Below are positions 1 to 36,297 of a DNA stretch of 36,297 nucleotides, one piece after another; positions within the stretch are counted from its first letter, which is position 1; each line of letters begins with the position of its first letter. The stretch lies in contig JABEUV010000277.1 in NCBI GenBank assembly GCA_013044195.1, positions 1 through 36,297 on the forward strand. The letters run 5' to 3'. A model generated the notes under the pieces. The model searched no databases, was not told the DNA's origin, and worked only from the letters and a program-made list of their open reading frames with translations. The stretch comes from Elusimicrobiota bacterium. Its GTDB lineage: Bacteria > Elusimicrobiota > Elusimicrobia > UBA1565 > UBA9628. The translations under genes and the position numbers were made by a program.

Positions 1-29
1 CTAACGATAATCAGTGGCACCGGTGATAG
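1..29 (+). repeat. palindromic repeat family, copy 1 (3' of histidine kinase)
   Basis: First of three copies of a short repeat in the window. It begins CTAACGATAATC and ends CACCGGTGATAG. It matches the reverse complement of copy 3 at 27 of 29 positions and copy 2 at 26 of 29. It lies 7 nt beyond the stop codon of the minus-strand histidine kinase. Read in that gene's direction it starts CTATCACCGGTG and can fold through ATCA/TGAT arms. The window begins at its first base, so it may be longer. Confidence 0.75.
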
Positions 30-36
30 TACAACT

Positions 37-1452
37 CTAAGCGACGGCCGCATCGGCGGGCGCGGCGGGCAAAGTGAAATAAAAGCGCGCGCCCTTGGGC
101 TGCGCGTCGCCCACGGCGATGACGCCGCCGTGGCGCAAGACCACTTTCTCGCACAGCGCCAGGCCCAGGCCCACGTTGCCGACGTGGCGCTTGACGTCCT
201 TCTGGAAGAACTTGCGAAACACGTCCGCGCGCGCCTCGGCGGGCACGCCGGGGCCGGAGTCGCAGATCTCCACGAGGACGTCCGCGCCGTCGCGGCGCAC
301 GCCGATGGAGATCACGCCGCCGGCGGGCGTGTGCTCGACGGCGTTGTGCACCAGGTTGTCGAAAACTCGACGCAATAGCGCGCCGTCGCCAAGCACCGGC
401 GGCGGGGGGGGATCCGGCAGTCGCAGTTCCAGCCTCTGCTTGCGGCTGGTCACCACCAGTTCAAAATCCTTCGCACACGCGCGCGCCAGAACGTCCAGCG
501 CGACCGGTTCCTCGCGCTGAAGCTCGCTGGCTTCCTCAAGCTTAGCCAGTTGGAGCACGTCCTCAACCATTCTCTGTAGGCGCGCCGTGGAGAGCTCCAC
601 GAGCTCATACGTGCGCTCATGGTCGCGCTTGCCGTCGGCGCCGCGCGGCGCGAGCTCGCCCAAGAGCGAGATGCCGGAGCGGATCACGGTGAGGGGAGTC
701 TTCAGGTCGTGGACGAGCATGGCCGACAGTTCGCGCTTCTCCGCTTCCAAGCGGCGTCGCGCCTGGTTCTCGGCCTTAAGGCTGGCGCCCATGCGGTTGA
801 ACGCCTCGACCAGACGGCCGATCTCTGCGCCGCCCGCGCCGCCGCGGCCCAAAGGACGAAAGCGCTCCGGTGCGGCCGAAAGCGATTCGATGCGCGCCAC
901 CACGCTCTCGATGCGCTCGCCGGCGAACAGGCCGATCAGCCACGCCGACAGCGCCAGCGCCAAAGACGCGGTCACGCCCGCCTGCACGCCTTCGGCCGCG
1001 ATCGCGCGCAGGCGCGCCTCCAAGGACGCGGTGCGAAAGCCCACCTCCACGACCCCGCGCCCGCGCGCGCCCAAGTCCACCGGCGCCGAGACGTCGTAGA
1101 TACCGTCCACGCTCTGGGCCGGACCGCGACCGAGATGCGGGCGGCGCGCCAGCAGAGACAGGTCGTCGGAACGCGCGACCAGGCGGCGTCCGCGGCCGTC
1201 GCGCACCACGACGGTGGCCACGTCGGCCAGGCGCACCAGCCCGCCCAGGTTGCGGCCCAGCTCGATGAAGCGGCCCTGACGCGCCTGCACCTGGACCAAG
1301 GCGCGCACCGCCTCCAAAGTGACCGCGCCCAGGCGCTCGGTGCGCGCGTAGGCGTCGCGGCGCGCCACGCGCACGTTGCGCGCGACCAAGCCGCCCGTGA
1401 TCAGGGCGCCGAACAAAGCGAACACGAGGGCCAGGGAGTGGCTGAGGCGCAT
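37..1452 (-). CDS. membrane sensor histidine kinase
   Basis: A 471-residue two-component sensor kinase of the inner membrane. A transmembrane segment lies at about residues 7-25, then a poorly conserved sensor domain of about 130 residues, a second transmembrane segment at about 157-177 and a HAMP-like linker (about 178-230). The dimerisation and phosphoacceptor motif HDLKTPL has its histidine at 248. The ATPase part shows the N box around Asn370 (DNLVHNAVEHT), the G1 box DSGPG at 398-402 and the G2 box GLGLA at 428-432, so all catalytic elements look intact. No response regulator is adjacent inside the window; one could lie beyond the left edge. The start is divergent from the next gene, with only 43 bp between the two start codons. 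A TAAACT box on the minus strand (1467-1472) would give a leader of about 7 nt. The ligand is unknown. Confidence 0.93.
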   Translation of the reverse strand: MRLSHSLALVFALFGALITGGLVARNVRVARRDAYARTERLGAVTLEAVRALVQVQARQGRFIELGRNLGGLVRLADVATVVVRDGRGRRLVARSDDLSLLARRPHLGRGPAQSVDGIYDVSAPVDLGARGRGVVEVGFRTASLEARLRAIAAEGVQAGVTASLALALSAWLIGLFAGERIESVVARIESLSAAPERFRPLGRGGAGGAEIGRLVEAFNRMGASLKAENQARRRLEAEKRELSAMLVHDLKTPLTVIRSGISLLGELAPRGADGKRDHERTYELVELSTARLQRMVEDVLQLAKLEEASELQREEPVALDVLARACAKDFELVVTSRKQRLELRLPDPPPPPVLGDGALLRRVFDNLVHNAVEHTPAGGVISIGVRRDGADVLVEICDSGPGVPAEARADVFRKFFQKDVKRHVGNVGLGLALCEKVVLRHGGVIAVGDAQPKGARFYFTLPAAPADAAVA

Positions 1453-1483
1453 GGGAAGCCTGGCTCAGTTTACGAATTTCGGC

Positions 1484-1489
1484 TATACT
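1484..1489 (+). promoter_or_regulatory. -10 box predicting a leaderless mRNA
   Basis: TATACT ends exactly 6 nt before the ATG at 1496, which places the expected transcription start on the A of the start codon. No convincing -35 is seen (TGGCTC at 1461-1466 is a poor match). No Shine-Dalgarno sequence precedes this ATG. Confidence 0.55.
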
Positions 1490-1495
1490 GCGCCC

Positions 1496-2641
1496 ATGCC
1501 CGCGTCACCCTCGGCGCCGCCCGCCGCCGCCGTCCCTCCGGTCGGACTGGGAGAGCTCTTCGAGCAGTCGATGCACGCACTTGTGCGCGCGCCGGAGGCC
1601 TTCCGCGCCGCCGCCGCGCGTCCGGCACCCGGCTACGTCACGGCCTTGACGCTGGCGCTGGCCGACGGCGCCCTGGCCATCGCGATCAATCTGGTTCATT
1701 CGGCGATCTCCAACCCGCGCTTCTTAGATCGCTATTCCGGCGGTCTTCTGGCCGCGATCTCAGCCGCGGTCCTGGGAGTCTACTTGAGCCTGTTTCTCCT
1801 GCTCGCCGTCGTGCTCTACGCCCTGGGCTTGGCGCTGGGGGGGAAAGGAGAGTTCAACCGCGGCGTCCAGGCCGCGGCCGCGCTGACCTTGCTTGCGCCC
1901 CTGCAGTCCGCGGCCAACGCCCTGCCCCACGCCTGGCCGCTGCCGGCGCTTTTGGCTGGCTGGATGGCGGCCGGGGCGCTGACCGGATTGTTCTCCGCCT
2001 CGCTGCCCGCCGCGCGGGCGCTGTGCGGCGTGATGACCGCCGCCATGATCGGCGGACAGTTTTTCCTGCGCGCCGTCGCATCCCGCGCCTCCGACCTGGC
2101 CGCCGCGGCCAGCGTCGCCGCGCAGGCCGCGCAGATCAACGCCCAGTTCGCCCGAGGCTTCCCCATGACGCCGCCCTCCTCCGCGGGTTTTCCCGCCGCC
2201 GTCGACGCTCCCGCCGCTCCGGGCTCCGCGCCCGCGCCGCGGGCCGTCTCCGGACTCGATCTTCTGCGCGCGCCCGATGACGGCGACGCCGCTTTGGCCG
2301 CGCCCCGCACGCCCGCCCAGGTCGCGTCCGACGCCGCGGCGCTCAACACGCAAGCGCAGGGCGTCGAACAAAGCGCGGTGGCCATGCTCGACGCGTTCGC
2401 GCCCATGCTGAACAACCCGGCGCTGACCCAACGGATGAACGCCCAGCAGCAATATCAGTTCCGGCAGTTGAACGGCATGATCAAAAATCTACGCGCGCAG
2501 ATCGCGTCGGGCCGCGCGGTGCCGCCCGCCGAGATGAACCGGCAGATGCTGCAGATTCAGCAGTTGGCCATGGGCTTGATGATGACCCAGGCCGCCGCCC
2601 CGCCGCCGACCCCGCACCTGAAGCCGATGGGCAACCCATGA
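1496..2641 (+). CDS. Yip1-like multi-span membrane protein with long Ala/Pro-rich tail
   Basis: A 381-residue membrane protein. The N-terminal half (about residues 15-210) has the layout of the Yip1 family: a short amphipathic lead (LGELFEQSMHALVRAPEAFR), then about five hydrophobic segments. The C-terminal half is unlike Yip1. It is a low-complexity Ala/Pro linker (about 215-285) followed by a Gln/Met-rich, probably helical stretch (about 290-370) with QQQYQFRQLN and QMLQIQQLAMGLMM. An in-frame open frame extends further upstream, but I start at 1496 because a -10 box fits leaderless initiation there and the upstream part overlaps the divergent kinase gene. Its stop overlaps the next start by 4 bp (ATGA), so it leads an operon with the pteridine-reductase-like SDR and a lipoprotein. 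The molecular role is unknown. The Yip1 assignment is from topology and the N-terminal motif, not a strong signature. Confidence 0.7.
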   Translation: MPASPSAPPAAAVPPVGLGELFEQSMHALVRAPEAFRAAAARPAPGYVTALTLALADGALAIAINLVHSAISNPRFLDRYSGGLLAAISAAVLGVYLSLFLLLAVVLYALGLALGGKGEFNRGVQAAAALTLLAPLQSAANALPHAWPLPALLAGWMAAGALTGLFSASLPAARALCGVMTAAMIGGQFFLRAVASRASDLAAAASVAAQAAQINAQFARGFPMTPPSSAGFPAAVDAPAAPGSAPAPRAVSGLDLLRAPDDGDAALAAPRTPAQVASDAAALNTQAQGVEQSAVAMLDAFAPMLNNPALTQRMNAQQQYQFRQLNGMIKNLRAQIASGRAVPPAEMNRQMLQIQQLAMGLMMTQAAAPPPTPHLKPMGNP

Positions 2642-3375
2642 GCCTGGAAGGCAAGGTCGCGCTGGTGACGGGGGCCGCGCGCCGCGTGGGACGCACCATC
2701 TCGCTGGCGCTTGCGGCCAAGGGCACGCGCGTGGCCGTGCACTACCGCACCTCGGTGGCCGACGCGCGGCGCGTGGCCGCGGCGGTCAAGACCTTGTCGG
2801 GCGCGGACGCCGACGTGTTCCGCGCCGACCTGGGCGATCCGGCCGCCCCGGCCAAGCTCGCCGACGCGGTCTCACGCCGCTTCGGCCGCATCGACATCCT
2901 AATCAACTCCGCGTCGCTCTATGAAAAAGCCCCGTTCGGCGACGCCGCGCCGGAAGATTGGGATCGGCACATGGCCGTCAACGCGCGCGCTCCGTTCTTT
3001 CTGGCGCAGGCCTGTGCGCCGTGGCTGAGGCGCTCCGGTGAAGGCGTCGTGATCAATATCGCGGACTGGGCGGGATTGCGCCCTTACGCGGACTACGGCC
3101 CCTACTGCGCGTCGAAGGCGGCCCTGCTGTGCGTCAACAAGGCGCTGGCCAAGGCGCTGGCGCCCACGGTGCGCGTCAACGCGATCCTGCCCGGACCCGT
3201 GCTGGCGCCCGAGGCCATGAGCGAGGGCGACAAACGTAAAATGTCCGAAGCCACGTTGCTCAAGCGCCTCGGCTCTCCCGAGGCCGTCGCACGCGCCTGC
3301 GTGTTCCTGGCCGAGTCCGCCGACTACACGACCGGCGCGGAACTGACCGTGGACGGGGGGAGGCTGATCGCGTGA
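2638..3375 (+). CDS. SDR oxidoreductase, pteridine reductase (FolM/PTR1)-like
   Basis: A 245-residue short-chain dehydrogenase. The nucleotide-binding loop is TGAARRVG at residues 11-18. The Arg inside this glycine loop is typical of pteridine reductases (PTR1, FolM), where it favours NADPH. INSAS takes the place of the NNAG motif, the catalytic pair is Tyr156/Lys160 (YCASK), and the C terminus has the usual TGAELTVDGG. I infer reduction of dihydro- to tetrahydropterins with NADPH in the cytoplasm. Support comes from the convergent folB-queD pair 300 bp away, which also handles pterins. Translation is coupled to the Yip1-like gene (ATGA overlap) and to the following lipoprotein (GTGA overlap). 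A 3-oxoacyl-ACP reductase is the main alternative. Confidence 0.82.
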   Translation: MSLEGKVALVTGAARRVGRTISLALAAKGTRVAVHYRTSVADARRVAAAVKTLSGADADVFRADLGDPAAPAKLADAVSRRFGRIDILINSASLYEKAPFGDAAPEDWDRHMAVNARAPFFLAQACAPWLRRSGEGVVINIADWAGLRPYADYGPYCASKAALLCVNKALAKALAPTVRVNAILPGPVLAPEAMSEGDKRKMSEATLLKRLGSPEAVARACVFLAESADYTTGAELTVDGGRLIA

Positions 3376-3692
3376 GGCGAGAGCGCGGCCCGGCGGTTTG
3401 CCTGCTGGCCGCGTCGCTGTCGGCCTGCGCGACGCTGTCGTCGAAAAGCGTCGGCTCTTGGGGACGCGAGTACTCAGGTGTACGCTGCGTGGGCACCGAG
3501 GATTACTGGAGCGCCTTGGACGACGGTCTGAAGGCGACGCAATTGATCTACTCTGGCACGGACTACCTGTTTTCTGCGGCGGCGGACACGGCCTTGCTTC
3601 CCTTCGACCTGATCGTCCACGGCGTCAAGAAGCTGACCGGCGAGACCAAAGACCGCGCGCCGCTCTGCAACGACAACAGCCGCCCCGGCTAG
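3372..3692 (+). CDS. small lipoprotein, function unknown
   Basis: A 106-residue lipoprotein. A basic start (MRRERG) and hydrophobic stretch lead to the lipobox LSAC, with the lipidated Cys at 18. The mature part of about 88 residues has three further Cys and no domain I recognise. It contains a hydrophobic patch around DTALLPFDLIVHGVKKLTG, as seen in YceK-like small outer-membrane lipoproteins; that resemblance is weak. The start is a GTG inside GTGA, overlapping the stop of the SDR, so it is the last gene of this operon. Its TAG shares the four bases CTAG with the stop of the convergent queD-like gene, leaving no room for a conventional terminator. Confidence 0.78.
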   Translation: MRRERGPAVCLLAASLSACATLSSKSVGSWGREYSGVRCVGTEDYWSALDDGLKATQLIYSGTDYLFSAAADTALLPFDLIVHGVKKLTGETKDRAPLCNDNSRPG

Positions 3693-4294
3693 GCGCGGCG
3701 GGCGGGAATCTGCATCGCTGTCGCCGGTGTTTTGAAGCGCGCGCCCTTCAGGAGCTTCTCCCACATCTTCGGGTCCGACCAGTCGGCCATCACCGTCGGT
3801 GAAAAGACGACGCGCGCCAGATCAATGCGCCCCATCTCCAGGCTGTCGGCGTCGGCCTCGAAGCTCTGCGCACAGCCGGTCTCGGTCTCGTGCAACGTCA
3901 CCGAGTGAACGCGCGCGGCCTCGTCGCCGTTGGCGCGCTCGCTGGCGGCCAAAAGGGCGCGCGCGCCGACGAAGATCACGCGGGAGAGCTGTTCGGCCGT
4001 CGGCGAGACGGGGAGGCGTATCCAGCGCCGCGAGTGCCTCTCGATGGAACGCCGGAAGTCCGCGGACTCTCTCTCCCAGAACAGGGTCGCGTGATCGAAG
4101 CCGTCCAAGAAATCCCTGACGTGCCGCTTGAGCAGGCCGAAGTCGTAGACCATCTGGCCGCGGTCCAGGCGCTCGGCCGAGAGTTCAAGCTCGCAGCGGA
4201 AGCTGTGGCCGTGCAGAGAATACTTGCAGCGGTCCGACGAGCAGTTGCGCACGATGTGCGCGGCCTCGAAGCGGTACAACTTGCGGATGATCAT
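3689..4294 (-). CDS. queD: 6-pyruvoyl-tetrahydropterin synthase / QueD-family protein, long form
   Basis: A 201-residue T-fold enzyme acting on 7,8-dihydroneopterin triphosphate. Zinc ligands are His13 (FEAAH) and the HGH pair His28/His30, with the catalytic-type Cys23 just before (RCKYSLHGH). Later motifs include YDFGLLK, FDHATLFW, PTAEQLSR and the catalytic HETETG. It is about 80 residues longer than E. coli QueD. It resembles the long form I associate with epsilonproteobacteria, with an SP(T/S)AEQ(L/F)SRV segment and a C-terminal DPKMWEKLLKG extension. The likely product is 6-carboxytetrahydropterin for queuosine, but a tetrahydropterin role is possible given the adjacent folB and pteridine-reductase-like genes. 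No other queuosine gene is in the window. The start overlaps the stop of folB (ATGA). Confidence 0.88.
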   Translation of the reverse strand: MIIRKLYRFEAAHIVRNCSSDRCKYSLHGHSFRCELELSAERLDRGQMVYDFGLLKRHVRDFLDGFDHATLFWERESADFRRSIERHSRRWIRLPVSPTAEQLSRVIFVGARALLAASERANGDEAARVHSVTLHETETGCAQSFEADADSLEMGRIDLARVVFSPTVMADWSDPKMWEKLLKGARFKTPATAMQIPARRA

Positions 4295-4653
4295 CGCTCC
4301 CTCCGTATCTCGACGAAAACCTCGCGCGTGCGCGGCATGACCGCGGGCTTCTTGTGCGCGCGCACCGTCGCGGCCCGCGCCGCCGGCGCGGCCTTCAGCG
4401 CCGCCGCCGCGGCGCGCTCCGCCACGGTCTCAAGCAACGCGCGCTCGCCCGCCTCGGCCTGAGCGCGCACCGCCTTCTCGACGGCCCAATAGTCCGCCGC
4501 GCGCCGGAAATCGTCGCGCTCCGCCGCGGCCGCCGCGTCGACCTCCAAGCCCACGTCGATCAATATCTTCTGCCGCCGCGCGCGCTCCTGAGCGCTCACG
4601 CCCACGCGGCAATGGCAGTCGATGCCCATCAGCCAGACGAAGTCTCGCTTCAT
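4291..4653 (-). CDS. folB: dihydroneopterin aldolase
   Basis: A 120-residue FolB-type T-fold protein that splits 7,8-dihydroneopterin into 6-hydroxymethyl-dihydropterin and glycolaldehyde in folate synthesis. It shows the N-terminal GIDCHCRVGVSAQERARRQ motif (FolB pattern of G, CxxG and E/R/Q positions), a VEKAV/LLETVAERAA helix region, and a late Lys (VRAHKKPAVMP) matching the conserved active-site lysine region. An upstream in-frame ATG at 4698 would add 15 residues. I prefer 4653 because it gives the usual family length and because TAGACT (4661-4666, minus strand) ends 7 nt before it, as at other leaderless starts here. It is first gene of a two-gene unit with the queD-like gene. Confidence 0.87.
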   Translation of the reverse strand: MKRDFVWLMGIDCHCRVGVSAQERARRQKILIDVGLEVDAAAAAERDDFRRAADYWAVEKAVRAQAEAGERALLETVAERAAAAALKAAPAARAATVRAHKKPAVMPRTREVFVEIRRER

Positions 4654-4660
4654 TGGCGAC

Positions 4661-4666
4661 AGTCTA
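4661..4666 (-). promoter_or_regulatory. -10 box predicting a leaderless folB mRNA
   Basis: On the minus strand TAGACT is followed by 7 nt and the ATG at 4653. This spacing matches the other leaderless candidates in the window and decides the folB start over the upstream ATG at 4698, which lies upstream of this box. Confidence 0.5.
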
Positions 4667-4698
4667 TCAATCCGGAAGGCGCGAGGCGAGGCGGGCAT

Positions 4699-4725
4699 TA
4701 TGATAAATTGCGTTCATTCGGAGAG
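4699..4725 (+). promoter_or_regulatory. -10 box and Shine-Dalgarno of the SDR gene at 4731
   Basis: TATGAT at 4699-4704 is a plausible -10. GGAGAG at 4720-4725 is a clear Shine-Dalgarno sequence 5 nt before the ATG at 4731. This gene therefore uses a leadered start, unlike several neighbours. Confidence 0.5.
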
Positions 4726-4730
4726 AAATC

Positions 4731-5564
4731 ATGAAAGACAAAATCTGCCTGGTCACCGGAGCCACCAGCGGGATCGGCTACGAAGCCGCGCTGGACCTGG
4801 CGCGCCGCGGGGCGACGGTGGTGCTGACGGCGCGCGACAAGGCGCGGGGGGAGGCGGCGCGCGAGGCGATTCTTCAGGCGACCGGAGCGAAGGCGGAGCT
4901 GTTGACGTGCGACCTGGCCGACCTAGCCTCGGTGCGCGCGGCGGCGGCGGAGTTCAAGACGCGTCACGACCGCCTGCACGTTTTGCTCAACAACGCGGGC
5001 GTCTGGCACCGCGCGCGACGGGTCACGAAGGACGGCCTGGAGGAAACGTTCCAGGCCAATCACCTGGGACCGTTCCTGCTCACCACGCTCCTGCTCGACG
5101 TCCTCAAGGCCTCGGCTCCGGCGCGAATCGTCAACGTGAGTTCCGCCCTGCATTACCGCGGTCGCCTGAATTGGGACGACCTGCAGATGGAGAAGCGCTT
5201 CGACGGGACCAAGGCCTACTCGGACTCGAAGCTGGCCAACGTGCTGTTCACGCGCGCGCTGGCCGGGCGCTTGACGGGAACCGGCGTCACGGTCAACGCG
5301 GTCCATCCCGGCGTGATCGCGACCAGCTTGTCGCGGGACATGCCCGCGTTCATCCGCGCGCTTCTGCCCTTCGTGCTGTCCACGCCCGCCAAAGGCGCCC
5401 AGCCTCTGGTGCGCCTGGCCGCCGGCGCCGACGTGGAGGGCGTCACCGGCCGATACTTCGACAAACTCAAAGAGAAGAAAGCGGCCGCATTCGCCCTGGA
5501 CGACACGGCCGCCGCGCGGCTGTGGAAGGTCAGCGTGGAGCTGGCGAGCGCCGACAAATCCTGA
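4731..5564 (+). CDS. short-chain dehydrogenase, retinol dehydrogenase/WWOX-like
   Basis: A 277-residue SDR of the retinol dehydrogenase / protochlorophyllide reductase-like group. The NAD(P) loop TGATSGIG is at residues 9-16, NNAGVWH follows mid-protein, the catalytic Ser lies in NVSSALH and the catalytic pair is Tyr163/Lys167 (YSDSK). PGVIATSLSRD is the usual substrate-loop sequence of this subgroup. Substrate unknown; this subgroup reduces or oxidises a wide range of lipophilic alcohols and carbonyls. It stands alone between the divergent folB and a small ribbon-helix-helix gene that starts 9 bp after its stop. Confidence 0.88.
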   Translation: MKDKICLVTGATSGIGYEAALDLARRGATVVLTARDKARGEAAREAILQATGAKAELLTCDLADLASVRAAAAEFKTRHDRLHVLLNNAGVWHRARRVTKDGLEETFQANHLGPFLLTTLLLDVLKASAPARIVNVSSALHYRGRLNWDDLQMEKRFDGTKAYSDSKLANVLFTRALAGRLTGTGVTVNAVHPGVIATSLSRDMPAFIRALLPFVLSTPAKGAQPLVRLAAGADVEGVTGRYFDKLKEKKAAAFALDDTAAARLWKVSVELASADKS

Positions 5565-5573
5565 TATCCTGAT

Positions 5574-5741
5574 ATGATGGAAATGGCGAAGGTCTATTTG
5601 GACTTGCCGGAACGAGCATTGGTACGCCTGAAAGCCATGGCCCGGCTTCGAAAGACGACGGTCTCGCATCTCATCCTACAGGCGGTCAAACGGACCTACG
5701 GAATTCACACCCGCCTCGGCCGCGAAACCAACCGGAATTAG
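5574..5741 (+). CDS. 55-residue ribbon-helix-helix (CopG/Arc-type) protein
   Basis: A very small gene, MMEMAKVYLDLPERALVRL onwards, ending TAG. The N-terminal KVYLDLPERALVRLKAMA gives the beta strand and first helix of a ribbon-helix-helix fold. A turn with the TTVSHLILQAVKR pattern gives the second helix, and a basic tail follows (GIHTRLGRETNRN). Such proteins dimerise and bind operator DNA, often as antitoxins or repressors; here no toxin gene is adjacent. It starts 9 bp after the SDR stop, through the near-direct repeat CCTGATAT CCTGATAT. TATCCT at 5565-5570 ends 6 nt before the second in-frame ATG (5577), so a leaderless start there is possible. The palindromic repeat at 5811-5844 lies 69 bp downstream and is a candidate target, which is speculation. 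Confidence 0.68.
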   Translation: MMEMAKVYLDLPERALVRLKAMARLRKTTVSHLILQAVKRTYGIHTRLGRETNRN

Positions 5742-5806
5742 AATCCACACGTCTATCCCAATGCTCCGTCCGGATAAGCAGGGCCGAGCGTCGCGACGTA
5801 ACCCAA

Positions 5807-5844
5807 CTAACGATAATCACTATCACCGGTGATAGTGATTATCG
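5807..5844 (+). repeat. palindromic repeat family, copy 2, with a perfect 34-bp palindrome
   Basis: CTAACGATAATC at 5807 begins a 29-bp match to copies 1 and 3. Bases 5811-5844 form a perfect 34-bp palindrome centred on CACCGGTG, with arms CGATAATCACTATC and GATAGTGATTATCG. It lies 71 bp upstream of trxB and 16-21 bp upstream of the first of two TATAAT boxes if counted to a -35 position, so it could act as an operator, a cruciform or a transcript hairpin. In the other two copies only one arm matches well; this copy is the symmetrical version. Confidence 0.8.
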
Positions 5845-5887
5845 ACACCGCGGACGAGCATCCGCCAACCCGTCCGAAAGCCGAGTC

Positions 5888-5909
5888 TATAATCTCAAAT
5901 TGTTATAAT
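5888..5909 (+). promoter_or_regulatory. double TATAAT promoter of the trxB-lipB operon
   Basis: Two perfect TATAAT boxes lie 16 bp apart, at 5888-5893 and 5904-5909. The second ends 6 nt before the trxB ATG at 5916, predicting transcription from the start codon itself. The first would give a leader of about 16 nt. No Shine-Dalgarno sequence is present before 5916. Confidence 0.6.
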
Positions 5910-5915
5910 CGGCCC

Positions 5916-6851
5916 ATGAGCACCGAACAGAAGAAGGTCGTCATCATCGGCTCCGGCGCGGCCGCGTATACCGCCGCGATCTACGCCGCGCGCGCCAGCC
6001 TGGAGCCCTTGGTGTTCGGCGGCGTGGCGATGGGCGGGCAGTTGATGATCACGTCGGACGTGGAGAATTTCCCGGGTTTCCCGGAGCCGGTCAACGGGCC
6101 GGAGTTGATGGAGCGCATGCAGAAGCAGGTGGAGCGCCTGGGCGTGAAGATCGTGCGCGAGTACGTCTCCAAGGTGGACCTGTCCAAAGGACCGTTCACC
6201 GTGGAATCCACCGAAGGCACGAAGGCAAGCGCCCTGTCGCTGATCGTGGCCACCGGCGCCAACGCCAAGTGGCTGGGCATCGAGTCGGAAAAGAAGCTCA
6301 TGGGCCACGGCGTGTCCGCGTGCGCCACCTGCGACGGCTTCTTCTTCAAAGGCAAGGAGGTCGTCGTGGTCGGCGGCGGCGACACGGCCATGGAAGAGGC
6401 CAACTTCCTGACTAAGTTCGCGACGAAGGTGACGGTCGTGCATCGGCGCGAATCCTTGCGCGCCTCCAAGATCATGGCCGAGCGCGCGCAAAAGAATCCG
6501 AAGATTTCCTTCATCTGGAACTCCGCGGTCGACGAGGTGACCGGCAACGGCCACGTCGACGGCGTGAAGCTCAAGAACCTGAAGACCGGCGCGGTCTCGC
6601 CGCTGAAGTGCGACGGCGTGTTCGTCGCCATCGGCCATCAGCCGACCACGGATTTCCTCGGGGGCCAACTCAAGCTCGATGAGAACGGCTACGTGGACGC
6701 CGACGACCGCACCCGCACCTCCGTGCCCGGCGTGTTCGCCGCCGGCGACGTAATGGACCACCGCTACCGCCAGGCCATCACCGCGGCCGGCGCGGGCTGC
6801 AAGGCCGCGCTGGAAGCGGAACGCTGGCTGGCCGATCAGGGCCACCACTGA
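5916..6851 (+). CDS. trxB: thioredoxin-disulfide reductase
   Basis: A 311-residue low-molecular-weight thioredoxin reductase: FAD enzyme passing electrons from NADPH to thioredoxin in the cytoplasm. It shows the N-terminal FAD loop GSGAAAYTAA, GGQLMITSDVENFPGF, the redox-active CATC at Cys136-Cys139, the NADPH loop VVGGGDTAMEEA, HRRESLRAS and the C-terminal FAD motif GVFAAGDVMD. An upstream in-frame extension exists, but the standard family N terminus and the leaderless promoter support 5916. It is first in the lipoylation/pyruvate dehydrogenase operon; lipA starts 1 nt after its stop. The linkage may supply reductant for lipoyl or LipA sulfur chemistry, which is inference. Confidence 0.96.
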   Translation: MSTEQKKVVIIGSGAAAYTAAIYAARASLEPLVFGGVAMGGQLMITSDVENFPGFPEPVNGPELMERMQKQVERLGVKIVREYVSKVDLSKGPFTVESTEGTKASALSLIVATGANAKWLGIESEKKLMGHGVSACATCDGFFFKGKEVVVVGGGDTAMEEANFLTKFATKVTVVHRRESLRASKIMAERAQKNPKISFIWNSAVDEVTGNGHVDGVKLKNLKTGAVSPLKCDGVFVAIGHQPTTDFLGGQLKLDENGYVDADDRTRTSVPGVFAAGDVMDHRYRQAITAAGAGCKAALEAERWLADQGHH

Positions 6852-6852
6852 C

Positions 6853-7758
6853 ATGACCGCGGACGCGCCGCGCCGCGCGCTCCCACCCTGGCTGAAGGTG
6901 GGACTTGCGACCGGGCCGAACGTCGCGCGGCTGAAGACGGCCTCGCGCTCGCGCGGGCTGTCCACGGTGTGCGAGGAAGCGCGCTGTCCGAATCTGGCGG
7001 AGTGCTGGGGCGGCGGCACGGCCACGTTCATGGTGATGGGCGACACCTGCACTCGCGGCTGTCGCTTTTGCTCCGTCGCGACAGCCGCGCGGCCGTCTTT
7101 GCCCGACCCGCAGGAGCCCTCAAAACTGGCCCTGACTTTAAAAGAAATGGCCGTGGAGTACGCCGTGCTGACCACGGTGTGCCGCGACGACTTGCCGGAT
7201 CAGGGCGCCTCTCACCTGGCGGCGTGCCTCCGTGAAGTGAAAGCGGTTTGCCCGGACATGAAGCTGGAAATGCTGCTCCAGGATTTTCGCGGCGACAAGT
7301 CGCTTTTGGAGCTCGTGCTGGGCGCGGGCGCCGACGTGATCGCCCACAACGTCGAGGTCGTGGAACGATTGACTTCGTCGGTGCGCGACGCGAAGGCGGG
7401 CTACCGCCAGTCCCTTGAAATCCTGGCCCACGCGAAGAAATATTCGCCGCAGACGCCGACGAAGACGTCCCTCATGCTCGGATTAGGGGAAACCGAAGCC
7501 GAATTGATTCAAACGTTCAAGGATATCCGTTCAGTCGGCACCGAGATCCTGACGCTCGGCCAGTACCTCAAGCCCACCGGCTCGCGCCACCACCTGCCCG
7601 TCGAGCGCTTCGTCCCGCCGGAGGAATTCGATCGCCTGGGAGAGCTGGCGCGAAGCCTGGGATTCTTGTACGTCGCCTCCGGACCGTTCGTACGTTCGTC
7701 GTATCGCGCCGCGGAACTATTCCTGAAGGGCCGCCTGGAGAAACCCGTTGCCGCTTAA
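6853..7758 (+). CDS. lipA: lipoyl synthase (radical SAM)
   Basis: A 301-residue lipoyl synthase that inserts two sulfurs into protein-bound octanoyl groups. The auxiliary cluster motif is Cys40-Cys45-Cys51 (CEEARCPNLAEC). The radical SAM motif is Cys66-Cys70-Cys73 (CTRGCRFC). The C-terminal RSSY serine that ligates the auxiliary cluster is present (FVRSSYRAAE). Length is typical. It sits between trxB and pdhA, and its last 11 nt overlap the TTG start of pdhA, so translation is likely coupled. Its targets are surely the lipoyl domains of pdhC in the same operon, with lipB completing the route. Confidence 0.97.
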   Translation: MTADAPRRALPPWLKVGLATGPNVARLKTASRSRGLSTVCEEARCPNLAECWGGGTATFMVMGDTCTRGCRFCSVATAARPSLPDPQEPSKLALTLKEMAVEYAVLTTVCRDDLPDQGASHLAACLREVKAVCPDMKLEMLLQDFRGDKSLLELVLGAGADVIAHNVEVVERLTSSVRDAKAGYRQSLEILAHAKKYSPQTPTKTSLMLGLGETEAELIQTFKDIRSVGTEILTLGQYLKPTGSRHHLPVERFVPPEEFDRLGELARSLGFLYVASGPFVRSSYRAAELFLKGRLEKPVAA

Positions 7759-8875
7759 AACCGTCGCGACGCACGCCGTCCAGCGCCTGGAAATACTCGC
7801 CTCGGACGGGACCGTCGACGCCAAGCTGATGCCGAAGGTCCAGGACGACCTCCTGCTCAAGATGTACCGGCTGATGTTCCAGATTCGCGCATTCGACGAG
7901 CGTGCGATCCTGCTCCAGCGCTCCGGACGCCTGGGAACCTACCCAATGATCACCGGCCAGGAGGCCACGCAGTGCGTGCCGCCGCTGTGCTTGAAGGCCA
8001 GCGACTGGGCCGTGCCCACCTACCGCGGCGGCGGTGTCTATTTCGCGCGCGGCATGCAGATGCGCCACGCGCTGCTCTACTGGGCCGGCGACGATCGCGG
8101 CACGCATTTTCCCGACGGCAACAACGACATGATGTTCTCCATCCCCGTGGGCACGCACCTCACGCAGGTCGCGGGCCTGGCCTGGGGGGAAAAGTTCAAG
8201 AAAAAGGGCGGCGTCGCGCTCACGTACTGCGGCGACGGCACGTCGTCCAAGGGCGACCTGCACGAGGCCCTGACCTTCGCCGGCCAGTTCAAGCTTCCGG
8301 CCATCTACATCATCGAAAACAACGGCTGGGCCATCTCCGTGCCGCGCGCGCGCCAGGCCGCCAGCGCCACTTTGGCGCAAAAGGCGTGGGGCTACGGCGT
8401 GGCGGGCATTCAAGTGGACGGCAACGACGCGCTGGCCGTTTATTCGGCGACGGCCGACGCGGTGGCGCGCGCGCGCCGCGGGGAAGGCACGACCCTCATC
8501 GAGTGCGAGACGTACCGAATGGGCCACCACACCACGGCCGACGACGCCGCGCGCTATCGAGACGCAAAGGACGTCGAGGCGTGGAAGAAGAAAGACCCGA
8601 TCTCCCGGTTCAAGAAATTTCTGACCGCGCGCAAGTTATGGAGCGACGCGAAGGAAAAGAATCTGACGGAAGAAACCAAGGCCTGGATCGACGGCGAGGT
8701 GAAGGCCTACGAAGAAACGCCGCCGCCCAACCCCTTGGACATGTTCGCCAACAACTACGAACACGCGACCTGGCCGCTGGTGGAACAGCGCGCCCAATTG
8801 GAAGAGCTTCTGAAGTTCAAGGGCGGCGCGAAGATATTGACCGAACTGCCTCCGACGGAAGGGAGGTTCCCGTGA
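7748..8875 (+). CDS. pdhA: pyruvate dehydrogenase E1 component, alpha subunit
   Basis: A 375-residue thiamine diphosphate-dependent E1 alpha subunit of the heterotetrameric (Gram-positive/mitochondrial) type. The ThDP motif is GDG at residue 162 followed by Asn-Asn at 191-192. YRGGGVYFARG, THFPDG and QKAWGYGVAGIQVDGND are E1-alpha hallmarks, and RMGHHTTADD matches the phosphorylation-loop region. The start is TTG at 7748 inside the end of lipA, preceded by GGAG at 7736-7739; the next ATG lies well inside conserved sequence. The closest resemblance I recall is Bacillus PdhA. A branched-chain or acetoin dehydrogenase is the alternative, but a complete set with lipA and lipB favours pyruvate. 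Confidence 0.92.
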   Translation: MPLKTVATHAVQRLEILASDGTVDAKLMPKVQDDLLLKMYRLMFQIRAFDERAILLQRSGRLGTYPMITGQEATQCVPPLCLKASDWAVPTYRGGGVYFARGMQMRHALLYWAGDDRGTHFPDGNNDMMFSIPVGTHLTQVAGLAWGEKFKKKGGVALTYCGDGTSSKGDLHEALTFAGQFKLPAIYIIENNGWAISVPRARQAASATLAQKAWGYGVAGIQVDGNDALAVYSATADAVARARRGEGTTLIECETYRMGHHTTADDAARYRDAKDVEAWKKKDPISRFKKFLTARKLWSDAKEKNLTEETKAWIDGEVKAYEETPPPNPLDMFANNYEHATWPLVEQRAQLEELLKFKGGAKILTELPPTEGRFP

Positions 8876-9876
8876 AGACCGCCGCGCCGCCCAAGACGCG
8901 CACGCTGAACCTGGTGACCGCCGTCAACGAGGCGCTCGACCTGGCGCTGGCCGCCGACGAGCGCGTGATGATTTTGGGAGAAGACGTGGGCCGCAACGGC
9001 GGGGTGTTTCGCGCCACCGACGGCCTGTGGAAGAAGTACGGCGACGCGCGCGTCGTCGACACGCCGCTGGCCGAGATCGGCATCATGGGAAGCGCCATCG
9101 GCCTGGCCGTCAACGGCATGAAGCCCATCGCCGAAATCCAGTTCGACGGCTTCATGCCTTCGGTGTTCGACCAGGTAGTCTGCCACCTGGGCCGCATCCG
9201 CAGCCGTTCGCGCGGCAAGCTGTCCGTGCCCTTGATCCTGCGCGCGCCGCACGGCGGCCTCATCCACGCGCCGGAGCATCACTCGGAAAGCCCCGAGGCC
9301 TACTTCTGCCACACGCCCGGCATCAAAGTAGTCATCCCGTCCACACCTTATGACGCCAAAGGCCTTCTGCTGGCCGCCGTCGAGTCTCCCGATCCCGTGG
9401 TCTTCTTCGAGCCGAAGCTTCTCTATCGCTCCGCCGTGGGCGAAGTGCCCTCCGGTCACTACACCGTGCCCATCGGCAAGGCCCGACTGGTTCAAGAAGG
9501 CAGCGACCTCACGATCCTGACCTGGGGTGCCATGACGGTCACGTCCCAGAAAGCCGCGGCCAGGCTCGCGCAAGAAGACGGAGCTTCCATCGAGATCGTC
9601 GATCTGCGCACCCTCTCGCCGCTGGACCTGGAGACGATCCTGTCGTCCGTCGGCAAAACCGGCCGTTGCGTGATCGCGCACGAAGCTCCGAACACCGGCT
9701 CCTGGGCCGCGGAGCTCTCCGCGCTGATCGCCGAGCGCGCGTTGCTCAAGCTGCTGGCCCCGGTGGAGCGCGTGGGCGGCTGGGACATCCGCATGCCGCT
9801 CTTCCGCCTGGAGCAATACTACATTCCGGACGCGGACCGCGTGGTGCTGGCGGCGCGAAAGGCGTTGAGATTCTAA
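8872..9876 (+). CDS. pdhB: pyruvate dehydrogenase E1 component, beta subunit
   Basis: A 334-residue E1 beta subunit that pairs with pdhA to decarboxylate the 2-oxoacid. Hallmarks are GEDVGRNGGVFRAT, DTPLAEIGIMGSAIGLA, EIQFDGF, RAPHGGLIHAPEHHSESPE with the conserved histidines of the active site, and KLLYRS. The open frame runs far upstream, but the true start is GTG at 8872, overlapping the pdhA stop (GTGA) and preceded by GGGAGG at 8861-8866. pdhC follows after 11 nt. Confidence 0.95.
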   Translation: MKTAAPPKTRTLNLVTAVNEALDLALAADERVMILGEDVGRNGGVFRATDGLWKKYGDARVVDTPLAEIGIMGSAIGLAVNGMKPIAEIQFDGFMPSVFDQVVCHLGRIRSRSRGKLSVPLILRAPHGGLIHAPEHHSESPEAYFCHTPGIKVVIPSTPYDAKGLLLAAVESPDPVVFFEPKLLYRSAVGEVPSGHYTVPIGKARLVQEGSDLTILTWGAMTVTSQKAAARLAQEDGASIEIVDLRTLSPLDLETILSSVGKTGRCVIAHEAPNTGSWAAELSALIAERALLKLLAPVERVGGWDIRMPLFRLEQYYIPDADRVVLAARKALRF

Positions 9877-9887
9877 AAAGGACTCCC

Positions 9888-11645
9888 ATGAACTTCGAAT
9901 TCAAGCTGCCCGACATCGGCGAAGGCCTGGTCGAGGGCGAGATCGTGAAATGGTTCGTCAAGGAGGGGGACACCGTCGCGGAGAACCAGCCGCTGGCCTC
10001 GGTGCTGACCGACAAGGCCGAGGTGGAAATCCCCAGCCCGAAATCGGGCAAGATTCTCAAGCTCTTCGGCAAGCCCGGCGAGAAGATCAAGGTGCACGCG
10101 CCGCTGGCCACGTTCGAGGTCGGCGGCAACGGCGGCGCGCCCGCGCCCGTCGCGGCCACGCCGGCCGCGGCTCAGGTGAAGTCGAACGGGAAAGCGGCGA
10201 CGGCGGAAAAGCCCGCGACGGCCGCCAAGGCTGCCGCGGCCTCCGCGCCGCCGGCATCCGCCCCCGGCGGATTTGTTTTCGTCCTCCCGGACATCGGCGA
10301 AGGCTTGGTCGAAGGCGAACTGGTCAAGTGGCACGTGAAGGTCGGCGAGTCCGTCTCCGAAAACCAGCCTCTCGCCGCTGTGCTCACCGACAAGGCCGAA
10401 GTCGAAATTCCGTCGCCGAAGACAGGCACGATTGCCGTCCTGCACGCCAAGCCCGGCGAAAAAGTGAAGGTCCACTCCCCGCTGGTCACGTTCTCCGGCG
10501 TGGCGGGCGCGGGTCCCGCGCCCGTGAAGGCGGCCGCGGCCGAGGCACCCGCCGCCGTCGCCGCTCCGGCGCGCGCCGCCGCCAAGCAAACCGACGTCTC
10601 GGCCACGCCGCGGGTGCGGCAATTGGCCAAAACCATGGGCCTCGACATCACGCTGATCGCGGGCACGGGTCCCGATGGACGAATTCTGGAAAGCGACGTG
10701 AAGAATTTAAAAGGGAACAGCCCCGCCCCGGCCGTCGCGGGCGGCCCCGTCAACGCGACGCCGGCCGTGCGCGCGCTGGCCGCGCAGTTGGGCGTCAATA
10801 TCACCGCGCTCAAAGGCACCGGTCCCGGCGGCCGAGTCTCCGAAAGCGACGTGCGCGCCGCCGCGCCGAAAAGCGCGCGGCCCGCCGCCGCGGGCCCCGC
10901 CGCCAAGTCCGCGCCGGGCCCGCTGTCCCTGTCGCCCGCCGGAGTGCCCTCGCAGGGCGAGGAGAAAATCCCGTTTGTCGGCATACGCCGCAAGATCGCC
11001 GAGAAGATGGCTCAGTCCAAGCACACGGTCGCCGACGTCACGCACATGGACGAATGCGACATGACCGCCTTACTGGCCCTGCGCGATGAACTGAAGCCCG
11101 AGGCGGCCAAGCGCGGCGTGAAGCTGACCTTCCTGCCTTTCATCATCAAGGCGCTGACCAAGGCGCTGGCGGAGTTCCCGGCGTTCAACGCCTCGCTCAA
11201 CGAGGCGGCGGGAGAGATCGTCGTCAAGCGCTACTACAACGTCGGCATCGCCGTGGCGGCACCCCAAGGCCTAGTCGTGCCCAACATCAAGGGCGCCGAC
11301 GGACGCGACCTGTTCGGCTTGGCCGCCGAGGTCAACGCGCTGGCCGAAAAGGTCCGCGCGGGTAAGATCGAAGTCGCAGCGCTTCAGGGCGGCACGTTCA
11401 CGATCACGAACATCGGCCCCATCGGCGGCCTGTTCGCCACGCCGATCGTCAACCACCCGGAGGTCGCCATCCTGGGGCTCATGAAGCTGCAGAAGCGCCC
11501 CGTGGTGCGCGACGGCGGCATCGCCATCCGCGACATGATGAACCTGGTACTGTCCTTCGACCACCGAGTGACCGACGGGGCCGACGCCGCGAACTTCATG
11601 AATTCCATCATCAAATATCTCGAGAACCCGCGCACACTCCTCTAA
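9888..11645 (+). CDS. pdhC: dihydrolipoamide acetyltransferase (E2) with two lipoyl and two subunit-binding domains
   Basis: A 585-residue E2. Two lipoyl domains carry the target lysines in TDKAEVEIPS, Lys43 and Lys169. After Ala/Pro-rich linkers come two separate peripheral-subunit-binding-type modules, at about 239-274 (ATPRVRQLAKTMGLDI, GPDGRILESDV) and about 289-325 (ATPAVRALAAQLGVNI, GPGGRVSESDV). The catalytic acyltransferase domain starts near 357 and has the active-site DHRVTDG with His559 and Asp563. One binding module is usual; two in tandem is odd and may raise the E1/E3 load or give one site to each partner. The ATG at 9888 follows a weak AAGGA. lpdA starts 10 nt after the stop. 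Confidence 0.95.
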   Translation: MNFEFKLPDIGEGLVEGEIVKWFVKEGDTVAENQPLASVLTDKAEVEIPSPKSGKILKLFGKPGEKIKVHAPLATFEVGGNGGAPAPVAATPAAAQVKSNGKAATAEKPATAAKAAAASAPPASAPGGFVFVLPDIGEGLVEGELVKWHVKVGESVSENQPLAAVLTDKAEVEIPSPKTGTIAVLHAKPGEKVKVHSPLVTFSGVAGAGPAPVKAAAAEAPAAVAAPARAAAKQTDVSATPRVRQLAKTMGLDITLIAGTGPDGRILESDVKNLKGNSPAPAVAGGPVNATPAVRALAAQLGVNITALKGTGPGGRVSESDVRAAAPKSARPAAAGPAAKSAPGPLSLSPAGVPSQGEEKIPFVGIRRKIAEKMAQSKHTVADVTHMDECDMTALLALRDELKPEAAKRGVKLTFLPFIIKALTKALAEFPAFNASLNEAAGEIVVKRYYNVGIAVAAPQGLVVPNIKGADGRDLFGLAAEVNALAEKVRAGKIEVAALQGGTFTITNIGPIGGLFATPIVNHPEVAILGLMKLQKRPVVRDGGIAIRDMMNLVLSFDHRVTDGADAANFMNSIIKYLENPRTLL

Positions 11646-11655
11646 GAGGCCACTC

Positions 11656-13083
11656 ATGTCCACCAAAACAGACGTTCTCATCGTCGGAGGCGGGCCCGGC
11701 GGCTATGTCGCGGCCATCAAGCTGGGCCAGCTCGGCAAACGCTCGGTGCTGGTCGACCGCGACAAGCTGGGCGGCGAGTGCCTGAATTACGGATGCATCC
11801 CGTCCAAGGCATTAATATCCGCAGCGGGCAACGCCTACAAGTCGAAAAAGGCCAAGGAGGCCGGCTTCGACGGCGGCGCGGCGCCGAAGCTGGACTGGGA
11901 GAAGGTCGTGGCCTGGAAGGGACAGATGATCGGCGGCTTCGTCAAGAACGTGGGCGTCTTAGTCAAAGGCAACAAGAGCGAGTTCATCAACGGCACGGTG
12001 AAGTTCACCGGCAAGAACACCGCGCTGATCGCCAAGCCCGACGGCTCCGAGGACGTGGAATTCGAACACGCGATCATCGCCACCGGCTCCGAGCCGATGG
12101 GCATCCCGGGCTTCGCCGTCGACGGCGAGAACGTCGTCGGCTCCAAGGAAGCGCTCGACCTTCAAAAACCTCCGGAGGCGCTGGCCGTGATCGGCGGCGG
12201 CGTGATCGGTTTGGAGATCGGGACCTTCTTCGCCAAACTCGGGACCAAGGTCACTGTCATCGAGTTCACCGACGCGCTTCTGCCCGTCATCGAGCGCGAC
12301 ATGTCCTCCATCGTCGCGCGCGGCCTGACGAAGCTGGGCGTGGACGTCCTGCTGGGCTCCAAGGCCAAGTCGTGGGCCAAGAAGGGCAAGCGCCTGGAGC
12401 TTTCCGTCGAGACGCCGGAAGGGGAGAAGAAAATCTCCTGCGACAAGATACTGCTGGCCGTGGGCCGCATGCCGCGCAGCAAGGGCCTGGGGCTTGAAAA
12501 ACTGGGCGTGGAGCTGGACCGGCGCGGGCACATCACGGTGGACAGCGAGATGCTGTCCAGCGTGGACAACATCTATGCGATCGGCGACGTGGTCGGCCAG
12601 CCCTACCTCGCGCACAAGGCCAGCCGCGAGGGCATTCTCGCCGCCCAGTCCATCGCCGGACGTCCGCTGGAGCCGCGCGGCGCCGTGCCGTGGGCGGTGT
12701 TCACCGACCCGGAGATCTCCTGGGTGGGACAGACCGAGGCCGAGGCGAAGGCGGCCGGGATCGCGACCGTCGTGGGCAAGTTCCCGTTCGCGGCCTCCGG
12801 CCGCGCGCAGGCCGTGCGCGAGACCGAGGGCTTCTGCAAGGTCGTCGCGGAAAAGTCCGGCGGGCGCATTTTGGGCGCGGGTTTCGTCGGTGCCAACGCC
12901 GCGGACCTGATCGGCGAGGCGTGCCTGGCCGTGTCGATGGGCGCGACCCTGGAGCAGGTGGCGCAAACCATACACCCGCATCCCACCTTGAACGAAGTAT
13001 TTGCGGAAGCCTGCGAGGCCGCGCTCGGCCATCCCATCCACATCCTGCAGATCAAGCGCGAGGCGCCGCCGGTCGCCGCGTAA
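11656..13083 (+). CDS. lpdA: dihydrolipoyl dehydrogenase (E3)
   Basis: A 475-residue FAD disulfide oxidoreductase that reoxidises dihydrolipoyl groups with NAD+. It shows GGGPGGYVAA at the FAD site, the redox cysteines Cys42 and Cys47 (CLNYGC), the NAD loop VIGGGVIGLEIG, the FAD motif IYAIGDVVG and the C-terminal catalytic His442/Glu447 (HPHPTLNE). Full length. AGAGG lies just before the ATG. lipB starts 6 nt after the stop, in the same operon. Confidence 0.97.
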   Translation: MSTKTDVLIVGGGPGGYVAAIKLGQLGKRSVLVDRDKLGGECLNYGCIPSKALISAAGNAYKSKKAKEAGFDGGAAPKLDWEKVVAWKGQMIGGFVKNVGVLVKGNKSEFINGTVKFTGKNTALIAKPDGSEDVEFEHAIIATGSEPMGIPGFAVDGENVVGSKEALDLQKPPEALAVIGGGVIGLEIGTFFAKLGTKVTVIEFTDALLPVIERDMSSIVARGLTKLGVDVLLGSKAKSWAKKGKRLELSVETPEGEKKISCDKILLAVGRMPRSKGLGLEKLGVELDRRGHITVDSEMLSSVDNIYAIGDVVGQPYLAHKASREGILAAQSIAGRPLEPRGAVPWAVFTDPEISWVGQTEAEAKAAGIATVVGKFPFAASGRAQAVRETEGFCKVVAEKSGGRILGAGFVGANAADLIGEACLAVSMGATLEQVAQTIHPHPTLNEVFAEACEAALGHPIHILQIKREAPPVAA

Positions 13084-13089
13084 GAGCGG

Positions 13090-13707
13090 ATGCTGATCCG
13101 CGACCTCGGGCTCAAGGACTACGTCGAGGTCTGGAACCTCCAGCGCAAGCTGGTCTTCGAGCGCGGTCAGGGCGACGCGCCGGACACGGTCCTGCTCTGC
13201 CAGCACCCGCCGGTCTACACCATCGGCCGCTCGTCGAATCAAGACGTGCCGGAGGACCTGCCCGACCCCGTCCACCGCATCGAGCGCGGCGGCGACCTGA
13301 CCTGGCACGGCCCCGGACAACTGGTCGGCTACCCGATCCTGAAACTTTCCGAGCACGGCCTGGGCGCACGCTCCTACCTGCGCGCGCTGGAGGCCGTCCT
13401 GAGCGAGGCCGTCCGCCCGTTCGGCGTGGACGCGGGCGTGGTTCGGGGATTTACCGGCCTGTGGGTGGGACGACGGAAACTAGCGTCCATTGGCGTGGCC
13501 GTGCGCGGCGGCGTCACTTATCACGGCTTCGCGCTGAACGTCAACAACTCGCTGTCGGCCTTCCACCGCATCAATCCCTGCCGCCTGGAATCCGACGCGA
13601 TGACGACCATGCACGCGGTCCTGGGCCGCCCCGTCGACGAGCACACGCTCACCCAGGCCGTCGCCGCCGCGCTGCTGGAGCACTTCGGCCGCGCGACCGC
13701 GCGCTGA
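13090..13707 (+). CDS. lipB: lipoyl(octanoyl) transferase
   Basis: A 205-residue LipB that moves octanoyl groups from acyl carrier protein to lipoyl-domain lysines. Motifs are HPPVYTIGR, RGGDLTWHGPGQLVGYP, the catalytic Lys130 in RKLASIGVAVR and the catalytic Cys164 in INPCRLESDAMT. It closes the trxB-lipA-pdhABC-lpdA-lipB operon, which therefore contains the complete endogenous lipoylation route along with its substrate protein. A copy of the palindromic repeat begins 4 nt after its stop. Confidence 0.96.
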   Translation: MLIRDLGLKDYVEVWNLQRKLVFERGQGDAPDTVLLCQHPPVYTIGRSSNQDVPEDLPDPVHRIERGGDLTWHGPGQLVGYPILKLSEHGLGARSYLRALEAVLSEAVRPFGVDAGVVRGFTGLWVGRRKLASIGVAVRGGVTYHGFALNVNNSLSAFHRINPCRLESDAMTTMHAVLGRPVDEHTLTQAVAAALLEHFGRATAR

Positions 13708-13711
13708 ACTT

Positions 13712-13744
13712 CGCTATCACCGGTGCCACGGATTAGCGTTAGCG
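13712..13744 (-). repeat. palindromic repeat family, copy 3 (3' of lipB)
   Basis: Bases 13714-13742 are the reverse complement of copy 1 with 27 of 29 matches. In the direction of lipB the copy reads CTATCACCGGTG and ends GCGTTAG. It can fold as a hairpin with outer arms CGCTA and TAGCG and inner CCG/CGG. Position and orientation relative to the upstream gene are the same as for copy 1, which suggests a 3'-end element such as a terminator or stabiliser. There is no run of T after the hairpin. Confidence 0.72.
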
Positions 13745-13797
13745 ACGTCGCCGGCGCGCGTTGGCCGCAGACATCCCCGTGCGAAACAAAAAATCGT

Positions 13798-13803
13798 TAG
13801 AAT
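13798..13803 (+). promoter_or_regulatory. -10 box predicting a leaderless mRNA
   Basis: TAGAAT is followed by 7 nt and the GTG at 13811. The surrounding bases are AT-rich (AAACAAAAAATCG upstream). No Shine-Dalgarno sequence is present, and the GTG begins a clean signal peptide. Confidence 0.5.
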
Positions 13804-13810
13804 AAACGTC

Positions 13811-14998
13811 GTGAAAGCATTCGCCATCCTGCTCGTTTTTCTTTTCGCCGCGTCCGCCGCGCGCGCGGAGTTCCGCGTGCCGGGCTATGAGCTGGTGTAT
13901 TCGTATCCGGCGGAAACCACGCTCGCCGAGCCCGACCTGCGCCAAGCGCAGGACGTGTGGCCGCAGATGTTCGACGCGGCCAAAACCACGATCGACCTCA
14001 ACGAGTTCTACGTCACGCCGTCGACCGGCGGGGCGCTGGAGCCGTCGCTGGCGGCGCTGGAGCGGGCGGGGGCGCGCGGCGTGAAGATCCGCGTCCTGCT
14101 GGAAGGGAAGTTCGCGCGTCAGTCCGCGGACGGCATCGCGCGGCTGAAGGCGATACCGGGGCTGGAATTGCGTCTGCTCACATGGTCGAAGGTGCAGGGG
14201 GCGGGAATACTTCACGCCAAATACTTCGTCGTCGACTCCACGCGCGCGTTCGTGGGCAGCCAGAACTTCGACTGGCGCTCGCTGGCGCATATTCATGAGC
14301 TGGGGCTGGCCGTTGACGATCCGGCCGTCGTGGCCAAGACCGCGGAGCTGTTCGCGCACGACTGGGCGTTGGCGGATTCCAAAGGTGCCTCCACCCCAGA
14401 CAACCTGGACCGCCCGCTGTTCGACCGCACGCCGCGCGCGTACCTGGTCGCCAGCCCCTGGCGCTTCAACCCGCCGGACATCGGGGATTCGGAGTCGGAA
14501 CTGGTTCGCCTCATCGGCGACGCGCGCGAGCGCCTCGACATCCAAGTCATGGAGTATGCCCCGCTCAGCTTCGGCTCGCCCAAACGCTTCTATCCGCCCA
14601 TCGACAACGCCTTGCGCGCCGCCGCGGTGCGCGGCGTCAAGGTGCGCCTGCTGGTCTCCGACTGGAGCCTGCGCGGGCAAGCCCTGGCGCACCTGCAAAG
14701 CCTTGCCCTACTGCCGAACGTAGAGATTCGCGTGATCACCATTCCGCCCGCCGCATCCGGACCCATCCCGTACGCGCGCGTGTGCCATTCCAAGTACATG
14801 GTCGTCGACGGCCGCACGCTGTGGCTGGGGACCAGCAATTGGACCGGCGGCTACCTGGACGACGCGCGCAACGTCGAGGTCGTGGTCAAGGACGCGGCAC
14901 TCGCCGCGCGCGCCGCGGCGGTGCAGAAGCATCTCTGGGACTCGGTCTATTCGGCGGCTCTGCCGACCCCGAAGGCCTATTCCCAGCCGGCGCCTTGA
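13811..14998 (+). CDS. secreted phospholipase D-family protein
   Basis: A 395-residue protein with a signal peptide (MKAFAILLVFLFAASAARA, cleavage expected near residue 20). It has two complete HKD motifs: His135 in HAKYFVVD followed by GSQNFD, and His326 in HSKYMVVD followed by GTSNWT. The two-HKD layout, with the second half WLGTSNWTGGY, resembles PLD3/PLD4-like and other extracytoplasmic PLD-family proteins, which can be phosphodiesterases or nucleases; substrate not predictable. It starts with GTG from its own probable promoter and is followed after 18 bp by an MFS transporter that has its own -10 box. It may act in the periplasm, releasing phosphorylated compounds that the next gene could import; this is inference. 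Confidence 0.88.
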   Translation: MKAFAILLVFLFAASAARAEFRVPGYELVYSYPAETTLAEPDLRQAQDVWPQMFDAAKTTIDLNEFYVTPSTGGALEPSLAALERAGARGVKIRVLLEGKFARQSADGIARLKAIPGLELRLLTWSKVQGAGILHAKYFVVDSTRAFVGSQNFDWRSLAHIHELGLAVDDPAVVAKTAELFAHDWALADSKGASTPDNLDRPLFDRTPRAYLVASPWRFNPPDIGDSESELVRLIGDARERLDIQVMEYAPLSFGSPKRFYPPIDNALRAAAVRGVKVRLLVSDWSLRGQALAHLQSLALLPNVEIRVITIPPAASGPIPYARVCHSKYMVVDGRTLWLGTSNWTGGYLDDARNVEVVVKDAALAARAAAVQKHLWDSVYSAALPTPKAYSQPAP

Positions 14999-15003
14999 CG
15001 CGG

Positions 15004-15009
15004 TAGAAT
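15004..15009 (+). promoter_or_regulatory. -10 box predicting a leaderless mRNA
   Basis: TAGAAT ends 7 nt before the ATG at 15017. An in-frame ATG at 15008 overlaps the -10 box itself and would lie upstream of the predicted transcription start, so 15017 is the better start. Confidence 0.5.
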
Positions 15010-15016
15010 GTCCGTC

Positions 15017-16348
15017 ATGATCGCCGTTGAAGACAGCGCCCCGCCGTCGGCCCCGGCCCACGCAACGTCCTTCCGCCGCCGCCGCTTCCTGAACTGGTTT
15101 CCGCTGGGCGTGACCTACGCGACGTTTTACATGGGGCGCTACAACCTGAACGTCGCCTCCAGCACCATCATGAAGAACTTCGACCTGACCAAGGCGCAGT
15201 TCGGCACCATCGCGACGGCCGGATTCTGGACGTACGCGCTCGCCGTGATCTTCAACGGCCCGCTGGCCGACCGCTTCGGCGGTCGCCGCGCCATCCTGCT
15301 GGCCGCGGCCGGCACCGCCTTCATGAACCTGGTCATCGGCCTTCTGTTTCTGTCCGGCTGGCAGACCAAGGTGCTGGTCGGCATGTCTTTGCTCTACGCG
15401 CTCAACCAATACTTCCAGTCCTTCGGCGCGCTGTCCATCGTCAAGGTCAACGCGCACTGGTTCCACGTCCGCGAGCGCGGCGTGTTCGGCGGCATCTTCG
15501 GCATCATGATTTCCTCGGGCTACTTCCTGGCGCTGACCGTCGGCGGCTGGCTCTTGGCGCGCTTCCCGTGGTACGTGGTCTTCCTGGTCCCGTCGGCCGC
15601 CATCGCGGCCATGCTCGCCGTCGATTACTTTATGGTCGCCGACACGCCCGAAGACGCCGGCCACGCCGACATCGACACCGGCGATGCCACCAGCGCGGAC
15701 GCCGACAAGGACGTGCCCGTCGACTTCACCTACCTCCTGACCCGGGTGTTTCGCAACCGCGTCATCCTGACCTTGGTCGCCGCGGAGTTCTGCACCGGCT
15801 TCGTACGCCAGGGCCTGATGCTGTGGTTCGTGCCGTTTTTGAAGGAGGTCCACGGGGTCAATCCCGGCACCTGGCTATTCTCCATCGCGACCGGCGGCAT
15901 CACCGTCGGCGGCATCGTCGGCGGCCTGCTGTGCGGCTGGATGTCCGACCGTCTGTTCCAGAGCCGCCGCGCGCCGGTGGCCTTCTTCTTCTATATCGCC
16001 CAAATCGGGGCGCTGTTGGCCTTAGGCTTGGCGCGCGAGCCGATCGTCGCCTGCTTCCTGATCGGCTTCTGCTGTACGTGGATCTTCGGCGTGCACGGCA
16101 TGCTCTCCGGAACCGCGTCGATGGACTTCGGCGGCACGAAGGCGGCGGGCACGGTGGCGGGACTGCTTGACGGCGTGCAGTATCTCGCCTCCGGGCTGAC
16201 CGGAGTGGTCCTGGGCGGCCTGCTCGACAAGCACGGCTGGGGCATCTGGACCTACGCGATCATGCCCTTCTCGCTGATCGGCGCCATTCTCATGACCACG
16301 CTGTGGAACGCCACCCCGGCCAACACCAAGGTCACCCTCGACGCATGA
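15017..16348 (+). CDS. MFS transporter, organophosphate:phosphate antiporter (GlpT/UhpT)-like
   Basis: A 443-residue inner-membrane transporter with about 12 hydrophobic segments. A cytoplasmic loop rich in Asp and Ala (about residues 210-235) separates the two halves. YATFYMGRYNLNVASSTI after the first hydrophobic segment and FQSFGALSIVKVNAHWF match the organophosphate:phosphate antiporter group, which exchanges sugar phosphates or glycerol 3-phosphate for phosphate. The exact substrate is unknown. It is coupled by ATGA to a HAD hydrolase, so a phosphorylated substrate could be imported and then dephosphorylated; that is inference from context. Confidence 0.85.
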   Translation: MIAVEDSAPPSAPAHATSFRRRRFLNWFPLGVTYATFYMGRYNLNVASSTIMKNFDLTKAQFGTIATAGFWTYALAVIFNGPLADRFGGRRAILLAAAGTAFMNLVIGLLFLSGWQTKVLVGMSLLYALNQYFQSFGALSIVKVNAHWFHVRERGVFGGIFGIMISSGYFLALTVGGWLLARFPWYVVFLVPSAAIAAMLAVDYFMVADTPEDAGHADIDTGDATSADADKDVPVDFTYLLTRVFRNRVILTLVAAEFCTGFVRQGLMLWFVPFLKEVHGVNPGTWLFSIATGGITVGGIVGGLLCGWMSDRLFQSRRAPVAFFFYIAQIGALLALGLAREPIVACFLIGFCCTWIFGVHGMLSGTASMDFGGTKAAGTVAGLLDGVQYLASGLTGVVLGGLLDKHGWGIWTYAIMPFSLIGAILMTTLWNATPANTKVTLDA

Positions 16349-17067
16349 ACGCCTCCGCGTCGACGCAGAAAGATCTTCTCGACGGCGTTCTGGACGACCT
16401 GTCCGCGGCCCCCGGCCGCCTCGTCGTCTTCGACCTGGACGACACTGTGTTCTCGACCAACGACCGGCACCTGCGCATCCTGCGCGAGTACGCGGAGCTG
16501 GTCGCCGCGCGCGCGCCGCGCGCCGCCGAGCGCCTGCGCGCCGTGGATCGCGCCGCGCTGCGCTACCAGATCGTCGAGACCGCCCGCGCCGCGGGCGTGG
16601 ACGACGAGGCCCTGATCAAGGATCTGCGCGACTTCTGGTTTTCGCGATTTTTTCAGAACCCCTACCTGCTGGAAGACACGGTCACGCCGGGCGCGCCGGA
16701 ATTCTGCGCGGCGGTCGTCGCGCGGGGGGGGCTGGTCGTCTACGCCACCGGCCGCGACGAGCGCATGCGCGAAGGCACCGAGCAGTCCCTGGCCCGCCGC
16801 GGCTTTCCCGCGCCCGACGGACGCGCCGTGCTCCTCCAGCTCAAGCCGCGCTTCGACACGCCCGACCTGCAGTTCAAGACCGAGGCCGTGGCGCGTCTCA
16901 AAGAACTGGGCGCCGCCGCCGCGTCCTTTGAAAACGAACCTCTCCACGTCAACCTGTTTCGCGACGCGTTTCCGGAAGGCCGCCACTTCCTCCTGGAGAC
17001 CAAGCACTCCGGCCGCCCGGTGACGCCGCATCCGGACGTCCTGCGCATCCGCGACTTTCGGCGCTGA
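16345..17067 (+). CDS. HAD-superfamily hydrolase
   Basis: A 240-residue HAD-fold protein. Motif I is FDLDDTVF with Asp30 and Asp32, motif II is YATGRDER (Thr), and a late acidic motif is ASFENEP. The predicted cap lies between motifs I and II (about residues 45-125). It probably dephosphorylates a small molecule in the cytoplasm. The start is the ATG in the ATGA overlap with the MFS gene; the frame is open upstream but runs through the transporter gene. A 9-bp inverted repeat spans its stop codon. Confidence 0.84.
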   Translation: MNASASTQKDLLDGVLDDLSAAPGRLVVFDLDDTVFSTNDRHLRILREYAELVAARAPRAAERLRAVDRAALRYQIVETARAAGVDDEALIKDLRDFWFSRFFQNPYLLEDTVTPGAPEFCAAVVARGGLVVYATGRDERMREGTEQSLARRGFPAPDGRAVLLQLKPRFDTPDLQFKTEAVARLKELGAAAASFENEPLHVNLFRDAFPEGRHFLLETKHSGRPVTPHPDVLRIRDFRR

Positions 17068-17081
17068 CATTTCGCCGAAAG
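17055..17081 (+). terminator. hairpin spanning the HAD stop codon
   Basis: CTTTCGGCG (17055-17063) and CGCCGAAAG (17073-17081) form a perfect 9-bp stem with a 9-nt loop that contains the TGA stop of the HAD gene. There is no following T run, so it may be a weak terminator, a 3'-end stabiliser or a bidirectional structure. Confidence 0.4.
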
Positions 17082-17091
17082 CCGCCCGCCC

Positions 17092-17120
17092 TTGACAAAG
17101 CCAGAGTGCGGGGCAATACT
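17092..17120 (+). promoter_or_regulatory. sigma70-type promoter of the C39-like gene
   Basis: A perfect TTGACA at 17092-17097, a 17-bp spacer and AATACT at 17115-17120. The expected transcription start is near 17127, leaving a leader of about 14 nt with no clear Shine-Dalgarno sequence before the ATG at 17141. Confidence 0.65.
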
Positions 17121-17140
17121 ACTCAAGTCTCAATACCCCT

Positions 17141-18664
17141 ATGTCCCGACCGAGACTGAGCGCCCTCGCGTTTCTGTTTTCCCTGTCGGCTCCTCTGTGG
17201 GGCCAAAGCACGCCGTTGCCCCTGCCGCCGAAATCGCCCAAGTCCGCGGCGGAAAGCAGGCTTGTCTTTCGCTATCCGTGCACGTTCCAGTATACGGACG
17301 GCGCCCCCTACACGCCCGAGGTGCGCTCCTTCGAATGCGACTACCTGCACGCCAGCGTCGAAACGGAGGTGGGCGCCGATCAATACTTTAACGCGCTTCC
17401 CACGCTCGCGGCGCAGAAGGCGTTCCTTGAGTCCGCGTTGCCGGAGGCCGACGCGGCCCACGATAAATGGGTCCTCGACATCGCCGCGGCCGTGAAGGCC
17501 GATTCTCCCGCGCGGTTGCCGAAATCCCTCTCCTCCGAGGCGCGGATCGCGAAGCTGGCGAAACTGAACTGGAAGCTTTGGAACGATTCGATCGCCGCGT
17601 CCAAGCCGTTTTTGTGGCCGCCCGCCCAACCTGATTCCTATCTTCGGGGCGAAGGTCGCAGCTATCCCGACAGCTGGAAGCCCTACTTTGAGCCGACTTT
17701 CGCCGAATCGCGGGGAATATCGACGGGCGTCGACACCACGGAAACCGGAATGATCGACTCCGCGGCGGCGCGCTTGAAGGCCCGCCTGAGCGCGAAACTG
17801 ATGGGGTTGGTGCGCGACGGCGGAAGCGGACCGACGCTCGCCGACTTGAACCGGGCTTTCGACGGAGGCGGCGCGCACGCGACCGTCGCGGCGGTCGGCC
17901 TTACGGCCGGTCCGCCCCCTTCCATGCCCGGTCCTCCCGGACTCCGCCCTGGAACGATCTCCGACCTGAACGTCCCCGCTCCGCCCTCTCCGTTGGACAC
18001 CATTCCCAGCGGCTCGACCCAGCGCGCGGACCGCAACTATTTTTCCCGCGGCCCGGCCGCCGGGGCCCAACGCCTAAAAGACGACGCCACCCTGGCCGCC
18101 TGGCACGCGCTGGGAGTCACGAAGACGATCGGGGACCCCTACGCCAAAGTGCCCTACATCGTTCAGCAACTCAACGGCACCTGCGGCGTCGGAGCGCAAT
18201 ACGAGGCGCTGAAGGCGCGCGGACAGGACGTGACCATGGCGGGCCTGACCAAGACCGCCTTCGATCACGGCTGGTATACCGAATACACGAGCGGCGCGGG
18301 CGCGATGGGCGGCATGTATTTGCGGGATACCGGCGCGTTGCTCAAGCTCCATGGTGTGGCCAGCACCACGACGATCGGCACCGCGACCGGTCAGGAACTT
18401 GCGACCGCGGTTCGCGCCAGCGGCGACGCGATTGTGGCGGTCAACCCGAAGATATTCTGGAACGATCCGACGGTCCCCGACGGCGCCATGCACTTCGTCT
18501 ACGTGAGCGGAATGGAGGTCGACAACAAAGGCGCCGTACGCGGCTACTACGTCAACGACACCGGAAACGGCGAAGGCGGCCGCTTCGTGCCCATCAAGCT
18601 TTTCGATCAGGCCTGGCTGCATAGTTTCACGGCGATCCAGCCTCCGGCGCCGCGCTCGCCGTGA
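17141..18664 (+). CDS. secreted C39-like cysteine peptidase domain protein
   Basis: A 507-residue secreted protein. A signal peptide (RLSALAFLFSLSAPLWG, cleavage near 22) is followed by about 300 residues I do not recognise, with two Cys early on (YPC, FEC) and a Pro/Gly-rich linker around 265-295. The C-terminal third looks like a C39-like papain-fold domain: Gln342 and Cys348 in QQLNGTCG, His451 in GAMHFVYVSG and Asn472/Asp473 in GYYVNDTG. The Gln-Cys spacing and the His and Asn/Asp order fit an active peptidase or transglutaminase-like enzyme. No transporter with a C39 domain is near, so it is not a bacteriocin exporter. A GTGA overlap couples it to a lipoprotein gene, suggesting the two work together at the envelope. 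Confidence 0.75.
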   Translation: MSRPRLSALAFLFSLSAPLWGQSTPLPLPPKSPKSAAESRLVFRYPCTFQYTDGAPYTPEVRSFECDYLHASVETEVGADQYFNALPTLAAQKAFLESALPEADAAHDKWVLDIAAAVKADSPARLPKSLSSEARIAKLAKLNWKLWNDSIAASKPFLWPPAQPDSYLRGEGRSYPDSWKPYFEPTFAESRGISTGVDTTETGMIDSAAARLKARLSAKLMGLVRDGGSGPTLADLNRAFDGGGAHATVAAVGLTAGPPPSMPGPPGLRPGTISDLNVPAPPSPLDTIPSGSTQRADRNYFSRGPAAGAQRLKDDATLAAWHALGVTKTIGDPYAKVPYIVQQLNGTCGVGAQYEALKARGQDVTMAGLTKTAFDHGWYTEYTSGAGAMGGMYLRDTGALLKLHGVASTTTIGTATGQELATAVRASGDAIVAVNPKIFWNDPTVPDGAMHFVYVSGMEVDNKGAVRGYYVNDTGNGEGGRFVPIKLFDQAWLHSFTAIQPPAPRSP

Positions 18665-19260
18665 ACATCCGCTGGACGCCGGGCCTTGCCGTCCTAACGC
18701 TGGCCGCCTGCGGCGGTATAGGCTCCGGCGTCTCGCAGCTCCAGGCCGACCCGCTCTATAAAGCCGCCGAAGCCGTGCGCGCCGCTCCCGACTGCGCGGT
18801 CGCCTCCGGGCTGGGCCGCTCGTTGCCGGTGCCCGCGCACGGCGGCGGCTACGCGGTTCTGCTTTACCCGGTCCTCATCTCACCCTCAAAATCCGATGCG
18901 TTGACGCCGCAGTATCGCGCCGATTTTGCCGTCGACGGCCCGAACGCCGCCGCCCGCTGCGTCAAGATCGCCTCCGGCGCGGCGCTGTCCCTGGGTCCCG
19001 CCGTGCCGCCCGGCGTCAGCAACCGGGACTACTACGCCGCCGAGGCGAGTCTTTTTGCCGTCCTGCCGAAACTCTGCGAACGGTATCGGCGCGGATCGCC
19101 GACCGCCCTGGATCGCGAAGAGGCGTCGGCCTTCTTCGACGCGTTCCAACGCATCGCCGAGCCGGGGCTTGCGCCCTATTACTACCGGCTCAATCCTGAA
19201 TTCTGGGAATGGCTGCGCGCGGCGGGGGGACGTTCGCTCGCTAAACCCGCGACGCCTTAA
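18661..19260 (+). CDS. lipoprotein of unknown function coupled to the C39-like gene
   Basis: A 199-residue lipoprotein with lipobox LAAC and lipidated Cys at 17, then GGIGSG. Four further Cys lie in the mature part (PDCAVAS, AARCVK, PKLCERY and upstream). The C-terminal half is helical and aromatic (FFDAFQRIAEPGLAPYYYRLNPEFWEWL). No family recognised. It starts at GTG in a GTGA overlap with the C39-like gene, so it is made together with it and may be an inhibitor, anchor or chaperone for it; that is inference. Its last 20 nt overlap the end of a convergent small gene. Confidence 0.72.
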   Translation: MNIRWTPGLAVLTLAACGGIGSGVSQLQADPLYKAAEAVRAAPDCAVASGLGRSLPVPAHGGGYAVLLYPVLISPSKSDALTPQYRADFAVDGPNAAARCVKIASGAALSLGPAVPPGVSNRDYYAAEASLFAVLPKLCERYRRGSPTALDREEASAFFDAFQRIAEPGLAPYYYRLNPEFWEWLRAAGGRSLAKPATP

Positions 19261-19468
19261 GCAGGTCGCGCAGGAACTTCTTCGTGTCCGGCACGGCGTG
19301 ATAGGCCGCCGCCTTGGACGGCGTGGAACTGAGCGTGACCACGGTGCCCGCATCGAAGTAGACGCCGTGGCGGCGTAGGACCTCAAGTACACGATCGCGG
19401 TCGCGCGCCAGAAGATCGAAAAGGACCGGCTCGCGCCGCGCTACGCCGCCGCGCTTTCTTTTCGCCAT
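19241..19468 (-). CDS. 75-residue hypothetical protein
   Basis: A small basic protein (MAKRKRGGVARRE start) with a helical middle (VLFDLLARDRDRVLEVLRRHGVYFD) and a C-terminal FLRDLLKASRV. No family recognised. It would be the last gene of the minus-strand acyl-CoA operon. Its ATG lies 28 nt inside the end of the 3-hydroxyacyl-CoA dehydrogenase gene, after AAGGG, so it could be translated by coupling. It also overlaps the convergent lipoprotein by 20 nt. The overlaps at both ends lower confidence, but without it the operon end would hold an otherwise unexplained 180-bp open stretch. Confidence 0.5.
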   Translation of the reverse strand: MAKRKRGGVARREPVLFDLLARDRDRVLEVLRRHGVYFDAGTVVTLSSTPSKAAAYHAVPDTKKFLRDLLKASRV

Positions 19469-20511
19469 TCGAAGGGACCCTTGGGGAAATTCATCGCCAG
19501 CTTCACGGCCACGTCCACGTCCGAAGCGGAGGCCGTGCCTTCAGCCACCACGCTCTCGGCTTCCGTTATCAGGGCCGCGCGCAGGGCCTCCCACGCCGCG
19601 TCCGCCGACGCCGCGCCGCCCGCCGCGCCGACCGCGTCGGGGTTTACGCCGGTCTTGCGCCCGCCCTCGTAAAGATAAAAACCGCGCCCGGCCTTGCGGC
19701 CCACCGCACCCCGCGCGACCAGCGACTGCTGAAGCGCCGGCGGCGTGAAGCGCTCGGGACGGCCCAACGCCTCGAAGATGGACTTCGTGATGGCCAGGTT
19801 GACGTCCAGGCCGATGAGGTCCATCAGCTCAAAGGGGCCCATCGGCACGCCGCCGCGCTCGCGGCAGGCCGCGTCGATGCGCTCCGGCGGCGCGCTGGGG
19901 CCGCACAGGCGCTGGGCGCTCACATAATAGGGCCGCATCACGCGGTTGACGATGAAGCCGGGCACGTCCCGGACGTCGACCGGCGTGCGGCGCAGTCCCG
20001 CCAGCGCGAACTCCCAGACCCCGGAGAACACCTCCGGCGACGTGCGCGGCGCGCGCACCAACTCCACCAGGCGCGTGGCGACCGGCGGATTAAAGAAATG
20101 CAGGCCGAGAGCGCGCTCCGGCGCGGCCGCGCGGGCCGTCACGTCGCGCACCGACAGCGACGAGGTGTTCGTGGCCAGCACCGCGTCCGGCAGGACGCGG
20201 GAGAGGCGCTCGAAAAGATCCTGCTTAAGGGCCAGGTCCTCCGGCGCCGCCTCGATGACAATATCCGCGCCTGCCAGTTCCTCGATGGTCGCCGCCGCGC
20301 TCACCGCATGGAACGCGCGCTCGGCCTGTTGAGTGGAAAGCTTGCCCTTGAGTACCGCGGCATCCAGCGCCGCGCGCAGGCGCCCGGGCAAAGCGTCCAG
20401 CGCCGCCGGCAAAGGGTCGTGGACCTTCACCGAAAAACCCGACTGCGCGCACAGCTGAGCGATGCCAGCACCCATAGTGCCCGCGCCGACCACGGCGACA
20501 CGCGCGATCAT
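19441..20511 (-). CDS. 3-hydroxyacyl-CoA dehydrogenase
   Basis: A 356-residue NAD-dependent 3-hydroxyacyl-CoA (3-hydroxybutyryl-CoA/PaaH-like) dehydrogenase. The Rossmann loop GAGTMGAGIAQ begins at residue 10, and VIEAAPEDLALKQ, NTSSLSV, GLHFFNPP (catalytic His) and PGFIVNRVMRPYY follow. GPFELMDLIGLDVN marks the C-terminal dimerisation domain, and a further extension after GRGFYLYEGG carries part of a second C-terminal repeat. A long open frame upstream overlaps the previous gene; I take the ATG at 20511, which forms an ATGA overlap with the membrane-protein gene and gives the correct family N terminus. In this operon it would oxidise the hydroxyacyl-CoA made by the two crotonases. Confidence 0.93.
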   Translation of the reverse strand: MIARVAVVGAGTMGAGIAQLCAQSGFSVKVHDPLPAALDALPGRLRAALDAAVLKGKLSTQQAERAFHAVSAAATIEELAGADIVIEAAPEDLALKQDLFERLSRVLPDAVLATNTSSLSVRDVTARAAAPERALGLHFFNPPVATRLVELVRAPRTSPEVFSGVWEFALAGLRRTPVDVRDVPGFIVNRVMRPYYVSAQRLCGPSAPPERIDAACRERGGVPMGPFELMDLIGLDVNLAITKSIFEALGRPERFTPPALQQSLVARGAVGRKAGRGFYLYEGGRKTGVNPDAVGAAGGAASADAAWEALRAALITEAESVVAEGTASASDVDVAVKLAMNFPKGPFEWRKESAAA

Positions 20512-21242
20512 TCCGGTTCCATCAGCGTGCTCTGCAGGGGCAGGGCGACGCAGGCGGCCAGAGCGATCAAGGTCACCGCCGCGTCGGCGCCGAAGCCGAG
20601 CGCCCGAAAGGACGCCGGCGGCACGGAGCCGGCGGCGCCCGACAGGGCCATGCGGAGGCCCGCGTTCAGCAAGCCGACCACGGCCTCCTGTACGGCCCAC
20701 GAGCCGAGCACCAGTACGGTCCACAGCCCCGCCGACGCGTACGCGCGCCGCATGCCCGCGCGCAGAGCGGAAAAGAATCCGCGCCCGGGCCGGCGGCTGC
20801 CGAGCGCGAGGCTGGCCAGTACGGTGACCGCGCCCGACGCGATCTTGCCCGTCGCGAACGTCAGCAGGAGCAAAGCCCGCGCCGGAGCTTGCGCTCCGGA
20901 GTGCAGCGCCATATAGTAGATTTGGAACGTCGCCAGCCCCACGACCGCGAGCGCGAACAGCGGCAGGGAAAAAAGCAGGCCCGCCGTGCCCACGCGCGGC
21001 CAATCCCAGCCCGCGCCTTCGGAAAGCCAAATCTCGGAAAAAGCCGCGCAGGCCGCGACCGTCACCACCGCGCCGGCCAGCGCGCCTTGCGCCGCGCCCG
21101 CCTGCCCCGACAGCGCCGCAGAGAACAGCGCGCGCGCCGCGACACCCGCCAACGGCGGCGCCAACAGCCACGGCCGGGCCCGCGCGCGTTGACGCGCCGC
21201 GCGCAAAAGTGCGGCCGCGTCAGCCGGGGATGAAAGGCTCAT
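20508..21242 (-). CDS. hypothetical multi-span membrane protein
   Basis: A 244-residue membrane protein with about six hydrophobic segments and Arg-rich cytoplasmic loops (RAARQRARARPW near the N terminus; SRRPGRGFFSALRAGMRR). No family recognised. It sits between the PaaA-like gene and the 3-hydroxyacyl-CoA dehydrogenase and overlaps both: the chosen ATG is 23 nt inside the end of the former, and its stop overlaps the latter by 4 bp. Its presence inside an acyl-CoA operon suggests substrate transport or membrane association, but nothing in the sequence proves it. Confidence 0.65.
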   Translation of the reverse strand: MSLSSPADAAALLRAARQRARARPWLLAPPLAGVAARALFSAALSGQAGAAQGALAGAVVTVAACAAFSEIWLSEGAGWDWPRVGTAGLLFSLPLFALAVVGLATFQIYYMALHSGAQAPARALLLLTFATGKIASGAVTVLASLALGSRRPGRGFFSALRAGMRRAYASAGLWTVLVLGSWAVQEAVVGLLNAGLRMALSGAAGSVPPASFRALGFGADAAVTLIALAACVALPLQSTLMEPE

Positions 21243-22047
21243 CGCTCATCCTGGCGGCGACCGGCGTCCATACGGGCACCTTGAGTCCGAATTTAGCCGC
21301 CTTCTCCTTGATGTCGGCGGCGAAGGCGCTGCGGACTTCATCATTGTCGCGCTTCTTGAGTCCATACTTGCGGTAGAGGACGTTTTTAGGGGAATTCGCG
21401 CGGCCGAAGATGTTCATCGTGCGCGGATACCACTTCTCGAAGGCGGCCTGCACGTCGTCGTGCGTCTTGTCGCTTTCGGAGAGCTTCTTGGTCCATTGGT
21501 CGCCGTGGGCCATGTGCATCTCCTCTTCCTTGAAAATGCCCTCCATGCCGTCGCACCACGGCTTGTAGGAGCAGTCCAGGCTGTCTTCCAACTGATGTCC
21601 CGCGCCGCGGTCCATGCAGAAGTTGAACATGATGAAGTCCGACCACTCCTCGATCGGGTAGTAGAAGATGTTGACGCGCTTATCGTCGGCGGCGCGCAGG
21701 GTTCCAATATCACCCGCGTCGACGCGCAGGTTGAAATTGTGGCTCTTGTAGTACGCGTCGACGTCCACGTCCAGACCTTCCAGCAGACGATACATCACGC
21801 GCGCGTGGCGCACCTCGTCCTTGACGATCTGCGCGACCTGCAAGGTCTCCTTGATGTCCGGAGACTTCTGGATCCAGGGCACGTAGCCGAACGCGCCGGC
21901 CAGCTCCGAGTCGGCCTGCATCATCATCAGGTTGGTCAGATGCTCGCGGTACTCGTCGGACATCTCCGCGACGTCCTCGATCTTGCCGCCCTTGGCGATT
22001 TTCTCAAGCAACTTCTCTTCGCGCACGCGGTTGGGTTCCAAAGTCAT
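21220..22047 (-). CDS. paaA: PaaA-like diiron protein (phenylacetyl-CoA epoxidase catalytic subunit family)
   Basis: A 275-residue ferritin-like diiron protein. SDEYREHLTNLMMMQADSEL, SPDIKETLQVAQIVKDEVRH and the late EEEMHMAHG align by eye with E. coli PaaA (PDAYRKTL, APTLRRKA, DEAGH, EESFHQRQG). So do NSP and DNDEVRSAF near the C terminus. Two ExxH pairs (DEVRH, EEEMH) supply likely iron ligands. It is about 35 residues shorter than E. coli PaaA, mostly at the C terminus. The ATG at 22047 has a good AGGAG upstream; a longer frame exists but enters the neighbouring gene. PaaA normally needs PaaC and the reductase PaaE, and none is in this operon, so the reaction could differ from phenylacetyl-CoA epoxidation. 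Confidence 0.75.
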   Translation of the reverse strand: MTLEPNRVREEKLLEKIAKGGKIEDVAEMSDEYREHLTNLMMMQADSELAGAFGYVPWIQKSPDIKETLQVAQIVKDEVRHARVMYRLLEGLDVDVDAYYKSHNFNLRVDAGDIGTLRAADDKRVNIFYYPIEEWSDFIMFNFCMDRGAGHQLEDSLDCSYKPWCDGMEGIFKEEEMHMAHGDQWTKKLSESDKTHDDVQAAFEKWYPRTMNIFGRANSPKNVLYRKYGLKKRDNDEVRSAFAADIKEKAAKFGLKVPVWTPVAARMSDEPFIPG

Positions 22048-22048
22048 G

Positions 22049-22855
22049 TCATTCTCCTCTGAACGCCGGGGGCCGCTTCTCCAGGAACGCGGCGATCCCC
22101 TCGGCGTGGTCTTTCGTGCGGCCCAGGTGGGATTGGAGCTGAGCCTCGTATTCCAGTTGATCCTCAAGGACGGGCGTCTCCAGCGCCCGATTGAACGCGC
22201 GCTTGGTCAGCGCCAGCGACAGCGGGGCAACGGCGAGAAGCTCCGCGCACAGCGCCGCGACGGCCGCGTCCAATTCCTCCGGAGCGACCACGCGGTTGAC
22301 CAGGCCCAGCGCCAGCGCGCGCTCGGCCGCAATCGGCTTGGCCAGCCACGCGTGCTCCAACGCCAGCGACAGTCCCAGCGCGCGCGGCAAAAGCCAGGAC
22401 ATGCCGGAGTCCGGCACCAGGCCGACCTTGGCGAAGGCGTTGAAGAATTTGGCGTCCGCCGCGCAGACCTTCAAGTCGCAGGAGAGAGCCAGGCTTGCGC
22501 CCGCGCCGGCCGCCACTCCCCGCACCGCGGCGACCACGGGCTTCTCGACGCGACGGATCGCGGCGATCAGCGGGTTGAAACTGCGCCGCAGTTCCGCGCC
22601 GTGCTCGAAGCGGCCCTGCGCCTGACGGACCTTCACGTCGCCCAGGTCCGCGCCCGCGCAGAACGCGCGGCCCGCGCCCGCGATCACGATCGCGCGCACG
22701 GCTTTGTCGCGTCCGGCCTTCACCACCGCCTCGGCCAGGCCTCTGAGCATGGTCCCGGTCAGCGCGTTGAGCGCCTCGGGCCGGTTCAAAGTCAAGGTCA
22801 GCACGCCGCCGCGAACGTCGGATAAAAATTCGGCGGGGGGGTTCTCGACGCTCAT
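22049..22855 (-). CDS. enoyl-CoA hydratase/isomerase, PaaG-like
   Basis: A 268-residue crotonase-fold protein. The oxyanion-hole parts are AFCAGADLGD and RGVAAGAGASLALSCDL. VGLVPDSGMSWLLPRALG carries the Asp-Ser-Gly seen in PaaG and other isomerases, where classical hydratases have an acidic residue in PGAGGT-type context. In PaaG this Asp drives conversion of ring epoxide to oxepin-CoA; I infer an isomerase role. The start overlaps the stop of the preceding crotonase (ATGA), and the PaaA-like gene starts 1 nt after its own stop. The PaaG and PaaA order supports an aromatic-CoA theme, but other isomerisations are possible. Confidence 0.85.
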   Translation of the reverse strand: MSVENPPAEFLSDVRGGVLTLTLNRPEALNALTGTMLRGLAEAVVKAGRDKAVRAIVIAGAGRAFCAGADLGDVKVRQAQGRFEHGAELRRSFNPLIAAIRRVEKPVVAAVRGVAAGAGASLALSCDLKVCAADAKFFNAFAKVGLVPDSGMSWLLPRALGLSLALEHAWLAKPIAAERALALGLVNRVVAPEELDAAVAALCAELLAVAPLSLALTKRAFNRALETPVLEDQLEYEAQLQSHLGRTKDHAEGIAAFLEKRPPAFRGE

Positions 22856-23633
22856 CGGCCCTCGAACGCCGGCGCGCGCTTCTCGGCGAAGGCGCGCATG
22901 CCCTCGGCCTGGTCGTTGGTGTCGAACAGCGCGTAGAAGGCCTCGCGCTCGGCCTTCAGCCCCGCGTCCAGGCCGCGATCGACCGCGGCGGCGACGGCCA
23001 GCTTGGCCGCGCGCGCGGCCAGGGGTGCCAGTTCCGCGATGCGCCGCGCCATGCGCTTGGCCTCGTCGAGCAGGACCTCGGGTGCGACCACGCGGCAGAC
23101 CAAGCCGCGTTCCAACGCCTCGCGCGCGCTCAGGCGCCGACCGGTCAGAGCCATGTCCATGGCCAGCGCCTTGCCCACGGCCTTGGTCAGGCGCTGGGTG
23201 CCGCCGGCGCCCGGAATCACGCCCAGTTGTATCTCCGGCTGGCCGAACACCGCGTTCTCCGCGGCCACGATCAGGTCGCAGGCCAGCGCCAGCTCGCAGC
23301 CGCCGCCCAGCGCGTAGCCCGCCACCGCCGCGATGGTGGGCTTTTTAAGTCGGCCGATGCGGTCCCAACGCGCCAGGTGCTCGCCCAGCGCCGCGCGCGC
23401 GGCCTTGCCGGAGGCCAGGTCCTTCATCTCCCCAATATCCGCGCCCGCCGCGAACGCGCGCGGGCCGCCGGTGACGATGATCGCGCGGATCTCCGGCGCG
23501 GCCTCGAACTCGGTCAGCGCCGCCTCCAGCGCCTTCATTGTCGACAGCGACAAAGCGTTCAGCGCGTGCGGACGGTGCAACGTCGCGATGCCCACGGGGC
23601 CGTCGCGCTCGATGAGAACTTCGCGCTCGACGT

Positions 23634-23637
<4 letters not shown>
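22852..23637 (-). CDS. enoyl-CoA hydratase, PaaF/crotonase-like
   Basis: A 261-residue crotonase. It has AFAAGADIGEM, AGYALGGGCELALACDL for CoA and oxyanion binding, and QPEIQLGVIPGAGGTQRL with Glu in the position used by true hydratases. A C-terminal trimerisation stretch ends AEKRAPAFEGR. It should add water to 2-enoyl-CoA. A longer open frame upstream lies inside the aldehyde dehydrogenase gene. I start at 23637, where ATG overlaps the stop of that gene (ATGA). The neighbouring isomerase-type crotonase differs at the acidic residue, so the two are probably not redundant. Confidence 0.92.
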
Positions 23638-25142
<1,505 letters not shown>

Positions 25143-25228
25143 GTTTCTGGCCTCAGGGATGCCGCTTCGGCGCGGCTCCAGCGCTATTGAACAAAATTCG
25201 CGAGGAAATGGAAGGTCTGTTGCCCGCA

Positions 25229-25257
25229 TTGACAGCGGCGTTACCGCATGCTAGACT
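25229..25257 (+). promoter_or_regulatory. sigma70-type promoter of the cytochrome c peroxidase gene
   Basis: Perfect TTGACA at 25229-25234, 17-bp spacer, TAGACT at 25252-25257. The expected transcription start is near 25264, directly before the inverted repeat at 25266-25280. Confidence 0.7.
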
Positions 25258-25265
25258 TAGTTATC

Positions 25266-25280
25266 GGATAATTATTATCC
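25266..25280 (+). promoter_or_regulatory. PerR/Fur-family-like operator
   Basis: GGATAATTATTATCC is a 7-1-7 inverted repeat whose ATAAT-N-ATTAT core equals the core of the Bacillus PerR box. It lies just after the predicted transcription start of a peroxidase gene, a classic repression site. The match to a known box plus the peroxide-related target makes peroxide or metal control likely. No Fur-family gene is in the window. Confidence 0.6.
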
Positions 25281-25283
25281 AAC

Positions 25284-25289
25284 AGGAGA
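25284..25289 (+). promoter_or_regulatory. Shine-Dalgarno of the peroxidase gene
   Basis: AGGAGA lies 6 nt before the ATG at 25296. It is one of the few strong ribosome binding sites in the window and fixes this start. Confidence 0.7.
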
Positions 25290-25295
25290 ACCGCA

Positions 25296-26318
25296 ATGAT
25301 CCTTTATGCCCTCGCGCTCACGCTCGCCGCCGCTCCCGCGCCGACCCGCGCCGACGACTTCGGCGGCTCCGACTACCCGTATAAAGTTCCTCTCGGACTC
25401 AAGTTCGCCCCGGATGTCCCCAGCGACGACCCGATCACCGATGAAAAGGTCGCCTTGGGCAAGCTCCTGTATTTCGACAAGCGCATCTCCGGCGACGGCA
25501 CCGTCTCCTGCGCCACCTGCCACGACCCGACGAAGGGCTGGACGGACCGCTCGCCCGTGTCCTCGGGCATCAAGGGCCAGCGCGGCACCCGCTCCGCGCC
25601 CACCGTGCTCAACGCGGCCTATATGGACGTTCAATTCTGGGACGGCCGCGCGGCAAGCCTTGAGGAGCAGGCCAAGGGGCCGATCCAGAACCCCGTCGAG
25701 ATGGGCTCCACGCACGAGGCCACGGTCAAGCGCATCGCGGCCGTCAAAGGCTACGCCCCGCTGTTTAAGGCCGCCTTCGGCGACGATAAGGTCGACATCG
25801 ACCGCGTGGCCAAGGCGATCGCCAGCTTCGAACGCACTATTCTGACCGGCAATGCGCCCTACGATCGATGGCAGGCCGGAGACAAGAAAGCTCTGAGCGC
25901 GGCCGCCATCCGGGGCATGGCCCTATTCAATGATCCCCAAAAGGCCGACTGCACGGTCTGCCACAGCGGCTTCAACTTCTCCGACTCGTCCTTCCATAAC
26001 CTGGGCGTGGGGATGAAGGCGGCGAAGCCGGACCTGGGACGCTTCGACGTGACCAAGAAGGACAAGGACCGCGGCGCGTTCAAGACGCCGACCTTGCGCA
26101 ACCTGGCCGACACCGCGCCCTACATGCACGACGGCTCCGAAAAGACTCTTCAGCAGGTCGTCGAGTTCTACAACCGCGGCGGCGACAAGAACCCCCAGCT
26201 GGACGGCCATATCCGTCCGCTGCATCTGACGCCCGGAGAGGTCGGCGACCTGGTCGCGTTCCTGGACGCGCTCAACGGCGACAAGGTGCTGATCGCGCCG
26301 CCGAAACTGCCCGAATAA
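25296..26318 (+). CDS. di-haem cytochrome c peroxidase
   Basis: A 340-residue periplasmic peroxidase of the CcpA/MauG family, which reduces hydrogen peroxide with electrons from cytochrome c or a quinol route. A signal peptide covers about residues 1-20. Two haem c sites are present: CATCH at 72-76 (peroxidatic, low-potential) and CTVCH at 219-223 (electron-transfer). PTVLNAAYMDVQFWDGRAASLEEQA, FKTPTLRNLADTAPYMHDGS with the distal Met277 ligand and HLTPGEVGDLVAFLDAL are standard for the family. It is a single-gene unit with its own promoter, operator and Shine-Dalgarno sequence, divergent from the aldehyde dehydrogenase operon. Confidence 0.95.
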   Translation: MILYALALTLAAAPAPTRADDFGGSDYPYKVPLGLKFAPDVPSDDPITDEKVALGKLLYFDKRISGDGTVSCATCHDPTKGWTDRSPVSSGIKGQRGTRSAPTVLNAAYMDVQFWDGRAASLEEQAKGPIQNPVEMGSTHEATVKRIAAVKGYAPLFKAAFGDDKVDIDRVAKAIASFERTILTGNAPYDRWQAGDKKALSAAAIRGMALFNDPQKADCTVCHSGFNFSDSSFHNLGVGMKAAKPDLGRFDVTKKDKDRGAFKTPTLRNLADTAPYMHDGSEKTLQQVVEFYNRGGDKNPQLDGHIRPLHLTPGEVGDLVAFLDALNGDKVLIAPPKLPE

Positions 26319-26324
26319 CGGCGG

Positions 26325-26783
26325 CTACTCCCGCTCGAGGACTTCGTTCATCGCGGCGGCAAAGCGCGCGGCGATGAGGCGGAACTGCGCGATGCGGACG
26401 TCGTTGTCGCGGAAAGCCACGATCAGCGGCGGCTGGCGGCGCGTGGCCGGGTCGGGCTCGTAGCTGGCGAAGAACATGTACCAGACCGACTCGTCGAGCG
26501 GCTCGTCGCCGCGCGCGGTGGAGGGCAAAGTCGGGTCGACGCGAGTCAGCGCCGCGCGCGCGGACGCCGCGGCCGCACCCGCGAAGGCCAACTCGGAGGG
26601 CGATAGCTTCAGTATCTCCGCGCAGAAGCGCGTGAGCTCCGCCTCGCTCCAGCCGTCCAGATAGGCCAGCACGCCGCCGCGCGGCTGAGCCGTGCCGGCC
26701 CAGAGCGCCGCCTCTTCCGGCGCGGCCAAGACGGCCAGCCACACCTCGCGCCCGTCCAGTATCGCGACCTTTTCCAGGCTCAT
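26325..26783 (-). CDS. hypothetical protein, 152 residues
   Basis: An unrecognised cytoplasmic protein. Notable stretches are GREVWLAVLAAPEEAALWAG near the start, YLDGWSEAELTRFCAEIL, and the well-formed C-terminal half ESVWYMFFASYEPDPATRRQ and PPLIVAFRDNDVRIAQFRL. The alternation of strands and helices suggests a compact alpha/beta fold. It stands alone: convergent with the peroxidase (6 bp apart) and divergent from the thioesterase. TATAAT on the minus strand ends 7 nt before its ATG. Confidence 0.7.
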   Translation of the reverse strand: MSLEKVAILDGREVWLAVLAAPEEAALWAGTAQPRGGVLAYLDGWSEAELTRFCAEILKLSPSELAFAGAAAASARAALTRVDPTLPSTARGDEPLDESVWYMFFASYEPDPATRRQPPLIVAFRDNDVRIAQFRLIAARFAAAMNEVLERE

Positions 26784-26790
26784 CGGGAAA

Positions 26791-26796
26791 ATTATA
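26791..26796 (-). promoter_or_regulatory. -10 box predicting a leaderless mRNA; shared divergent site
   Basis: On the minus strand TATAAT ends 7 nt before the ATG at 26783. Only 20 bp separate the starts of the two divergent genes. The same bases read ATTATA on the plus strand, 7 nt before the thioesterase ATG at 26804, so one near-symmetrical site may serve both directions. Confidence 0.55.
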
Positions 26797-26803
26797 GCCG
26801 GAA

Positions 26804-27310
26804 ATGCTAGAAACGGGAATCGAAAACTGGCCCGAAGCCGATTGGACCCGGGTCCAGCCCTTCCCGTTTACGGAGGCTCGCGCGGCGTTCGCGGGCCTCA
26901 CCGCCGACGAGGGACGGCTGGAGCTGGCCTATTACCGCCGTCCGCGCGACGGGGCGCTGGTGGCGGTCGCGGACTTCGGCCCGCGCGCCCAGGGCGCGCC
27001 GGGGCTGGTGCACGGCGGGATGATCCTGACCGTGCTGGACGAGGCGCTGGGCGCGGCCTGCTGGGTGGCGGGGCACCCCTCGCTGACCGTGCGCCTGACA
27101 ACGGATTTCCACCGCAGCGTCCCGCTGGGCACGCGCGCCCTGGTGGAGACGCGCGTGCAGCCCGCGCGGCACCGAATCGTTGCGGCCACCGGAACCTTGC
27201 GCGGCCCGGACGGCACCGTCTACGCCGCCGCTCAGGGCCGCTTCATGCGCCTGGACGACGCCGCCTACGCGCGACTGTTCGGGCGCTCCAAAACGCCGAA
27301 GAAAAGCTAA
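26804..27310 (+). CDS. hotdog-fold thioesterase (PaaI/YiiD-like)
   Basis: A 168-residue hotdog protein. The central helix motif GLVHGGMILTVLDEALGAAC is characteristic of PaaI-type acyl-CoA thioesterases, with the general-base acidic residue in LDEA. LTTDFHRSVPLGTRALVETRV supplies the next strands. It probably hydrolyses an acyl-CoA in the cytoplasm. PaaI enzymes protect phenylacetate pathways, and a Paa-like operon lies 1.6 kb away, but the two are not in one operon. Its TAA stop is also the first three bases of the next gene's TAAAAT box. Confidence 0.85.
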   Translation: MLETGIENWPEADWTRVQPFPFTEARAAFAGLTADEGRLELAYYRRPRDGALVAVADFGPRAQGAPGLVHGGMILTVLDEALGAACWVAGHPSLTVRLTTDFHRSVPLGTRALVETRVQPARHRIVAATGTLRGPDGTVYAAAQGRFMRLDDAAYARLFGRSKTPKKS

Positions 27311-27313
27311 AAT
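27308..27313 (+). promoter_or_regulatory. -10 box predicting a leaderless aminotransferase mRNA
   Basis: TAAAAT ends 6 nt before the ATG at 27320. Its first three bases are the stop codon of the thioesterase gene. No Shine-Dalgarno sequence is seen. Confidence 0.5.
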
Positions 27314-27319
27314 CGGCGC

Positions 27320-28507
27320 ATGAAACTCGCCCACAGCTACGCGCGCCTCGGCACTGAAACCGCCTTCGAGGTGCTTGTCCGCGCCCGCGCCCTGGAGGCG
27401 CAGGGCCGCAAGATCGTGCATCTGGAGATCGGCGAGCCCGATTTCGATACGCCCAAGAACATCCGCGACGCCGCGAAAAAGGCGCTGGATGACGGCTTCA
27501 CGCACTACGGACCTTCGGCCGGCCTGCCCCAGACGCGCGCGGCCGTGGCCTCCTACGTCTCGCGCACGCGCGGCGTGCCGGTCGCACCCGAAGAGACCAT
27601 CATCGTGCCCGGCGGCAAGCCGGTGATCTTCTTCGCGATCCTGGCGCTGATTGATCCGGGCGACGAGGTGATCTACCCGAACCCGGGCTTTCCAATCTAC
27701 GAGTCGATGATCAACTACGTGGGCGGCAAGGCGGTGCCGCTGCCCATTCATGAGAACCGCGGCTGGGACTTCGATCCCGCGGAGTTGGAGCGCCTGCTCT
27801 CGCCCAAGACGAAGCTCGTGATCCTGAACTCGCCGGCCAACCCCACCGGCGGCGTGACCGGGGCCGAGGGCATGGAGCGCGTCGCGCGCGCCCTGCACGA
27901 CAAGGCGCCGGGCGCGCTGATCCTATCCGACGAGATCTACTCGCGGCTGGTCTACGAGGGCGAGCACCGGTCGATCCTGTCCTTGCCGGGCATGAAGGAG
28001 CGCACGCTCCTGCTCGACGGTTTCTCCAAGACCTGGGCGATGACCGGCTGGCGGCTGGGCTACGGCGTGGGTCCGAAGTGGCTCATCGACGCGATGGCGA
28101 AGCTCGCCACCAACGACCACTCCTGCGTGGCGTCCTTCGCGCAGATCGCGGCCATCGAGGCGCTGGAAGGCCCGCAGGACTCCGTGACCGCGATGGCGCG
28201 CGAGTTCGTGCGCCGCCGCGACGTCATCGTCGCGGGACTCAATGAATTGCCCGGCTTCACGTGCGCCACGCCGAAGGCTTCGTTTTACGTATTTCCGAAC
28301 ATCAAGGCCACGGGGCTGAGCTCCAAGGCTTTGGCCGACGCCCTGCTCAGCGAGGCCGGCGTCGCCTGCCTGTCCGGCACCGCGTTCGGCGCGCAGGGCG
28401 AGGGCTATCTGCGCTTCTCCTACGCCAACTCCGTGGAGAACATCCAGACCGCGCTTGCGGCCATCGGGCGCGTCCTGCCCAAGCTGGCCGCCGCTCCCGC
28501 GCGGTGA
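27320..28507 (+). CDS. class I PLP-dependent aminotransferase
   Basis: A 395-residue fold-type I aminotransferase close to the aspartate/aromatic group (AspC of Thermus and Bacillus type). Motifs are HLEIGEPDFDTPKNI, HYGPSAGLPQTRAAVA, PNPGFPIYES, NSPANPTGG with the PLP Asn, SDEIYSRLVY (Asp and Tyr) and the Schiff-base Lys237 in GFSKTWAMTGWRLGYG. The final arginine region is YLRFSYANS. Likely an amino-acid:2-oxoglutarate transaminase; precise specificity not readable. First of a three-gene operon with an ABC exporter and a HAD phosphatase, joined by two GTGA overlaps. Confidence 0.93.
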   Translation: MKLAHSYARLGTETAFEVLVRARALEAQGRKIVHLEIGEPDFDTPKNIRDAAKKALDDGFTHYGPSAGLPQTRAAVASYVSRTRGVPVAPEETIIVPGGKPVIFFAILALIDPGDEVIYPNPGFPIYESMINYVGGKAVPLPIHENRGWDFDPAELERLLSPKTKLVILNSPANPTGGVTGAEGMERVARALHDKAPGALILSDEIYSRLVYEGEHRSILSLPGMKERTLLLDGFSKTWAMTGWRLGYGVGPKWLIDAMAKLATNDHSCVASFAQIAAIEALEGPQDSVTAMAREFVRRRDVIVAGLNELPGFTCATPKASFYVFPNIKATGLSSKALADALLSEAGVACLSGTAFGAQGEGYLRFSYANSVENIQTALAAIGRVLPKLAAAPAR

Positions 28508-30267
28508 GCGCGCTGAGCTCCGACCGCGCCTCCATCCGCCGCATCCTGGGCTACATCCGCCCGCACAAGACGCGGCTGATCCAGGCGTGCCTGGTCATGG
28601 TGGTGGTCGCCTCCCTCAACGGGGCCATGGTCAAGGTTCTGGACCCGGTGACCAGCAGTCTCTTCGGCTCCGCCAACGCGGACCCCGCGACCTTGATGCG
28701 CGTGGCGTTGATGATCCCGGGGCTTTTCTTCGCGATGCTGGTCTTTAAATACACGCTGGCCTACCTGATGAGCTGGCTGGGGCAGAAGATCACGCAGGAA
28801 ATACGCGAGGACCTGTTTACGCACCTGCACGCGCTGTCCATGGACTTTTTCTGGAAGAGCAAGGGCGGCGAGGTGATGGCCAAGCTCACCAACGACATGA
28901 CGGCCCTGCAGTCCGCCCTGCAGTTCGTGCCGCTGTACGCGGTGCGCGACTCGCTGACGGTGGTGGTGATGCTGGCCGTGATGTTCTGGACGAACCCGAA
29001 GTTCGCGCTGATCGCGCTGATCGCCATTCCGATGGCGGGCGGCGTGCTGGGTGTTTTGGGGCGAAAACTGCGCGCGGCGGGGCGTCGCGGCCAGGAAGTG
29101 ATGGGCGAAATCTACCATCGCTTTCAGGAAAGTCTGCAGGGCATGCTGGTGGTGAAGTCCTTCAACTTCGAGGAAGGCTCCATCGCCAAGTTCCGCACGG
29201 AGAACGACGAGTTCTTCCACCAGATGATGCGCTACTTCCGCGCCACCGCTTTGTCCGGGCCGCTGATGGAATTTTTAGGCTCGCTGATCATCGCCGCGAT
29301 CGTCTACCTGGGCGGCCGCCAGATCGGCGCGGGGACGATGACGCCGGGGCAGTTCTCGGTCTTCCTGGGTTGCTTCTTCATGGCCTACGGCCCCATCAAG
29401 AACCTAGCACAGATGAACGCGACCTTGCAGTTGGGCCTGGCCTCGGCGGAGCGCATCTTCTCGGTCTTAAACGAGGTGCCGACCGTCGTGGAGCCGAAGA
29501 CTCCAAAGCCGTTTCCGGCGCTGAAGCAGGGGATTCGCTTCGAACACGTTTCTTTCCGTTATCCCAGCCGCGAGACGTGGGCGCTCCATGACGTTTCATT
29601 GGAGATCAAGCCGGGCGAGGTCGTGGCGCTCGCGGGTCCGTCGGGTTCCGGCAAAACCACCTTCGTCCACCTGATGCTGCGCCTCTTCGATCCCACCGAG
29701 GGGCGCATCACCATCGACGGCACGGATCTGCGCGAGATGTCCTCGCACGATCTGCGCGCGCATTTGGGTTTGGTTTCACAGGAAACCATCCTCTTCAACG
29801 ACACGGTTCTGGGCAACGTGGCCGTGGGCCGTCCCGGAGCGACGCGCGCCGAGGTGGAGAGCGCGCTGAAGGTGGCCGACGCGTACGATTTCGTCGCGCA
29901 ATTCTCCAAAGGCCTGGACACGCCGCTGGGCGACCGCGGCGCGCGCCTGTCCGGCGGCCAGCGCCAGCGCCTGGCCATCGCGCGCGCGGTGCTCAAGGAC
30001 CCCAAGCTCCTGATCCTGGACGAAGCCACCTCCAACCTGGACACCGCCAGCGAGCACGCGGTGCAGACCGCCATGGAGCGCCTCTACCCCGGCCGCACGG
30101 TGGCGATGATCGCCCACCGCCTCTCCACCGTGCAGAAAGCCGACCGCATCGTGGTGATGCGCACCGGCAAGATCGAGGAAGTGGGCACGCACGCCGAACT
30201 CCTGGCCCAGAACGGCGTCTACGCCACGCTCCACCGCTACCAGCAGCTCGAAGCGCCGACTTTGTGA
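28504..30267 (+). CDS. MsbA-like ABC transporter, fused permease-ATPase
   Basis: A 587-residue exporter half-transporter. A type-1 exporter membrane domain with about six segments covers residues 1-315. The ATPase domain has Walker A GPSGSGKTT near 377-385, the Q loop LVSQET, the signature LSGGQ near 482, Walker B LLILDEA near 502 and the switch His in MIAHRLST. It should act as a homodimer exporting a lipid or hydrophobic compound; the family includes MsbA, the lipid A flippase. The start is GTG at 28504 in a GTGA overlap; the longer frame upstream lies inside the aminotransferase. It is not visibly part of a lipopolysaccharide cluster. Confidence 0.92.
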   Translation: MSALSSDRASIRRILGYIRPHKTRLIQACLVMVVVASLNGAMVKVLDPVTSSLFGSANADPATLMRVALMIPGLFFAMLVFKYTLAYLMSWLGQKITQEIREDLFTHLHALSMDFFWKSKGGEVMAKLTNDMTALQSALQFVPLYAVRDSLTVVVMLAVMFWTNPKFALIALIAIPMAGGVLGVLGRKLRAAGRRGQEVMGEIYHRFQESLQGMLVVKSFNFEEGSIAKFRTENDEFFHQMMRYFRATALSGPLMEFLGSLIIAAIVYLGGRQIGAGTMTPGQFSVFLGCFFMAYGPIKNLAQMNATLQLGLASAERIFSVLNEVPTVVEPKTPKPFPALKQGIRFEHVSFRYPSRETWALHDVSLEIKPGEVVALAGPSGSGKTTFVHLMLRLFDPTEGRITIDGTDLREMSSHDLRAHLGLVSQETILFNDTVLGNVAVGRPGATRAEVESALKVADAYDFVAQFSKGLDTPLGDRGARLSGGQRQRLAIARAVLKDPKLLILDEATSNLDTASEHAVQTAMERLYPGRTVAMIAHRLSTVQKADRIVVMRTGKIEEVGTHAELLAQNGVYATLHRYQQLEAPTL

Positions 30268-30923
30268 TCTCGGCCGTGGTCTTCGACATGGACGGGGTCA
30301 TCGTCGACTCCGAGGCGCAGTGGAAGGCGCAAGAAGAAAGCTTCTTTCGCGCCGCCGTCCCCGCCTGGCGCGCGGAGCATCACGAGCGCATCGTGGGCCT
30401 GGGCGTGGAGGACGTTTATCACTTCCTGGTCCGAGAGTTCGGCCTGAAGATGCCGCTGGCCGACTATCTGGCTCGCTGCGAAGAGGTGGCGCGGGAAGTC
30501 TACCTCCATAAAGTCGTCGTCGCCGACGGGTTCCGGGAACTTCTGGCCGATCTGCGCCGCCGCAAGATCCCGACGGCCATCGCCTCCTCGTCGCCGCGCC
30601 GCTGGATCAACCTGGTCATGGATCGCTTCGCGCTGGCGCCTCACTTCGACGCCGTCGTCTCCGCCGACGACGTGGGGGGGCGGACGAAACCTGCGCCCGA
30701 CATTTACCTGGAAGCCGTCCGGCGCCTATCGCGCACGCCGGCCGAATGCCTGGCCATCGAGGACTCCGCGGTGGGCGTGCGCGCCGCCAAGGCCGCGGGC
30801 CTCATCTGCGCGGCCCTGCGCACGTCTCACAACGCCGACCAGGACCTCCGGCTTGCCGACCTGGAGCTGGCCGGCTTCGCCGGGCAGGACTACCCGAGCC
30901 TGGACGCCCGCGCCCGACGCTGA
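30264..30923 (+). CDS. HAD hydrolase, beta-phosphoglucomutase/GPH-like
   Basis: A 219-residue HAD subfamily I protein. Motif I is FDMDGVIVDS with Asp8 and Asp10, a helical cap covers about residues 17-85, motif II is IASSSPRRW, the Lys lies in GGRTKPAPDIYL and motif IV is IEDSAVGV. Either a phosphatase of sugar phosphates or a phosphoglucomutase. The start is GTG at 30264, overlapping the ABC transporter stop (GTGA). It ends its operon; a 108-bp gap follows before the signalling cluster. Confidence 0.9.
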   Translation: MISAVVFDMDGVIVDSEAQWKAQEESFFRAAVPAWRAEHHERIVGLGVEDVYHFLVREFGLKMPLADYLARCEEVAREVYLHKVVVADGFRELLADLRRRKIPTAIASSSPRRWINLVMDRFALAPHFDAVVSADDVGGRTKPAPDIYLEAVRRLSRTPAECLAIEDSAVGVRAAKAAGLICAALRTSHNADQDLRLADLELAGFAGQDYPSLDARARR

Positions 30924-31022
30924 CTCCGCGCGGGCACGAAACCGTGACGGAAAAGCGATAGTTCCTCCCTGTGCGCCGGCGTCCGCGTGTTCAATACTGA
31001 ATTCGAGGACGTCGCGACACAT

Positions 31023-31028
31023 GGAGAG
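31023..31028 (+). promoter_or_regulatory. Shine-Dalgarno deciding the hybrid kinase start
   Basis: GGAGAG lies 3 nt before the ATG at 31032, a short spacing. The frame is open from a GTG at 30987. A possible -10 (AATACT, 30993-30998) lies just inside that extension, which favours 31032. Confidence 0.4.
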
Positions 31029-31031
31029 ACT

Positions 31032-32954
31032 ATGGCGGAATTAAATTCAAACGCGCAGTCCGATCTTGCCCGCTCGGAAATGAAGTATCGAAGACTGTTC
31101 GAGTCGGCCAAGGACGGCATCCTGATCCTCGACGCGGTCGACGGGAGCATCCTCGAGATCAATCCCTTCTTGATCGAGCTTCTGGGACGATCCAAGGACG
31201 ATTGTCTCGGCAAGAAACTGTGGGACATCGGATTCTTCAATAACATCGACGTCAGCAAGAAACTCTTCGCGGAACTGCAGGCCTCCGGCTACGTCCGCTA
31301 CGAAGACATCCCGCTTAAAACGAAGGACGGCCGGGCGGTTCAGGTGGAGTTCGTCAGCAACGTCTACGCCGTCGGAGGCGGCAGCGTGATCCAGTGCAAT
31401 ATCCGCGACATCACCGAGCGCAAGCGCGCCGACGACAATCTCTGCCGGTTGGCGAGCGTCGTGGAAAGCCTGGACGACTGCGTCATGTCTGTGTCGCCGG
31501 ACGGCGCCATAGAAACTTGGAATCCGGCCTGCGAACGCGTTTTCGGCTATGCCGCGAAGGAAATCGTCGGCAAGCCGGTGGCGACGCTGTGTCCGGACGC
31601 TCTTCTTGAGGAGCAAGCCCGGATAATGGCGCGCGTTCGAGAAGGGACGAACCTGAGACAGCACGAAACAATCCGCATCGCCAAGAACGGCAAGCCTATC
31701 GACGTGTCCATGTCCCTGTCCGTCCTCAAGGACAGCCAAGGGACGTCGACGGGCCACTCCACGGTGATCCGCGACATCACGGCGAACAAGCACCTGGAGG
31801 CCAAACTGCGCCAGTCGCAAAAGATGGAGGGCATCGGACGGCTTGCCGGCGGGATCGCTCACGACTTCAACAACCTTCTGACGGCCATCCTGGGCTACAG
31901 CGAACTCCTCCTGCTCAGCCTCGCGCCGAACGACGCTCACCGCGCCGACGTGGAGCAGATTTCAAAAGCCGGCGCACGCGCGGAGACGCTGACGCGGCAG
32001 TTGCTTGCCTTCAGCCGCCAGCAAGTGGTCGCGGCGAAAGTCCTCGATTTGAACGCCGCGATTCAAGAACTCGACATGATGCTGCGCCGGATCATCGGTG
32101 AGCACATAGTCCTGACGTTCCTGCCGGGCCGCGACTTGGGGCGAGTCAAGCTGGCCCTGGGGCAGATCGAACAGATCGTCATGAACCTCTGCGTCAACGC
32201 TAAGGACGCGATGCCGGGCGGGGGGCGCCTGCTCATCGAAACAAAAAACGTGGAGCCGAGCGCGTCCTTCGACCAAAGCGCTCCGCGCCCGAAAGAGGGG
32301 CCCCGCGTGATGATCGCCGTCAGCGACACCGGCTGCGGCATGACCCCCGAGATTTTGTCGCACCTGTATGAGCCGTATTTCACGACCAAGGAGAAGGGAA
32401 AAGGAACGGGCCTGGGCTTGTCCATGGTCTACGGCATCGTCGAGCAAAACGGGGGAAACATCGAGGTCTACAGCGAACCGGGTCACGGCACGGCCTTCAA
32501 GATTTATTTTCCGCAGGTCGGCGAGCCGCTCGTACCCGTCGCCGTCTTCCCGGCCGTCGCCGCTTCTCTTAGCGGAAGCGAAACCCTCCTGCTGGTCGAA
32601 GACGACGAGATGGTCCGGAAATTCGCCGTGCGCGTTCTCAGAGAGGCCGGATATCTGATTTTGGTCGCGAGCTCGCCGACGGAGGCGGTACGGATCGTCG
32701 GCGAGCACGCCGGAGAGATTCGCGTCATGCTGACCGACGTCGTCATGCCCGGGATGCTCGGCTATGAGTTGGTCCAGCGCGTCGCGCCCCTCAAGCCCAA
32801 TATGAAGATCATCTACATGTCGGGCTATACGGAGCAATCCATCGTTGAACGCGCCCTGCTGAAGGGGGCGCAATTCATCCAGAAGCCCATGGGCCGCGAA
32901 GTCCTGCTGCAAGAAATTAGAAAGGCGCTGGACGCTTCGCGCACGCCGGCGTGA
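31032..32954 (+). CDS. hybrid sensor histidine kinase, PAS-PAS-HisKA-HATPase-REC
   Basis: A 640-residue cytoplasmic hybrid kinase. Two PAS domains lie at about residues 12-130 (ending CNIRDITERKRADD) and 135-252 (ending IRDITANKHLE). The phosphoacceptor His277 is in GGIAHDFNNLL, a form common in hybrid kinases. The N box is MNLCVNAKDAM near 384-394, G1 is DTGCGM and G2 is GTGLGLSMV. After a short linker a receiver domain begins near 516 with LLVEDDE and the phosphorylatable Asp569 in TDVVMPG. No transmembrane segment, so it should sense a cytoplasmic signal or bound cofactor. GTGA overlaps the next signalling gene. Confidence 0.92.
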   Translation: MAELNSNAQSDLARSEMKYRRLFESAKDGILILDAVDGSILEINPFLIELLGRSKDDCLGKKLWDIGFFNNIDVSKKLFAELQASGYVRYEDIPLKTKDGRAVQVEFVSNVYAVGGGSVIQCNIRDITERKRADDNLCRLASVVESLDDCVMSVSPDGAIETWNPACERVFGYAAKEIVGKPVATLCPDALLEEQARIMARVREGTNLRQHETIRIAKNGKPIDVSMSLSVLKDSQGTSTGHSTVIRDITANKHLEAKLRQSQKMEGIGRLAGGIAHDFNNLLTAILGYSELLLLSLAPNDAHRADVEQISKAGARAETLTRQLLAFSRQQVVAAKVLDLNAAIQELDMMLRRIIGEHIVLTFLPGRDLGRVKLALGQIEQIVMNLCVNAKDAMPGGGRLLIETKNVEPSASFDQSAPRPKEGPRVMIAVSDTGCGMTPEILSHLYEPYFTTKEKGKGTGLGLSMVYGIVEQNGGNIEVYSEPGHGTAFKIYFPQVGEPLVPVAVFPAVAASLSGSETLLLVEDDEMVRKFAVRVLREAGYLILVASSPTEAVRIVGEHAGEIRVMLTDVVMPGMLGYELVQRVAPLKPNMKIIYMSGYTEQSIVERALLKGAQFIQKPMGREVLLQEIRKALDASRTPA

Positions 32955-34087
32955 GCGGAAGCCTGGGCCGTCTGCTGGTGGTCGACGATGAGGAACTGGT
33001 GCGCGCGCTTTGCACGAGGACGCTCACGGCCATGGGCGTCGACGTGGAGTCCGCGTGCAGCGCCAAAGAGGCCTGGGAGCGTCTGCGCGAAAAGGAATTC
33101 GACTGCGTGCTGACCGACATCTCCATGCCGGGAGCCATGGACGGCGCGGCCCTGACCGAGGAGGTCCGCGGGCGCTTTCCCGCGACGGACATGCTGATCA
33201 TGACCGGCCACCCGACCGTGCAGACCGCCGTCTCCACGTTGAAGTTGGGCGCACGGGATTATTTGACGAAGCCTTTCAAGCCGCTGGCCTTGGAGTCCGC
33301 GGTCGCGCGCTGCTTCGAGCGCAGACGCCTATCCGCCGAGCTGAATCGCGAAAAGGCGCTGCGTCAGGAGTTGGAAGCGGCGTACGCCGAGCTTCAGAAA
33401 GTGGAACGCGCGAAGAATACCTTCATCTCCATCTTGAACCACGAACTGCGCACGCCCTTGGCCATCGCCATCTCGGCCGTGGAACTGCTGGACGACGCGT
33501 GCGATCCGGCGCGGGCGCGGGAAGTCGTGAAAATGGCGAAAGCCGGCTTGGCGCGCGAGAAGGAAGTGATCGAAGACCTGTTGATGTTCTCCGGTCTGAC
33601 GTCCGGCGAGCTGCAAGTCCAGTCTCTGCCCGTCCATCCGGAGGAACTGATCGGCTCACTGGTCGAGAACTACAGGTCCGTTTGGGAGGCCAAGCAGCTG
33701 CGCATGCACGTCGTCTTTGAGAAGGCGCCGCCGCCCGTCCAGGGGGACCGCGCGCTGCTTCAGACAGCCTTCAAGCACCTGATTCTCAACGCCATCCATT
33801 TCAATATGAAGGGCGGAGAAATACACATTGAAGGAAAGACCGGCGAGGGGGTTTGCGAACTTCTCTTCGCGGACACCGGGATAGGAATCGCCCCGGACCA
33901 GCAGGCGCTGATCTTTGACCGCTTCTACCAGGTCGCCGAACACATGACCCGGAAGGTCGGCGGCTTGGGCCTGGGCTTGGCCATCGTGCGGCGGATCGTC
34001 GAGGCTCATGGAGGGCTTGTCACGGTCCGCGCCCGGCGCGGCGGCGGCAGCGAGTTCCTGGTCCGTCTCCCGCTTTCCCGGCCCTGA
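32951..34087 (+). CDS. receiver-histidine kinase fusion protein
   Basis: A 378-residue protein with the reverse order to a normal hybrid kinase. An N-terminal receiver domain (LLVVDDEE, phosphorylation site in TDISMPG near residue 57, LTKPFKP) is joined by a coiled coil (about 130-155) to a kinase core. That core has the His in ILNHELRTPLA near 165, DTGIGI, and GGLGLGLAIV. It likely receives phosphate from the neighbouring hybrid kinase and then autophosphorylates or dephosphorylates. It starts at GTG overlapping that gene. No output domain. Confidence 0.92.
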   Translation: MSGSLGRLLVVDDEELVRALCTRTLTAMGVDVESACSAKEAWERLREKEFDCVLTDISMPGAMDGAALTEEVRGRFPATDMLIMTGHPTVQTAVSTLKLGARDYLTKPFKPLALESAVARCFERRRLSAELNREKALRQELEAAYAELQKVERAKNTFISILNHELRTPLAIAISAVELLDDACDPARAREVVKMAKAGLAREKEVIEDLLMFSGLTSGELQVQSLPVHPEELIGSLVENYRSVWEAKQLRMHVVFEKAPPPVQGDRALLQTAFKHLILNAIHFNMKGGEIHIEGKTGEGVCELLFADTGIGIAPDQQALIFDRFYQVAEHMTRKVGGLGLGLAIVRRIVEAHGGLVTVRARRGGGSEFLVRLPLSRP

Positions 34088-34176
34088 TGCGTCGGTCGCC
34101 ACCGCAAGTTAGGCGCCTCTTAAGCGTCCGCTCAGCGCGCGGGCGCTATGCTGAAGGCGTCGGGCCGGATTACGAC

Positions 34177-34184
34177 AAGGGAGG
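34177..34184 (+). promoter_or_regulatory. Shine-Dalgarno deciding the lone receiver start
   Basis: AAGGGAGG ends 7 nt before the ATG at 34192. The frame is open from 34087, but that extension is Arg-rich and outside the receiver fold, so 34192 is the start. Confidence 0.65.
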
Positions 34185-34191
34185 CGCTGGC

Positions 34192-34614
34192 ATGGCCATG
34201 AAATGGGTATTGATCGTCGACGACGACCCCGCGATCTTGATGCTGCTATCCACCGTGTTGGAGCATCCTGAACTCAGGATCACCACGGCCGAGGACGCTC
34301 TGCAGGCCTTCATCCAGGCGCGGGACCTCAAGCCCCTGCTGATCATTTCCGACATCATGATGCCGGGCTACGGGGACGGAACCACCACCCTCAAGCGCCT
34401 GCGCGAAGACCCACGCGTCCCCGTCTGTCCGATCATCTTCATCACCGCCATGGACCCGGCGCAGGCGCGCCCGCTGCTGCCGTCGAACGATCCGACCATC
34501 GGCCTGATGCAGAAGCCCGTCGATCTGCACCGTCTGCGCGACTACGTCTGGAAACTGGCGGGCCTCTCCGCGCCCGCGGCGAGCGCCGTTGGCACGACGG
34601 CCACGGCTGCTTAA
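34192..34614 (+). CDS. single-domain response regulator
   Basis: A 140-residue lone receiver domain. Acidic pocket residues are in VLIVDDDPAIL, the phosphorylation Asp is in ISDIMMPGYG, the Thr-like position is FITAMD, and the switch Lys is in MQKPVDLHRL. The C-terminal tail is short and Ala-rich, with no DNA-binding or enzymatic domain, as in CheY- or Spo0F-type proteins. It is the third gene of the cluster and probably the shared phosphate carrier of the two kinases. It converges on the antitoxin gene; the two stops share bases at 34611-34614. Confidence 0.92.
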   Translation: MAMKWVLIVDDDPAILMLLSTVLEHPELRITTAEDALQAFIQARDLKPLLIISDIMMPGYGDGTTTLKRLREDPRVPVCPIIFITAMDPAQARPLLPSNDPTIGLMQKPVDLHRLRDYVWKLAGLSAPAASAVGTTATAA

Positions 34615-34994
34615 TAGTTGCGGCGCCCTTTTCTCTTACGACCCGCGCGCGCCGGTGCGTCTTTTACTTGGGACGCCGCCTCGCGCTTTTCTGACCCCGC
34701 GCTCGCATGAAGCTCTAAAACCAGTTCGCAGCTCAGCGCCCGCGCGATCTTATGCAGGGTGGTGACCGTCAAATTCTGGTCCGCGCCTTCAATGCGCGAA
34801 ACGACCGACTGAGTGGTGCCGATGGCCTTGGCCAATTGTCCCTGAGTAAGTCCCGCCCGATCCCGCGCCCGAACAATCTGAAGCGACACCCTCATGTCCA
34901 AGTCGGCCTTTTCATACAAAGCCTTCCAACTTGGATCCTTTTGCGATTGCGCGAACACTTCCTCAAGCGGAACGCTGGGTGAATATTTCCTCAT
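34611..34994 (-). CDS. XRE-family antitoxin (HigA-like)
   Basis: A 127-residue helix-turn-helix protein. The XRE domain is at about residues 35-90: VSLQIVRARDRAGLTQGQLAKAIG, TTQSVVSRIEG, LTVTTLHKIARALS. The N-terminal part (PLEEVFAQSQKDPSWKALYEKADLDM) is typical of antitoxins paired with RelE/HigB-like toxins, and the C-terminal tail is basic (RAGRKRKGRRNY). I choose the ATG at 34994, which overlaps the toxin stop (ATGA) and has GGGAGG upstream; a TTG at 35006 is the alternative. It should neutralise the toxin and repress the shared promoter. Confidence 0.88.
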   Translation of the reverse strand: MRKYSPSVPLEEVFAQSQKDPSWKALYEKADLDMRVSLQIVRARDRAGLTQGQLAKAIGTTQSVVSRIEGADQNLTVTTLHKIARALSCELVLELHASAGSEKREAASQVKDAPARAGRKRKGRRNY

Positions 34995-35356
34995 GATGCC
35001 TCCCAACCGCGCTTATCAATCCAATCCGACGCCGCCGCACGAGCCCGCTCGATCTCTTCCTCCGGGACCCGCTTCGACTTCTTCAAGAACGCGTTCGTGA
35101 CAATGACGACTTCGTTGCGAAACGCGAACAAAAACCGATGCTGATGGCCGACGATCGACACCCGCAGTTCCCATATCCCGTCGCGCAGATACTTGGCGTA
35201 ATCCCGCGGCAAATTCGGACCCTGCTTCGACAACTCCACGAACCAGCGCGACGCCTTGACCCGATGATGGACATCCATCCCGCGCGCATAATCGCAAGCC
35301 TGACACCGGCCCGCGGACGTTCGGTAAAAGATAATCCGAAAACGAGCCGCACTCAT
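34991..35356 (-). CDS. RelE/HigB-like toxin (Gp49-like family)
   Basis: A 121-residue probable mRNA interferase. FRIIFYRTSAGRC matches the start of the phage-derived Gp49-like/HigB family. GIWELRVSIVGHQHRFLFAFRNEVVIVTNAFLKKSKRVPEEEIERAR gives the core strands and the basic KKSKRVP motif that family members use in RNA cleavage or ribosome binding. Toxin first and antitoxin second is the HigBA order. A perfect palindrome overlaps its promoter. A -10 box TATACT abuts the ATG, so either initiation is unusual or another start is used. Confidence 0.87.
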   Translation of the reverse strand: MSAARFRIIFYRTSAGRCQACDYARGMDVHHRVKASRWFVELSKQGPNLPRDYAKYLRDGIWELRVSIVGHQHRFLFAFRNEVVIVTNAFLKKSKRVPEEEIERARAAASDWIDKRGWEAS

Positions 35357-35358
35357 AG

Positions 35359-35386
35359 TATAGCGTATACGCTATATATGTCAAGG
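35359..35386 (-). promoter_or_regulatory. toxin-antitoxin promoter and palindromic operator
   Basis: On the minus strand TTGACA, a 16-bp spacer and TATACT lie directly before the toxin ATG. The spacer and -10 contain the perfect 18-bp palindrome TATAGCGTATACGCTATA (35359-35376). A palindrome lying on the promoter is the expected autoregulatory site for the antitoxin. Confidence 0.7.
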
Positions 35387-35532
35387 GGGCTTGAGAAGCG
35401 CATATATACATACGATTCTGCCGCCCAAATTGTTCCATCCAGGATGTCCCTCGGGCCGCCGCCATGATATTCCCGCTTGAAAAATCCCGTTTTCGCTCGA
35501 AGACGCTATCCTACACTGGCCACCGCCCGCTG

Positions 35533-35895
35533 TTAGACGGCACTTCGCGCATTCTTTTGGGCCTCATTGACTGCAGCTCCAAAAGGAGGCGATTTAACAC
35601 GCCCAAACCACGAGAAGTCGGCGACGAGAGGGCCGCGGGCTTGGCCGATCCGCAGAGCTCTCAGTCGTATGCTCGAATTTTTGAGTATCTGCAGAGAGGC
35701 GACTCCATGGACCGCACGTTCCTTTCCACTTCTGTTTTCCCGAAAAAAGAATATGTAGGAATCCGGCTGGGAAAGTAGCCAGTAATCCGGATCGAATTCG
35801 TCGATCTTCGCGCTCACCAGAGACGCGACATCCTCGTCGATCCCATCAGGAATGAGGAGCGCCACGATACTGAATTCTTCTTTTCTCGCTGCCAT
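35533..35895 (-). CDS. hypothetical protein, 120 residues
   Basis: An unrecognised cytoplasmic protein with a credible composition: FSIVALLIPDGIDEDVASLV, YWLLSQPDSYIFFF, VHGVASLQILKNSSIRLRALRIG, and the C-terminal LVADFSWFGRVKSPPFGAAVNEAQ. The end faintly recalls nucleotide-cyclase tails (RIGxAxG, GxAVNxA), but the metal-binding residues of such enzymes are not evident. AT content is higher than in the left part of the window. An overlapping plus-strand frame (35464-35778) looks less protein-like. No Shine-Dalgarno sequence is seen. It lies in the accessory right end next to the toxin-antitoxin pair. Confidence 0.5.
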   Translation of the reverse strand: MAARKEEFSIVALLIPDGIDEDVASLVSAKIDEFDPDYWLLSQPDSYIFFFRENRSGKERAVHGVASLQILKNSSIRLRALRIGQARGPLVADFSWFGRVKSPPFGAAVNEAQKNARSAV

Positions 35896-36297
35896 TGCTT
35901 ATCCGGACGTCTAACGTTTGGCCAAACGGCTGCGGCTATGAGGATTTCCGCTACTTGGCCGCCGAAACGATAAGAGTGCGATAGTCAAATGCCTCCCCTC
36001 CTACGCATAACTTTAAATTCAACTGATCGGCATAATTCGGTGCGACGCATCGGCCATTGGTAGAAATCTGACGCCGGTATCCTACATGGACCCGGTTTTC
36101 AGAAACCTCCTTTCAAACCGTGCTTGCAGGTTTCCCGCACACGGCTTAACGATAGTCTTCATCGGACAGCGTGCACAGCATTTGGATATCGAATCGTTGG
36201 CCGCGTCCCGAAGGCTGTGGAAATTGTCGTAGCCTTTGGTTGGTGTCCTGATTCTAGTCGATTCGTTTCTCCGTTTTCATCTCAATCCACGGCCAAG
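35896..36297. other. 402-bp stretch without a recognisable gene
   Basis: No credible coding frame crosses this stretch on either strand. It is less GC-rich than the rest. It holds the 14-bp palindrome CGTTTGGCCAAACG (35915-35928) and the hairpin at 36117-36149. A minus-strand frame after a stop near the right edge reads about 60 residues (KGYDNFHSLRDAAN, then ARFERRFLKTGSM) and could be the decayed end of a mobile-element gene; I do not call it. Confidence 0.5.
36117..36149 (-). other. hairpin resembling a group II intron-associated stem-loop
   Basis: On the minus strand AGCCGTGTGCGGGAAACC pairs with CTGCAAGCACGGTTT through CCGTG/CACGG and GC-rich inner pairs around a GAAA-type loop, followed by GAAAGGAGG. 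This shape and wording recall the AGCCGT...ACGGTT stem-loop found upstream of group II intron reverse transcriptases. No reverse transcriptase gene is visible downstream, so it may be a remnant or unrelated. Confidence 0.3.

What the first reader, a model, noticed from the sequence alone, without database searches (positions are those of the whole stretch)
1484..27320. Widespread leaderless initiation predicted
Seven transcription-unit starts have TANNNT ending exactly 6 or 7 nt before the start codon: 1496, 4653 (minus), 5916, 13811, 15017, 26783 (minus) and 27320. The 55-residue gene (5577) may be an eighth. Six of the boxes are TATAAT, TAGAAT, TAAAAT, TATACT or TAGACT types. None has a Shine-Dalgarno sequence. 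In DNA this GC-rich, such a fixed spacing is unlikely by chance.
Basis: partly seen in the sequence, partly recalled or inferred. Interest (0 to 1): 0.7.

Follow-up and report, generated by a model that had tools for sequence, protein, structure and literature searches.

The report
Leaderless genes in an Elusimicrobiota genome
In this uncultured bacterium many genes appear to be copied into messages that begin exactly at the start codon, a known way of starting genes that seems common in its class of the phylum Elusimicrobiota.

Summary
In 597,550 sampled bases of the own genome, 72 of 252 unit-first genes have TANNNT 6-7 nt before a plausible start, against 6-18 of 252 at 14 control gap pairs (adjacent pair 8-9, 24, left out). 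With starts fixed by codon usage it is 38 of 252 against 2.87 per other gap. Operon-internal genes show no peak (2 of 202). Boxed genes mostly lack Shine-Dalgarno (SD; 4 of 72 against 54 of 180) and carry sigma-70 marks not selected for. At this spacing transcription should start at the start codon. The signal recurs in CP096137.1, a same-genus chromosome with intact anti-SD, and in 7 of 9 families of the class, and is weak in other classes. The 27320 box is kept in 10 of 10 same-genus relatives read, not in one same-order relative. Corrections: two of the seven follow a same-strand gene by 9-18 nt; the 1496 and 13811 boxes are mostly not conserved; 5577 is unsupported. No 5' ends are mapped. 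Known mechanism; apparently unreported in this phylum.

The parts
1484..1489 (+). -10 box TATACT, gap 6 to ATG 1496 (381-aa protein, no Pfam hit); divergent from a histidine kinase gene 37-1452
   Evidence: Rival start ATG 1451 scores 0.7 nats better by codon usage and has an SD 4-mer. By eye, N-termini of homologues (L269) are about as long as 1496 gives. No box before the ATG in the 6 relatives read (L269-L274)
4661..4666 (-). -10 box TAGACT, gap 7 to ATG 4653 (dihydroneopterin aldolase, FolB); rival in-frame ATG 4698
   Evidence: relatives not examined
5565..5570 (+). TATCCT, gap 6 to ATG 5577 (54-aa ORF from this ATG; ribbon-helix-helix-like look is recalled); candidate only
   Evidence: no Pfam hit
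5904..5909 (+). -10 box TATAAT, gap 6 to ATG 5916 (thioredoxin-reductase-like protein)
   Evidence: TATAAT at gap 6 in 3 (L081, L083, L084) of the 4 nearest of 80 loci; the fourth (L082) has TATAAT further upstream and SD-like AAGGTGG; the other 76 loci were not examined
13798..13803 (+). -10 box TAGAAT, gap 7 to GTG 13811 (PLD-domain protein)
   Evidence: of 13 relatives whose start region was read, 2 have a box (L170 gap 6, L171 gap 8), 10 an SD-like 4-mer, 1 unclear (by eye; 2 more partial)
15004..15009 (+). -10 box TAGAAT, gap 7 to ATG 15017 (MFS transporter); the ATG 15008 begins inside the box
   Evidence: of 8 orthologues of 70% identity or more, 4 have a box at gap 5-9 (L178, L180, L181, L182) and 4 an SD-like 4-mer (by eye)
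26791..26796 (-). -10 box TATAAT, gap 7 to ATG 26783 (152 aa, no Pfam hit)
   Evidence: a homologue was found in 2 of 13 relatives searched, both with a box at gap 8 (TATAAT in L267, TACACT in L268)
27308..27313 (+). -10 box TAAAAT, gap 6 to ATG 27320 (class I/II aminotransferase); its TAA is also the stop codon of 26804-27310
   Evidence: box in 9 of 9 same-genus rows (gap 6 in 7, gap 7 in 1, gap 5 in 1) and at gap 6 in a tenth, G201; not in same-order L203. In none of the 9 does the upstream gene's followed frame stop in the box

Best explanation
The boxes are -10 elements of housekeeping (sigma-70-type) promoters placed so close to the coding sequence that RNA polymerase starts the mRNA on, or one or two bases before, the start codon. 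These mRNAs have no room for a Shine-Dalgarno site and would be translated as leaderless mRNAs, as recalled from other bacteria by recognition of the 5'-terminal AUG/GUG. In this Elusimicrobiota genome about 13-24% of first genes of transcription units are arranged so, while many operon-internal genes and other first genes use SD pairing, and others probably translational coupling. Shown here: box, spacing peak, restriction to first genes in the own genome, scarcity of SD, extended -10 and -35 marks, recurrence in relatives, intact anti-SD in a same-genus genome. Inferred: the actual 5' ends and the mode of ribosome binding.
For: Whole own genome: TATAATN6ATG 31 against 0 for the reversed pattern and 1 for TATAATN12ATG. 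TATAATN0-30ATG: 180 matches against 35 reversed; among the 100 listed, gap 6 holds 21 and gaps 7-9 together 26. Sampled genes; 72 of 252 against 6-18 per control pair, adjacent pair 24; 38 of 252 against 2.87 per other gap, p = 2e-19; in CP096137.1 32 of 182 against 1.62, p = 1e-21. Operon-internal genes, own genome: 2 of 202 at gap 6/7. SD in 4 of 72 boxed against 54 of 180 other first genes, Fisher p = 1e-5. No TTG start among the 72. Extended -10 TG in 12 of 38, TTG at -23 in 5 of 38 against 0-2 at the 12 other offsets tried. 27320 box in 9 of 9 plus G201. Anti-SD CACCTCCTTT in the same-genus 16S gene.
Against: Gene starts are from my own codon-usage caller. Control boxes at gaps of 14 or more also have TTG at -23 (12 of 94) and TG (24 of 94) in the own genome, so those marks show promoters, not leaderless ones. 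The 1496 box is absent in 6 of 6 relatives read, the 13811 box in 11 of 13, the 27320 box in same-order L203. Rival start 1451 fits codon usage slightly better than 1496 and has an SD 4-mer. In the same-genus chromosome operon-class genes also show a peak (10 of 126 at gap 6/7). The 47%-GC class member G019 gives only p = 0.02 in the gene-based test.
Confidence: 0.9

Rival explanations
1. The TANNNT motif is an AT-rich non-SD ribosome-binding signal in a leader, as in Bacteroidota (recalled), not a promoter.
For: It sits where an RBS would sit and replaces SD.
Against: A ribosome signal should also mark operon-internal genes; in the own genome these show no peak (2 of 202 at gap 6/7) and use SD more than first genes (88 of 200 against 59 of 252). 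T1, A2 and T6, the most conserved -10 positions, define the box, and extended -10 TG and -35 TTG at 17-nt spacing accompany it.
Confidence: 0.04
2. The seven boxes are chance TANNNT matches, or arise from the freedom to choose starts.
For: Start choice inflates counts: control gap pairs give 6-18 of 252, the adjacent pair 24. 5577 and perhaps 4653 could be chance. 27320 overlaps a stop codon.
Against: The same procedure at 14 control gap pairs averages 11.4 of 252 against 72; fixed codon-usage starts still give p = 2e-19; whole-genome TATAAT counts do not depend on gene calls; the 27320 box is kept in 9 of 9 same-genus rows though the upstream gene does not end in it there, and in a tenth.
Confidence: 0.03
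3. Real promoters, but the listed genes are translated from longer transcripts or other starts.
For: 15017 and 27320 lie in operon-like arrays; 10 of 13 relatives of 13811 and 4 of 8 of 15017 are SD-like.
Against: The peak is tied to the start codon within 1-2 nt; only 4 of 72 boxed genes have SD.
Confidence: 0.04

Closest known systems
[quoted passage not shown] PMC12340547, passages seen)
   Same: TANNNT about 6-7 bp upstream of the ORF, alongside SD-led genes in the same genome; in D. radiodurans mutation and reporter tests showed it to be the -10 region of leaderless genes.
   Different: Different phylum; here only computational. That paper also scanned reference genomes across bacteria; its main text does not name Elusimicrobiota, its supplementary tables were not read.
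Leaderless transcriptome of Mycobacterium tuberculosis (PMC3898074, passages seen)
   Same: TANNNT -10 box, 26% of genes with a primary TSS leaderless; high GC (recalled).
   Different: There only 7% of boxes have TGN and no -35 motif was found; here TG is in 12 of 38 boxes and a weak TTG -35 in 5 of 38.
Leaderless genes in 207 of 953 bacterial genomes (Zheng et al. 2011, PMC3160421, section 7 and passages seen)
   Same: Same signal; high-GC groups show TAnnnT.
   Different: The groups listed do not include Elusimicrobia by name; 'Other Bacteria 8 of 20' could include one.

Membership tests
Bacterial genome with frequent leaderless transcription | -10 box peak at 6-7 nt before start codons | tested here: met
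Bacterial genome with frequent leaderless transcription | peak confined to first genes of transcription units | tested here: met
   own genome: 2 of 202 operon-internal against 26 of 215 first genes (37 genes 31-59 nt behind a same-strand gene not in that count; they show 11 at gap 6/7). In the same-genus genome weaker: 10 of 126 operon-class genes against 32 of 182
Bacterial genome with frequent leaderless transcription | boxed genes lack SD | tested here: met
   SD 4-mer in 4 of 72 against 54 of 180
Bacterial genome with frequent leaderless transcription | SD system retained for other genes | tested here: met
   anti-SD in the same-genus 16S gene (no 16S was found in the own bin); SD 4-mer in 88 of 200 operon-internal genes against 1,018 of 8,323 internal start codons
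Bacterial genome with frequent leaderless transcription | primary 5' ends at the start codon | not testable with these tools
   no RNA data
AT-rich non-SD RBS type (Bacteroidota-like; recalled) | signal also before operon-internal genes | tested here: not met
   own genome
Sigma-70-type promoter | -35 at 17-nt spacing or extended -10 | tested here: met
   TTG at -23 in 5 of 38; TG at -3 in 12 of 38 (a minority of boxes each)

The most novel reading that the evidence does not exclude
Leaderless initiation is a class-level trait inside one phylum: frequent in most families of the window's class, from 1.2-Mb to 4.6-Mb genomes, and nearly absent in the sister classes, with single genes switching between SD-led and leaderless. 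That would give a phylum in which the gain or loss of a leaderless regime can be followed gene by gene.
Probability: 0.5. Interest if true: 0.6.

Novelty: new member of a known kind. Interest (0 to 1): 0.45.

Why it matters
Start codons in these uncultured genomes may be mis-called by tools that expect SD, so proteins would be mis-trimmed (inference). The phylum also offers a test of when and why bacteria adopt leaderless mRNAs, since groups with and without the signal sit side by side while the anti-SD, where seen, is intact.

Tried and rejected
Rejected: AT-rich RBS (no peak in operon-internal genes of the own genome); chance (control gaps); the idea that the 27320 box is merely the upstream stop codon: in 7 of 9 relatives that gene stops 20-50 nt before the start, in L195 532 nt before it, and in L196 the followed frame runs past the start. 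Led nowhere: 16S in the own bin (none found); Pfam for 1496, 26783, 5577 (none); the 34-bp palindrome in the loci held (no exact match). Conservation of 1496 failed: 6 of 6 relatives read have no box before the ATG and by eye seem to follow another gene directly. The out-of-class gene-based profile is thin (121,288 bases, 39 first genes, no peak).

Literature: searches (92 papers, 15 listed; 24, 10 listed) gave the papers cited. 'Elusimicrob' with 'leaderless' gave 2 papers: of PMC10783764 I read passages, where Elusimicrobia stand only in an anti-SD table; PMC7448276 was seen only in the listing. One search gave 1 paper (on sigma-54), one search gave 1, one search gave 9 (8 listed); these were seen only in the listings. 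StartLink (PMC9581028): passages.
Full report
What the window is. The window is contig 224 (36,297 bases) of a 3.36-Mb, 299-contig genome. Its thioredoxin-reductase-like protein (5916) is 81% and 83% identical to proteins of two MAGs, the second being CP096137.1, an Elusimicrobiota chromosome; the next two loci (72-73%) are also labelled Elusimicrobia. A same-genus genome in the search set (G205) is a single contig of exactly the length of CP096137.1, 3,802,950 bases. The organism is therefore a high-GC Elusimicrobiota.

The observation. All seven, not six, belong to the listed types. My codon-usage gene caller makes 15 of 34 window genes unit-first; five have the box. 15017 and 27320 follow a same-strand gene by 18 and 9 nt.

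The genome-wide test. I took a sample not chosen by the motif: every fifth contig plus C1, C297 and C299, up to 20 kb each, 63 contigs and 597,550 bases. With starts fixed by codon usage alone, TANNNT at gaps 6 and 7 occurs 38 times in 252 first genes, against 2.87 per other gap. Allowing any start within 4 nats, it is 72 of 252 against 6-18 for 14 control gap pairs; the adjacent pair 8-9 gives 24. After background subtraction that is about 13% and 24% of first genes. Operon-internal genes: 1 and 1 of 202; internal in-frame start codons: 8 and 12 of 8,323. Whole-genome counts that need no gene calls agree: TATAATN6ATG 31, TATAATN12ATG 1. TATAATN0-30ATG has 180 matches; in the 100 that were listed, gap 6 holds 21, gaps 7-9 hold 9, 11 and 6, other gaps 0-5 each.

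Promoter, not ribosome site. The 72 sequences aligned on the box show marks that were not selected for: A-rich positions 4-5 of the box, T at -3 (33 of 72) and G at -2 (43 of 72), an extended -10, and T at -23 (27 of 72), the first base of a -35 at 17-nt spacing. With fixed starts, TG stands at -3 in 12 of 38 and TTG at -23 in 5 of 38; boxes at gaps of 14 or more show the same marks (24 and 12 of 94), as expected if the same promoter type also makes leadered mRNAs. An SD 4-mer is found in 4 of 72 boxed and 54 of 180 unboxed first genes, in 88 of 200 operon-internal genes and before 1,018 of 8,323 internal start codons. No boxed gene starts with TTG.

Relatives. In the same-genus chromosome the peak is as strong: 32 of 182 first genes against 1.62 per other gap; there operon-class genes also show 10 of 126 at gap 6/7, perhaps promoters inside gene arrays. 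In a 47%-GC member of family f3 (G019) the gene-based signal is weak, 19 of 187 against 5.59 per gap, p = 0.02. The 16S gene of CP096137.1 ends in CACCTCCTTT, so its anti-SD is intact. Over 198 genomes of the phylum, TATAATN6ATG against TATAATN12ATG gives 197 against 14 in the own genus (7 genomes), 420 against 82 in the family (16), 2,556 against 710 in f3 (52), 946 against 432 in f4 (17); 29 against 6 in f2 (1), 12 against 5 in f5 (1), 43 against 18 in f7 (3), 35 against 17 in f8 (2); but 41 against 60 in f6 (2) and 9 against 14 in f9 (1). The other classes give 4,287 against 3,663 (103 genomes, 5 of them with a ratio of 2 or more). As excess per genome this is about 26, 36 and 30 in the own genus, f3 and f4, against 6 in the other classes. 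The out-of-class sample is AT-rich (33% GC), which raises background, so some use there is not excluded.

Gene by gene. 27320: box in 9 of 9 same-genus relatives with a full start region, gap 6 in seven, 7 in one and 5 in one, with T1, A2, T6 kept while the inner bases vary. A tenth, G201, has TAGAAT at gap 6, by its coordinates. The same-order L203 (69% identity) has no box, and partial or distant matches were set aside. In the window the box's TAA doubles as the stop codon of the thioesterase-like gene 26804-27310. In 7 of 9 relatives that gene stops 20-50 nt before the start, in L195 532 nt before it, and in L196 the frame runs past it, so the box is not kept as a stop codon. 5916: 3 of the 4 nearest relatives keep TATAAT at gap 6. 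26783: both relatives found, of 13 searched, keep a box, at gap 8. 15017: of 8 close orthologues 4 have a box at gap 5-9, 4 an SD-like 4-mer (by eye). 13811: of 13 relatives 2 have a box, 10 an SD-like 4-mer such as GGAGG, 1 is unclear (by eye); so the gene seems to have changed mode, the direction being unknown. 1496: no box in the 6 relatives read; the start itself fits N-termini of similar length (by eye), though ATG 1451 fits codon usage slightly better. 4653 was not tested in relatives. 5577 is a candidate only.

Comparison. Spacing and motif equal those reported for D. radiodurans, where the -10-motif occurs about 6-7 bp upstream of the ORF and was tested by mutation and reporters (PMC12340547, passages), and the TANNNT box of M. 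tuberculosis (PMC3898074, passages). Zheng et al. 2011 (PMC3160421, section 7 and passages) do not name Elusimicrobia among groups with leaderless genes. I found no paper that reports leaderless genes in this phylum in the searches, most of whose hits were seen only as listings; supplementary tables were not read. The finding is a new clade of a known kind.

Noticed in passing
window 5811-5844: Perfect 34-bp palindrome CGATAATCACTATCACC/GGTGATAGTGATTATCG between the 55-aa ORF and the 5916 gene; probably an operator, perhaps of the small protein or a metal regulator (inference). No exact match to its core in the 274 loci held.
   Followed up: partly
window 25266-25280: GGATAATTATTATCC, a Fur/PerR-box-like inverted repeat (recalled likeness), just upstream of a di-haem cytochrome c peroxidase gene 25296-26318.
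   Followed up: partly
window 27308-27313: One TAAAAT serves both as stop codon (TAA) of the upstream gene and, by inference, as -10 box of the next gene; in none of 9 relatives does the upstream gene's followed frame end in the box.
   Followed up: yes
window 2638, 4294, 8872, 16345, 18661, 20511, 22855, 23637, 28504, 30264, 32951: 11 of 19 operon-class starts overlap the previous gene by 4 nt, 8 of these 11 without an SD 4-mer, suggesting translational coupling.
   Followed up: no
L210-L229 (stretches of G205, length of CP096137.1): Operon-class genes there also carry boxes at gap 6 (7 of 126) and gap 7 (3 of 126), hinting at leaderless promoters inside gene arrays.
   Followed up: no
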